A stretch of DNA of 64,000 nucleotides from Chondrosia reniformis (lineage: Eukaryota; Porifera; Demospongiae; Chondrillida; Chondrillidae): the NCBI GenBank assembly GCA_947172415.1, contig OX359192.1:5024501-5088500 (forward strand), written 5' to 3'. The notes under the pieces were generated by a model. It searched no databases. It had not been told where the DNA came from and worked only from the letters and a program-made list of their open reading frames with translations. How positions within the stretch are numbered: position 1 is the stretch's first letter; every line of letters begins with the position of its first letter. Shown piece after piece: positions 1 through 64,000 of the stretch. The position numbers and the translations under genes are program-made.

Positions 1-3000
1 ACCTTGAGGCATTCCACTCCACATTATATACAATAGCCCCAGTACTGGGTTGGCCAACCGGCAGACAGGATGCAGAGACTGTACTGCCAACCCTTACTGT
101 TGCCATTCCACCTATAAAGAGCTCCACATTACCAATGCTACTCCTTTGTCGATCGTAATAAAGCCTGTCATCCCTTATCACAGCAAACACTAAGAAATCT
201 ATAAAAATAGCAACATAAAAAGGTCACAATTCATGCACAACATGTAGAGCTTGCCTATTACAACTAAAACATTACTTAATACACCTCACACGTACATTCA
301 AGGCAATGTTAAATATAAAAAGCTAACCATAATAAGGCTAAGCATTGTGTATTAAAATAATAATTATAATACAAAACTATATTCATTAGGAATTCATAAA
401 TACACAGAACAGACAATGCTGTAAGAAAATACCAAATATCATGCAGCAGTTACAACTACGTATATCATTTTAAGAGATTCCCCTAAAATGGTAAATTCAC
501 AAGCTATTTTTAGAAGATGTGAGTGATGCCTAATACTGTCTGTCCATTGGTACTCCATATATGCAGATGATACATAATGTATGTATGTATGTATGCTGTT
601 TAGACATACCATCATCACTCTCAACAGTGACATAAACTGAATACATCGCCTCTTCATTCACATCAGAGCAATTGTATCTAGTTGCATTGAATTCTGATAC
701 AGTCAGAAAGGCGTCAGTATGCTATGAATAGAGGATATACGTATCACAATGGAAGCTCATCAATTGAGATACCCATAATGCTAAGAATTTCATGATGTAA
801 TAGCCCAACATGGTGATATAAAGATTACCATGCTCATATACGTATTCCGTTGCTGGGGCAACCGCCTGTGTTAAACCTTTGTAACCGTGACATATCAGGA
901 TTTAAGAAGCTATATACTGCATCGGCTTCTTAAATCCTGTTATATCCCTGCCCAAATATGATAAACTAAGACGTTTCTTCTTGGGGAGTGGACAATTCTC
1001 CTTACATTTAGGACAGTTGGAATAGTCAGGGCAAGGGCATTCTATGAAGTCGTCAGCGTTAAAGCAAAACAACCAGCGCTAGCAGAGCCATCCTGAAAGT
1101 CCCGCCAAAATAACGATAAAAAGTGACGGAGTATATATCACTCATACCACGGCGCTGAGGTGTATATGGATTTTATACGTATAAAATCCATATACACCTC
1201 AGTGCCATGGTATAACTAATACATGTTTACTGACAGTGTCTGGCAAAAAAACATAACAAAAATGACCAAAAGAGTCACATTTGTTGGCACCTTTAACTTT
1301 TCACTTTTTATGCCATGGGAACATTAACAATAACAAGTAAAATAAAACAATAATGATGTTAGAAGTAGGAATGGCAGTGTTCACCAGTGATTAGTACATT
1401 TTGCAAGCTTTGTGCGCCCAAACACAGAAGTGTATGGTTCTGTTACTTACATTTCAGTATACATATATGCAACTTCTGTATGATTAGCCCTATCACATAA
1501 TCACTGTACTGTTTCGTTACTCTTTGCAAATGTACTAATCACTGGTAAACACTGCCATTCCTACTTCTAACATCATTTTTGTAAATGTTTTTTTTTTTTA
1601 CTTGAGAAAAAGCCAAAAACCTTGATCCTTTTATAAAAATGGCAGCCAAGAAGACCACATTATGGAATCATAACAACTGTCTATATTTGCACAATTCTAA
1701 TAACGAGAACATCTGATAATAAGAATTAATTTTGTGGGACCCATAAAGTTTGTTTTAATGCGTTTCAACTGGATGTATGCAAGTTTAGCTTTCGAAAATC
1801 ATTGTAAGATTAGCCAATATTGCTGGTATGAAGGAAGGCTATTTAAGGGTATTGAGGCCAAATGTCCATTAGACAGGTCTACTAAATACTTATTTTGTTC
1901 TAAGAGGTGTTGTTAATTCTTGTTGGAATGAAAACATGATATGCCCCCCCCCAGACTTTTGGGAAGTTAATATACAGCTTAATAATAACTGCTTTGACAC
2001 CCTCATATTATTGCCCCCTCTTCATTTCCTCCTAAGTTCTGCATGCAGCCCTGGTGTTAATACCACAGTCTCATAACACAAAGCCCAAAATCTTTTAAAA
2101 ACTGGCATACTGTTACAAGTTTGCAGAAAACAATTCCGAAATACTACATAACTTTGGTACATGCAATGCTCCTTTGTTATTTGTTCTTTATATAATATAC
2201 GTCTTAACTATTACATGTACAGTATATACAAAATACAAACTTACATTCATCATGGGATTATCATTTATATACCACTGCACTTTCTCTCCTAGTTCACAGT
2301 GTAAGGTAATATTTTGAAGCTGAGGTAGAGTTACAACTCTTTCACTGTTCATTTCCATGGAAACTGTGTATTACAAAGGACAAAAAACATCTAAGCATAT
2401 GTACGTATGTACATACGTATATTCGTGAGGTGGATCAATAATATGAGGTGATTTGGCTAGCATTTCACCAAAAGTTTGAAACATATTGCTTAACATCAGA
2501 GGGGTTGTATGCAACGTTGAACTTGTAGAAAACTGGATGGCTGGGTCATCATATGTTCATACTATCATCAATCACTGATACATGAATAATCGAATTGATA
2601 ATCAGGCCACAAGTAATTATAATCATTCCTAAACCTCATGAAGAGGGAAAACATGAAGGACAAAATTGCTGGGAATCAAATCCAGTGCAGCTGGTTATGA
2701 CCACCAGTGCTCTGCCACTGAGCTACAATTGCCCCAGCAATGCTCCCTTAATATTTCCCCTCTTATAAGGAAGTACGTAATTGGTCTTCATTTACTATAA
2801 TTTGTGGTGATTCTCTTCATCAGAACAAGCTGATAATCAAGACCCGGCCCATATCATTGATATATGTACGTATAACACAATATAAAAAGGCTGGTGTAGG
2901 TATTGTACATGTATAAAGATGTATTGTAAAGGTTTCAAACATAAATCTTTAGGCCTTTAGCATTGCCAAGGTCATTGGGTGGAGTATAGCGGGAACAGCT

Positions 3001-3394
3001 GGTACTTGACAGTTACAATTAACTCTGCGGACTACACCTTAGGAATATGAAAATGACAAACAAATATTAACATCCAACGCGGTGGAATCCTTGAAGGCTA
3101 ACGACCAAAGATAAAGATTAGGCAGACAGAAACAGGGTACTACTACAGTAGTTTAACGTGGACAATGTTAAGACAGTATCATTGTTAGGCTACTCTAACG
3201 GATGCCCGTTAGGTTAAACGTAATTAAATGTATAGTTATGCATCTAATCATTTTAATAGACAGTTCATGATAGTCGTTGTTAGCAATGTAAACGTACCCA
3301 CAAGTGTACTCGTGTCTTGTGCTGATAGAATAGGGAACTTGGCGCCCAAGAACACTAACACACAAATATGAAGTCCGTAGCTCTGCCACGACAT
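1..3394 (-). CDS. Ig-A: immunoglobulin-superfamily surface or secreted protein, 3' end cut by window edge
   Basis: Exons on the minus strand: 3394-3298, 2363-2245, 721-610 and 198-1 (continuing off the window, or ending at a GT that reads at 2-1). Intron phases are 1, 0 and 1 and every junction is GT-AG. Exon 1 starts MSWQSYGLHICVLVFLG, a typical signal peptide. Exons 2 and 3 make one Ig domain, with Cys in TLHCEL, Trp in VQWY and the partner Cys in RYNCSD. Exon 4 starts a second Ig domain (SASC, VEWN). Several N-x-S/T sites suggest glycosylation. The 1.5 kb intron between exons 2 and 3 holds two palindromes and a poly-C element. The exon plan and phases match the four other Ig genes here, though the sequence is the most divergent. 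The anchor is unknown because the 3' end is missing. I am sure of the Ig nature and fairly sure of the exon joins; the ligand is unknown. Confidence 0.72.
891..953. repeat. short hairpin palindrome in an Ig-A intron
   Basis: A ~20 bp arm containing ATCAGGATTTAAGAAGC returns as its reverse complement GCTTCTTAAATCCTG after a ~20 bp loop. No coding potential was seen; it is probably a relic of a small fold-back element. Confidence 0.6.
1145..1213. repeat. near-perfect 69 bp palindrome
   Basis: Two ~34 bp arms meet at a central TATACGTATA. Reading outwards, ATACCACGGCGCTGAGG pairs with CCTCAGTGCCATGGTAT with only a couple of mismatches. It would form a loopless cruciform or hairpin. It lies in the Ig-A intron between exons 2 and 3. 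Confidence 0.85.
1352..1577. mobile_element. fold-back MITE, family F, copy 1
   Basis: The ends are inverted copies: GATGTTAGAAGTAGGAATGG at the left and CCATTCCTACTTCTAACATC at the right. The arms continue through a TTCACCAGTGATTAGTACAT-like stretch. The middle carries GTGCGCCCAAACACAGAAGTG, which also occurs in the copies at 8385-8720 and 8842-9078 and in a stub near 51.84 kb. No transposase frame is present, so it is non-autonomous. The mobilising family is not recognised. Confidence 0.75.
1930..2054. mobile_element. poly-C element, truncated copy
   Basis: It begins with a C-run followed by CAGACTTTT and ends in GCATGCAGCCCTGG. A fuller copy with both ends is at 11579-11744, so this one has lost its left end. 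It lies in the same Ig-A intron. Confidence 0.6.
2575..2853 (-). mobile_element. tRNA-derived SINE, copy A
   Basis: On the minus strand, GTAGCTCAGTGG at about 2726-2715 fits the pol III A box (TRGYNNANNNG). GATTTGATTCC at about 2682-2672 is a weak B box. The flanks TCATCAGAACAAGCTGATAA and AAGAGGGAAAACATGAAGG recur in the copy at 9540-9872. It lies between exons 1 and 2 of Ig-A. It is an insertion rather than a working tRNA gene. Confidence 0.7.
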
Positions 3395-3642
3395 CTCTTC
3401 AGATAGAGTATAAAAACAACAATCTACTAAATACTAGTCCACGTCCACTCCTTGTCTCGAAAGGTGGAAGTATGGACACGTGACAGAGGCAACACGTGAC
3501 AGAGGCGCTTATCTTAGGCGCTTGAGAATGGAATGTACAGCATGTATACAGTGGAAAAATGGTGTGTCCATAGATTAATTAAATCATACATCTATTTCTA
3601 TACAAAAGTCTAAAGGTGACTTCCACAAATCACTCATTAAAG

Positions 3643-6375
3643 CTAATTTCTCAAGCAGGGTGGAAAGGTTGGAGGAGTTGGCATGACTGTAGTTCCTTCA
3701 TTAATCATCCCTGAATGTGAGAGGCAAAGGGAAAGGCTATTACATGTGTACACTTTGTTGACTAGGAAAGATACATTATAATGACACCAAATGGCTATGC
3801 AAGGGATAAAAGGGTTTCTGATGAGGGTGGAATTCCAGTGGAATTGTCTGGTCCAGAGAAGAAAAGAGAAACATCTGACTCTATTGGCATCCAAAGCTCT
3901 ATAGGCTGTGATCCTAAGTTGTGTTTTTATGACATTTATTCATACGTATATGTATTCGTTCATATTTCATGCCAGTCATGGGTCCAGAAAAGTGAACTTC
4001 AGATTACATGGCTGGTTAGAAGTAAGTGTTTCCTCATGCTGTAACACTGTAAAATATGTACAGTACTGAAAAGTAGTGAAAGTAAGGTCACTTTACATAC
4101 ATTTGAATGCCACAAGAGTGAATAATACCAAGATGTACATACATTAGAATACAGTATAGTGCAAATTATTAGACATGCTGGTTTGTTACAAAATTTGGTC
4201 AATTATTAGGACTTTTAACACACATCTTTGAACGATTCGCTTCAAATAATCAATACAATGTTTTACCCTTCTCGGGCTTCATCAGGTATACAAAAATTAG
4301 CTAACACTGGACTTAAATACCATCAAATTCCAAAGAGAAATGGAAGAGAAACACTCACTAGCCTTCCTGGATGTCCTTATAAAGAGAGATGGAGGAAAAC
4401 TGACAACAACGGTCTACAGCAAGAAGACACACATGGACATGTATATCAATTACAGCTCCCACCACCATCCCAACACCAAGTCAGGAGTCATCAGCTGTCT
4501 GAGGGTGAGAACACAACGTGTGTGTGATACAGACCAACTGGAACAGGAAATGCAACACCAGGAAGAAGCCTTCAAAAGGAATGGATACCCAGAGAGAATA
4601 ATTAGGAGAGCTCTGTATCCAAAGAAAAGACCAGCACCACACGTGACTCAACACCACCACACACACCAAAGAGCAGTACAGAAGAGGGACAAGAACAATG
4701 CCAACACTGTCCACACAGAGCTAATGGGACACACTATCAATTGGAAGGGTGCACACAATCTGGAGAGGGAACCAATGTTGAAGCTCAGGAAGATCAAGGA
4801 AAGCCTGCACATGCAACACCTACAACCTGGACCAAGGAGTCGCTATCCATCCAACATGGGACTCCTTATTTGGCATTACTTAAGATGGTTGTTTTTCAAT
4901 TATTTCTTACTCAACAACCAATAACCACCCCACACGGTATTTAAGTCCAGTGTCAGCTAATGTTTGTATGCCTGATGAAGCCCGAGAAGGGTGAAACGTT
5001 GTATAGATTATTTGAAGTGAATCATTCAAAGATGCATGTTAAAAGTACTAATAATTGACCAAAATTTATAATAAGAATACAGCCTGGGAATTTTATAACA
5101 AGTTGATTATCTTGTGCACATTTTCAATTGGAGATTTAAGATATCAACAACAATTACTGAAATTGAATAGTTTAACTTGACTGAATTCTATTTATAACAG
5201 TGTGACAGTGTTGCAACTTACCCTCAAATGTGAATGTATCTGAGTCACTCTTCAAATTATTATCATATACAACACGACAGGTGTACTCCTCTGAAGTCTG
5301 AATGCTATTAACTAGTGCTATATAGTGTGCAGTTAACATGCTATTGGAATTCTCAACACGTTGTCCAATTTGTTCTCCGGCAGGATTAAGATATTCCACA
5401 ATATATGGGACATCCAGACATGAATCTACACGGCAAGCAACAGTAACACTAGCTCCAGCAGGCTGACCTGTTATATTCTTAACAGAACTTCCAACATTAT
5501 TTATTTCCACAGCTTGGGAGCCTAATAATGAAAAGGAAAATTGTAAGTGATACGTGTATTTAAAGCACATAGTAACATAAACACACCAGGAATAGCAGCA
5601 ATTCTGAAAGTAGCCGCTTTCACGGTTAGGGGGGTTTGCAGGACAGCAGTGCATCCATATGTGCCCACTTCGGTCTCATTGAGAGACGTGAAAGTCAAAG
5701 TAGCTTCCCAGGTACGATTGCCAAAGTTCTCTGTCTGCAAAGACCAGAATGAGAAAGAGAAACACAAAATGGACAGTCACACAATATGGGAGGAGTTCTA
5801 GCACTGCATTTATTAAACAGTATCTAGAGTCAGCATTGGGAGAATATAAAGAGAATACTGACTCCATATAACCTAACCCAACAGTACAGACACACGCGTT
5901 CATCTCAAACCTACGTACAGTAGTATGTCTGGTAGTTGAATTTGAGAGTATATTCCCATTTGTTTGTCTCCAGGTCAGTTCGTCAACATTAGAGGCTCTA
6001 CATCTGACACTGTATTCACAGCCAAACCTCGCATCTAGTATATCCGCTGGCTGTGCTAGAAAGTTGATTGATTGACTTTCTATTGAGGTAAAATTGAATG
6101 AAATTCAGAATAAATGTACGTTTGCTTAGGTTCTATACAATTTCTGAATATAAAATCAAGACAGTACGTGTTACATGCCGAAATCCACAGAAAGATCTAT
6201 AACTAAAATTCATCCACTTTGAGGAATGTAAAAGTTCCAAATAAATCATGATACGTAGGCGTGCCACAGACGAACCGATCGCGTATGCAGTTTAAACTAA
6301 AAGGTCTCGCGTATGAGGTATCGATAACTCACTGACACCGACAAGAAAAATAAGACAGAGTGCCACAGATGTCAT
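3643..6375 (-). CDS. Ig-B: two-domain immunoglobulin-superfamily protein, predicted secreted
   Basis: Exons on the minus strand: 6375-6333, 6079-5919, 5734-5587, 5521-5222 and 3710-3643. Phases are 1, 0, 1 and 1, giving about 239 residues. Exon 1 encodes MTSVALCLIFLVGV, a signal peptide. Exons 2 and 3 form Ig domain 1 (FGCEYSVRC, ELTWR, GTYGC). Exon 4 is Ig domain 2 (VTVACRVDSC and EEYTC). The last exon is short and Thr/Pro-rich and ends PPTFPPCLRN with no hydrophobic segment, unlike the paralogues, so a secreted product is predicted. The last exon rests only on a good acceptor, matching phase and the family's Thr/Pro-rich stem style; another anchor exon could be used instead. The 1.5 kb last intron holds a Penelope-derived insertion (4190-5067). 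Ig-A starts only 248 bp past the stop on the same strand. Confidence 0.72.
3780..3905 (+). mobile_element. decayed copy of the hammerhead-bearing short repeat (family H)
   Basis: It contains CTGATGA at 3818-3824 followed by GGGTGGAATTCC and GTCTGGTCC, the same order as the intact copies at 37.8 and 43.8 kb. The GAAAC core box is lost (GTGGAATTGTC instead). It lies in the last intron of Ig-B, so any short frames here are not genes. Confidence 0.6.
4190..5067 (+). mobile_element. Penelope-like retroelement remnant inside 131 bp inverted repeats
   Basis: The internal frame from 4340 reads LAFLDVLIKRDGGKLTTTVY, then SHHHPNTKSGVISCLR, a conserved C-terminal stretch of Penelope-like reverse transcriptase. 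The catalytic palm and GIY-YIG endonuclease are absent. Long inverted arms flank it (4190-4321 and 4937-5067), about 90 percent alike by eye. The right arm carries CTGATGA at 4972-4978 and GAAAC at 4993-4997, a hammerhead-like core of the kind known in terminal repeats of Penelope elements. It sits in the last intron of Ig-B. The start-to-stop frames inside it are relics and not host genes. Confidence 0.75.
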
Positions 6376-6500
6376 GGCCCCTCTCTCTTCACCTAATTCA
6401 GAAGGCCCAGCCCTTTCTTAAGAGACCGCTTCCGGCCACCTGCGGGCGGATGTTGTGAGTTCATACATTTAAACTCGCTGCTTCCGGTAAGAACACTAAG

Positions 6501-6546
6501 CTCTCTCTCTGTCTCTCTCTGTCTCTCTCTCTGTCTCTCTCTCTCT
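6501..6546. repeat. (CTCTCTGT)n microsatellite
   Basis: CT-rich octamer and dinucleotide run about 125 bp upstream of the Ig-B start codon, in the gap before the next gene on the same strand. Confidence 0.8.
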
Positions 6547-6678
6547 TTAGACTATTACATATGCTGTTAAAAGTGTACGATTCAGCTAACACAGTACAAT
6601 TTAATAGTAAATTGAGTTCATACATAAAATGATGTCAAACAGATATATATATTAATAAATACAGTTTGTAGACAATTG

Positions 6679-9329
6679 TTATGCATTATGATAATTGCAG
6701 CTTTTCTTTATCTTGGGATTCTTTGCAGAAACCATTGGCTTTCTTTTAATCAGGTGAGAAATTCTAGCATATGGATCATTAGTACTGCAGACTGATAAAA
6801 GCCTACTCGGATCTTTGTCATTGCTACACCTTGATTCACATTCAAAATGAACTTCACTGGGTATTATGTAGTTAACTGTCTCATTGTAACCCTTTTGCAG
6901 TGCATGTCTCTTTCCAAGCTTTCCAGGTGGCTTTCCACTACGCTTGCTACCAAAATCTACTTGTAATTGCTCATTTTGATAGCTTAATTTTCTTCTACCA
7001 CTAGCAAAATGTTTTGTTGAAGCCTTTGTAAGGAAGTGTGGAGGATTATCTCTTGGAGTCACAAATGATGGAAAAACACTATGTGAGTTGTAGGTATTAG
7101 CTGTAGTAGTACCTGTTGACTCAAAAGGTGATGTAGATGGTAGCTGTGTATGGCTACTGATCCCACGTGAAGTACCTGATTGTGATTTACAAGTTTTTCT
7201 TGATGTATGAACTTGCTTTGGAAGTGTAGTACTGATGGAGTAGATGTCATCATACTTATTAGCATGAATTATTTTAGAATCTTCGCATATGTTAAACTAC
7301 AAATGATTAGAATGAGTTCCAGTAAATATAGTAAAACCTACGTATATGTGCATATATATGATCACCTCTCTAATTATATATAGACAGTCACTTGCACGTG
7401 GTATGTCACTTTTAATCCGATATATTGCACTACTCTATATTTTAATATAATCTTGTCTTGCACTTGCATAATGCAGCCAACTAATTATATATATACGTCC
7501 CACATATAGGTGACCAGCTTAAGGTTTCACTGTACTATACGTATGTATGTGTGTGCGTGTGTGATCATGGGGGTACATGAGAGTTTATACTTCACACATG
7601 CATACAAATACATTTTATATAATATAGTGAGTATACAATATAGTCTATATTATAGAGTACGGTAGTACTCTATAAGTAGGGATGGCCGAAAAAAAACATG
7701 GCCGCCCTATCTAATGTATTATCAATTAACACCTCGTAATTCAACAACGATAGGATTTTCGGTTATATTCGAGTGTTTGCAGTCGTTTTTGCATGCTTTT
7801 TCTAAAAGTCAAAAATATGTTTCGATGCTCTACAACCTTCGCAAAGTGGTAAAACCGAAATTCCTGATTTTTTCTTCTTCTTTTTTCAAATGAGCTAGCG
7901 CTAACATGCGAACTTACGCAGGTGCACACAAGTACTAAATCGTCATTAATGTTTCCGAACTAGGGAATAGGCTACCCTAGATTTCAACGCGCTCTATCCG
8001 AAGCGTGTTACTTCTGAAAGTGCCAAATTTAGGGCCTATTCGATCGCCATTTTTTAATTAAGTTTCAAATTCTCTCTATATGAATAAGTAACTCGAGTTA
8101 GAAAGATTGGAGGTACTGCCGCCCCCCGCGATCGAATTACTTAGTCGCTTTGCAGGGCCTTTATACAGTCGTAGTCTTAACGATTATGGAGCCTTTAACA
8201 TCCTAATCTGAATGTTAAAGTACGGTAGAAAACTTATTTTACAAATTTGGGATCTTTTCGGACGCCATTTTTTAATTTAGAACTCTAGATTATATCGTCT
8301 ATTCTGCTACTTTATTTCGAGTTTTCGCCAAGAAAACTTTCAAAACAAGAAAAAAGGGGCAATACAAGCTAAATAAAAACAATCAAAAATGAAGTTAAAA
8401 GTAGGGATGGCACTATAACTGTGATTGGCACATCTAGAAAAAGTAATGAAACAAGAAAGTGATCATATGGTAAGGCTAACATTGCAGAAGTGGCATACTG
8501 AAACTTAACTATACACATCACTTCTATGTTTGGGCGCATCGATCCCTACTTCTAGTATATCCATGATGCGCCCAAACATAGAAGTGATGTGTATAGTTAA
8601 GTTTCAGTATGCCACTTCCGCAATGTTAGCCTTACCATATGATCACTTTCTTGTTTCGTTACTTTTTCTAGATGTGCCAATCACTGTTATAGTGCCATCC
8701 CTACTTTTAACTTCATTTTTGAATGTTTTTATTTAACTTATATCTACTATCTAAGTAGGGAAGGCTGAAAAAACATGGAGAGTATATACATATACGCATA
8801 TATAAAAAAAAATTTGCAGGAACAAAGTAAAACATTTAAAAAATGAAGTTAGAAGTAGGGGGATGACCAGCTGCAGCTAGTGTTCAATGAATAGCACATC
8901 TGGAAAAAGTATTGTAACAAGACAGTGATTAATGGTGCACCCAAACACAGAAATGATGTGTATGGATAAATAACTTAAATTTCAGTATGCTGCTTCTGTA
9001 CTCACTATCACTGTCTTGTTTTCAACATATGCTATTCATTGTTACAACACTGGCCATCCTAACCTTTAACTTCATTTTATCTACACCCTTAATTATGAAT
9101 TATTCCATTTTCATTTTATTACTAAAAGGACAGAATGTCAACCTTATATATTTGCAGCACTCTATACAGGAATGAATGTGTACATATAAATGCACATTTT
9201 ATATGCATAACACTGACTTACAATTAAAGGATGAACTCCTTTAAAATTGGACTGTGAAATAAGACTAATCATAGTCTTTCTCTTCATCTCCTGGCTGTAG
9301 GTTGTCTTGCTTACAGGTTTATCTTCCAT
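6679..9329 (-). CDS. unrecognised two-exon gene, 241 residues, basic and Ser/Thr-rich
   Basis: Exon 1 is 9329-9222 and starts MEDKPVSKTTYSQEMKRK. Exon 2 is 7296-6679, ending in KKSCNYHNA and a stop. The junction is phase 0 with GTAAGT and TTTGTAG. The protein has no signal peptide or membrane segment, so it is probably intracellular. It has a Ser/Thr-rich middle, a basic stretch (GSKRSGKPPGKLGKRHAL) and several Cys in the C-terminal third (FECESRCSND, LLSVCSTND). I do not recognise a family. Short repeated-phrase basic proteins of this style occur among ciliary and spermatid proteins, but that is only a resemblance. The intron holds a dispersed repeat (7674-8365) and two fold-back MITEs. It lies between Ig-B and Ig-C on the same strand. 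Confidence 0.6.
7674..8365. repeat. dispersed repeat family G, long copy
   Basis: It starts AAGTAGGGATGGCCGAAAAA and includes CTATCTAATGTATTATCAA and GAACTAGGGAATAGGCTA. Shorter copies lie at 14385-14735 and 58370-58690. No coding potential was seen. It shares the AGTAGGGATGGC motif with fold-back family F next to it, so the two may be related. Confidence 0.65.
8385..8720. mobile_element. fold-back MITE, family F, copy 2 (longest arms)
   Basis: Two arms of about 160 bp are near-perfect inverted copies: AAAATGAAGTTAAAAGTAGG at the left and CCTACTTTTAACTTCATTTT at the right, including CAAGAAAGTGATCATATGG. The spacer is only about 30 bp. The full RNA or DNA would fold into one long hairpin. It lies in the intron of the two-exon gene. 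Confidence 0.85.
8842..9078. mobile_element. fold-back MITE, family F, copy 3 (degenerate)
   Basis: Ends AATGAAGTTAGAAGTAGGG and AACCTTTAACTTCATT are inverted copies, with the shared GCACCCAAACACAGAAATGA core. The arms have diverged much more than in copy 2, so it is an older insertion. Confidence 0.7.
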
Positions 9330-9539
9330 TGGAGCTTTATATCCAGGTGTATAAAATATAAATGAAAATTTGAGGTGTATAAATAACTCTATTATATAGC
9401 TCAGAGCATCCTGGATCTGAAGTTACACCAAGTAAAGATAAAACCTGAAGTACAATTTTGCACTATTGTGTGACAAATACTTTTGATGAATTTTATGCAC
9501 CTTCCACCAAACACTATTGTCATGCAAAATTAAATTTCA

Positions 9540-9872
9540 TCCTTATGAATAATCAATAATCAAATCACAAGTAATTGAAACATCATGGAAGAGGGAAAAA
9601 ATGAAAGAAACCCAGGACAGCTGCATGGTTATGACCACCAGTAACTCTGCCATGCACTGAGCTACAATTGCCACAGCAAACTACAAACTAGTAATTAAGT
9701 GGTGACTCTCTTTATCAGGACAAGCTGATAATCAAGACCCAGCCCATTTCCAGTGGGAGGGACCATCTTAACCAATTGGTCGCTGGCCACATCAACCACA
9801 GGAGAACCAGGAATCATCTGATTATGAACACCAGTGCTCTGCCACTGAGCTACAATTACCACAGCAATGCCT
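9540..9872 (-). mobile_element. tRNA-derived SINE, copy B, apparently with two tRNA-like heads
   Basis: The minus strand has TAGCTCAGTGGCAGAGC at about 9852-9836. A second, damaged tRNA-like segment (GTAGCTCAGTGCATGGCAGAG) lies at about 9664-9644. Between them is the linker TCAGGACAAGCTGATAATC, also found in copy A. It lies just upstream of the two-exon gene's start. Confidence 0.65.
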
Positions 9873-10443
9873 CCATTGTGTATATAAGACATTTATATTG
9901 TCAATTAATAACGTAAACAATTGCAATTTACTGTTCACACTTGTGGATTCATACATAGAATACTAAACAGACATGCATGCAGATGTCTCAATTGACACAA
10001 AACACACAACATTCCAAGATTTGATAGGACATTCACATTATAGGTAATATGTAATTAACTTTCTAAATAGTAGTGGCCATGGTCAGGGGGCCCTGGGTGT
10101 TGCAGCACCTCCTCCGAGTATTAGCCAAACCATGTCGTACCTTTTCTCTCACACACTTCTATATAACTTAGTAACCTCTACAAATTTCTAGATCTGCCAC
10201 AAATTAGTGATGTATATGTATTTAATGAAACAGCCTGTTTGATTGAGGAGACATGCTGTATATTTCATGTCCCGTTGTAGTTGTCTTAACTTGACTACAG
10301 TAAGACTCATGCATATTTTGCAGTGAGAAGAAAAGCTTTTAATTTAATTTGCATTAATATACAGTTTCATATTCAATTAAGTATGTATATACATGTACAT
10401 TTAATATGCATGTTTATGATAATAAAATAAATGTGGGTGTCTC
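9873..10443. other. intergenic gap between the Ig-C stop and the SINE
   Basis: AT-rich sequence with no convincing frame. A G/C-rich island near 10080-10130 contains GGTCAGGGGGCCCTGGG. It would hold the 3' UTR of Ig-C at its right end. Nothing else is supported. Confidence 0.5.
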
Positions 10444-13400
10444 TCAATGCAAAATAATTACCATGATGATGGTAATTAATAATAAGCTGGCTGATATGTG
10501 TAAGGAAATGGCATCACATTTTGACGGAGGCAATGTAGGATTCGTAGGAGGAGTTCCAGTTGAGGTGTTGTTAATTGTACCTACATAAACAAAGAAACAA
10601 CAAACCTAGTTTTCATGCCATATAACAGGGACTCTAGACTGGGCAGTTACTAATGTTTAGAGAGGCTTCATAAATATATTTAAAATATTCTTAAGATCTA
10701 AACAGCTATATATTTAATATAACTGTTACTGTATTGGTACATACATACAACACAAAAAATATATTGTAATCTTAATACACCATTCAATGTACATATAGCC
10801 AATACATTTGTGTTTATTGTTTAAAAGGGAACATTTTAAATTACCAACCAATTTTCAATAACAAAATTAATAGAGCTTATACATATATATACCTAGTTGC
10901 ATTGTTAACAATTCTTGATCCCTGAAGTATCCTCAAAATTATAAAGAACAATAGGAAAGCTCAGTTAACTTCCCAAACGTCACCATTTGCAAATGAGTAT
11001 AAAGTATAATGACTGCATATGAACGTGTATTACATATCACCAAATATATATACCCCATTGCCCCAGCAACGATGTGAAAATGGGGACATTACTTACCGTA
11101 TACAGAGTGAATTGCTGATTAATAGGATATATAACGTGAACTATGTAGTTAATACAGTAAAGTGAAGTACGTAAATCTTACACATTCGTTTTCTTAGTTG
11201 CCAGTGCTTCTATAGTCCATGAATCTAATTTCATGAAATCCTTTACCATTTAACCATTTCAATCCCAGGCGCTGCTCGAATGCCATGGAAATGGGGTATA
11301 TATCAGTTATAGCCTATCACCTCTGATTTCCACCAAAACATAATTACTCTGCCTCATATTATATGTAATGAACTGTATACATGTATTGCATAGGCCCAGT
11401 GGAACAGAAGAAGGAAGAGAAAAGAAGACAGAAAGGAAAAGACTGCTGTATCATTATTCATAGCTCCCTCCAGGTTTAGTTTCCTATAGGCTTTTTACAG
11501 AATAGGCATAGCATGTGGGAAAATGGTGTATTAGATTTTTCATAGGATGGTTAATGAATAACACTTATTGTATGGTAACCAGGACTGCAGAGGGGGGGGG
11601 GGCAGGGAAACATTCACCCCCCCCCCCCTAGGATTGATTCCCCCCCAGACTTTTAGGAACCCCCAAACTGCTTTGACACCCCCTCATACCATTGCACCCC
11701 TAAATTTTGAAAATTTTCCTTTTGCCCCCCTGCATGCAGCCCTGGTAATCATAACATCATGGCTTCTTTTAGAGAGTGTAAGCCTTAAAGTATTGTACGT
11801 AAGTGACAGTTACTATAAACAGGTGGTTCATTTGTGTTAGCAGCATCGAAAATTGTGAGTCAGCTTGGGTCTTCAGAGGCACTCATAGAGGGTAGTTGGT
11901 ATTACATTTGGGGCCCGTCCAGGGATGAATCAGAGGCGATATGTCTAGAGCAGAAAGTCTAACCCTGGAATTAGACCAAGTTAGAACTAAACTATACTGG
12001 ATGGAGAGTATTATCTGAAAGTTGCGGGAGGGAAATCCTGAGTGTGCTAGACAGCTAGACGTTCAGGTGGAGAATCGTCATTTGAAGGAATTCTATGAGC
12101 AAGTGATTAAGGACCTGCAAGAGAAGGACACATTGGTGCTGAAGGGAAACAGCAACTAATTGAGCATGACAAAAGGTTGTCTGAGAAGAATCAGCAAATT
12201 GCTAGGAACAAAGAGGAGCTACGTGAAGGCAGCAAGGTCGTTCAAGATGCTAAGGATGAATACCATAGCTTGTGCCAGGAGAATTCCCGACTTGAGAAGG
12301 AGTTGATGGTTGCACCAGAAAGAGAAGAGCTTCACCTGCATTGAAAGCTGGAAAATGAACAAGCTACGTATATTGGAAAGAAGGAAAGAGAACTTGCTAC
12401 AGCAGGTGATGAGGAGACTGTTGAGATAGGATGATCAAGCCACTTGAGACCAAAGGTCTGGGGATGAGGACATCTCCCGTTCCGGATGGGGAGATGTAAT
12501 GAACTGTATACGTGTATTGCATAGGCTGATTAATTGATACTATTTATACGTGTATAAGTGCATGGTAACCATAATGTGATGGCTTATTTAAAGTGTGTAA
12601 GCCTTTAAGTTTTGTAAGTGAAAGATATTATAAACAGGTGGTTTATTTGTGTTAGTGGCAAGTAAAATTGCGAGTCAGCGTGTGTTTTCAGAGGCACTCA
12701 TAGAGTATAGTTGACGTTACATATATTTTGACTATACGTACGTAGTCCCCTTACCTCTGGGCTAGGGGACTATTATACGTATATATATGTACATACAGGA
12801 GACGAGCCTAAAAACCAAAAGTTAGAATGAAACAATATAGAGCCCAAATACAGCCCCTAAAAAGTTAAACTATTGTTACTGAATAATATTAGAAATAAAA
12901 TTCATAACAATTAAGGGATAGCCTATAGACTTCTACACTATATATAAATACGTATATCAGACACAGAATATGCTACCTTCAAATGTGAATGTTGCTGAGG
13001 CAAAAAGTTGAGGCTGACCCTCCAATCTAGCAAGACAAGTGAATGTTCCTGTATTGTCAACTTCCAGTGTCCTGACATAGTTGGAAATTGTCATTGACTC
13101 GCTGCTATTTACACTAGAAAGTACTTCATCATTGGGCCCAAGAAACTCAATAGCGTAAAGGTCATCACGACATGACTCTATGTTACATGCAACAGTCACA
13201 GGGTCCCCAACATTCTTTCCAGTTATATCTTTTGCAGAATCACCAACAATGCTTACTACTAAAGGTCCTGAGTCTTGAAAGGATAAATGCATACAGTTAC
13301 ATATGTACATATACAACTGTATACTTGTACATCTACAACTATGTATGTATGTATATACGTAAGTGCCAACAGTGCAGCCTACATACGTACATACCTGGGT

Positions 13401-16121
13401 TAGCTCCAATTATAAAAGTATCAGTCACTATGGTTTGCGGGGCTTTGAAGGCAAGGCATTGATATGATCCTATATGCTCTGTCCCAAGAGGTGTAAATGC
13501 TAAAGTAGCTTTCATGGTACCATTGACAAAGTTCTCTGTCTACAAAGACCATGATACTAGAGCTAATGGCATATACCACATATACGTATAAGTACATCTA
13601 CATACATATATGTATATATAGGAGATGGAAAGACAAAACACACTTCAACAGTACCCCATCTTACCCAACCACTCAGATTTACCAAGTGGTGGCCATCCTA
13701 TATGGACCAAGTATAAAGCAAACACTAAAGTTTGGCCCACATATGAATTAGAACTCTTCTGTCCAATGGAAGTGGAGAGTAATGTGTTCCATATCAACGT
13801 TATATGAATTGACTGGTGAATAACATATTTAGTTATGAGACTTTTTAAATAATCACTTTGCAAAGCACTATAGTACCATGTACTAGTGTACATAAGCTAA
13901 ACTTAGACTAGCTAGGTGGATGGTATATAATGCGTCATGCTAAACTTACACTGGCCCTTCTGATGCCTGAGTTTATAAATGCATTTCCACTGCCCAGTCT
14001 CCATTTTAATTCATCAGCCCCTGAAGTTGTACAACTCACTGCATAGTCACATCCTTTTCTTGCATTTAAAATATCTGTTGGTCGTTGTGTGAATATAATC
14101 TGGGCATCTGCAAAACCTATAGTAAGAACAACAGAATATTAATGCCATTCTGCAAAGTTTAAGGTGAACTAGAACTTCCTTGTTTGAAAATTATACCAGA
14201 TATGGTTCTTGAACACTCACTGGGAATGAAAACATTAACAGGTCAAAATTACATTACTTGGAAGCATGTACAAAATCCTCACTCAATCAAACCATAGTTA
14301 GAACTGCTTCCATTTAGAATTGTTTATCTCTGTAGGCACATTAGTCACAATATTATAATGTATACCATATCAGAAAATATGGTAAGTAGGGTTGGCTGAA
14401 AAAAACATGGTCGCCCTATTCAATGTATTCTCAATTAATACCTAATAAATCAAGGATTTAATTTTTGGTTATACGTATGTATGCTGTTCTAAATGCCAAA
14501 ACGTGTTTTGATATTCTACAACGTCAGCAAAGTGGTTAACCAGCTATTGGCCCAATTCCAAAATTATTTCCTCCTTTCCTTCGAATGAACTAGTGCTCAC
14601 ATGCAAACTTATGCTGGCAGATAAAACCTCTATATTATCATCATTAATTTTTCCAAACTAGGGAATAGGCTAACCTAATGTGCTCTACATGAAGAAAACT
14701 TTCAACACAAATTCAAACAAGCAATGTAATTCCAAAATTCTCACTATGTTTAGTTCCCATTAAGCCTTTTACTAAAGACTAGATGTAGTATCTAGGAAAT
14801 GTGTCATCCATTGCTATCCCTTAATACATACACAGGGACAATTCTGATTATGACCTATCTTCCATCGCATGTAATAGGTGTGTCAAAGTTTTGAAAGAAA
14901 TAATACTGCAATGCATACACACTGTAATTGTGATACTATTGTGATACATTGTTATCATAATACAACCCCCCTCGAATATCTTTCAGATCTGTTCTGGATA
15001 TAGTCTATTGGTAGGGCCATTTTGTGGCTAAATCTCAACAATTACAATTGGCACAGCTGCCATTGGTGAAATAGTTTATACTAGCTTGGATGACCCATAC
15101 ACTGTTCAAGGCCTCATGCCCTGGACATTACTGTATATCCCATGCATCAATACACTTCAGCATCCCAAAAGAAACATTATACGTATGCATACCATATTCT
15201 ATATTTAGGAATATTAATTGATACGTCTCATTGAAATACATTACATTGCAAGTCATCATTATAGTACACGTAAGCCAGTTTGTCACATTTGGCCTGATTG
15301 AGAAGTTGTTATAGAGGTGGGTGTCCTTTCAGCCATTTTGTAATTAAAATAGTATCTGTTAACTAAGTCACTTCCTTAGTTGGGCATACCCATCAAATGA
15401 ATGTCTCCTTTACTCTCTCTCTTGGGATATATGACAACTCAACTGTACAAAATGGTATCATAACATGCAATCCACTTAGTGTATAAACATATTCACGATA
15501 TGGACAGATTCTGTGATATAGTACGTACGTAGTATACATGGGTTACTCTATATTCGGCCTAAGGATGAGGCACTCGTCCAGGTAAGTATATAAGAGATTA
15601 ATCTACAGTTGTACGTGTAGAAGAAATAGGATCACAGCCGTTGCGTACTTACTCCGCTATTCGTTCCTGTCATAACCTAACTCACAGACACTCTAACTAC
15701 AAGTAACTGTAAGTATATTATAACCACAGAAATAGACGTTATGTTGTCGTGTAAACACTAGCTGTAAGTACTATGGAACCTGCACGAACAGACATCTCTC
15801 AAGGACGGACGTTTGCTGAATCGTTCGCTTTCAAACCATTTCTAAAATTCACGTAACGATGTTTCCTATAAGTTTACGTTTAAACTATGGCAATTTAGCC
15901 AGAAACATTAGGTTCCCATAAATAATTTAGTTAGTTTCCATGATAAACAAAACATACAAAACTAATTCTCTACTAAGACGGGCCCAACAACACCAAAGGA
16001 GCAGTACGATATCACTTGATCACTTGAAGGGTATGGACAAGTATTTATACGATACCTTGATAAACTTACCAACATTGAGGATAAAGGCTAAGTAAACTGC
16101 CAATAAGAGTACAACGTTCAT
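10444..16121 (-). CDS. Ig-C: two-domain immunoglobulin-superfamily protein, predicted GPI-anchored
   Basis: Exons on the minus strand: 16121-16070, 14116-13950, 13539-13395, 13273-12977 and 10580-10444. Phases are 1, 0, 1 and 1, giving 265 residues. Exon 1 is a signal peptide (MNVVLLLAVYLAFILNV). Ig domain 1 has KGCDYAVSC, ELKWRLGSG and GSYQC. Ig domain 2 has VTVACNIESC and GTFTC. The last exon is a Thr/Pro stem (STGTPPTNPTLPP), then a hydrophobic tail ISASLLLITIIMVIILH running straight to the stop with no basic cytoplasmic residues, the usual form of a GPI-attachment signal. The omega site cannot be fixed by eye. The last intron holds a decayed LTR retrotransposon (11364-12721). It is a close paralogue of Ig-E and divergent with Ig-D. 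Confidence 0.82.
11396..11550 (+). mobile_element. 3' part of family H repeat nested in the LTR
   Basis: It contains GTTTAGTTTCCTATAGGC, AGAATAGGCATAGCATG and GGGAAAATGGTGTATTAGA, the shared 3' block of the repeats at 37.8 and 43.8 kb. It lacks the hammerhead block. Confidence 0.65.
11579..11744. mobile_element. poly-G/poly-C MITE-like element nested in the LTR
   Basis: Terminal inverted repeats CCAGGACTGCAG and CTGCATGCAGCCCTGG enclose a G-run at the left and several C-runs. It splits LTR sequence that is continuous in the 3' LTR (GGTAACC to TAATCATAAC), which proves insertion. A truncated copy is at 1930-2054. Confidence 0.75.
14385..14735. repeat. dispersed repeat family G, copy 2
   Basis: It matches 7674-8365 in order, starting GTAGGGTTGGCTGAAAAA and including AACTAGGGAATAGGCTAA and GAAGAAAACTTTCAA. 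It has an internal deletion relative to copy 1. It lies in intron 1 of Ig-C. The rest of this intron (14736-16069) is AT-rich with no feature I can support. Confidence 0.6.
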
Positions 16122-16380
16122 CCTCCTAACGCGGTATCGTACTTGCAAGTCATCAAAAATAAATTGGCAATGGGGCGTTGGCAGTACAATTGGTGCCAGG
16201 CTAGCTACACCCCTTATTTCCGGGTAAAACCCTAGTGGTTCCACCTCCAGAGGCGGACTCGAAACGTTTTTTGCCAACGCAGTAATCTAAAAATTCTATG
16301 ATGCCGTATATAAACACAGGATTGTTGACTCGTAGCCTAGCTATAAGTTTTAACTATACCTATAACAAACGAAAGAGAGA
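16122..16380. promoter_or_regulatory. shared 5' region between divergent Ig-C and Ig-D
   Basis: Only 259 bp separate the two start codons, so both 5' UTRs and promoters must lie here or overlap. It includes the comparatively GC-rich stretch TTCCACCTCCAGAGGCGGAC and a TATATAAA-like string near 16307. No defined binding site can be named. Confidence 0.5.
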
Positions 16381-18115
16381 ATGTCGAAACTTCAGAAAAC
16401 TGTTTTTGCAATTTTTACAATTGCCGCAATGGCTCTTTCTGGTAAGTTGAGGTACTTATTCGATAAAATGATTAACTGATTGTCAGTTTTGTGTTGTATT
16501 CATGTATTCAGTGTATGTCTACCTACGTAATGATTGTTTATATTTGTAGAAACTCGGTCCTTTAGCGCAATTCCCTACAAGACGGACATTGCAGATGCAA
16601 TTTATGGTTGCAGATACTTGTTCCGTGCCACGATTATAGGAGCGACCGAGTACGGCTGGTACAACCCCTTCGGCAATCCGATAAATGGGCAAGATGTAAC
16701 AGCCAATCATATCTTTACCGAGGTGAGCTCGAATAATGGAGTAATAACATATTTTAAAAATATATAATTATTGAAGAAATAATTTCATGCATTCAACATC
16801 AGCTTTATAATTTCCGACTGACGAAGGTTTTTGTTGTCAGAGAGTGTTCAGAGTCGTTCATTATTACCGAATATTTAGCTTTCGTAAATCCCATGAGTGT
16901 ATATATTTATTTTGCGATCATTCTACTACTCCTCGCTAGGAGACTGTTATTAACGCTACCACTGTGATTACAGAGCTCATCATAGACCAAGCTACAGAGG
17001 ATGCCACCTATAGCTTGTTTGCAAATGATGAGAACACGAATGTAGAAGAAATGTTCAAGCTCTCATTGTTACCAGGTACGAAGAGTACATATAATTGGTA
17101 CTTTATCTGCATGTGTGTATTATATTGGATACAGTGTATATATTGTACAGTATTATGTATGTGGGCCAAGTATCTCTTGTACATATTCCACATGGAGCAA
17201 CTAAAGCAATAATAATCTATAAATCGGTTTTAAGATGTGATATCTTGACAACCATCCAACCTGAAAAGTGCAATGGATCATGGATAATTGTTTTCCATGT
17301 ATTTATAATAGAGCTATTGTAACCAAGCAAAAGTGTAATGCTTGTTCTGTTTGCTCAAATATTTATTTTCAACTGCATGATGTATGTATTTGATACTGGA
17401 AATATAATCCTTTGATGTTATGAATGGCTGTTACAGCTATGGCTTCGTTGCATTTTGACTAGAGTAGCTGTGTAAAGTAATTAGATTATCAGAAAAGCTG
17501 CATTGACAGATTTCATTTTCTACTTAGATTCAATGCCTATATCAGTGATCTTTGGAATTGAACTGAAGGAAAGCGTTATGGAACAAAACATCTCCATGTC
17601 TAGCTATTCGGTTGGCGATCAAGTTCCATTGACCTGTTTAATAACTAGCTGCAGGTCATGGAATGGCACAGTAGAACTAGTTGATTCCAGTGGAAGTGTA
17701 ATTCAGTTCAAGACAGTAAATCTCTTAGAGGGTTCGTTATCAATCTCCTTCAAAGTGCTAGTTGGAGGATCTGAGGAGTACCCTGTAGAATATTCATGTA
17801 GAGTGAAGACTTCCCTACGAGGAGAAACCTTTTCAGCTCTCTCCAATGTAACACTTTCTGGTAGGTTACATGCTATTAAGATTAAGCACTTCATGTGATG
17901 TATTGCTGCATATATTTGCAAGACGTATATCAAGTTGTATTCATTTGCTTCCTTTAAATTTCCCAGGAACCCCAGCTAGTGCCACTACTCCTAGTGTCAC
18001 TCCAAGACCTACCTCTCCAACTCCATTGCCTCCCTTTTCTGGAAGCATAAGTTGGAGATGCAGCTTACTTGTCATGGCAACATTTCTGATTGCTACCGTA
18101 CTTTGTCATTTTTAA
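16381..18115 (+). CDS. Ig-D: two-domain immunoglobulin-superfamily protein, predicted GPI-anchored
   Basis: Exons: 16381-16441, 16550-16722, 16940-17075, 17528-17860 and 17967-18115. Phases are 1, 0, 1 and 1, giving 283 residues. Exon 1 is a signal peptide (MSKLQKTVFAIFTIAAMALS). Exons 2 and 3 form the first domain (YGCRYLFRA); it is diverged and lacks an obvious second Cys of the Ig disulfide. Exon 4 is an Ig domain (VPLTCLITSC and VEYSCRV). The last exon is a Thr/Ser/Pro stem (TPSVTPRPTSPTPLPPF) and a hydrophobic tail LLVMATFLIATVLCHF ending at the stop, matching a GPI signal. N-glycosylation sites are present. It reads away from Ig-C. Its 3' end converges on RSL24D1. Confidence 0.82.
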
Positions 18116-18653
18116 AGTAAAAGATCTTCAATTCTTTTGGCAGCAATTTAACATTTCTCTACTTTGTCAAATATGCTGAGCATTTGTCCATGAACCATGA
18201 AATTGTAATTGCATAAATTTCTTCCATGATTTATTAAACACTTCATATACATAGAAGGTTTTTATTTGTTGCACAGTTTTATATTATGTATATTAACGTT
18301 TCTTTCTGTTTCCACCCTGTCCCCACCCACCCCATGATCTTATTATTTATTATTATTATTCCTGTATATTGTAAATGGCTTTATTGAAATGTCTTCATGA
18401 TGATCTGTGATGTTGCAGTACCTCTGCCAAGCATTTGTATATATATACGTGTACATGTATAAATCTCTTCTATCTAGAACATATCAACGTATATATGTAG
18501 TTAAGTGTACATTGAACTGCTAAAAATGTCTATATACATGTAATATGTACATAGTTATGTAAGTATGATCTATACATTAAGTGACAAAATACATCCATAT
18601 GCATATTAGAGTATGGTATAGAGTTTGGTGAAGTAAAAAGAGAATCAAATAAA
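18116..18653. other. convergent intergenic gap between Ig-D and RSL24D1
   Basis: A 538 bp AT-rich stretch holding the 3' UTRs of both genes. ATTAAA near 18233 on the plus strand is a plausible poly(A) signal for Ig-D. No other feature was seen. Confidence 0.5.
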
Positions 18654-21600
18654 TCAATTGGTCTCCATTTCTACTGCCTTTGCTTTCGCCTTGCCTTTTT
18701 GTCTCTGCAACTGTGCTTCCTTAATCTTTTCAGGGTCTGCAAGAAGTTAAGATGGCACAGATGTACATAAATTACAGGTACTTCGCTGAATTGATAACAA
18801 ACGAAGCATACAGTAATATCTTTGTGTTAATAAAGTTTTCAAGCTCAACTATGTACAAAGTAAAACATCAATTTGTTAAGCTATTACCAGACAGATTATA
18901 TCATACAGTAACAAAAAGTAGAGATAAACATAGATATAAATGACATCAAGCTACGTAGGTGTATTTTAACACTTAAGTGAGTGACTGTGTGCACAGTATA
19001 TTAAGATAACATGAAGTAATAAGCCAAGTATGACAAATCAGACCACTCTAACTTCCACTCTAAACAAACAATCAATCAATCAGTCCTTTAAAGACATTTT
19101 CTCCTTTGCAGGAGGTAGCCAATACAATAATATACACAGTCACAGAAAGTATTGGACTGTCATAATGTTAAAATAAACTTGCTTATGAAACAACAAAGCG
19201 GGAGACATGTTTCTTTGTTTTGCTACCTGTAGACAGCAAGGCATGGCCTTAATGAAGGGCTACAGACAGTCCCAAGCCTTATGTAAAACCCATTAATAAC
19301 TCGCCCAAACAGGCACAATTCATAAGCTATACAGACAATAATATGGCCATTGATATTGGCCACACAAAACACTATTCAAACAGAACTTGAATATAAAACT
19401 TGCTTTCTTTCAAAAAATGAAGTGGGTTAAATGTACATATCTCATTTTAAGAGTGGTGAGGCTTAACGTAACAGCTAAAAGAGACTGAGCAAGGAAAAAG
19501 TGAAGACTGGCAAAGCTACATATTTCCCATGTAAAGACTACAATATTTAAATAAAAATGTATATAATTTATAAGTGTATATACCCCGTTGTTGGGGCAAC
19601 CAAGGCAAATTATATACCACAACTGTTGTATAACTATAATAAGAGGAACTTTGGCCTCTTATCATAGTTATACAATGCGATAGCATAATTTTACAATCAA
19701 CATCCCGCTGATAACTCAGTAAACGCCAAAAAGCCTAGGGGCAGAGTGTATAACTATTACATATGAAATGCTGAGCTTATTCTTACACTCGAAACAATCA
19801 AAAGGCCTCATGTGATAAGAGAAGCATGAATGCTTGTTTCTATAGGTAAGTAATTCAAGGGATCTTATACACCTTGTGAGAATGACTGTGGTCAGCATTT
19901 TGAAATAATTGATATAATCAAGGTTGTCCTAGCTTATAATTAAAGCCATACAGTCATACAGCAGCAACAAGTCCCAATTTGAATCCCACAGGAATTGACA
20001 ATCCTATCAATGTCTGTGAATATTATGCTGAGTCAGCTTTTCTATTGCAGTACAATAGTCACAATATAAACATGTTTAAAATCATCAAAATTTCCATGAA
20101 AAAGCATGTCTATACAATTACCAACTACCTACTCATGTACATATACATAAATGTATACTAAATCCTTTATACATACATACACCCAATCAGAAGTTGGCTA
20201 GTTTGGAGGAGGGAGATGTTAGACTGTAGAATCAGTTAAGTGATAAGTGAATCCCTACTTAAACTACATCACATCATTTAATGGGATAACAAAAAACAGC
20301 AGCACACATGCTAACACACCCACTGCCCTCCCACACTCATGTTAACACACCCACTGCCACTCCCATGTTAGACACTTGTCAGGAAGTTGAATAAAAATTC
20401 AGTTGCAAAGTGCTGAAAGGGCAGTTATATATGTAAACCAAGAAGGTATGAAAGTTAACATCATCTCTTTGAGGTTCCCAAGCTAAGATGTGGTTCAGAA
20501 AGACTATACAATACATAATGAAAACAGATTAACTATGCATGCTTAAACATATACACAATTGCAAAGCAAGATAAACAATACTGGGAAGAGTCCCTAAAAA
20601 CCAGTGGACTTTTAAGGAAGCTAAGATAGCTGAATAGGCAATTACAAGGTATCAAGCCACAACATAGACTCTGGAGAACCAAGATCAAATATTACTAAAA
20701 GATATTTTAAATTAGACACAAATTTGTGTATAATGTATGGGACAACATTTTTCCATGTACAACAAGTAAATAAAAAGTACACATGTATGTACATAGTACC
20801 AGCATTTGTGAGTTGTTTAATAATTTGCATACAGTGAAGCCTGTCTAATGTGGTCAACGTGGTCATCACATAATTTACTACCACTTACGTATATATACAA
20901 TTTTAGTGGAGAGTTTTAAGAGTTGACAGAAATTCAGAAGTGACCACTCTCTATTCCGACAACTGCTTACACAGGTTTTACAGTAACTGTTTGTTGTTAA
21001 AGACAATCTTTATATATATGCACATATACTCACAAAATACATACAAAAGCCATATTCATTCTTATAAAGAGGTATATAAACAATGCAAGTCATGATCAAA
21101 TCACAGGTCAAATATGCAAATTCTATAAAAAGTATATGATGTAAGTCAAAAGAATCTATTCATAGAACTATATACTAGTTGACTCACCAACTGGTTCCTC
21201 TAGGAGATGAATGCTTTTCTCAACTTCTCTCTTATCAGAGTCTTCACGCAACTTCAATCCAGCTTTTAATCTATAAAGAAAGGGTAATGTGGTGTTAATC
21301 ACATAGCTATAACCAACCTACACCAAAAGTTAAGATGAAATTTCAAACCCTTTGCCCTTAATAAACCAACAGTCTCTATTTCTAAACAAATAGTGTATAT
21401 ATTCTTTACCCTTGAAGTAATGATATTGCCACCATACGTAATTAGTGTATACACTGGCTTTTCATAAGTTCATTATCTCAAAAGTAGAAGGATTGGAGTC
21501 TGAAGGGACAACAATATTCTACTAGAACTGAGTGTTCTTAATGGAATATTAGAAGGTGCAGACTCAGTGGCATCAAAGGCATAGACTGCTGGCTTGGAAA

Positions 21601-24600
21601 GTGAACCTGAAAATGCTGTCAACCACAACAAAATAATCAAAAGGTGAGAAGATAGGAGTTACTGTTTGCTGCATGCATGACTATTGTTATTTCATATAAT
21701 TGAATATATTTGGCACTCCATTACACATCTCTTCACAGACTAATCTGTTTCCAGGATCAAGACTAAAATTTCCTAGGAATTTAAGAATTCTAGACCATAG
21801 ATTTAATTATGTATTCCAGGTTGCTATTTAGGTCCTTTGACTACACACATCTCTAACTCAATTTGCTACAACATTTTACAAAAATGTTACCCTGAGCTAC
21901 GTACATGTAGCTACACATAGAACAACCTATACAGAAATTGTATGAAAACACAGAGGTCTAGTTACTGGTACTAAATGAACAGGCCCTAGGTACTAGTACT
22001 AAATGAAAAGGCCCTAGTCAGTAAGATCATATTCAAGTTGAATTGGTATACACATTAATACTGTATACAGTCAGGACATGCACGTATAAAAGTCCAAAGA
22101 CACTGTTGATACAAACAGCCAATCACACACTTAGATACACACAAACAGCCATCACACACTCAGATACACACAAACAGCCATCACACACTCAGATACACAC
22201 AAACAGCCATCACACACTTAGATACACACAAACAGCCATCACACACTCAGATACACACAAACAGCCAATCACACACTTAGATACACACAAACAGCCATCA
22301 CACACTCAGATACACAAAAACAGCCATCACACACTCAGATACACACAAACAGCCATCACACACTTAGATACACAAAAACAGCCATCACACACTTAGATAC
22401 ACACAAACAGCCATCACACACTCAGATACACACAAACAGCCATCACACACTTAGATACACAAAAACAGCCATCACACACTCAGATACACACAAACAGCCA
22501 TCACACACTTAGATACACACAAACAGCCATCACACACTCAGATACACAAAAACAGCCATCACACACTCAGATACACACAAGCTAGAATTTACATTTGCTG
22601 TTCTCTTGAGATCACACAAAAACCACAGATTATTATAATGTATTCGTAATCAATAGATCTAAGATATTTAGCCATACAAAAACCTTTGACAGCTGGAGAT
22701 TCTAGAATGACTTCACTACTTTCAAAATTATTGAGACAACTGAAACATGCACGACTACATGCCGCGCTGTGCCTTCAATGGTAACATACCCTGTAGAGCT
22801 TCAAACAAAGACACAAGTGCTGTTAATAATGTTAACGGCTTATTCACTCTTACGTTAGTGCTCTCATGTTTACTTATTGTCATATGTGTGTTTTATGCAT
22901 GTACATATGTATGTAGGCATGTATGTACGTACATATGACAGCATTTACCAAGTATCCTGTGGGACCAGTATCCTGTGGGACCAGTAGCCTGTGGGACCAG
23001 TAGCCTGTGTTTCACTCCCTTAACCACATCCCAATCAAATATAAAGTGAACAAGGATATTCAAAAGACTTTGAGGACAATGAGCAGGAAAAAGGGTGGAT
23101 TTCCCAGAAACAGCATTCTCATCCAAAGGAGAAAGCTGTATGTCCATGTATATCTGCACCTCTGAATGGGTAGAGGAAATGGGGCTATACATACATAAGT
23201 AATGTAGCAAAGAAAGGCTGCCTCAGACACCTCCATTCAGAAATAAACTTTTCAAAATGCAATTTCCTTGGAAATCCGTAGATATGTAAGAACAAGTCAA
23301 CATTCAAAAAGATGCCTACGTACGTAAATGCCTTCCTTAGAAAAGTCAGTGATTATAAAAATGGCCGCTTTGAAGGAGTCTTGATGAGTAAATAACACTT
23401 TATCTTTTGAAGGAAGTGCTTTTTCAAAATCCCTAGAATCAAAAATCTTAAGTACCACATTGCTTACTTACTGGGTAACCTGTGCGCTATGTACCTGTGA
23501 GCTGAAAACATGGTAACAGACACACACAGAAAGTATTGTTACACCTCCAGCGCATTTGCACCAAGGGTTAACTAAATGTAGTTCTAACTACAATACTACT
23601 ATTACCTCCCAAAGGGAGATGTAGTCCATGGCTATGTTTACCATTGGTTTAACACCACTGAAAACTTAAGTCACATCACAAGGCTGTGAAGCCATACATC
23701 TGTCAATAACAAAGCTATAAAAGAGTTAAAATAATAAACAGCGCATTGCCAGCTCAGCACATTCCAGGATTACCATTATGGTTGCCATAACAAACACACT
23801 ACAGGCAATCATTAACAGGATTAACCCTTTAATGAGCAGCTATGTTTACATGGTCAGCAGTTTGATAAACAATGGAACAAGGAAATCAAAGACCACAACC
23901 TATTAACATGTTGTAGTTTCACTTGACCCCATTCAAACAATGGAGACAGACACTGTTTCCTAATCTGAACATCCATCTACTAGTAATCTAGAATGTCTGC
24001 CTGTCCTCCTACACGAGACATTTGCCAGGTTTCTCAAGGAAACACAGCATGACTCACAACTGTACAACTTTACCATTATTAAATAGAATAATAAGATCTC
24101 CTCTAACTGTGTAGGAAGTACTAACAAGGTGGAAAACCATTCACAAGGGATTTTGTAAACACAATTGCATATATTCCTATGATAACTACATCAAGTAGGT
24201 CTTTATTAGTTTAATAAAGGAGCAAGTTCAGCAGTGCAAGATGACATCAAAGCCCCAAAATTCTTTGATCTGTTCACTCATCAAAAGGTGTGATACTGCA
24301 CCAGTATGTATTACCACACATTACCTCTACAGATTGAAACATGTTCCTATGACTACAGGTCACTGAGAGACAAAAACTCCATTCATGAAGGTATCACCTC
24401 ACATTATGTAACCTGACCACCTTATTGATTAAGTCAACTATAACAACAAACTCTTGTGAAATGCACCCCATGAATAGATATCAATACGCATAAACGCACA
24501 TATTGGTTGCCTAGGAAACAGAGAGTGTTCGTAGATCAGAAAGGTCTACTACTTGGTACTATGGGCAACCGTATTAGGCAGGTTCTATTTCTGTTGACAA

Positions 24601-27600
24601 ACACACTAATGAACATATAAATATATGTACATACTAACAGTGTTTTAAAAAGAGCTCTAATTCAGCTGATATTCGTTTTATAAAATACAAAGAGTCTCTT
24701 ATAAGGGTCTGTATGTTCCACTGAAGACTATTTCCCATCTATGTGAGGTATATGTCTATATATGCAGCCTCCCATGGTTGGCACTGACTACACAAAGGTT
24801 GTGTATACCAAATATGGTAATTCAATTAAATGTTCTTTAGAGACACAACAAAATTAAACATAAAGAATTATTAGTAGCTTTACCCTTACAGAACTGAAAA
24901 GACAGTAAGTGGAGTACCACATTAATGAGGTTGCCAAGGTGTGAGTGACAATTTATGCAGGCAATTCCCATTATGGTGGCTGTAAACAAAGTATTAACTC
25001 CATTAAGGAAGATTTCAAGCCCTGATTAACCCATTAAGCCTATTATGTGCATGTGTCCATTGGTAATAAGGGGCACTCCCACCTGTTCTTGATGAATTGG
25101 TTCTGTCTCTTAGCCTTTATCTCCTCCACCCTCTTAATGGCTTTGACAGTGTTGCTCCAAAGCTGTCTGTCATATTTAACTGGGTCATTTCTTCTCTTTT
25201 CAAATTCAAAAGCCTTATCCTATCCAGAAGCAATGAGATATAAAACGGAAGCACAGTACACGTACCTTACAACATGTCATATATAAATATGTTTGTGTGT
25301 AGTAGTGTAATAAGGGTCATTTAGAACATACATACACACGTACAAATGCTCATGTTACAATGTAATATATTTAATTTATGTGTTTCCTCAGCCTCATCTT
25401 CCTGTTAGTTTCAGGAAATTGATTCTTTAAATTATTCAAACATTACAAGCTCACCTTATAACATGCCTCAAGGGAAACTAAAGCTCATATTAAGTTTACA
25501 TACACATTATTAGATCACAGTGAACAGCTGTCTAACCATATAAGGTGATTGACTCAAATTCATGTACTCCAAGTGCAAGTGTAAATGTACGTGCCTCATC
25601 AAGTTACAAAACACTGTCAGTTACACACATATGCACATACAATTGGAATTTGTCTAACAACTTGTACATACACAGACAAAGTATATATTGTTACTTGTAT
25701 ACGTACGTACATACGTATAAAGGTAAACTCAAGTGTATCTACTGCCTTATCATAAAGACAAACGTTCATGAGTCCTGTTTCAGAAATGTACATACGTATA
25801 CACACCTAAAGTGTAACAAAAGATGTTATAGTAGCAAGGGTACAAATCTGGTTCTACTGCACTGAGAGGAATCAAACAATTGCCTGCACATTTCCTACCA
25901 ATCATGATCATGGCTTCTGTTGGTACTCCATTTTAGGAACTGGCTGTCTCCATACCACCAAAGACCATAGGACTTCCTTTTACAAGGAAAATACCTTATG
26001 TAACCACCAAGGACAAATACAATGCTACCACTACGTACATATTTACACACACTAGGGAGTGTAGTTGTTGTGTAAAGATGTATATACACATACTGTATGT
26101 ATGTGTCTTCTTTAACTAAGCAAAGCTTGTTTAGTGTAAACGCTAGGAAAGTTCGTAATCACGTAAATAGAGAATAGTTTGAAATACAGTCACCCATAAT
26201 AAACAGACCATGAAAGGGAATGTTGAATGAAACGCAATGTTTCCAAATCAATGTGCAAAATGGGCTAGTTTCAATTCCATTACAAGATTGAAACAGGCAG
26301 ACATTTCTGAACAGAATTAACTCACCTGTGGGAATTCAAACTTGCTGACAATGCAAACTACCTATCATTGCACCACTATATTCACAGGAACACTGCATTA
26401 TCAATGTAGACAAATTAGGTATGCTAGATAAGGTTAGCAAGTTTAGTCTAAATGGCAATTTGTCTGTAGCTAATTCAGCATGTACGTAATATCTCTTAAT
26501 CACTCTAACCTCTCAGGTTTACATAATGGTGTGGGGATTTACCAGCAAAATCACCAAATTGTTAAATTTGATAATATCAGTAGTAGAACCAGCACAGTTA
26601 AGCCTTGTTGATATAAGCATGGTTATACAGAGAACTGACCACTATTTCACACTAAATGTGTTTGTGTTAACTTGTCATATTTACATATTATGGGCAGTAG
26701 TTTGCGACACCAGACTCGCTAACACTCAATCTTTATACACATGTACATAGTCTGCAGTTTCTTTGAAAACAATGGCCACTATCTTATCAAAGAAAAAGAC
26801 TATTTTTCAGTCATGGAGAATAAGCATCACAAACGACTATAACCACACTTTCCTAAATGTTAACAGATACCAGCACAATAGTCTCTGATAAGAAATCATA
26901 ATAAAAGGCCCCTCGTGTATGTATGTATGTGTTTGAGGTTTGACTCTAATAATTTACGTTTTGAAGTGGCAAGTCTCTTACATCCATTAACATTTGATTA
27001 CAAAATGATTCCAACGTTTCCTAGGAATGAGTTGATGGAACTACGCATTTGTACATTAACAAGCACCAACTAGACCTGACAATGAGTCACCATTGATGTA
27101 TAAAAATGAAAAAGAATTACTTTTAGTTGATTTAAGAGGATGCATGAATGGACAGTTGTACGTGGCTCAATGGTAGAGCAAGCTATTCAACTCAATTATC
27201 TGTTTTATTTATAGTGATGTTTGAGAACAACTACTGGTGGTTTGATTATCACTAGATTATCAATGTACATACATACATACATACATACATACATACATAC
27301 ATACATACGTACATACATACATACATACGTACATACATACATACATACATACATACATACATACATACATACGTACATACATACATATTAGTTTGTATAT
27401 CAGACTACAAACTTACTAAGGTGAGTTCCTTTCCAGCACTTTTCCTAAATGCCTTAGTCCACTTTGCCTTTCTTGGGTTACGCTTCATTTTAAAGGACTT
27501 GTGACACTTTGAGCGACAGAATCTAAATATCTAATGCATGGACACAAAAGCCAATTGCATAGTGTCTATACTCAGTTTATAGGAGAGTCAGTATCTTTAC

Positions 27601-30600
27601 ACACAATTGCTTATGGTGAGTAACCAAAGCTTGGGACAATTCAAACCACTGTCTATATTCAGACACCACTTATTCTACATTTTGTTACCAAACAAATTGA
27701 AATACTATTTTTACAACTTTTTTAGCTTGAGCACCTTTTGGCTCGTACAGCGTCTAAGCACACAGTTTTCTATTTGATCTGCACCTTTAAATGCTCTACG
27801 AGTCACAAGATGCTCCAACTAAAAGATAAATTCAATGCAGTTAGAAGGAGCCTTCTTCTATTACAATTTTTAGTCTTCAATTATTACAATTTATGAAAAA
27901 TGGTGTCTGATCATTGCCCAACTCCTTAATTGAGCAATTTCAGTGTTACAATATCTTTGTGCTGCTGATGTAATGGGAGTGGGCATTGTATGCACTGCTA
28001 CTGCAAGAAATCCGCAAGAAAGTGTGCTAATTGCCTTCCTATTTGTAAGAGCCGCTGCCAGAATACTGATAATAATGATGAATTGGCCTTAGAAGATTAT
28101 TAGAATAGAAATATTAGTGATGAAAGGGTTGGAGAAGAACCAGATGAATCAGAAAAAAACTGAATACAAAGAAATGGTGTAGAAGACCTTCCTTCATTTA
28201 TGTAACAGGATTTCCTTCCTCAACGTAAAGTGAAAAAAACTAGATGGAGAATCCTTTATTAATGGAATATATGAGGAGATAGTGAAATGGAGGCGAAATT
28301 TATTTGATGTTCCCAGAAGCAAGGCTGGTACCCTGTTTGTTCAAGAAATAACTCATTTTATTGATGCCTACAGTCAACTATCAGCAATGGGAGGTTGCCC
28401 TCAAAGCAGCTATGGTATTGCCCACTTGGCTACTACAAAAGCCACACCTCATGCAAGTTTAGAAGTAAAGAAGTCCCAGCTAAAGTAGCTGAAAGAATGT
28501 CAAGATGGACTGATGGGGAGATCGAGTCGCTGTTTCATGAAGGGAAGATAATTCCATAGGTGTCAACCATCCCGATTTAGGTGGGACACATCCCGCCTTA
28601 CCTACAGATGTCCCACTGTCCCACTCTCACTCCTCAATGTCCCGCTTTTGAAACATTCTAGCTTAACACTATAAATAGCTTAAATGAACACTTACAGCTG
28701 TTTTAAAGGTGATACCACGCACGGTTTCCTGCATGCGTTTGTGTAAAGATAGTGGATTCCACGAGCAAAGTTCAGTCCATCGACGTTTCCAGCTCGTCTG
28801 ATACTGAGCGAGAACCAATCACCCCAAAGAAAGCCAAGTGAGCATGCTATTTTCAGGCAGCATGGCGATCTTGTTGGCTGAGTGTTAGAGAGTATCACAA
28901 GCAGAAAACTTTTGTCCCAATTGTTTGAGCAAATGTCCCACTTTTTCAGCACTTCTGTCCCACTTTGGTAAATTTCTAGGTTGACACCTACGTACGTACG
29001 TAATTCAGAAAAGGTGACCATCAAACGATCATAAGAAGAGTATAGTGGGAGGCTTGCCAGATCCATGGAGAGACTTATTGCAATTGGGAATATAAAAGCA
29101 GCAACTAGACTAGTTACCCAAACAGATGATAGGGGGAGTCTACCCATCAGTACCACCATGCCAGAACAGTTAAAGATCATCTTGTTGACAAGCACACACC
29201 AGGTAAACCAACTGATCTATCTGCCATCTGTTTTGTAAAATAAAGATTTTGACTCGGGTTTCACCAAGCTCTCAAATTGTATGCTTCAAAATAGAGCAAT
29301 TAATGTCATAACAAAGTAAGTATAGAATATATAAGAATCCACTAAGAGCTTGTTAAATACGGGGAAAAAAGATGGATTGATAAACTTGACAAGCTAGAAG
29401 TTCAAGGTAAGCTCTCCAATGCCCTGGTCCCTGAAAAAGAGACCAGGATGTGGCACAGAATCCAGACGTCCTCCCTAGTGGGCAGCTGGCTTTCCTATTG
29501 AAAGCTGGTTCGGACACCTTACCAACTCCTACCAATCTTCACAGATGGAAAATTTCCATGTCCCCAAAATGCCACCTCTCTAACCAACCTAGAGCAACTG
29601 TGAAGCATATTCTTAATACCTGTAATCAAGCCCTCTCTGATGGCCGCTACATGTGGCAGTATGATTCTATACTGGCAATCATTACCAACTTCCTGTAGGA
29701 GTACCATTGCAACAGTCAAAATGGAACTAAACTCTATGCAGACCTGCAAGGTTTTAGAGCCTCAGACTGCCTCCTGCCAACTTGGCTGTGACATCATGAG
29801 TTGACTGGTAGGTGACTTGGAAGCCCTTGGCTACCAAACTAAGTACCATAATATCGAGATAGGCTCCTTGGGTCATCTTAATGCAGAATCAAGATTTTGC
29901 CTGATCAGACTGTTCCCTGAGATCGGTAAACTAGAGTGGGACAACCACTTCTCCAAGATTGCCAAATCAGCAATTAGTTATTCTCAAGCCATATTTCTAT
30001 CAAGGAACTCTACCTCCTGGGATCCCTCAAGATTATTTAAATAATTTTTTTATATAACTTACACCTTACCAAGTTCATCAATTTATTTAAACTTGTCTAG
30101 CATTGACAGAAGCCAATAGAATCAAGGCCAGCAATGATAATTCCAAGGAACTGTTAGTTTCCCTAGCAACCCAAGGCTACCAACCCTCTCTAATTCCATT
30201 TGAAATAGGCAACCTCGGCCACTATAATAATACTACAGTTTTAGCTATTAAAACAGCTACAACAGCAAAGAACTCCTCCATCAAAGGAATGTTGAAATCG
30301 GTGTCCCAGAAGATTGCTACTTGCAGTCAAATCATCTTTGACTCAAGGCTGAATCACAATTGGTCAAGAGTACGTTAACCTATTCTAACTCTGTCATACT
30401 CTCTATTGTTTTCCATTTGATCAATCAGTGATGATTTGGTTTGTCAAAAAATTATTTATATTAATATTCAAACAAAAATTATTTCTATTAATGTACTATA
30501 TTATATATACAAGGTAAAATTTACATGTACGGGGTGAATCGTAATAATTGCTATATAATTTTTGCTTGAATATTAGAATCAACGTTCATTACTTCTATAC

Positions 30601-30777
30601 ATTACAGATTGAAATCCACACATTTTACACTTGTATCTACAGCGAAACATCATGCATGTCCGTGGGAAGTATTAAAAGATATAGCAATAAACTGACCTTA
30701 CAATCATTTCTGACAAAAGTAATACCATGACCTGGATATACAGTCGAGGAACAGAAGTAACACTTCTCTAGCCTCAT
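18654..30777 (-). CDS. RSL24D1: RSL24D1 (RLP24), 60S ribosomal subunit biogenesis factor
   Basis: Exons on the minus strand: 30777-30697, 27530-27417, 25219-25083, 21270-21188 and 18736-18654. Together they give 165 residues, matching the usual length of about 163. The start [18 protein letters not shown] and then [20 protein letters not shown] show the L24e-type zinc motif (C-x2-C and C-x3-C). [15 protein letters not shown] and [15 protein letters not shown] are the next conserved blocks. A basic, Lys/Ala-rich tail ends the protein. The family loads on nuclear pre-60S particles and is later replaced by ribosomal protein L24. All joins are phase-consistent and GT-AG. The gene is stretched to 12 kb by repeat-filled introns and shares its 5' region with PIGO, 67 bp away. 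Confidence 0.95.
18737..21187. other. RSL24D1: RSL24D1 intron 4
   Basis: AT-rich with no coding sequence I can support. At about 19068-19135, CAATCAATCAATC and TGCAGGAGGTAGCCAATA look like a minus-strand LINE 3' end with a TGAT-type tail. A similar end occurs at about 37075-37135. Confidence 0.45.
22109..22580. repeat. 29 bp minisatellite, about 16 copies
   Basis: Tandem units of CACAAACAGCCATCACACAC plus a CT/TT-AGATACA part. Units vary at fixed positions (CTCAGAT or CTTAGAT, ACACACAAA or ACACAAAAA). A 29 bp period shifts frame every copy, so the long frame running through part of it (22043-22396) is a repeat artefact. It lies in intron 3 of RSL24D1. Confidence 0.95.
22951..23008. repeat. 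17 bp tandem repeat, about four copies
   Basis: Repeats of CCTGTGGGACCAGTA(T/G). It lies in intron 3 of RSL24D1 and has no coding relevance. Confidence 0.85.
25220..27416. other. RSL24D1: RSL24D1 intron 2
   Basis: Mostly AT-rich unique sequence. Near 27158-27177, GTGGCTCAATGGTAGAGCA resembles a pol III A box, possibly a SINE relic without a recognisable B box. The right end carries an ACAT microsatellite. Confidence 0.45.
27265..27388. repeat. (ACAT)n microsatellite with ACGT interruptions
   Basis: About 30 tetranucleotide units, with single CGTAC variants at roughly regular intervals. It ends 29 bp before exon 2 of RSL24D1, inside its intron 2. Confidence 0.95.
27960..29250 (+). mobile_element. 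decayed LINE-type retroelement, N-terminal part, split by a TIR insertion
   Basis: Frames with many stops still read a Cys-rich segment ([19 protein letters not shown]), then [19 protein letters not shown] and, beyond the insertion, [20 protein letters not shown] and KHTPG-like text. This order fits the region before the reverse transcriptase in a retroelement family common in aquatic invertebrates. No intact catalytic domain remains. It is antisense to RSL24D1, in its intron 1. Confidence 0.6.
28557..28990. mobile_element. 434 bp TIR element inserted into the LINE remnant
   Basis: Perfect 12 bp terminal inverted repeats, TAGGTGTCAACC and GGTTGACACCTA. It is rich in GTGGGACA/TGTCCCAC words near both ends. 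The right end, with the same TTTTTCAGCACTTCTGTCCC text, recurs at about 60019-60120. No transposase is encoded. Confidence 0.75.
29380..30380 (+). mobile_element. LINE-type retroelement, decayed C-terminal part
   Basis: The text [20 protein letters not shown] followed by [15 protein letters not shown] matches the C-terminal Cys/His knuckle region of the same family as 27960-29250. Two related tail segments follow, at 29817-30044 ([12 protein letters not shown]) and 30103-30378 ([13 protein letters not shown]), suggesting local duplication. The reverse transcriptase core between the two halves has been lost. It lies in intron 1 of RSL24D1. Confidence 0.6.
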
Positions 30778-30844
30778 TTTGCACGTGCAAACAGTATTGT
30801 CCGCAGATCATGTGATGGGGAGAGTCCCTTGTAATTAGTTAAAA
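30778..30844. promoter_or_regulatory. 67 bp bidirectional 5' region of RSL24D1 and PIGO
   Basis: The two start codons face away from each other across 67 bp. It contains GCACGTGC, an E-box-like palindrome, and ATCATGTGATGG. There is no TATA box. The transcripts must start inside this interval or overlap it. Confidence 0.65.
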
Positions 30845-33800
30845 ATGGCCGAAAGGAAGTGTTTTAATATCTGTATCTTATTTCTCGTTCTTCTCATTCA
30901 CGCAGTAGGAATACTGCTCTTTTGTAAAGGATATTTATTGAAGCGGATAGAACTGCACCAATACAGCGACTGTAGTAAGCCCAGTTTATCGACCTTGAAT
31001 CACGTTTTAGCAAAATCTACAGGTGAATCCTGCAACGGCGCGCCGAGGAGGTTCAAGAAGGCAGTGTGGCTACTTATTGACGCACTAAGATATGACTTTA
31101 TGGTCTACGATGACCGCTTAGATCCTAACCCACCACTTTACCGCAACAAGATGCCTTTTGTCCGCGACCTTCTACTGGAACGTCCGCAAAATGCCAAACT
31201 ATTTCGCATATACGCAGATCCGCCTACCACAACAATGCAGAGATTAAAGGCACTAACGACCGGGAGCCTTCCCACTTTTATCGATGTCAGTAGTAATTTC
31301 AACAGCTATACTATCCTGGAAGACAGCCTGCCAAACCAGCTGCGGAGAAGGAACCTCAATACTACCCTCTTGGGTGACGATACCTGGCTGAGCCTGTACT
31401 CACACCTGCTAACAAAGGTATACGACTACCCCTCCTTCAATGTGAAGGATCTTCACACAGTAGATGATGGAGTCATGCATCACCTCCTGCCAGAGCTAGC
31501 AGCCGACGATGCAGATCTGCTGGTTGGTCATTTCCTGGGAGTGGATCACTGCGGTCACATATTTGGGCCCAGTCACCCCAACATGGCCTCCAAGTTAACA
31601 CAGATGAATGAAATGTTAAAGTATGTATGCAATTTAGGGAAAATAATTTGTATGAGTCCATTCATTTATCCAATTGGCTTGCTTTGTGTTAGTTGATATA
31701 CCACCCGTCCTAGTTTATTCTGCTAAAGTCACTTAATATCAGAGAGTGTGATAGTCCACTCTTGCAGAGATGACCACCCTATTTAATGTACCACCCACCA
31801 CTCAATTACAGCACTGGAGGTAGAGTGTAATTGGATGTCCATTAGATGGAGAATTAAAATGAAAGCACGTACTCATGTACTGGCATAGGTTGATTGGGCT
31901 GTCAGAATCTAGCATATGTATTAAGACTAGATGGGTACACAAGATTGTCTTTCATACGAATGCTTAAGATTCTGTCTGAAGCTTGCAGAAATACTAGTAC
32001 CGCATTCATACTCTTAAGAATGTGGAATTTACATATGACTGGCTAGTAGTAGTGTCCCATGCCTCCCTGTACTATTACTACTATATAGATTCTGTAAGAT
32101 GTGTAAATAGTAATAGTAGTGCATTATTTATAAGTTTTATTGTTTATTTGCTATATTACCTATGCATTTTCCATTTAATAACCACCATATATATACCTTT
32201 TAAACTCTTTTAGGCTTCTGATTATTTTCCACATTTTAAGCAGTATTACTGTTGTATTGATGCTGTCTGGGGAGTGTGGCCTGGTAGCACGGGTGGGGCC
32301 CACTCCCCGTCAGCTATGCTGTGCACCTTGGTGAACCTGGTAGCCTTGCAAGTGGCAATGGCTTATACGTGCAGCCCTGTGCCCCGTAACCATAACTGGT
32401 TGGCATCTTTCATTTTGCTTTTTGTATGCCTTTGGCACATTAATAATATAAAATAATATATTGAAAAATTACATTGAAAAAGGAGGAAGCATGGCTGATG
32501 TGCATTACTGTAGCAAATGCTAAATTATCTAAAGCACAATATCTTAACCTAGTTACCATATGAATTAGGGTACCCACATACTATATAACACACATAGAGG
32601 TATAGTATGTAGAGCTTTGTATGAGGACAAGTTCTTGTTTTCATTTTTTGTCTACTGGGACCAAGCAGCTCTTTCTGGGAATGCCACCATTCTCATTAGA
32701 CTGGGAAATGTTGTCTGGTCCTTGAAACTTCTTGGCTCTGTTTTTATTATTTGAAATATGATCTCACTCCACATTTGTTTACCTAGAAAATTAATGTACA
32801 TGTAATTATGTGCTATTAAAACAGAGCTGCCTAAGTGTATACTGTTAACCTGAAGTTTGTTGAAAGCTTCAGCTATATGTTCTGTACCTCTCTATATATA
32901 CTAGAGATGTAATTCCAGAGATAGATGAAGATACAATCTTATTTGTGTTTGGTGACCATGGTATGACTCCCACTGGAGATCATGGCGGAGACAGTGAAAA
33001 TGAGACTAGTGCTGCTCTGCTCATATACTCCTCAAGATCTATATTCTGTGGGCAAGAAATTTCTCAGCGAGCTGTATCTCAGATTGACATAGTGCCAACT
33101 GTGTCCCTATTGCTTGATATTCCCATTCCATATTCCAGTCTTGGAGTGGTAATCCCTGAGTTATACTTAAAGTGCCCGGACCTTAGTGCTTGCATTCACC
33201 AGACTCTAGGTGATGTAAAAGATGAGTTCCAACAATGTAGACAGATTTACAAAGGTAGAGTAGATGAAGAATTTCTTTTTGTTTTGAATAGAAATGCCAG
33301 ACAAATCAAGAATTACCTAGATGCATATTCAGACCACTCTAATGACTTTCCCACTACACAGAGGTTACACCTACAAAAGCTGCTTGATAAAGCTGAATTG
33401 ATGCATTCCAGCATACTGGTGAGAAGAGAAAAAGACAAATATTTCTCTGAACAACCTCTTGATGTTGACTTAAGAGAGGATATGGAAGAATGTGCAGATT
33501 TGTATTACAACTTCATGTATAATGTAAGAGATCTCTGCAGGCAGCTTTGGGCTAAATATGATGATACTTCTATATTCATGGGTATTGTAGTAGAAATCTT
33601 AGCAACACTGGTAACATTACTGCTGGCATTCAACAGCCGTGAGGACAGAACGCTGCCTCTAGTGAAATTTCACTTTCTTCTTCCTTCTATCTTTATGGGA
33701 GGCATTCTTAGCTTCCTTTGTATCTGGTATTTGGGATTGGGAGAGCCTTCAAGCTTAACTTGGAGTCTGACTGAAATTATCAACTGGGTTGCTGAATTGC

Positions 33801-35831
33801 TGTTCATAGCTGTCAATACTGTGTCTATATACATTACTTTCTGTCTGATGAAACCCACATATGCAAAATTATGTAGTACTCTTACCTCTTTGGGACCATG
33901 CTCCTCGAAAAAGTGCCCCTATTCCTATGTGCTTGCTGTGTTTGCATTGGTTGTGATGGTGTCTTACAGTGTAACCTTTTTATCCAATAGCTTTGTTCTC
34001 TATGAGTTCTCAGTGGCTCTTTATCTGAATCAGGTCCTCTTAGTTGTATTCTTTCTATACTACAGACATCTCTGTGTGACCCATGCTAGCAATAGCAGGA
34101 ACAAAAGAGTGTCACAAGTAAATTTTTTTCTCATTTTGGTTTTCATGATTTTGATAATTGCAAGACTTTCTAAGTTATTTAGGGTTTGTCGGGACTTGCA
34201 GGTTGACTGCAAGTTGACCCATTTTACTCTCTCCCTCCCAGCAGCCATGGAGATGATTGGTTTCTTTGGAAAGTGTGTTAGGTTCCTTAGTTCTTCTCTT
34301 TGTGTTCTGTGTGTACCATTCTGTTCAATTTGGTGGGTCTGGAAGAATTCACTGGTAAATTTGATGTCATCTTTCCAAAAGACCTTCCTCTTTTTAATTC
34401 ATCCTTTTGTTTCTGGATTAGTAGTAGTGCATTGGTCATTACAGAGCTATGAAACCTATGCCAGTGTTAGGTTGTCTCATTTTCAGCATGTAGCAGCAGC
34501 TAGATTAGTATATTGGTTATCACTGGTTTGTATTGCTTGGAACATTTTAGCAATTTTGAGAATAAGAGGGAATAATCATAGCAATAGGCTGGCGGCTGGA
34601 GATGATGTTAACAAAACTTCAATTATTTTTGTTTCCTGGCTCCTGGTTGTGTTGGCAGTATGGCAGATGCTAGCTATGATACTTAATGATGCCTTGGCTT
34701 TAGGAGGATTTCTGATGCTCGCTCACATAGCCTTGTATACAATCCTGACGGCTCTTGTCTGGAAAATGGAAGAAGGTACACATTTATATATGTAAGCGTA
34801 TTAAGTGCACTCTCTCCAGTTTTAGTTTCCTAGAGGCTTTTTAATTATTACTGAGTAGGCATAGCATGTAGGAAGATGTTATTCATGGTCCTAATAGCCT
34901 GGTTCCTATATTGCACAGATTTATTGATTTAATTTATAGATGTAGGATTGGATCCATCTGTATGGTTCACTGCTGTTTGCTGGGTAGTTATGACAACAAT
35001 GTACTTTCATGGAACAGGCCACGAACCAACTGTACCAAGCATTCGCTTTGAGGCAGCTTTCGTTGGCATGCATGGAGAAGTAGAAAGTTTTATAATTGCA
35101 GGATTATTAGTGGGTTTTAATACTCTAGGATCTCAAGTGAGTTATTAATGTGACTACTTATATATATGTACAGTATAACATATACTGGGATCCAATTTCT
35201 GATATTTTCATTTTTATGTATGACTACATGTATGTATACTAAATGTCTGTAGGTCTTTCATGCCCTTTCCATCCCTCTATTGGTGCTCTGGTCACATAGT
35301 CCTGGAAAAACATCAGAGAATGTTACTCGGAGGAGACTCATGAAGTTTACTTTACAATTAGCATCTTGTTATTCACTAAAGGTTAGAATTGGTATCAAAG
35401 TATACATACTTCTAGATTAATTCCATATTTTGCTTCTCACATGCAACATAAGAATGTCATGTATATTTTGAGTGGTTACTTTTAGCCAAATGTACGTAGA
35501 GACACTATTAGACAATTTCTCATTGTGTTTGTCTAGATAATAAACCTGCAATTCAGTTACGAAATATGGCTTTTAGGATGATCATTAAAAGGGACCTATA
35601 GGCTATATAGACAGACAATTATTCTGATATATGTAATTACCAAAGCTTTCTTTGCTTGACAATCGCTTCCTGTATACATGCATTTCATAGGTCTTTTTCA
35701 GTCTGGTGGCAGCTTCAATACACAGAAGACATCTGATGGTGTGGACAGTCTTTGCTCCACGATTCCTTTTTGAAGCTGTATTTTTTGGATTATCTCAAAC
35801 TTTTGTTCTAGTTGTTTATAGCATCACATAA
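30845..35831 (+). CDS. PIGO: PIGO, GPI ethanolamine phosphate transferase 3
   Basis: Exons: 30845-31620, 32905-34775, 34940-35136, 35253-35381 and 35691-35831, all GT-AG and frame-consistent. They give about 1037 residues against about 1090 in vertebrates. It adds ethanolamine phosphate to the third mannose of the GPI precursor in the ER membrane, the bridge later joined to protein. An N-terminal membrane segment precedes the lumenal phosphodiesterase domain: [10 protein letters not shown] with the nucleophile region, [27 protein letters not shown], and [14 protein letters not shown] with metal ligands. The C-terminal half is a chain of membrane helices, and exon 3 holds [20 protein letters not shown]. 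The gene looks intact. It lies beside Ig genes with GPI-type tails, probably coincidentally. Confidence 0.96.
31621..32904. other. PIGO: PIGO intron 1
   Basis: AT-rich, with a GC-richer island at about 32265-32390 (GGTGGGGCCCACTCCCC) that differs in composition and may be a small insertion. No coding exon is required or seen, since exons 1 and 2 join in frame across it. Confidence 0.5.
34812..34890 (+). mobile_element. 3' fragment of family H repeat in PIGO intron 2
   Basis: CCAGTTTTAGTTTCCTAGAG and GAGTAGGCATAGCATGTAGG match the 3' block of the 43.8 kb copy. The hammerhead part is absent. Confidence 0.55.
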
Positions 35832-36103
35832 CATACTTCATCATTCATTTATAAATTATAATATATTTACTGTACCGATTTCATGTGAAATGTTGAAACC
35901 TCTATATTTTATATAATATTACAGACATAAAATCCTCTACATGGCAATGAAACAATTAATTCATTTCAGCAACTCTATATACGTATATGACAGAGTCTAT
36001 TCATATATGTATGCACAGCTGTTGGAACTACGTAAAATGTTTTCTTCTACAACTACAGAAGTTTCACTTTATAAATTTGCATGCTATGCAATTATGTACA
36101 TAA
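35832..36103. other. convergent gap between PIGO and Ig-E
   Basis: 272 bp between the two stop codons, AT-rich, holding both 3' UTRs. No other feature was seen. Confidence 0.5.
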
Positions 36104-39100
36104 TTAGACATAATAGTCATCTGTTTGGTTATCCTTTTCACCATATGGACCACTGGGTGCAGGTTTTGGGATGACATTGTATGCTGGGTTAATTTCCATC
36201 AAAATATCAGCATTCTATATCAGGCAAAAAGAATGAAAAAATGATTGCTGCAGAGGAAAATGCAGTGTATATATGTAAGGTTTAATTAATCATGATATAT
36301 AGAAATCATATATAGTATGCTGAAATCTGAATCTAGCAACAGTTCAATTAGCACTTCCTAAGTAACTATATAATAGGGCCTTAAATGAACATAACAATTT
36401 AGTCAGGAATGAAATTATAGAGTCTGACATCACTTTTAATATTCATAGTATCAAGCACATCAATTGGTTATCCCAGCACAATAATATAAAGCCAATAATA
36501 CGGATGTACGTACGTGTATAAGACTTTGAACAAAAAGCAGAGAAGATGGGTTGCAAACTCCCAAATTTCTCAAGTCTTTTGGTTCAAGTTCGAAATCTTT
36601 CTCAGCTTTTATAGGGGACATTTAATGAAACTTAAGCAATAGTGAGTATATATATATACTTAAATACGGCCTCAACCAATTGCAAGGCATGTATATAGAA
36701 TAGGTGTCATTTGTTGGTGTTGGGCATGCTTGTGTATAGAATTTTAGGTAATATGTCAGGAATTAGTAGGATGCAAGTTTTTAAATCCTGCTAAAGCTGT
36801 TGGTAAATTGATATGTTAACTGATGCACATTACTTCCTACTCAAACCATATTTTGTGTATACCATGCATTCCTGATATGTGCATATATAGATTACACTCA
36901 TTATTGTAACAAAAAACTTACATAATGCTACATGTAACTTAACACAATGTTACATATAACTTACATAATTACATACGTAATAATTAGCATTTGTACATTA
37001 CAACTGTTGATAGATATAGAGTATTTATCTTTTTTTCGCCATGTTAACTACTGTGTTTGTGTATATTATGTGTACAGGCTACCCCCTGCAAAGGGGATAA
37101 AGCCCATGGGTGATTGATTGATTGATTGAAAAACTTACATAAGTGGATTTAGGGCGTTCTGGCTGTCGAAGTACCCCACTCTGAGTTTGAGTACTTCAAC
37201 AGCTGTACTTCAAACTTTTGGTACTAGCAAACATATCACCAAACCATATCTCATACCTTTCTATATTACATAACTATAGCTAAGCATGGTCCCTTACAAA
37301 TTCCTATCCCAAATGACATTGTTATCAATGCTATATAGAAGCATTACTGGGCCGACCTCAATATATATATATATATATATGCTTCAGAGGCAGAGCTACG
37401 TATATATATATATATAATTTACACTAAATGTACAAGAATCTATGCAGCTTTATTACATTAGAAGTAAAAAACTAACTTGTGCAATATTTCATTGCAAGGG
37501 TAATCTATAGGTGGCAGATATTGTATATATATATAGGCATTCAAGAAGAAAGACATACTGTGTATATATATTGTATAATAGCTTATTGGGTAGAAACAAG
37601 AAACGTCAAGATCTACTGAATAGTAATTAAGTAAAGAAGAGTTGTGTCACTACTGAAACTAAACTTTCATTCATGCAATTATTAGCAATTCATCTGAGGT
37701 GATGCTTTGCTCCTAAGTATATACATCTCACCTTCCACATATGCATACATTGGATATATATATAGCAAGACACACATATAGGATATAGGATTCATAAAAA
37801 ACCAAAAAGACAAAGATTCCCAGGGTCACTGATGAAGGGTTGAATTCCCAGAAACAGTGCTGTCTGGCCCAGTGAAGCAGAAAAAGAAAAAGGAGACTCC
37901 TGTATCTTCATCCAAAGATCTCTCCAGATTTTGTTCCCTATATAGGCTTTTTAAATATTACAGCGTATAGGCATATATATAGCATTTAGGAAAATGGTGC
38001 CGGTGCATTATATATAGATAATTATTCATATATACTTCCTGCTTGTATATGCACCCATGAATACAGACAAGTGGTGCATGTATTTGCTTATACACTATTA
38101 TTTATATCTGTAAGCTTTAGTTAAATGTAAATGGCAAACTACATGGCAATTCCCAGATTATATTAATTGTTTTTATGTACATAATTATAACCTAAAGGAC
38201 TAAATCCACTGTTTATAATCACCATCTCAATAGAAGATACAGAGGAATAGGATTGAAGCAATGTACAAGAGATTGATAACAACTAGTAAACCATGGGCAA
38301 TGGATATATAAGAGATTGATAACAACCAGAGAAGGTTTCAAGTAAACCATGGCTGGATTGAGTGAGATTATAGATTATGACTGGGATGCATTTGATGCTC
38401 ATATATGAATATATATACCATGTATACTACTAATTTATTTTTGTGAGCACTTACATCAAATTCTCTTTCTTCTTTAACATCTAAAATATGAATTCCAAAT
38501 GTAAGACCTAATCAATATTCTGTACTATACACTATAGTACTGTAACTTAAACTATTTTAACTGAAATGAGATATATATAAAAGAATCGAAAGAAGCCATG
38601 CATGTACATGATATACATGTATGTATAAATAGATAAAGTATTCTCTTAAACCCACGAGTGTATATATATGCGTATAACCATTATGTCTCAGAATTCAGAA
38701 ACTTATTTTTTGTAGCTTTTAAGGGGAATATTAAAAGAGTTTATAATACATCATTGTAATTACGTATATACTGGAATTTACTCACTCTGTTTATTTGCTC
38801 TTTGACTCTTTCTTTTCCTTTTTGTAACTACTAGACATAGGATAAGAAGGATGACCAGAGGAATTATTAGCACTGTAAGGAGCGGAAGTAACTGATAATT
38901 TACAGCACCATTTGGAACTGGTAAAAATGTAGAGTAGTTTCCATGTGTTGATGACCATGTGGATGTGGTTGGTACTTTGCTAATATCTCCTTGGATCACC
39001 AAACCTATGAATTAAGGACTATATGTATGTAAGTATGTATGCACATACATATATATAAGTTAGAGATTAATTCATATTCATTTCAGAACTTATGTAGGTA

Positions 39101-40369
39101 TAAAATCTACCCAATCTTAACACAGTTGTTTATCAGGGTCCAATATTCCACTTATTTACAGAAATATACAATTAACAAACAGTTCTTCATGAAAATATAC
39201 ACAATTGTAATTGAGAGATCACTAATTACTATATATATAATTCAAGGACTGTACAAAAAGTTATTATATACATATGAATTTGTTTCTCTTATATGTTATA
39301 TGTACCTTCAAATGTGAATATTGCTGAGGCCATAACTTGAGGTTCACTCTGCAATCTAACAAGACATCTGAAATTGCCTGTATTGTTAACTTCAAGTTTC
39401 CTGACATAGGTGACTGTTAGTGTAGCCTTGTTGCTACTAGCATTAGAAAGTACTTCATTATTGGGCCCAAGAAACTCAATGGTGTAAAGGTCATTGCGAC
39501 AAGATTCTATAATACAGGTGACAGTCACCAGCTCTCCTACATTCAATCCATTAATATTTATTGCAGAATCACCAACAAGACTTACTACTAAAGGCTTTAT
39601 AATTTCTGAGTCTATAAAAGAAGAACAAACATACGTATATATGTATACTCATAGATATGCATATAAACATATATACCTGAGGAAGCTGAAATTACAAAGG
39701 TTTCAGATAAAATATTTGAAGGTGCCTTGAAAGCTAAGCATTTATATATGCCTAGGTGCTCTGTCCCAAGAGGTGTAAATTCTAAAGTGGCTTTCATGGT
39801 ATCGTTAATACTGGTAAAGTTCTCTGTCTGCAAAAAACATGAGAGTTGAGCTATATATAATAATTATATTGCCCACATATACATATATATTCTTACTTAG
39901 AGAGTACTGCTGTACTCTCTGATAATATACATATTGGGATGGAAAGACTAGAATAATTCCAACAATGCCCCATATACCCAATTGGGCAGAGTGCAGCTGG
40001 CCTATATACAGATATTATAAAGGATATTAAACACTACATATAGATTTTGCCCTGAGCTAGAGACTGCAATTTATACTGTCATAATAACAGGCAGGGGTAA
40101 TATCCAGAGTTCATTGATGATGGATATCAATGCTTTAAGATCGGCTTTAGATCTTAAAGTTCCCCTAAACTTACACTAGCCCTTCTGATGTCCGAGTTCA
40201 TAAATGCATTTCCACTGCCCAGTCTCCATTTTAATTCATCAGCCCCCAAAGCTGTACAGCTGACCGTATAGTCACACCCTACCCTTGCATTTAAAATATC
40301 TGTTGGTCGTTCGATGAATATGATTTGGGCATCAGATACTTCTATAGGTAAAAGTAACAAAAATATCAT
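36104..40369 (-). CDS. Ig-E: immunoglobulin-superfamily transmembrane receptor with NPxY cytoplasmic tail
   Basis: Exons on the minus strand: 40341-40175, 39827-39677, 39611-39306, 39004-38786, 38480-38455 and 36214-36104. Ig domain 1 has VGCDYTVSC, ELKWRLGSG and GIYKC. Ig domain 2 has VTCIIESC and GNFRC. Exon 39004-38786 gives a Ser/Thr stem, the helix LLPLLTVLIIPLVILLILCL and a basic stop-transfer TKRKRKSQR. A 26 bp mini-exon and the last exon supply the tail, with NPAYNVIPKP and a C-terminal DDYYV. The first Ig exon is 167 bp, exactly as in Ig-C, so a separate signal-peptide exon probably lies upstream and was not found. The alternative is an in-frame start at 40369 (MIFLLLLPIEVSDAQ). Reading on from 38786 instead of splicing would stop at once and give a short-tail form. 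Confidence 0.8.
37075..37135 (+). mobile_element. short LINE 3' end with TGAT tail
   Basis: GGCTACCCCCTGCAAAGGGG is followed by (TGAT)n. A minus-strand relative lies at about 19068-19135. It sits in the last intron of Ig-E. Confidence 0.5.
37800..38010 (+). mobile_element. family H short repeat with hammerhead-ribozyme-like core, copy 2
   Basis: It shares its whole order with the 43.75-43.99 kb copy: CTGATGA/GAAAC block, AAGGAGACTCCTGTATCTTC, CTATATAGGC and CATTTAGGAAAATGGTGC. The unit is about 210 bp with no protein frame. It lies in the last intron of Ig-E. Confidence 0.75.
37823..37870 (+). ncRNA. candidate type I hammerhead ribozyme
   Basis: Core box CTGATGA is at 37829-37835 and GAAAC at 37851-37855, with cleavage triplet GTC at 37862-37864. 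Stem I: GGGTCA (37823-37828) pairs with TGGCCC (37865-37870) over six pairs, one G-T wobble. Stem II: GGG (37837-37839) with CCC (37847-37849). Stem III: A54-T63 and C55-G62 with a six-base loop. The pair next to the core in stem II is A-A instead of the usual G-C, so activity is uncertain. Confidence 0.65.
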
Positions 40370-41384
40370 TCTACAAATTTAATGTACATAGTAAGCCTAG
40401 TAATAAGCCTTATGAGTACATAAACATTTTAATGGCAACAAACATCACCAAATCATACTGGATTATAATGAAGGAACTTACTGGATACATATTAAATAAA
40501 TTATATAATAATGTCCCTAATAATTTGCCATGCACTCCCTTTTTTTCAAGCAAGGCATATATGCATGTATGTATGTACTAATCATGTACATAACGTTATT
40601 GTGGAATATATATATATCTATATTCATGGTCGTTGATCGTACCATTTATAAATGGTTAAAAACATTTTGGCTTGCAACTATATATATATAACTAGTATAC
40701 TCTGTAACAGAAGAGAATTGTAGCGGAAGTATAGCTTTGATGGCAAATTCTAATTTTCCTGTAAGTGGGTTATACTGATGTACAGAATCATAATATATAA
40801 AAAATGCCAATTTGAAAGAAGTATTATGCATGTAGCTAGGAATCACAAGGCAGGCAGCTGTCCCGAACTACCCCATGCAGGTGACTGAAAATGTTAACCT
40901 TTTGGTTAGGGTAATACTAAGCCCTTTTAATCCTATTTTTAGGGAGCACATTTATGCAAAAGGGTTGCATATCCCCAGTACCCAGGGGAAAATTCCACGA
41001 AATCTATAGTCTGTAATTACAAATACTTAAGATCTACGTATATATCCTGAACTACTATTATACCGGGTATCTAAAGGATATATATAAAGGAGAATCTATA
41101 TACACCTACTTGCTATATGGTGTAGGATGTCCAAGCTCAATATTGCAATTAAAAAGAGCTCCATTTCATTCTCATTTAAAATTTCTATTACTAATGCTTG
41201 TGACAGAGTATATATATATAGTCTATGTGAGTCAATTAAGAATATTTTTGGATGTGGGTAGGCTGAGAGTGTCACAAAATATGGAAATACATAAAGATGC
41301 CGCCAATAGATTTGTAGGAAACCATGCAAAGAGAAATGTATGGAATTTGGCAGGAGATCCTATATATATATATATATATATAAT

Positions 41385-42345
41385 ACAATCAAGTACTACA
41401 CAGTGCAAGTTACAAAAATTTACATGGATGCAAGTGACTCCCAAGATAATCACACTGAGGTATATAATATAATACGGATGCAAATGACTCCCAAAATAAT
41501 CACAATCAGGTATATTAAACGCTACAAGACTTTAGCCACACTGAAATTCTCAACTGCTGCATACAGAGTAGTAGTCTCTACAGATCATATAAGGTTAAAC
41601 GCATGGCCTTCTAATTACCTTTTCACACCTTAGTATAGACTGAAGATGATGCATCTGCATGCCATTATCAGCAAAAATTCCAGTCTCAGGCAGGGGGTCT
41701 CAGCCAATAATCACCGCAGATTTGACTTGCCTTGAGTGTGAGCTAGGAGTACCGTTGGTTGCTTGCATGCATTCACATAAACAACAGGGTGAGAGACAAT
41801 TTGGTAACTTGCACACAAGGGACATAAAGGCTGGGGCCTTTAATTTATTTCATGAACAATGTCATTTCTGACATCATGACATCACATACGTATATAAAGG
41901 CCTTGGCCTTTTATGTCCCTTGTGTACAAGTTACAAAATGGTCTCTAACCCTGTTGATTATGTGAATGCATGCGACCAACCGTCGGTGTTCTTAGCTCCC
42001 TCACAAGACAAATCAAATCTGCTGTGGTTATTAGCTGAGACCCCTTTAATACTGGAGCCTTTGTTGATATATGGCATGCAGATGCATCATCTTCAGTCTA
42101 TACTAAGGTGTGAAAAGGTAATTGGTAGGCCATGTGTTCTACCTTGCAATTGGATGATCTGTATCAACTACTACTCTCTATGCAGTAGTTGAGGATTTCA
42201 AAGCCTGCAACAGTACTAGTGTGACTAAAGTCTTGTACTGTTTAAAATACTGATTATCCTAGGGGTCACTTGGATCTCTTTAAATTTGTAACTTGCACTG
42301 CATGTGTAGCTAGTTATTGATTGTAATTTTAATATTGTATAGTCA
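41385..42345. mobile_element. ~1 kb fold-back element
   Basis: Left-arm text (CAAGTGACTCCCAAGATAAT, CACCTTAGTATAGACTGAAG, ACAAGGGACATAAAGGC) returns inverted on the right (ATTATCCTAGGGGTCACTTG, CTTCAGTCTATACTAAGGTG, TTTATGTCCCTTGTGTACAA). The centre is near 41870. The left arm has a local duplication around 41425-41515, and just outside the right arm a ~65 bp segment is tandemly repeated (42280-42410). Frames of 70-120 codons crossing it have no recognisable product. Confidence 0.75.
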
Positions 42346-43199
42346 CTTGGCCCTCTTAAATTTGTAACTTGTACTGTGTAGTACTTAATTGATTGTAATT
42401 TTAATATTGCCAGTAACTTTCACTGTGTAGTTTATATATATATATATATAAGATGGGTCATGGCAGGTGTTAAGTGACCAGGTTGGTGGCTTTAAAAGTA
42501 TGATTCTCTGTTTGCAGTTTCCAACTTTTGGCATTGTTGGGTATATGGCTAGTGTCTCAATTAAATGTTGACATCCAAACTTATGTAGCCTTTGTTGCAT
42601 TATGGTAGTTTTATTGACTCGAATCAGTGGTTCTTAACTAGTATATATAGATTAAGCTTGAATAGAACTGTACATTCCTGCTTGTCATCATCAATCATGA
42701 GGCACTTAGTGTTACAAAGTTCTCAGTGGAAACTGGCTAACACAAACAAACTTTATTACATTTGGTATAACAAGAACTACTGTTAATGAGAACTAAAAGC
42801 ATGGCACCCAGGAGTACTTGTTAACCAGTTTTCACTGTATATATATATGAATATTCTACACTTAATTGTGTGTTTTTAACTATTATAGAAATGACTTAAA
42901 GTTTATAAAAAATTTTTATAGAAAAATGGTTAAAATTAAATAAAAAATCGGACAGTGTGAATTAGGTCAATAAGAACAAATTTAAATTTAATTACTGATT
43001 GCTGTGAAAGTGATTATATACTATACAATAAATATGTTGATCAACTTTGATTTAAATGTGTAATATATAGCAAATGTGCCTCAGATATATAGGCACAATA
43101 AAATGTACTCCTCCTATCAGCAAATTAAAGTTAACATTGAGACTTTAATTGAATAAATATTAAAACCTTTCACTACATATATTTTAAAGATCAGTTCTT

Positions 43200-43536
43200 A
43201 TAACTTTGCATGCATTTAGATAGTAATATTCCTAATACCCCAGCCTATGGTGTCTTTATTTCACAACTAATTAGGTATTCCAGAATATGTAGTGACTTCT
43301 CCAGTTTTCAGGCTAAAAGTTTGCAGTTATGCAATAGGCTTATTAAGCAGGGTTACAAATACTTTAAGCTAAAATCAACCTTTAAAACCTTCCTATCCCG
43401 GCAGCCTCTAGTTAGAATCAAGTATAAGCAAAAAGTAGCTAGTATGCTTAAGGACTGTCTTGTGTTACCCCATATTGTGTTACCCCACCTCCAAAGAAAT
43501 GTTACTACTAGAAGACCTAAGGGTAGACTTACGTAA
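43200..43536 (+). mobile_element. C-terminal fragment of a retroelement reverse transcriptase
   Basis: The frame reads LDSNIPNTPAYGVFISQLIR, YSRICSDF and LIKQGYKYFKLKSTFKTFL. This is the conserved C-terminal signature of a retroelement family widespread in aquatic animals. No catalytic domain lies upstream, so it is a 5'-truncated copy. It stops about 200 bp before the hammerhead-bearing repeat, which could be part of the same 3' end or a separate insertion. Confidence 0.65.
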
Positions 43537-43739
43537 TATGTCCTACTTTTGTCTATAGTTATGCTGAGTCTGTTTTACCTGTACAAGCAAGTTTACTAAT
43601 AGATTTATAATTAATTCATAAAAGTTAATTGGACCTACATTCCTTTCATAAAATTAAATTTCATCATGTGTCTTAGTTAACACCTTATTTAACTTTTGGC
43701 GCCAAAATAGTGTATATAAGGCCCCTAGATTTAGCATAG

Positions 43740-44130
43740 AGAGCCAAGGATTCACAGAAGATCAAGATAAAGAAAAAGACAAAGACTCCCAGGATCACTG
43801 ATGAAGGGTGGAATTCCCAGAAACGGCTGTCTGACCCAGTGGAGAAGAAGATGAAAGAAGGGAAAAGAAGGAAGAAAAGACTCCTGTATCTTCATCTAAA
43901 GCTCTCTTTAGGTTTAGTTCCCCTATAGGCTCTTTTTACAGAATAGGCATATAGCATGTAGGAAAATGGTATCTTAGATTTTTATGTAATTAGTAAATAT
44001 AACTAGTACTAGTAAATACAAGTAGTACACAAAACTAGTGCATACAACTAAAGGTTTAGTTCCCCTATAGGCTCTTTTTACAGAATAGGCATATAGCATG
44101 TAGGAAAATGGTATCTTAGATTTTTCATGT
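43740..44130 (+). mobile_element. family H short repeat with hammerhead-like core, copy 1, partly duplicated
   Basis: The unit runs from about 43740 to 43985. A block of ~75 bp (TTTAGTTCCCCTATAGGC through ATGTAGGAAAATGGTATC) occurs at 43911-43983 and again at 44051-44123, nearly identical. That partial tandem structure resembles the head-to-tail arrays of small ribozyme-bearing retroelements (retrozymes). No protein is encoded. Confidence 0.75.
43791..43838 (+). ncRNA. candidate type I hammerhead ribozyme
   Basis: CTGATGA is at 43798-43804 and GAAAC at 43820-43824; the cleavage triplet is GTC at 43829-43831. Stem I: GGATCA (43792-43797) with TGACCC (43832-43837), five pairs and one A-C mismatch. 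Stem II: GGG (43806-43808) with CCC (43816-43818) and a seven-base loop. Stem III: A823-T830 and C824-G829 with a four-base loop. As in the 37.8 kb copy, the innermost stem II pair is A-A. Confidence 0.65.
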
Positions 44131-44394
44131 TTACTGTAATACTGGTTCTTCAAGTACATACCTGGTAAATTAAGTGATAAGAAAAAGTGTAATTCATACA
44201 AGCATGCTGTATTCCCCCAGTTCTCCCCCCGATCCGGATCCATTCTTCCTTGTAGCAATTCAAATATACTCATTTGTATATCAGCCAATGTGCATGATGT
44301 AGCTCTTGATGTCTGATATAGTCTGCCTTTGGTGGTGGATAATTCTGCATATCTGCATATCATAGGACCATCTTATAAGAGTCACAGTCAGTAC

Positions 44395-44475
44395 ATGGAT
44401 CCCATGAAGACTTTTAAAAGACGATGACCGAAATGTTGACTTGAGTTACAGTCACTCCTGTTACCCGAGGAACAA
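44395..44475 (+). mobile_element. Penelope-type terminal fragment
   Basis: ATGAAGACTTTTAAAAGACG and GACCGAAATGTTGACTTGAG have the order of a Penelope-element terminal repeat with a decayed hammerhead core (TGAAGA and CGAAATGTT). No coding part lies beside it. Confidence 0.45.
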
Positions 44476-44569
44476 CCTTTAGAGAACTAAAAACAACATT
44501 GTAAAACACTATTATTTCAGATTGAGAAAACATTTACTGATCCATGGCCATGCACTAACAAACTAATCT

Positions 44570-44755
44570 GTGGATCTGTCTGGCCTCTTGGTGCTTTTGT
44601 GGATCTTTCCCCATCTCCTGATGCCGATCTGCATCTGGATCTTTCCCCATCTCCTGATGCCGATTTGGATCTTTTCCCATCTCTTGATGCCAATCTGGAT
44701 CTTTCTCCATCTCCTGATGGTGATCTGGATCTTTCCCCATCTCCTGATTTATATA
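44570..44755. repeat. 30 bp minisatellite, about six copies, open in several frames
   Basis: Units of GATCTTTCCCCATCTCCTGA plus TGCCGATCTG. The 30 bp period keeps frame, so it reads as a DLSPSPDAD repeat on the plus strand and a HQEMGKDPD repeat on the minus strand. The flanks have no clear exon, signal or splice context, so coding is unproven. Confidence 0.85.
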
Positions 44756-46086
44756 ATACTCCTAACTATATTTGTGTGACAGTCCCAGCTGGATAGGTTA
44801 GAGTTGATGAGAGAGATGATGACTCTGGGTTGGAGGATGCTGACAATAGTTGGGATGCAGGTATGACATGTGCAAACTGCAGCCGAACACAAAATGGCGG
44901 TCAAAAACTATTAGTATATTTAACCCACTTTGCTTTAGATTGGAGATCAAAACAGAAAATACCTTTAAGAACTGTAACTCTTACAATATTTTAGTTTGTT
45001 TTTATTTTCTTTCTAAGTTATTTATAGATCAAAATATGAAAAGAAATGTTTCAGTTGAAACGCGGTGATGCAGATGTCGTTTTAAAGTCATGATACCGGT
45101 CTCAGAATACTTCCCACCATAATATCTAATATTTCACCGCATATACTCTCAGATAGTTAAGATTGTCCATCGGAATGAGGACAATTGAGTGAATTTCCAG
45201 TTTTCATGCAAATTCTCCTTTCTTGTAAAGGAATTGGCCAAGAGAACGATGGAATCTCGTAAATATGGGGAGCATTCTATGGTTGTATCGAATAAGTGGT
45301 ATAAGAGCCTTTTATGCATGGAGATTAAGACTTGTAGTGATTTCATGGAAATTGTATTGTGCCTAGAGAGGCTTTGGCCAAACAAAGCAGTACGACTACG
45401 ATTGAATACCAGTAAATGGCTGTAATGTCCTTAGTTATGATTGAATTAAGGATCAAATGAGAGAATATCCCAATAGCAATTATGAAGCAGATGAAGTCAT
45501 TGGCTTTGTAGTGCAATGATTGCAATTGCAGTTATATATCTGAAGTTTGTCATGAGATTTGGATATAACAAAATGATTAAATCCCAGACAATGTGTCCCT
45601 TTTCTGTCCTTAATTCAAATGAATAGCTTACTGACTGAAAGTTAAGGGTCATTGGTTTAGGATTTAAGGTGGCATTTTCCAGTTGTCAGTGCTGTATAAA
45701 GGGCCAGGATTGTAGGGATTCAATGCCTGGGCTTTCTTGGTAAATAGCAGAAAGCTTAAGGGTCAGATAATTTGGCTCCCGGAGTGGGAAGAGCGACGTA
45801 TGCGAGACTTGGAGTGTTGAATGTCACTCCTGAGTGAATGCTCTCGGGCTACTTGTCAAGAGTAGACTACTAGACTACGAGGCTTGAACGGATATGAATA
45901 GCGGCCAAAGGTTGAGAAAGATTTCGGAAACGAAAGGGGCTTAAAAGCCGAGCAAAGCCCAGCCATCTCCATCTATTAGAGGAGGCGAGAGTGCATGTAA
46001 TTGCAATTGCGATTGTAGGAGGTTATCCTCCTTCAGCCCAGGGTATTCCAATCTGCGAAAGCAGAAGTCAAGGATGCCAAAGCAGT
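44756..46086. other. gap before the rDNA pseudogene
   Basis: It holds no frame I can support as a gene. The last ~300 bp (45780-46086) is less AT-rich and may be external transcribed spacer moved together with the rDNA copy, but I cannot verify that. Confidence 0.4.
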
Positions 46087-46545
46087 TACCTGGTTGATCC
46101 TGCCAGTTGTCATATGATTGTCTAAGCCATGCATGTCTACGTATATATGAACGCTTCTTACTGCGAATGGCTCATTAAATCGGTTATAGTTAATTTGACA
46201 ATGACCACTACTTGGATAACTGTGGCAATTCTAGTTTAAGAGCTAAACATACAGAAAGTCCCAACTCCTGGGAGGTATGTATTTATTAGATACAAAACCA
46301 ATGCAGCTTCGGCTGGTCCCTTGGTGATATATGATAACTGCGCATGCTCGAATCGCAGGGCCCTGGTGCCGGTGATGGTTCATTCAAGTTTCTGCCCTAT
46401 CAACTTTCGATGGGTGGTGGTGCATGGCCGTTTGTAGTTGGTGGAGTGATTTGTCTGGCTAATTCCATTTTAATGAACGAGACCTTAACCTGCTAACTAG
46501 TTAAGTCGTTATGGAATGGCAGCCAACTTCTTAGAGGGAATATTG
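46087..46545 (+). pseudogene. 18S rRNA pseudogene, internally deleted and 3'-truncated
   Basis: It starts with the canonical TACCTGGTTGATCCTGCCAG and follows 18S through CATCAACTTTCGATGG-like text near 46410. It then jumps straight to GGTGGTGCATGGCCGTT, which belongs about 900 bases further on in 18S, and stops near AACTTCTTAGAGGGA. The 3' end with the decoding region and the conserved terminal helix is missing. About 460 of about 1800 bases remain, so it cannot be functional. Confidence 0.9.
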
Positions 46546-46633
46546 CGCACAGTTGCTTTGTTTTCAACCGATATGATGCATGATTCGTTGAGAGCTTGAG
46601 CCCAAAAGGACGAGCTTGTTAGTACTCACTGAA

Positions 46634-46795
46634 AACTTCTAACGGTGGATCTCTCGGCTCATGCATCGATGAAGAATGCAGCAAAGCGTGATAACTCATG
46701 CAGTTGCAGAATTCAGTGAATCATCGATCGAGTCTTTGAATGCTAATGGCACCTTTGGGTTTCTAAGGGCATGTCTGTCTGAGCGTCCGGTGTCA
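46634..46795 (+). pseudogene. 5.8S rRNA copy within the rDNA pseudogene unit
   Basis: ACTTCTAACGGTGGATCTCT, CATCGATGAAGAATGCAGC and GTGAATCATCGATCGAGTC place all of 5.8S. Substitutions such as GAACGCAGC to GAATGCAGC are CpG-to-TpG changes at normally invariant sites. It lies about 90 bp after the broken 18S, so ITS1 is reduced. ITS2-like sequence follows to about 46955. Confidence 0.85.
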
Positions 46796-46954
46796 ACAAT
46801 GTGTCCATGGCCAACCAATGAATAGTCGGAAGGACGAAGTGGGAGTGTGTCGACTTTGAGTTGGCAGTATCTTTGAGTGCAAGAATTCTCGCATCCGCTT
46901 GAGAGACAGCAGAGAAGCAAAGTAGATGTTTGAGTCCACTGTAGATCTGCCCTG

Positions 46955-49126
46955 TCCAGTAGGATTAGAATCAAGCAAGAATACCCGCTGAATTTAATAT
47001 CAATAAGCGGAAGTAACCAGGATTCCCTCAGTAGCGACTAGTGAAGAGGGAAGAGCCCAAGCCTGTATTCTCCGGTGTATATAGTTGCACTGGCAAATTG
47101 CAGTCTGCAGAAGGGTTGTTGCTGCTGTGTCTGCCCTGAAGTTGTCAGGGAAAGATGCACCAGAGAGGGTGAGAGTCCCGTTGATAGGGCGGTCGTTGGT
47201 GGCAGATGAGGCCTCTTTGGAAAGTTGGGTTGTTTGGGAATGCAGCCCAAAGTGGGTGGAAAACTCCATCTAAGGCTAAAGACCTGTATGAGACTGATAG
47301 TAAAAATGTACCATGAGGGAAAAATGAAAAACGTTTTGAAAAGAGGGTCAAATAGTGCGTGAAACCGTTAGGAGGGAAGCAAATGTGGTCGACCCAGTCC
47401 TGCTGCGGGTTCAGGTGTGGATAGGAGTGCCGTGCAGATGTCAGATTTTCAGGGACTGGCTGCTGAGAGGATCACTCGTTGCCATTCACTGCATTATTGG
47501 TGGGACTTGCCAGCGGCAATCTTTACAGGAACAGAAGGGCCCGCTGCAGTTGGTCATGGCTCTAGGGCCCTGATGCTGGCTGGGGTTCTTGTTTTCTGTA
47601 ATGACTGAGGAGAGTGGCATCACTTGTCCTTGCAGTGAAAGCCAAAAGGCGGACGGCCGCATAGTGAAGGTGCAACCAGTGGGGACTGCTTGCATTGCTG
47701 TCTGAGCTCAGACCCTTGAAATGTGGTGCAGTAACGATTTCCACTGAGGCCACTGACACTTGGTTGGCTCCATCCGACCCGTTTTGAAACACAGACCAAG
47801 GAGTGCAACACATGCATGAGTCCTTGGGCGGCAAATCCTCAGGTGAAGTGAAAGCAAAAGCTTTCAAAGGTAGGCTGAGGTGAGAGCTGGTATATAAACA
47901 CTGGCCCATCATCAACCAATCCGCGTCTCTTGTGGCAGGATTCGAGTGAATGTGCCTGTTGCCTACAAAATTTCCCTCAGGATAGCTGGAATCCGAGTGT
48001 GTGCAGTTTAAAGTGAATGATTAGAGGCATTGGGGTTGAAACAACCTCAACCTATTCTCAAACTTTAAATATATAGAAGCCGGATGTTGAATGCCTGGTT
48101 CCAAGTGGGCCATTTTTGATAAGCAGAGCTGGCGATGTGGGATGAACATAAAGGCGGACTAAGGTGTGGAAGTCGATGCTCATCAGACCCTACAAAAGGT
48201 GTTGATTGATCCAGACAGTAGGATGGTGGCCATAAAAGTTGGAATTCGCTAAGGAGTGTGTAACAACTCACCTGCTGAATCAACCTGCCCAGAAAATGAA
48301 AGGCGCTCAAGCGTCGCACCCAGCCCGGGTGGAACTGCCGCTGGTGCAGATCTTGGTAGTAGCAAATATTCAAATGAGAACTTAAATTTGAAGACTGAAG
48401 TGGGGAAAGGTTCCATATGAACAGCAGTTGGACATGGGTGAGTGGGTCCTAAGGGACAGGTCAATTTCAATGAAGAGTGCCGCCTTGGCTTTGGTCGAGG
48501 AAGTGCCTCCTCCTGAAAGGGAATCTGTTCAATAATCCTGAACTGGAATGCAGATAGGGTCGTGGGCTTCGGCCAACGACCATGCATGGCGGCAACACGA
48601 GTGAACTCGGAGATGCTGGTGGGAGCCCAGGGAAGAGTTCTCTTTTCTTCTTGATGGCCTGACCCCCTGGAATAGGATTGCACCGGGATAGGATCTGGTG
48701 TCCGGCAAAGCACTGCACCTCTTGCATTGTCCGGTGCACTTCTGACAGCCCGTGATAATCCGAGGGAGCGGAGATTCTGGAGTCCGGCCATACTCATAAC
48801 CACAGTAGGTCTCCAAGGTGAAAAACTCTAGTCAATAGAACAATGTAGGTAAGGGAAGTCAGCAAATTGGATCCGTAACCTTGGGAAAAGGATTGGCTCA
48901 AAGGGCCGGACCTCTCGGGCTTCGTCCGGAAGGGTGGGTTCCTGGGAGACTGGATGAATGGCCACACGGCTGCAAGCACGGGAGCCTCGGAGCCTGGCTG
49001 ACCAAGAGTGTAGCTGGGCCTGCAAGGGTCCATCGGTAGGCGGTGTTGACACAATGTGATATCTGCCCAGTAATCTGAATGTGAAAGTGAAGAAATTCAA
49101 CCAAGCATGGGTAAATGGCAGGAGTT

Positions 49127-49158
<32 letters not shown>

Positions 49159-49264
49159 ATCATCTAATTAGTCACGCTCATGAATGAATTTAACGAGATT
49201 GCCACTGTCCCTATTTACTATCTAGCGAAACTGCAACCAAGGGAATGGACTTGGCAGAATCAGT

Positions 49265-49299
<35 letters not shown>

Positions 49300-49806
49300 A
49301 GACTTTGTAAAGACATAAGAGGGGTAGAATAGGTGGGAACCTCGGTGCCTGTGAAATACCACTACTTTCATTATCTTTTACTTATTTAATGAGGCAGAAG
49401 CAGACCTCATGGCCCACCTTCTGGTGTTAACTCCTCGTGGGCTAATCCAAGTTCTAGACAGTGTCAGATGGGGAGTTTGGCTGGGGTGGCACATCTGTTA
49501 AATGATAACGCAGGTGTCCTAAGGTGAGCTCAACGAGAACGGAAATCTCGTGTGGAACAAAAGGGTAAATGCTCACTTAGTATGAATATAAACCGTGAAA
49601 GCACGGCCTATTGATCTTTAGTCTAGATCTTTAGTAGTTTTAAGCTAGAGGTGTCAGGAAAAGTTAACATAGGGATAACTGGCTTGTGGCGGCTAAACGT
49701 TCATAGCGACGTCGCTTTTTGATCCTTAGATATCGGCTCTTCCTACCACCGCGAAGCAGAATTCGCTAAATGTCAGATTGTTGACCCACTATATATAAAT
49801 GGAACA

Positions 49807-49853
<47 letters not shown>

Positions 49854-50232
49854 TTGAAGGGTTGTTGCAATTGTAATTCAAGAGGAACCGAACAAGAGGA
49901 ACAGTTGATTCAGACACTTGCATTTGAGTTTTGCTGAAAAACCAATGGGTTGAAATAACCATATATTCCTAAGTCAGAATCCACACCAGAAGGCAACGAC
50001 ACATTCCTCGACGAATTGCAGGCGAACAAGGATAAGAATTTGTTCACAGAGTTGCAAGCTGCAGTCGGGCTGTGGAAGGATAAATTCCTCTGGCCTCCTG
50101 TTCCTTGCAACTGGGTGATTTGTCGAGCCAAATCCTTTGCAGAAGATTTAGTCAAGGAACAGGGTATTGCAAGCTTTAGAGTAGCCCCATGCTACGATGT
50201 GCTGAGATTAAGCTTTCATTCTCAGGATTTGT
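46955..50232 (+). pseudogene. 28S rRNA pseudogene, nearly full length
   Basis: It begins near GAATACCCGCTGAATTTAAT and ends at GATGTGCTGAGATTAAGC and GGATTTGT, the expected 28S ends. Recognisable blocks include GACTCTCTTAAGGTAGCC, ACATAGGGATAACTGGC and GAGACAGGTTAGTTTTACCC. The sarcin-ricin loop region reads TTCAAGAGGAACC where AGTACGAGAGGAACC is expected, and CCTTAGATATCGG replaces CCTTCGATGTCGG. Such changes at near-invariant sites, many at CpG, show decay. Numerous frames of 60-180 codons on both strands here are artefacts of its GC content. Confidence 0.9.
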
Positions 50233-50855
50233 AAAATTTGAGGGGAGCAGGAGTTCCTTTCAAATTTCCAAGTATATACACCTCATCATGCATAGAAAAT
50301 TGTAGATATTTTAGTGTCTTCCTTGGCCAATTAATTACTCTTCCTGATATTCATACATTTGTAAGGCTTGTTCCCTAGTGTTTTCTTTCCCAACCCCTCT
50401 TTTACCAAATCATCTCTAACTACTGCAACTGACTTTTAGTCTTTGCAATTTCCCTTCTTAAATCCAGATTTACATAATTAAAATTGAACATTTAGTCCTA
50501 AACACCCCGACTTTACTGAAAGAAGTCAAGAGGCCTCAATTAATGAAAAGAACATACCCCATTTTATCTCCAGCATTTCTTGAATGACTGAAAAAGAATT
50601 CTGTATGTAGTCATTATAAAATTAACTTACTTCTTTAAAAGAGGGGTTATGAATTTGTAGCAACTATATATTGTTTAGTCGAGGCTTTGACTTCATTCAA
50701 AAAAGTTGATCGAGTTATAAATTTGGAGTGGCTAAATTTCAGCAAGGCCACTATGCCTAATTTTTGGAAATTTAGTCACTCTATAAATTTACAATCCACA
50801 ACTTTCATCAAATGGAGCCTAGTGGTCTCGATTGAAATTTAGACACTCTAACTAC
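50233..50855. other. gap after the rDNA pseudogene
   Basis: AT-rich sequence without a supported gene. A palindrome-like stretch at about 50750-50850 (TTTGGAAATTTAGTCACTC) may be a small relic. Nothing further was seen. Confidence 0.4.
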
Positions 50856-50859
50856 GGAA

Positions 50860-51365
50860 GTGAAGATGGATCTTCACAGAAGATTCTTCAGAAGATGGAT
50901 CTTCACTTCCACAGGAGGACATCATCACTGGAACCGAGACTCTGGCTCGAATCCTTCCAGGAACACTTTGTGAGAAACTCAGAAGTGAGGTACAACATTG
51001 TAATTGCCTAGCCAAATCTGAGGCCCCATACTCAAACCTCACTAAAAGTCAGCAAGTATATAGCCATCAAGGAACTCAGGTCTGATCCTGAAACCATCAT
51101 TCTTCCAGTGGATAAATGGAATGCCACAGTCTTTATGGATATATAGGAAAGACTATGACCAGAAGATAATAAGGGTATACTCTTGGATGATACGAGTTAT
51201 CAACCGATTAAGGAGAAACCCCACAATGAAGATAGAACGGAAGGTAACTGAAGTTCTAAGGTCACTTAAGAAAAGGCAAACTCTCCTCTGATCTGAGGAA
51301 GAAGGTTCAGAACCAACACAGTTCTACACCTCAGCTCTATGGATTACCAAAAATACACAAGGCAA
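50860..51365 (+). mobile_element. Penelope-like element, N-terminal fragment
   Basis: Broken frames read ETIILPVDKWNATVFMD, LLDDTSYQPIKEKP and KIHKA-like text. They match in order the minus-strand copy at 55.7-56.4 kb (TIILPADKGNATVLLDKEEY). Stops and frameshifts are frequent. No reverse transcriptase core follows. Confidence 0.75.
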
Positions 51366-52309
51366 GTGTATACCCTTGAGTTGATGGTCCATGCATCATT
51401 TTACATGGAAGTAGTGAAGTTTCATTTTCTTGACCTAACTGATGCTTATATACGTTTTTGGCAATTGTTTTTCTTTAATATAAGGATCCTCCCTGCAAAG
51501 GCTCCAGTAAATCATAGTCAATATTGTATACATATATATGTTGCCCTTGTACGTTGTTGGATGTCCTATATATGTGTTGAACTTTTTTATATATGTATAG
51601 AAATAATGCATCTACATGTGATGGTTTTACATACATGCATGCATGTTTCTGAATGTTCAAAAAGTGTTTAGCAAATTTCAAGTATTTTTAAATTACTTTC
51701 TCTATACATTAAGTACCTTTGTTTGCATATCCTTATCTTCTGAATAACAAAAATTGATTTTTTAAGGCCTAAAGAAAAGTTTCTTGCAGCCTTCCTGGCA
51801 CATCGTATGGTCGCATCATGATAAAGGAAGTAGGGATGATGCACCCAAACACAGAAGTGATGTGTATGTTCAGTGCTCGAGTTCCCATCAAAATGTATAG
51901 GATTGAGCAGGACATCCATGCATCATATGGTTATGGGTAATATAAAATGCACGTGGGGTCGCCATCCTCCGTATTGGAATTATTTGCATGTTTTGTTGGA
52001 CATATGTATATATATCTTAACGATTAATTCTGTACGATTAGGCCTGTGTCCTCATAACTATAAAAAACAATTGACTATCAGCTTCATGAACACTACCTTT
52101 TTGCAAACTATCACATGAATGAGTGAACTGTTACTGATAATGAGTTTGCAGAACCGTGAGGAAAACACTTAATAAATTTCTTCCATATAAATTCCAAAAA
52201 GTTGCACATATAGCTAGCTACACTTAGTCTCACACATTTTTGCATAATAAACATGCAAATCACTATCACTCAAACAGGTTCTAAAGTTATAGCAAAACTC
52301 TTGGAATGC
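51366..52309. other. gap before the 7TM gene
   Basis: It includes a stub of fold-back family F at about 51826-51870 (AGTAGGGATGATGCACCC, CACAGAAGTGATGTGTATG). The rest is AT-rich without a supported gene; its right end would be the 3' UTR of the 7TM gene. Confidence 0.45.
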
Positions 52310-53263
52310 TCACTTTCCTTTAGCTTTGATTTTCCTTCCGAAAGTTCCTGTGATCATTTGTAATATCTTAATCCTTACTGGTTTAAAATATACAAGAACT
52401 AGAATTGGAGCTGGAATAAGGGAAAGATTCAAGAAGATTCCTTCCATATAGCTAAAAATTCTCTCGGTTTCAACATTTTCCTTCCCTTGTACAGCGAAAA
52501 GTGCTAGAAACACAGGTGTAGATAGACCAGTGAAATTGGCACCATTACCAATTAGCAGGAAGAGAGCAAATTTGGCCATGGCTTTGTATAATGCAGTATC
52601 TCCAGTGATTGTGTTATGTTTAATATAGCAGATCGTAACGATTGGCATCACGATAGTCACTGTAAAACCGCACATACAAAATATTGTAAAATAGAATGCT
52701 ACGTGAATAAAAGTGTTGATTCCAGTGGGTTGTGGATAACACGTAACGCCGCCAACAAATGTTAACTGCCATACTTCTGGGATAAATACTGGTGCATTCA
52801 GAATTAGTGAAATGAGCCAAAATATGATGGATAATACGATGAAGACTGATAGTTTAACGTTTTCTTCTCTGTTTTTCACAATTGCGAATACTAGACTGGA
52901 GAAGAGGGCTACAAATTCGAGGCGACTTGCTCCTCCAGCAGTAATGCTCCATATAGCTAAACGGCATACAAAGTCTGATGGTTCACCGCAGCGGCAACCA
53001 GACAAAATGACATCTGCTAAAAATATGATTATCAGGCCAAGAGCTAGAATCACACTGCCTGAAAAGAGATTTATTAGCACCAATTTGATCGTCTTCGGTA
53101 TTGAGTCAGCCTTGTACGTAGCAACAATTATGAAAATGTCCAACAATGATATAGGAACTAGAAGAAACAAGACCACAAATAAACTGTAATACCTGAAAGG
53201 GCGTTCGCTTTTTGGATCAACAGTGGTGATATTGATACCGTTACTGTTGTTGAAAAAATCCAT
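52310..53263 (-). CDS. intronless 7TM receptor, lineage-specific GPCR-like
   Basis: Single-exon protein of 317 residues with seven hydrophobic segments, at roughly 27-50, 60-87, 103-128, 136-160, 185-215, 228-255 and 270-296. The N-terminus is short with N-glycosylation sites (NNSNGINIT) and the conserved string TVDPKSER. It has Cys near the start of TM3 (FVCRLAIW) and in the second outer loop (GGVTCYPQ), consistent with a receptor disulfide. The usual DRY and NPxxY motifs of rhodopsin-class receptors are absent; TM7 ends LIPAPILVLVYFKPVR. The ligand is unknown. It is probably a plasma-membrane chemoreceptor. A divergent paralogue starts at 63900. Confidence 0.85.
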   Translation of the reverse strand: MDFFNNSNGINITTVDPKSERPFRYYSLFVVLFLLVPISLLDIFIIVATYKADSIPKTIKLVLINLFSGSVILALGLIIIFLADVILSGCRCGEPSDFVCRLAIWSITAGGASRLEFVALFSSLVFAIVKNREENVKLSVFIVLSIIFWLISLILNAPVFIPEVWQLTFVGGVTCYPQPTGINTFIHVAFYFTIFCMCGFTVTIVMPIVTICYIKHNTITGDTALYKAMAKFALFLLIGNGANFTGLSTPVFLALFAVQGKENVETERIFSYMEGIFLNLSLIPAPILVLVYFKPVRIKILQMITGTFGRKIKAKGK

Positions 53264-53349
53264 GATACTCTCTTAATATCTGATCTCTGGAAGAGCGTGC
53301 ATTTATAATTCAGGCTTATATAAGTCTAAATGGCACTGGTTAGTACACC

Positions 53350-53364
53350 TTTATAGTGTCCATT
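53350..53364 (-). promoter_or_regulatory. conserved promoter block of the 7TM gene
   Basis: On the minus strand it reads AATGGACACTATAAA, about 90 bp before the start codon. The identical 15-mer lies at 63810-63824, 75 bp before the paralogue's start. CTATAAA may serve as a TATA box. Confidence 0.6.
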
Positions 53365-53420
53365 ATCTATACCGAAAAACAAAACGAGTAGGGTTAATTA
53401 TATTTAGATTTCGATATAGA

Positions 53421-53715
53421 TATTGTTGCGCATTCTATAGAAAGTGCACGTTCGATTCTCTAGGAAGAGTCTCTCTTTGTGCATACCTTTCGCTATTAGC
53501 GCACCAATCTAGCATTTTCTATAGAATCGAACGTATTCTCTTTCTATAGAATCGAAAGTGTCCTTTCTGTAGAATCGAACGTACTCTTCCTAGAATCGAA
53601 CGTGCACTTTCTATAGAATGCGTAACAATCTATAGATTGTCACGCATTGTAGGAATTCCTAGATCGCGTTGCGCATTCTATATAGATCGCGTTGCGCATT
53701 CTATATAGATTGCGC
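53421..53715. repeat. fold-back repeat with internal short repeats
   Basis: CTATAGAAAGTGCACGTTCG (from about 53436) returns inverted as CGAACGTGCACTTTCTATAG (to about 53617). TATAGAATCGAA(C/A)GT repeats several times between the arms. To the right, GATCGCGTTGCGCATTCTAT is repeated two to three times (53662-53712). It lies just upstream of the 7TM promoter. Confidence 0.8.
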
Positions 53716-54985
53716 AAATCCATAGAAAGCACGGAACGTTGCAAATCATCCAAACATTTTGGCATCTAGAAAATCGCATAGACAAATGACTGCAAATAGT
53801 CAAGTGTAACCGAAAATTACTTCGTTGTTGATTTATTAGGGGTCCCTCTAAAACGCGGAACCGGAACGAAATACGGCTGTTACGCAAGTGCAACCGAGTT
53901 TTTCTATGACGTCATGCAAGCAGCTCGTATAAACACTTCGGGTATAATAACCATATTGCGCGCTCTATTTAAACTGTTATTTTACGAATTACTGTGGCTT
54001 TTGTGAAGTTTTCCTGACCTTCAGAATTAGATCAAGAGTAAGAGTGATCACAGAAGATTACTATAAGCTATTACTTAAGTTGCTAACATTTAAGGGTACA
54101 TCTTTCTTGCACATTTACAGAAGTCAAATTATATATGGATTATTCATATAATTTATCCATTGCTTATATATTTATGCAGGTTTACTGAGAGTAAGTAAAG
54201 AAAAACATGCACCTCATTTCTCATACAATAAAATTTACAAGTACATTTAATACTTTTCCATACAAAAAACTTAAAATATAACCTTTTGAGTCGTCAAAGT
54301 CATTTACGTTGTAAGCATTATATTTTCATATTCATATGTTGACCTGTAGAATCAAATGAGAAAATATATAATCTCAATAATTTAGTTGATATAGCATGAT
54401 TATGGTACTTGCATACCATGTTTAATATTAAGCAGTTTAATTTTTTAATTTATGTAAATTAATATACTTCCACAGTCTGAAGTAACAATAACAGACAGTA
54501 AGCACCAAGAGCTTTTGAGCCCGTTATGTAGAATATGTGGAAGTTCAATGAAGTTACATATGACTGTAAACGACATGCTAGTACAATTGAGTTGTACTAT
54601 ATATATATATATTTATAAAATTTGTGTGACTCAGAATGATCCAACTATTCATCCAGAAAGGTTCTGCAATACCTGCTATGGTAGGATTTCTGTTGCTAAG
54701 ACAAGAGGACAAAATAGCATTACAACTTGATCTTGTCTGTGACTGGTTTGAACACAATGATCAATTGTGCCCCACTTACCTTTTATGATCCTTTTAAAGT
54801 CATTGACACTGAGACACTGTTGTCAATGATCTATGACACATACGTATACAATCAAGTAACCCTTAATTGTTTTGCTTACAATGATAATACAATATGGTTT
54901 TTAACAAGCAAAATAATACTGGTTCACCTTCTTTCTCTGTAAATATAGATATCAGAGGGTACAGTATAGTACATACTCTTCAATA
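53716..54985. other. gap with a possible Cys-rich relic
   Basis: The plus frame at 54515-54730 reads LCRICGSSMKLHM and IHPERFCNTCYGRI, a C-x2-C plus C-x2-C pattern like the zinc-binding N-terminal modules of some transposon proteins. It is interrupted by a TA-run and followed by a stop, with no partner exon found. The rest is AT-rich and featureless. Confidence 0.35.
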
Positions 54986-54989
54986 ATTA

Positions 54990-56395
54990 GGGACAGACAA
55001 AGAAGACACAGTTTTTTGGTTCATCTTTCTGCCTAACGTTTCGACCCTGGGGGTTTTCTTCAGTGACTGATGTTGGTCTTCAAGGTGTCTTCATTTATAG
55101 GCATCTTTTCCCGCCATTTTCGATTACCTCATCGGTGATATCATCGATAACGTCATTTCTGGAGGAAGGAGAAAAGAAGGGAGTATTCATAAAAAAGGGT
55201 TTTCAACTGCTTTTTAATACAATTCCTTGATGCATTCTAACCTGACATTGTTGGATCTTCAGGGCTTCCTTAATTCTTCTTCTGTACCAGTTCTCTTCCC
55301 TCTCCATCACTCTGGCTTGGCTCCACTCAATTGGACGGCCAGTTTTTAGGGAGTGAACAGCTAAGCCATTGTTTGCATCCCCCATTCTGATGGTACGTTT
55401 GTGCTCGGCCATCCTGACTTTCAGCGTTCTTCCTGTCTCTCCAGTGTACACTGCAGGGCAACTATATAGAACAGGGGATCTGGTAAATGACACCTTTTAT
55501 ATCCATGGTAGGCTGTGGTTATTTAGCCTAGAGAGGATACTCCTCAGTGATCTCTGCTTTGTGAAGATGGTTTCCATGTTCATCTTCCGGCATGCTCTGG
55601 AGATCATTTCACTGAGGCCTTTCACATATGGAATAAAAAGTTTACGTCTACCATCTATCCTACTTCCCTGGCTCCGTTGTCTCCTAGCTCTTCATGTGCC
55701 TAGCAGCGACCTTTCTGGGGTATACATTGACCTAGAGTACCCCTAAGACAGAGTTCTGTAAGCGTCGTGATGGTGGGAGGGTCCAGAGTGGTCCGGTCTG
55801 ATAGGGTGTCAGCCTCCTATCAATGATCTGTAAGGAGAGATCTATAGGTACCTTGGTAAACAGGCTCTTCACATCAAAGCTGATTAACTTATCTTTGTTC
55901 TCTATGTGGAATCCCTTAATTTTCTTCACAAAGTCCTCTGAGCTCCTCACAAAGTGAGGAGTGTTCCCCCACAAGGGTGCACATGACAGGATATTCGCCA
56001 GATATCTGGATATATATAGGTGGCCATGGTAGGTAGGGGAGTTTATAGAGGAAACAATAGGTCTCAAGGGGCAACTGGCCTTACTAATTGAGGGGTGGAG
56101 CTTTGTTGGTTCTGAACCATCTTCCTCAGATCATCAGGGAGTTTGCCATTTTTCTCCAAAGACCGTAGAACGTCAGTTACCTTCTGTTCTATTTTCAATG
56201 TTGGGGTCTTTTTAATTGGTTGATAGCTTGTATCATCCAAAAGTTCCCTTACTTTGCGGTTGTACTCTTCTTTGTCCAGTAGGACTGTGGCATTTCCCTT
56301 ATCTGCTGGAAGAATGATGGTATCAGAGTCTGACTTGAGCTCTTTGATGGCTGCTGTCTGACTTTTAGTCAGATTAGGGCTTGGGACCCCAGCTT
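54990..56395 (-). mobile_element. Penelope-like retroelement with GIY-YIG endonuclease, internally deleted
   Basis: From the right on the minus strand: TIILPADKGNATVLLDKEEY and KIEQKVTDVLRSLEKNGKL, then RPIVSSINSPTYHG and KLISFDVKSLFTKVPIDLS of the reverse transcriptase. The catalytic palm is deleted. The linker IPYVKGLSEMISRACRKMNM follows, then the GIY-YIG part (AVYTGETGRTLKVRMAEHKR, ending before the stop at 55203). Stops and frameshifts interrupt it. Past the endonuclease, the minus strand has CTGAAGA (55063-55057) and CGAAACGTT (55043-55035), a hammerhead-like terminal core. Confidence 0.85.
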
Positions 56396-56996
56396 TTGAC
56401 AGGCATCATTGGATTTCACTCCATGCAGAGTTGTTCTCCCCGGTGACCTGAGGGCCCATGACCCATGTGCACACCATTCTCCCTGGTTACATGTACACCT
56501 ACTTATACACTTGGGATAATTCCCCCAGAAAGAAGGAATTTGTATGCTGGGGCCTTGGAATATACATGCCACTTCATATATACAAGAAAGGGAAGGCATA
56601 ATTTGTTTGATGATATGCCAGAGGCTCAAGGCATGTGATCGATGCATATAGATTCAAACAGGATCATGAGCAATTCTGAAGTCAAAACGTCCTGCCATTT
56701 GGTGAAATAATTGATTGAAATTTGGGAGGAGTGCATGGGTGAATAATTGGCTCAAGCCTGTAACTTAGTCTTGTTCCCAGACCAATTCCAGCCGCCATTT
56801 TGATAAAGGCACAGCTGGAAGTGGTCTGGGAACGAGACTATAGTCGATTGAGATGGCAACCCCTGGCAAAAAGAACATAAGCGTATACGTAATTGACAGT
56901 AAGTTTACAACAAATCAAGAAATAAAGAGGACTTAGCACAATGTTTCACTGAGGTTCTTGCAGATAATTTTATAAGTAAATTACACTAATTCTTCT
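56396..56996. other. gap between the Penelope fragment and the decayed gene
   Basis: It includes a hairpin-like pair at about 56772-56843 (GTCTTGTTCCCAGACC and GGTCTGGGAACGAGAC), probably a small fold-back relic. No gene was seen. Confidence 0.5.
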
Positions 56997-58238
56997 GTGC
57001 TTTCTTCAACTGCTCATTCTCAAGTCCTCAACCTGACCAACTCATCTTTTGCTTCCAACTCTGCATCTTTCGCTTCCAACTTTACTTGCTATTTCTCTCT
57101 GGCTTCCTCTTCAACTATCAATTGCAAATTATATAGTTTCCTCTTTGGGAGTTGTTTACCTGTACCAGTATACTTCCTAGTAAGCTTCCGTTTCTTGCTA
57201 CAACATAGTGACACTAGAAGACACACTACACTTGGAAAAAGCTCGTTCTCCTCATGAATGGGTTCAAAAGGAATGCAAACTGCATTGACAAGCAGCCCAT
57301 CCTTAGCATCAGAAGACTGAAAAGGAAATATAACCAAAATGCAGTTTGGCTTCTGCAAGTACACCAACTACCAGTGGATCTCTTAGGGAGGTGTGGCAGC
57401 AACAAAGTAGCCAATTGCCTGTATAGTGATGAACAAATGCAAGACATTTGAGTAATCTTACAGTTATGGACACAAATGGATAAAATACACACACCTGGGC
57501 AACAGCATTTCTGATGTTGGTAGTATGGTACTTTGCTTCCATTATCGATATCATGGCCATTACGTTGAAGTGAGTAGGGCTCTCCACTTTATGAACAGCA
57601 TAATCCATCCAACTGCCCTCAGATACAGAGTCAGATACTGCTGTAGGAAACGATTGTCAAGCTGGTCGTGCTCCACTTTCCGATTGAGATACTAGTCTCA
57701 CAGTGTAATCCTTAACTACAGCCTCCAGGGAGACCTGTACATACCAGGGACAAGAATAAGGAAAAATGGCATACTTGTTGAAGGGGGTAACTTTGTACAC
57801 ACCTTGTAATCAGCATAACACCTGCAAATAAGACTCACAAGTGGATCTCCGTATGTAAAATGGAATATACTCATTTTTCAACGAGTTGCCTAGTGTCTCA
57901 GAATTCTCAATAACATCTAGCTCAAATTGAGCAAGTAGTTTCCTAAGAGATGATTACAATACAAACTCAAGTAATGGTCTAACAAAGTACGAATTTATTT
58001 TATCCTTCATCCTTGTCTCAATGTTCCTTTCTATGAAATGGTCAGTCGTCTGTTGTTCCATTTCATCATAGGCAGTTAGTTTTGCCGTGAGAGTGTGCTT
58101 TGTTGGAGCAGTTTGCAATTGGATATTGAACAATGTAGCACTCTCAAATCTCTCAGTAAATGTTCTCTGTGCCTCATAGAGAAAAATGGGATATTTGGTA
58201 GTGAACTTGTTTCTCCTTGGACTTAGACCTTTAGCCAT
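56997..58238 (-). pseudogene. decayed multi-exon gene of unknown family
   Basis: The minus strand starts MAKGLSPRRNKFTTKYPIF and runs coherently to a stop at 57954. Coherent text then continues in shifting frames: LICRCYADYK, VSLEAVVKDYTVRLVSQSES, SEGSWMDYAVHKVESPTHFN, NIRNAVAQ, DPLVVGVLAEAKLHFGYISF and LVNAVCIPFEPIHEENELF. Some breaks fit introns (GTGTGTG after VAQ). Others look like nonsense or frameshift damage, such as a TGA where CGA would keep the frame. The C-terminal part (LYNLQLIVEEEAREK) is charged and coil-like. I do not recognise the family. Confidence 0.4.
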
Positions 58239-58369
58239 TCTGCTTCGCTAAGTCTCGCTATCAGCAAGGTCGCGTATCCAGGTGCAGGTCACTTGAAAGT
58301 TCATAAAAAAGCTGCTAACATCTGCACATGTTCATTAAAGTTTGGCGGGTATGTATCAAAGAGTATGGT

Positions 58370-58690
58370 AGCACTCTCAAAGTAGGAATGACCAAAAATA
58401 TGGCCACCCTATCCAATGTATTAGCAGGCAACACCTCATAAATTGCCAACAAAGCAATTTTGGGTTATATTCTGTTATTTGCAGCCATTAATACGCTTTC
58501 TATATATACCAAAATATGTTTTGATGCTCTACACGCTCTATAGCATTCAAAAACGGCCATCCAGGAATAGGCCCATTTCCAAAATTCATTTTTTCTTCTT
58601 ACTCTTCTTCGTTTATTGAATGGACCACTGCTAATATGCGAACTTATGCGGACACGTAATAGTCATAAATCGTCATAAATATATACACCA
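58370..58690. repeat. dispersed repeat family G, copy 3
   Basis: AAAGTAGGAATGACCAAAAA, CTATCCAATGTATTAGCA and TTTTGATGCTCTACACGC match the 7674-8365 copy in order. It ends against the DIRS-like fragment. Confidence 0.6.
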
Positions 58691-59945
58691 AGACTGCTGC
58701 CACTGGACATAGAGGGACATGTGTCTGGCCCAGAAAGACAGATACTCCTAAGCGGAAGGGGTCAGTTTTGGATATCTTGAGGTACACCTCAATATAGGAT
58801 GGGGAGGCCACATCGTCCGCTCTCACATCACCATAAGCTAAGTGGACATCTGACTCGAATGACAAGTCGATCTGATGGAACCACCACCTCCCCTGAACGG
58901 AGGAAACCAAAGAAACACATACAGGCTGCTACCCACAGCATCTCCGCATGCCCCCTGCTTGGTAGCTGCTCCCACGGCACTGGGAGACTATGCAAAATGG
59001 CTGGGGTATATGGCAACCAGCTGGTAGAGCCTCTAGCAGATAACCTGTGCATGCCTTTTGTCACATACTCCAACTGGAGCATAGATGCCACCCGTGGCTC
59101 CCCCAAACCCAATGCAATTGGATCCTGGCGCACCGCTGCCAGATAGTACTTTATCATCTGAGGAGAAAGCCTCTCGGTGTAAAAAAAGCTAACTAAAAAG
59201 GCACAATACACGTTCCATAACTGGGAATGGCACTAAAGATGCCCGTGAGCAAAAGTCTAGAAATCGATTGTAGCCTGAACGATATGTTTTCTGAGTGAAA
59301 GTAGCTAAGCCGGCGGAAAACAACTTGCAAACAAAGTTCTCCAAGCGGCCAATGTCCAGTCGAGCTGATGATCCAGCAAAGAGCCAGTAAAGTTGGGGCA
59401 TAATTTGGGGACTGTGCTTGCACTGCTGCTGGGACCTGTGAAAACAAAATGGAGAGACAATCACATGAAATAGCATCAGCCAGGTGATTGGCCACCCCTG
59501 AAATGTGGATAGCCTCTAACATCACATTAAAATGAGAACGTATGAAAAACAATATTCAAGTGCATGATTCGTGGGATCTTACTGTAACCTGAAATAATTA
59601 CTGCCACCGCCCCCTAGTCATCACAGTAACACACAATTGTACCCCCACTCCAGCATGGACCCCATACTGTCACTGTGAGCACAACTGGCAGCAATGTCTT
59701 GAAAGTAATGTTGTCCTCCTTAGAGGAGCCCAACCGTTCTAGTGAAACCTCTGCCCACTTAAGCTGGATCCAAAAAGGTGTGGAAAAATCCCCACAACCC
59801 ACACTATCAGAGGCATCTGATGTGAACTCAAAATGGCTGCTGCCACCCCCAAAGTTACGATGGAAGAGCTGTTCATTCAATGGAGCTAAAAATGCCTGCC
59901 ACCAACACAAATCCGATCAAAAACCAGCATTAAGTCGGATATCAT
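58690..59945 (-). mobile_element. DIRS-like retrotransposon fragment (RNase H and tyrosine recombinase)
   Basis: On the minus strand: SHFEFTSDASDSVGCGDFST, ITFKTLLPVVLTVTVWG and FFIRSHFNVMLEAIHISGVA with NHLADAIS, which is the RNase H region. Next come FTQKTYRSGYNRFLDFC and FFGFLRSGEVVVPSD, and LAYGDVRADDVASPSYIEVY of a tyrosine recombinase. The domain is cut before its C-terminal His/Arg and Tyr residues, and frames shift several times. The reverse transcriptase is missing. Confidence 0.8.
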
Positions 59946-60018
59946 GATAGGGCTTGCAGGCCACAGCCAGCAATCCGAACATATACGACACAAGAAAGTT
60001 TTCCGCGGCCACACCATG

Positions 60019-60120
60019 CCGTATGCATGGCCCAGTGACAATTGTCCCTATTTTTTGAGCAAATGTCCCGCTTTTTCAGCACTTCTGTCCCACTTTGGTA
60101 AATTTCTAGGTTGACACCTA
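60019..60120. mobile_element. right-end fragment of the TAGGTGTCAACC TIR element
   Basis: TTTTTCAGCACTTCTGTCCC and TAGGTTGACACCTA match the right end of the 28557-28990 element. The left end is missing. The LINE begins about 50 bp to its right. Confidence 0.7.
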
Positions 60121-60164
60121 TGATTTTGGTTAGGACGTATGGCACATATCAGATATATATATAT

Positions 60165-61769
60165 ATTCTCAATGAGGTGCAGAATGGCTTTAGACCAGGG
60201 AGAGCATGTATTGACCATATTTTTTCATTGTCAAATATCATACATGGCAGATTACTGGGAAATAGGAGTACTTTTGTATCATTTATTGATTTAAAGAAAG
60301 CATATGATCCTGTGGACAGGAAGATTCTCTGGCGGAAATTAGAAAAAATTGGCATACCTAATCAGATGGTGAGCATGATCAAGAATTTATACAATCAGGT
60401 GTCATGTACGGTGAAGACAAATGACACGATAAGTGAATTCTTTGCAGTAGACTATGGTGTTAGACAGGGTTGCATTTTGTCACCATTGCTGTTTATTTTC
60501 ATCAATGATATAATTGTTTATCTTAATAATGAGAAGGGAATAAGTGTAGGTGGAGAAATAATTAATTGTCTTATGTATGCTGATGATTTAGCAGTCTTAG
60601 CAGAAAATGATCATTTACTGCAGGATTTGTTACAAGGTATTGGTGAGTGGTGCCAGATGAACCATTTGGAAATTAATGAGGCAAAATCAGCTGTTATCCA
60701 TTTTAGAAAAAGATCATCTGTAATTACTGAGTTTAATTTCCACATTAATAATAATAAGATTATGGTACAGCCAACTTATAAGTATTTGGGGGTAATTTTT
60801 GATGAATATTTTGATTTCTGTTCGCTATTTGATCATAATCTTAATAGGGATAAGCATGCTTTCTTTGGAATAAGGAGCATATGGTATAGAAGAGGTGAAA
60901 TCAGATCTGTGATTTTTAAGAGACTTGTTAAGACATATATTTCCCTATATATGTGATTATGCTTGTCCTGTATGGAGCCCTTTTATTAATAGATCAAAGA
61001 AGGAAATGATTAATCTTACTATCGCTAGATTTTTTCTTGGAGTAAATAGCTTACACCCCATCCCGGCATTGGAGAATGATATGGGATGGGAGAGTGCTAC
61101 TGAGAGACAAAGATTGCAAACACTTCTGTATTTTAGGAAAATCATGATAATGGATCCGAATAGAATTTGTTATAAGGTCTTGAGGGAAATGGAGAGTGAT
61201 TTTGATTCAAGGAGCTGGCTGGGAAAGATTAGACCATTATTAGTGGAGTTAAATTTAGAGAGTGATATTCTAGTGAACTGCAGTCATGAGGAAGCAAAAT
61301 CTATTATAAGATATAGACTGTCTGATCTAAAACAGAGAAGATGGAATGATGAAGTACTGAGAAGGCTAAAACTTGATTTCTACAATAAGATCTTTGGATT
61401 TAGATCAATACCACTGGCAGATTTTGTTTTACACAGAGAGGGACGTAGATTTTTGTGCAGATTAGTGGGTGGGACACTACCAATCAGGGTGAATCAGGTA
61501 GATATTCTGGTGAGCCCAGAGAGGAGAGATGGTGTCGATTATGTGGTAATACTAATCAAATAGAAGACCAGATTCATTTTCTGGCAACCTGCCCTGCCCT
61601 CAGTGATAAGAGAAATGAGATCATAAGATACATCCAAAGAAATCATGGTTACAATGTCCCAGTCAGCCCCAATCTCCTTGCTGTTAATATGGTTTCCCTC
61701 TGTATGGTTGATTACTCCCTGGTCAGAAAGCTCATGCATCTTTTTAAAACACGGAATTCGAGATTATAA
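60165..61769 (+). mobile_element. 5'-truncated LINE (non-LTR retrotransposon), two frameshifts
   Basis: The reverse transcriptase starts within its early motifs (NEVQNGFRPGRACIDHIFSL). It continues through FIDLKKAYDPVDRKILW, YGVRQGCILSPLLFIFIND and the catalytic LMYADDLAVLAEN. The frame shifts near 60945 (DYACPVWSPFINRSKKEM continues it) and again near 61490. The third piece holds CRLCGNTNQIEDQIHFLATC, a C-terminal zinc-knuckle region common in LINEs. The endonuclease and first ORF are lost. The damage is light, so insertion was fairly recent. The clade cannot be fixed by eye. Confidence 0.88.
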
Positions 61770-63200
61770 CGTTTGATATTTACAGTGATCTCTTTTGGAG
61801 GGGTTTTGGTTTGGATATTTTCTCTTTAGTGATTGTAACTCTCTTGGTTTGCAGTTTACCTCTGCTTTAGTCAGCTAGGATATTTCTGCACTTGGTTTGC
61901 CCCTCAAGAAAGGTGTTCCTCTTATTATTGTTGGAGATGGAGCAACCTCTCACCTCTTATCATGATTCAAAGAAGTTAGTTTATAAGAATTTTGTGTTGC
62001 TCGATAGCGTTTTTTTCTCTTTCCGTTTTTCTCCACGCATATATATATATAATAGGAGTGGGAGGTGTCTGACTGTTGCCATTCTGCATGCGGGTCTGCA
62101 AGCTACTAAATTATATAGCATGATTCTCTGTTTTTGCATAAGTTCACCACTGCGCATGCGGTATGTGTAATCTTTTATTAAATTAATATCGATAGTCTAG
62201 TAATGATCATCTTCACTTTTTTCTTTTTTACTTTTTGGACATGCCTGTATCCTTGCTAGATCCCACCCTGTCTCTAGATGAATATTGTTAAATAGTACTA
62301 TATTATTAATGAAGCAATATTTTTTGATGATCCTAAGCACAAAGATAGATAGGGATGCCATGCATGGATTGCTTGTACAGGGAGAAGAAGATACAGTATG
62401 ATGAGGATCACATGATTCGAAAAGAAACTTCCCTGATTTAGAAGATAAAGAATTCCAATGTCTACATGTATACATGCAATATGTTCCTGATCAAGCCAGA
62501 TTATAAACTTACAACTGTAATATTTAATAGACATATATAGTGACTCATGGGCCCCTGCTTGGCCTTGTGCTCTTTTTTATGTGCATGTGTCACTTTAATA
62601 AATGATAAATAAATAAATAAATATATATATATAACTTGTACTGTATATACAGACAAAATCGCTGTTAAACTCGTTAATGTAGGGCTCGCTCAGGCTCACC
62701 CCAATTATATATCAATTTGCAACCTTGTTTGTTTTGGTCATGGATAATGTACTTAATTCTTACCAGAACCATAATAAAAGACTACATTATATTATAGGGA
62801 ATCCCTTAATTAGATTCAATATCAGATATTAAGACTCATGCAGTTTTGAAAGCATCTATTACATGCGGTAAACTGTTTTCTGGATGATTGTGCCATTGTT
62901 CCCTTAATAATATAATAAGTCACTTAAAATCGGTCAGGGTCATATATAATAGCCAATGGGTTCTATATATAGCTCTCTTTGTTGTCCTAGTGTCTCTGTT
63001 GTCATATAAAGTATCTAAAACATCTGTTTCAAATACCTTGGGAATTTAAGCCTAAAAATGCCTGTATGTCATGTTATGCAGCTTAGGTTCAGACGTTGCC
63101 ACTCAGGGAGTAGCTGAGAATTTTAGTTCCAATTATGCGGTTATCGATATACCGTCACGGTGATGATACGTTCTAAATTTTGTCAGGGTGACTTGAAAAT
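61770..63200. other. gap after the LINE
   Basis: AT-rich. ATAAATAAATAAATAAATAT at about 62603-62622 is a short TAAA microsatellite that could be a retroposon tail. No gene was supported. Confidence 0.45.
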
Positions 63201-63750
63201 TTTAATCATTTGGAGCGGCTTAATAGAACAGTCGGCAGAGCATGACGAAATATTAGAATGTTTCGGCAGAATGGAAGACGAATAATTAGAACGATACTAA
63301 TGGCGGTTAAAGTTATAGCGACCCGGCATTCGAGTATCTAGACCTTTGGACCCAGCTTCCCTTTTCAAACATAATAAATGGTAAGTTCATTCAGGAATAG
63401 TCCATGGTTGTCATTGAAAGTTGAAGCACCGAGCATTTTCTGTTCTGCATAGGTAATTCACATATCATTCGTGTTCTCCAAGGTCATCGGAAGCACGTGA
63501 CACTGCAAAGGTGAAGGGATTGCTCAAAGTAGAGCAGAAGATACAGCTGCGTATCCAGCTGAAGATGATGGAAAGAAATTTCGCGATAGAGCTCCTTTTT
63601 CATCGAGCATGCATGGTGATGACGATTCATTAGAGCAATTGACGAATGATTAGAATGGCAACTGTTTCGTCTTTATAATTAGAACGCTTTCGGGCGCTTT
63701 GACACACATGCAAACTACGAATATTTAGAACGACGAAAAATTAGAACGTA
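63165..63750. repeat. cluster of ATTAGAACG-like words upstream of the second 7TM gene
   Basis: ATTAGAAYG or close variants occur near 63243, 63286, 63650, 63677, 63724 and 63738, and inverted near 63168. They are irregularly spaced, so this is not a simple tandem repeat. It ends about 150 bp before the 7TM start codon. Confidence 0.55.
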
Positions 63751-63809
63751 TACGGTATATGCATGCATATCTTACCGACAGCCCCCACGTGTTTGTTTTA
63801 GTAATGCAC

Positions 63810-63824
63810 AATGGACACTATAAA
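63810..63824 (+). promoter_or_regulatory. conserved promoter block of the second 7TM gene
   Basis: AATGGACACTATAAA, identical to the block upstream of the 52310-53263 gene. CATTTTAGACTTA and GAGAGTATATCATGG further on are also shared, so the duplication carried the promoter. Confidence 0.6.
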
Positions 63825-63899
63825 AAGTTTTCCAGAACATTTTAGACTTAAGCTTAATTGGAATTCCGAAGTGCGCGTTCGATTATAGGAGAGTATATC

Positions 63900-64000
63900 A
63901 TGGATTCTTTCAACATTAGCTTTATCAACAATTCAACTGTTGATCCAAAGAGCGAACGTACTTTTAGTTATTACAGTTTGATTATAGTCTTGGTTCTTCT
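63900..64000 (+). CDS. second intronless-type 7TM receptor, 5' end only
   Basis: It starts MDSFNISFINNSTVDPKSER and then TFSYYSLIIVLVL, the start of TM1, and leaves the window. TVDPKSER is identical to the paralogue at 52310-53263 and the spacing to TM1 is the same. The two genes point away from each other across 10.6 kb of mobile elements. Whether it is intact beyond the window is unknown. Confidence 0.75.
   Translation, partial: MDSFNISFINNSTVDPKSERTFSYYSLIIVLVL

Follow-up and report, generated by a model that had tools for sequence, protein, structure and literature searches.

Several families of immunoglobulin (Ig) type proteins are known with which a cluster of Ig genes in a sponge can be compared. 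The CEACAM proteins of vertebrates carry Ig ectodomains on a transmembrane (TM) helix with a tail, on a GPI anchor or with a secreted end, and zebrafish CEACAMz1 is encoded by Ig exons with phase-1 borders, which are usual for Ig exons (excerpts of PMC8274849). In the early-branching animal Hydractinia, the Alr complex groups divergent Ig genes, including a single-pass TM member, in at least 41 loci, and Alr1 and Alr2 are highly polymorphic (excerpts of PMC11067881). Among sponges, the Ig-type molecules of Geodia cydonium are surface proteins tied to adhesion, a likeness drawn here by description (excerpt of PMC11999971). The locus considered in this work lies on chromosome 4 of the kidney sponge Chondrosia reniformis, in a stretch of 64,000 nucleotides (G000:C4:5024501-5088500, referred to as the window), and holds five Ig-type genes, Ig-A to Ig-E. 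The CEACAM scheme appears to be the nearest functional likeness to four of these, B to E, which also have TM (E) and GPI-like (C and D) ends as well as phase-1 borders; judged by architecture, however, Ig1 is here split by a phase-0 intron, each domain bears an extra conserved cysteine, and NPxY, not a clear ITIM or ITAM, marks the modelled tail of Ig-E. With the Alr complex the locus shares clustered divergent Ig genes and a single-pass TM member in an early-branching animal, but only four related genes are found here and, unlike the Alr family, the C. reniformis cluster has GPI-type members. Domain 2 of ICAM-1 (PDB 1ic1, 5mza) ranks with the better matches of Ig2 to solved structures, by both sequence and fold, but is only 13-22% identical to it in structural alignments.

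Gene models were built from reading frames and splice sites, and the genes are known here from sequence alone. Every modelled junction of the five models has GT-AG, and all the modelled exons are open (Table 1), which bears out the proposal, made in an earlier note on this DNA, of five Ig-type genes on one exon plan. The intron phases 1-0-1-1 given there are likewise common to the five models (1 between signal and Ig1, 0 inside Ig1, 1 between Ig1 and Ig2, and 1 after Ig2), and in all of them the intron that splits Ig1 would fall, by reading, between the C' and E strands. Signal exons were chosen by a scan in set stretches, which rendered two candidates for A and a single one for each of the other genes. 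The limits formerly given to the cluster, 1 to 40369, were too narrow, as Ig-E begins at 41164 and Ig-A runs past the left edge of the window. Ig-C (16121-10444, minus strand) and Ig-D (16381-18115, plus strand) are both complete and divergently oriented, with their ATGs 259 bp apart; Ig-E extends from 41164 to 38786 (minus strand) and probably onward to 36104. Above chance, it is the phase-0 intron common to the genes and the relatedness of B to E in sequence that carry information; symmetric phase-1 Ig exons are general, so that the statement that they could allow exon swapping holds widely for Ig genes. The earlier observation of the cluster is partly confirmed and holds in outline, and the interpretation given to it is partly supported.

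Table 1. Exons of the five gene models and a nearby repeat, with positions in the window
Feature	Position	Strand	Basis
Ig-A candidate signal-peptide exon, ends phase 1	3298..3394	-	scan, one of two candidates
Ig-A alternative start exon	4101-4140		second candidate from scan
Ig-A Ig1 first half, ends phase 0	2245..2363	-	model
Ig-A Ig1 second half, ends phase 1	610..721	-	model
Ig-A Ig2 exon, continues left of window	1..198	-	model, Pfam for whole protein
Ig-B signal-peptide exon	6333..6375	-	scan
Ig-B Ig1 first half	5919..6079	-	model, tblastn
Ig-B Ig1 second half	5587..5734	-	model, tblastn
Ig-B Ig2 (VACRVDSC)	5222..5521	-	model, tblastn
Dispersed repeat, 139-nt inverted ends 90% alike	4183..5074	.	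147 nt 3' of Ig-B Ig2
Ig-C signal-peptide exon	16070..16121	-	scan
Ig-C Ig1 first half	13950..14116	-	model
Ig-C Ig1 second half	13395..13539	-	model
Ig-C Ig2 (VACNIESC)	12977..13267	-	model and AF2 fold
Ig-C terminal exon, Thr/Pro/Asn stalk and GPI-type hydrophobic end	10444..10580	-	model, GPI-type filter
Ig-D signal-peptide exon	16381..16441	+	scan
Ig-D Ig1 first half, canonical B-strand Cys lost, extra GC kept	16550..16722	+	model
Ig-D Ig1 second half, canonical F-strand Cys lost	16940..17075	+	model
Ig-D Ig2 (LTCLITSC)	17528..17860	+	model, profiles, AF2
Ig-D terminal exon, Thr/Pro/Ser stalk and GPI-type hydrophobic end	17967..18115	+	model, GPI-type filter
Ig-E signal-peptide exon, beyond the earlier limits of the cluster	41110..41164	-	scan
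Ig-E Ig1 first half	40175..40341	-	model
Ig-E Ig1 second half	39677..39827	-	model
Ig-E Ig2 (VTCIIESC)	39306..39611	-	model
Ig-E stalk, TM helix, basic stop-transfer segment	38786..39004	-	model
Ig-E candidate 26-bp microexon, phase 1 to 0	38455..38480	-	chance level alone; backed by tail spacing
Ig-E probable tail exon, ILMEINPAYNVI (NPxY), C-terminal DDYYV	36104..36214	-	model, tail matches

By sequence comparison, B, C and E clearly form one family, to which D is distantly related. In tblastn searches, C and E are 83, 67 and 65% identical in the first half of Ig1 (Ig1a), the second half (Ig1b) and Ig2, respectively, and B is 31-48% identical to C and E; mutual identity is also low among the Alr proteins (excerpt of PMC11067881). 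Profiles built without D recovered it among 4,151 frames through Ig1a (E 1e-4) and Ig2 (E 6e-4) and missed its Ig1b. Ig-A, on the other hand, was matched by none of the family profiles and showed no kinship with B to E, so that the kinship assumed earlier for all five genes is reduced to these four. From a start near 3394, Ig-A reaches to about 1.38 kb left of the window, beyond the edge of which lie the rest of Ig2, Ig3 and the TM helix; the whole protein, of three Ig domains and a TM helix, scores over the Pfam cut-off for V-set, Ig_3, Ig_2 and I-set. No relatives of it were found elsewhere in the genome at E < 0.1, and a look for tyrosine motifs past its last exon rendered only unconvincing short frames. 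Ig-A thus appears as a neighbour that shares the exon plan and whose sequence kinship is undetectable.

No further exon of the B to E family was found in the window plus 40 kb to its left and 20 kb to its right. Genome-wide searches, which covered 117,379,552 bases in 15 contigs, with Ig-E, Ig-D, Ig-A and Ig-B as queries rendered at E 0.01 or better the chromosome 4 locus and one place on chromosome 2 (C2:8756.7-8757.2 kb). Since single queries were too weak and missed D, which that with Ig-E reached at only E 2.18, the genome search was repeated with a majority-type protein; this detected Ig2 of D at 5.1e-5 and, outside the locus, again the chromosome 2 place, after which the next match had E 1.57, Ig1 of D not being reached. 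The genome-wide tally, from which members more distant than the reach of this query would be missing, is therefore of four related genes (B to E) and one stray Ig1 unit on chromosome 2, short of a large gene complex of the Alr type. Outside the genome of C. reniformis no homologues were found for C (E 0.01, with the draft described below) or E (E 0.1), which means little because the database is assumed to hold mostly gene calls made without introns; the Ig2 profile found four proteins, three of them encoded by the window and the other an ENA variant of B. The family seems so far to have been seen only in C. reniformis, and a search at title level, which is no proof of absence from print, found no published title on these genes. 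Ig clusters far larger than this locus are present elsewhere in the same genome: the region C6:8.12-8.20 Mb holds 36 (counted by eye) of the 150 scored Ig_3 matches, from 972 candidates, and the window none of them.

Sequence profiles support membership in the immunoglobulin superfamily. The Pfam cut-off was exceeded by A, C and E, C being a draft, also used as the homologue query, with an Ig1/Ig2 join slightly unlike that of the final model, and E lacking its tail; Ig-B stayed under it (Ig_3, 1.7e-5, 25.6 bits versus 30), and Ig-D, with no Ig family in Pfam, is assigned only via its kinship with B, C and E. The AF2 model of Ig2 of C (pLDDT 91.6) is an Ig-like sandwich of seven strands, with C27 in strand B and C77 in strand F; it is matched by both Ig domains and complement macroglobulin (MG) domains, and no Foldseek match to it reached E 0.001 or better. 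The model of Ig2 of D is of only medium confidence (pLDDT 71.3), with sandwiches other than Ig among its best matches. The leading PDB profile E-values add up several weak Ig domains per chain (titin, ICAM-1).

The cysteine motif noted earlier in Ig2 is indeed present in B to E and absent from A, but its spacing is C-x3-S-C, with four residues between the cysteines, and not C-x4-SC. The SC of Ig2 does not vary among B to E, nor does a GC in Ig1 among these four and the copy on chromosome 2; the B to E sequences keep one extra cysteine per Ig domain. The Ig domains contain six cysteines in B, C and E and four in D, in which Ala and Leu replace the two canonical cysteines of Ig1 and both GC and SC are retained. 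In the AF2 model of Ig2 of C, the SC comes just after strand B (residues 22-30), at Cys 32. In tandem Ig domains the loop after strand B faces the preceding domain, and the start of strand B of Ig1 is at the pole facing Ig2. Because D lacks the normal Ig1 pair yet keeps both extra cysteines, we predict that the GC of Ig1 bonds to the SC of Ig2 in a disulfide between the domains.

The anchors assigned earlier to C, D and E have held up, with predicted GPI-type tails in both terminal exons of C and D and a TM helix in Ig-E. A simple GPI-type filter, written after the tails of C and D were known, keeps 2 of 296 phase-1 terminal-exon candidates (124 kb, both strands), which are these two tails. 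In Ig-E, the TM exon ends in phase 1 and the tail exon begins in phase 0, so that an intervening exon is needed. The microexon at 38455-38480 is the sole candidate over the set thresholds and is by itself at chance level (controls had a mean of 1.4 per segment, and at least one in 58 of 96 segments). The joined tail weakly matches other loci, the best on C9 (E 0.0036) and C7 (E 0.0040), where uninterrupted frames have a TM helix and a basic stretch, and the motif (NPCY or NPAY) is at 29 and 30 residues; with the microexon, the NPxY of Ig-E would also be found at 29 residues. This match in spacing supports the microexon without being fully independent of it, as the microexon was within the query that found the similar tails. 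The two weaker matches that were read, on C5 and C11, have no NPxY. It is probable, then, that Ig-E has a cytoplasmic tail with NPxY, modelled as containing NPAYNVI and DDYYV; a strict ITIM or paired ITAM, read by consensus over putative joins, is absent from it. The NPxY motif is read by PTB-domain or endocytic adaptors.

The exon plan, the kinship of B to E, the GPI-type ends of C and D and the TM helix of E, established as they are at the level of the DNA, are probably best accounted for by a small family of cell-surface glycoproteins, likely of adhesion or recognition, so far without sign of allelic self-recognition. Each protein would consist of a signal peptide, the split Ig1, Ig2 and an exchangeable anchor exon. 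The two Ig domains, locked by the predicted disulfide into a stiff unit, could bind a partner carried by another cell or by the matrix; the lipid-anchored C and D might cluster or compete without signalling, and Ig-E might relay the contact inward via its NPxY tail to PTB-domain or endocytic adaptors. It could also be the case, which we regard as unlikely, that paired receptors and decoys face microbes here in a CEACAM-like manner, GPI members acting as bait for bacteria and E signalling their uptake. NPxY tails would fit uptake, TM-with-tail and GPI-type members have a common ectodomain plan, and C. reniformis, a sponge rich in bacteria (excerpt of PMC12181767), harbours many of them; however, the ectodomains of C and E differ at 59 of 199 residues, with no sign of convergence on one ligand.

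Ig-B (6375-5222, minus strand) had been taken for a secreted form, which is not borne out: a terminal exon was looked for and none was found, so that secretion is not established, and only weak candidates appeared for a GPI or TM end. A search with the repeat downstream of Ig-B rendered 115 matches in the genome. Lacking a terminal exon, Ig-B may be truncated. Such a truncation, with the repeat 147 nt behind Ig2, and the loss of the two canonical cysteines of D would both be expected in a decaying cluster, in which a single gene (C or E) still works, the others are relics, the end of B was lost to the repeat insertion and the Ig1 disulfide of D was also lost. We hold this to be improbable, since the modelled exons of A to E are open with GT-AG sites and D, with no exon missing, retains both extra cysteines.

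Sponges recognise self, and we know of no Ig receptor locus that has been shown to govern this recognition. An analogy with Alr self-recognition, drawn in the earlier note, is unsupported by the few related genes, by the selection acting on C and E and by the far larger Ig clusters elsewhere. Between these two paralogues, which are not population data, dS is 0.44, dN 0.17 and omega 0.39 overall, with omega of 0.21 in Ig1a, 0.34 in Ig1b and 0.55 in Ig2 (bootstrap 95% range 0.32-0.99 for Ig2); they are under purifying selection. Diversifying selection between C and E was not seen, omega being <1 in Ig1a, Ig1b and Ig2. A B Ig2 variant is encoded by a 613-bp contig from ENA (P0004), which differs at 6 of 69 residues, or at 8 of 71 if two residues beside an adapter-like end are counted, and could be an allele or come from another population or another species; cryptic speciation in C. 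reniformis is named in the reference list of the genome paper (excerpt of PMC12181767). An Alr-like histocompatibility locus, with highly polymorphic ectodomains whose allele matching decides fusion or rejection between sponges, is very improbable. The clustering of Ig receptors with different anchors, the stray variant of B and a genome that looks very heterozygous, to judge from a k-mer completeness of 69.43% for the primary and 93.73% for the combined assembly (PMC12181767), would agree with it, but few members were found genome-wide, C and E are under purifying selection, a dS of 0.44 between them gives no evidence of recent expansion, and the variant may belong to another species or population. 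It is also very improbable that the locus belongs to a complex for self-recognition in the sponge, where the GPI-held members of one receptor family with two disulfide-locked Ig domains would be paired with the signalling ones and alleles would differ strongly between individuals, at which the B variant would hint.

The reading as a small family of surface glycoproteins also accommodates the chromosome 2 place, where both Ig1 halves are about 70% identical to C (tblastn). By reading, this gene has Ig1 in two exons and a signal exon and phases that match those of the family, and its Ig1 is followed by an exon of an unrelated Cys-containing module. At E 1 or better this module's family is represented by 41 matches, among them the two exons of the module itself: 34 on C2, 5 on C3 and 2 on C7. 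The presence of Ig1 on an unrelated module indicates that one Ig1 unit was shuffled between gene families, and the exon swapping that had been thought possible is thus likely visible. The common phase-1 borders would permit anchor swaps, for instance between C and E, which are closely related, and would also have let Ig1 move into the chromosome 2 gene. We conclude that this small family of sponge Ig receptors is real, new in itself and ordinary in kind. It yields a concrete prediction, the disulfide linking the Ig domains, and its single ectodomain plan on GPI-type and NPxY-tail anchors is easy to test in this genome, for which the alternate haplotype (GCA_947172445.1) and RNA reads (ERR10177766) are available as resources for the locus. 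Moreover, it documents anchor exchange and domain shuffling via phase-1 introns in an early animal lineage.

In the protein database, three of the entries matched by the profile of the second Ig domain (P0001-P0003) are the window's own exons for this domain, placed on a contig of 9,027,519 bases. This contig is longer than C4 (8,954,400), the chromosome that holds the window, and may come from a different version of the assembly.

On chromosome 2, one gene (C2:8754898-8757202) combines a first Ig domain, ca. 70% identical to that of Ig-C, and a Cys-containing module unrelated to it. The family of this module forms clusters at 7.66-8.07 and 8.73-8.76 Mb of C2 and at 2.15-2.31 Mb of C3. Exons resembling fibronectin-III or Ig domains were noticed near this family by reading of four stretches, and Pfam confirms one Ig exon among them.

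Features in the window and on other chromosomes
Feature	Location	Basis
PIG-O-like gene (putative)	window 30845-34792	reading
Seven-helix-like frame, single exon, putative GPCR	window 52313-53272	reading
Reverse transcriptase frame	window 60102-60953	Pfam RVT_1, 1.7e-29
TM segment, then NPAYGMI at 30 residues, like Ig-E tail	C7:7484429-7484593	
TM segment, then NPCYGVL at 29 residues, like Ig-E tail	C9:4987830-4988021	

For the seven-helix-like frame no Pfam match was found at E 0.01, and none was found for two mobile-element-like frames tested at 55-60 kb in addition to the reverse transcriptase frame. The PIG-O-like gene, which presumably encodes a GPI ethanolamine phosphate transferase, rendered only sub-threshold phosphodiesterase and sulfatase matches in Pfam; it sits between Ig-D, which is of GPI type, and Ig-E, a position that is probably coincidental. 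Together with the probable tail of Ig-E, those on C9 and C7 perhaps represent one receptor tail type shared among proteins of C. reniformis.
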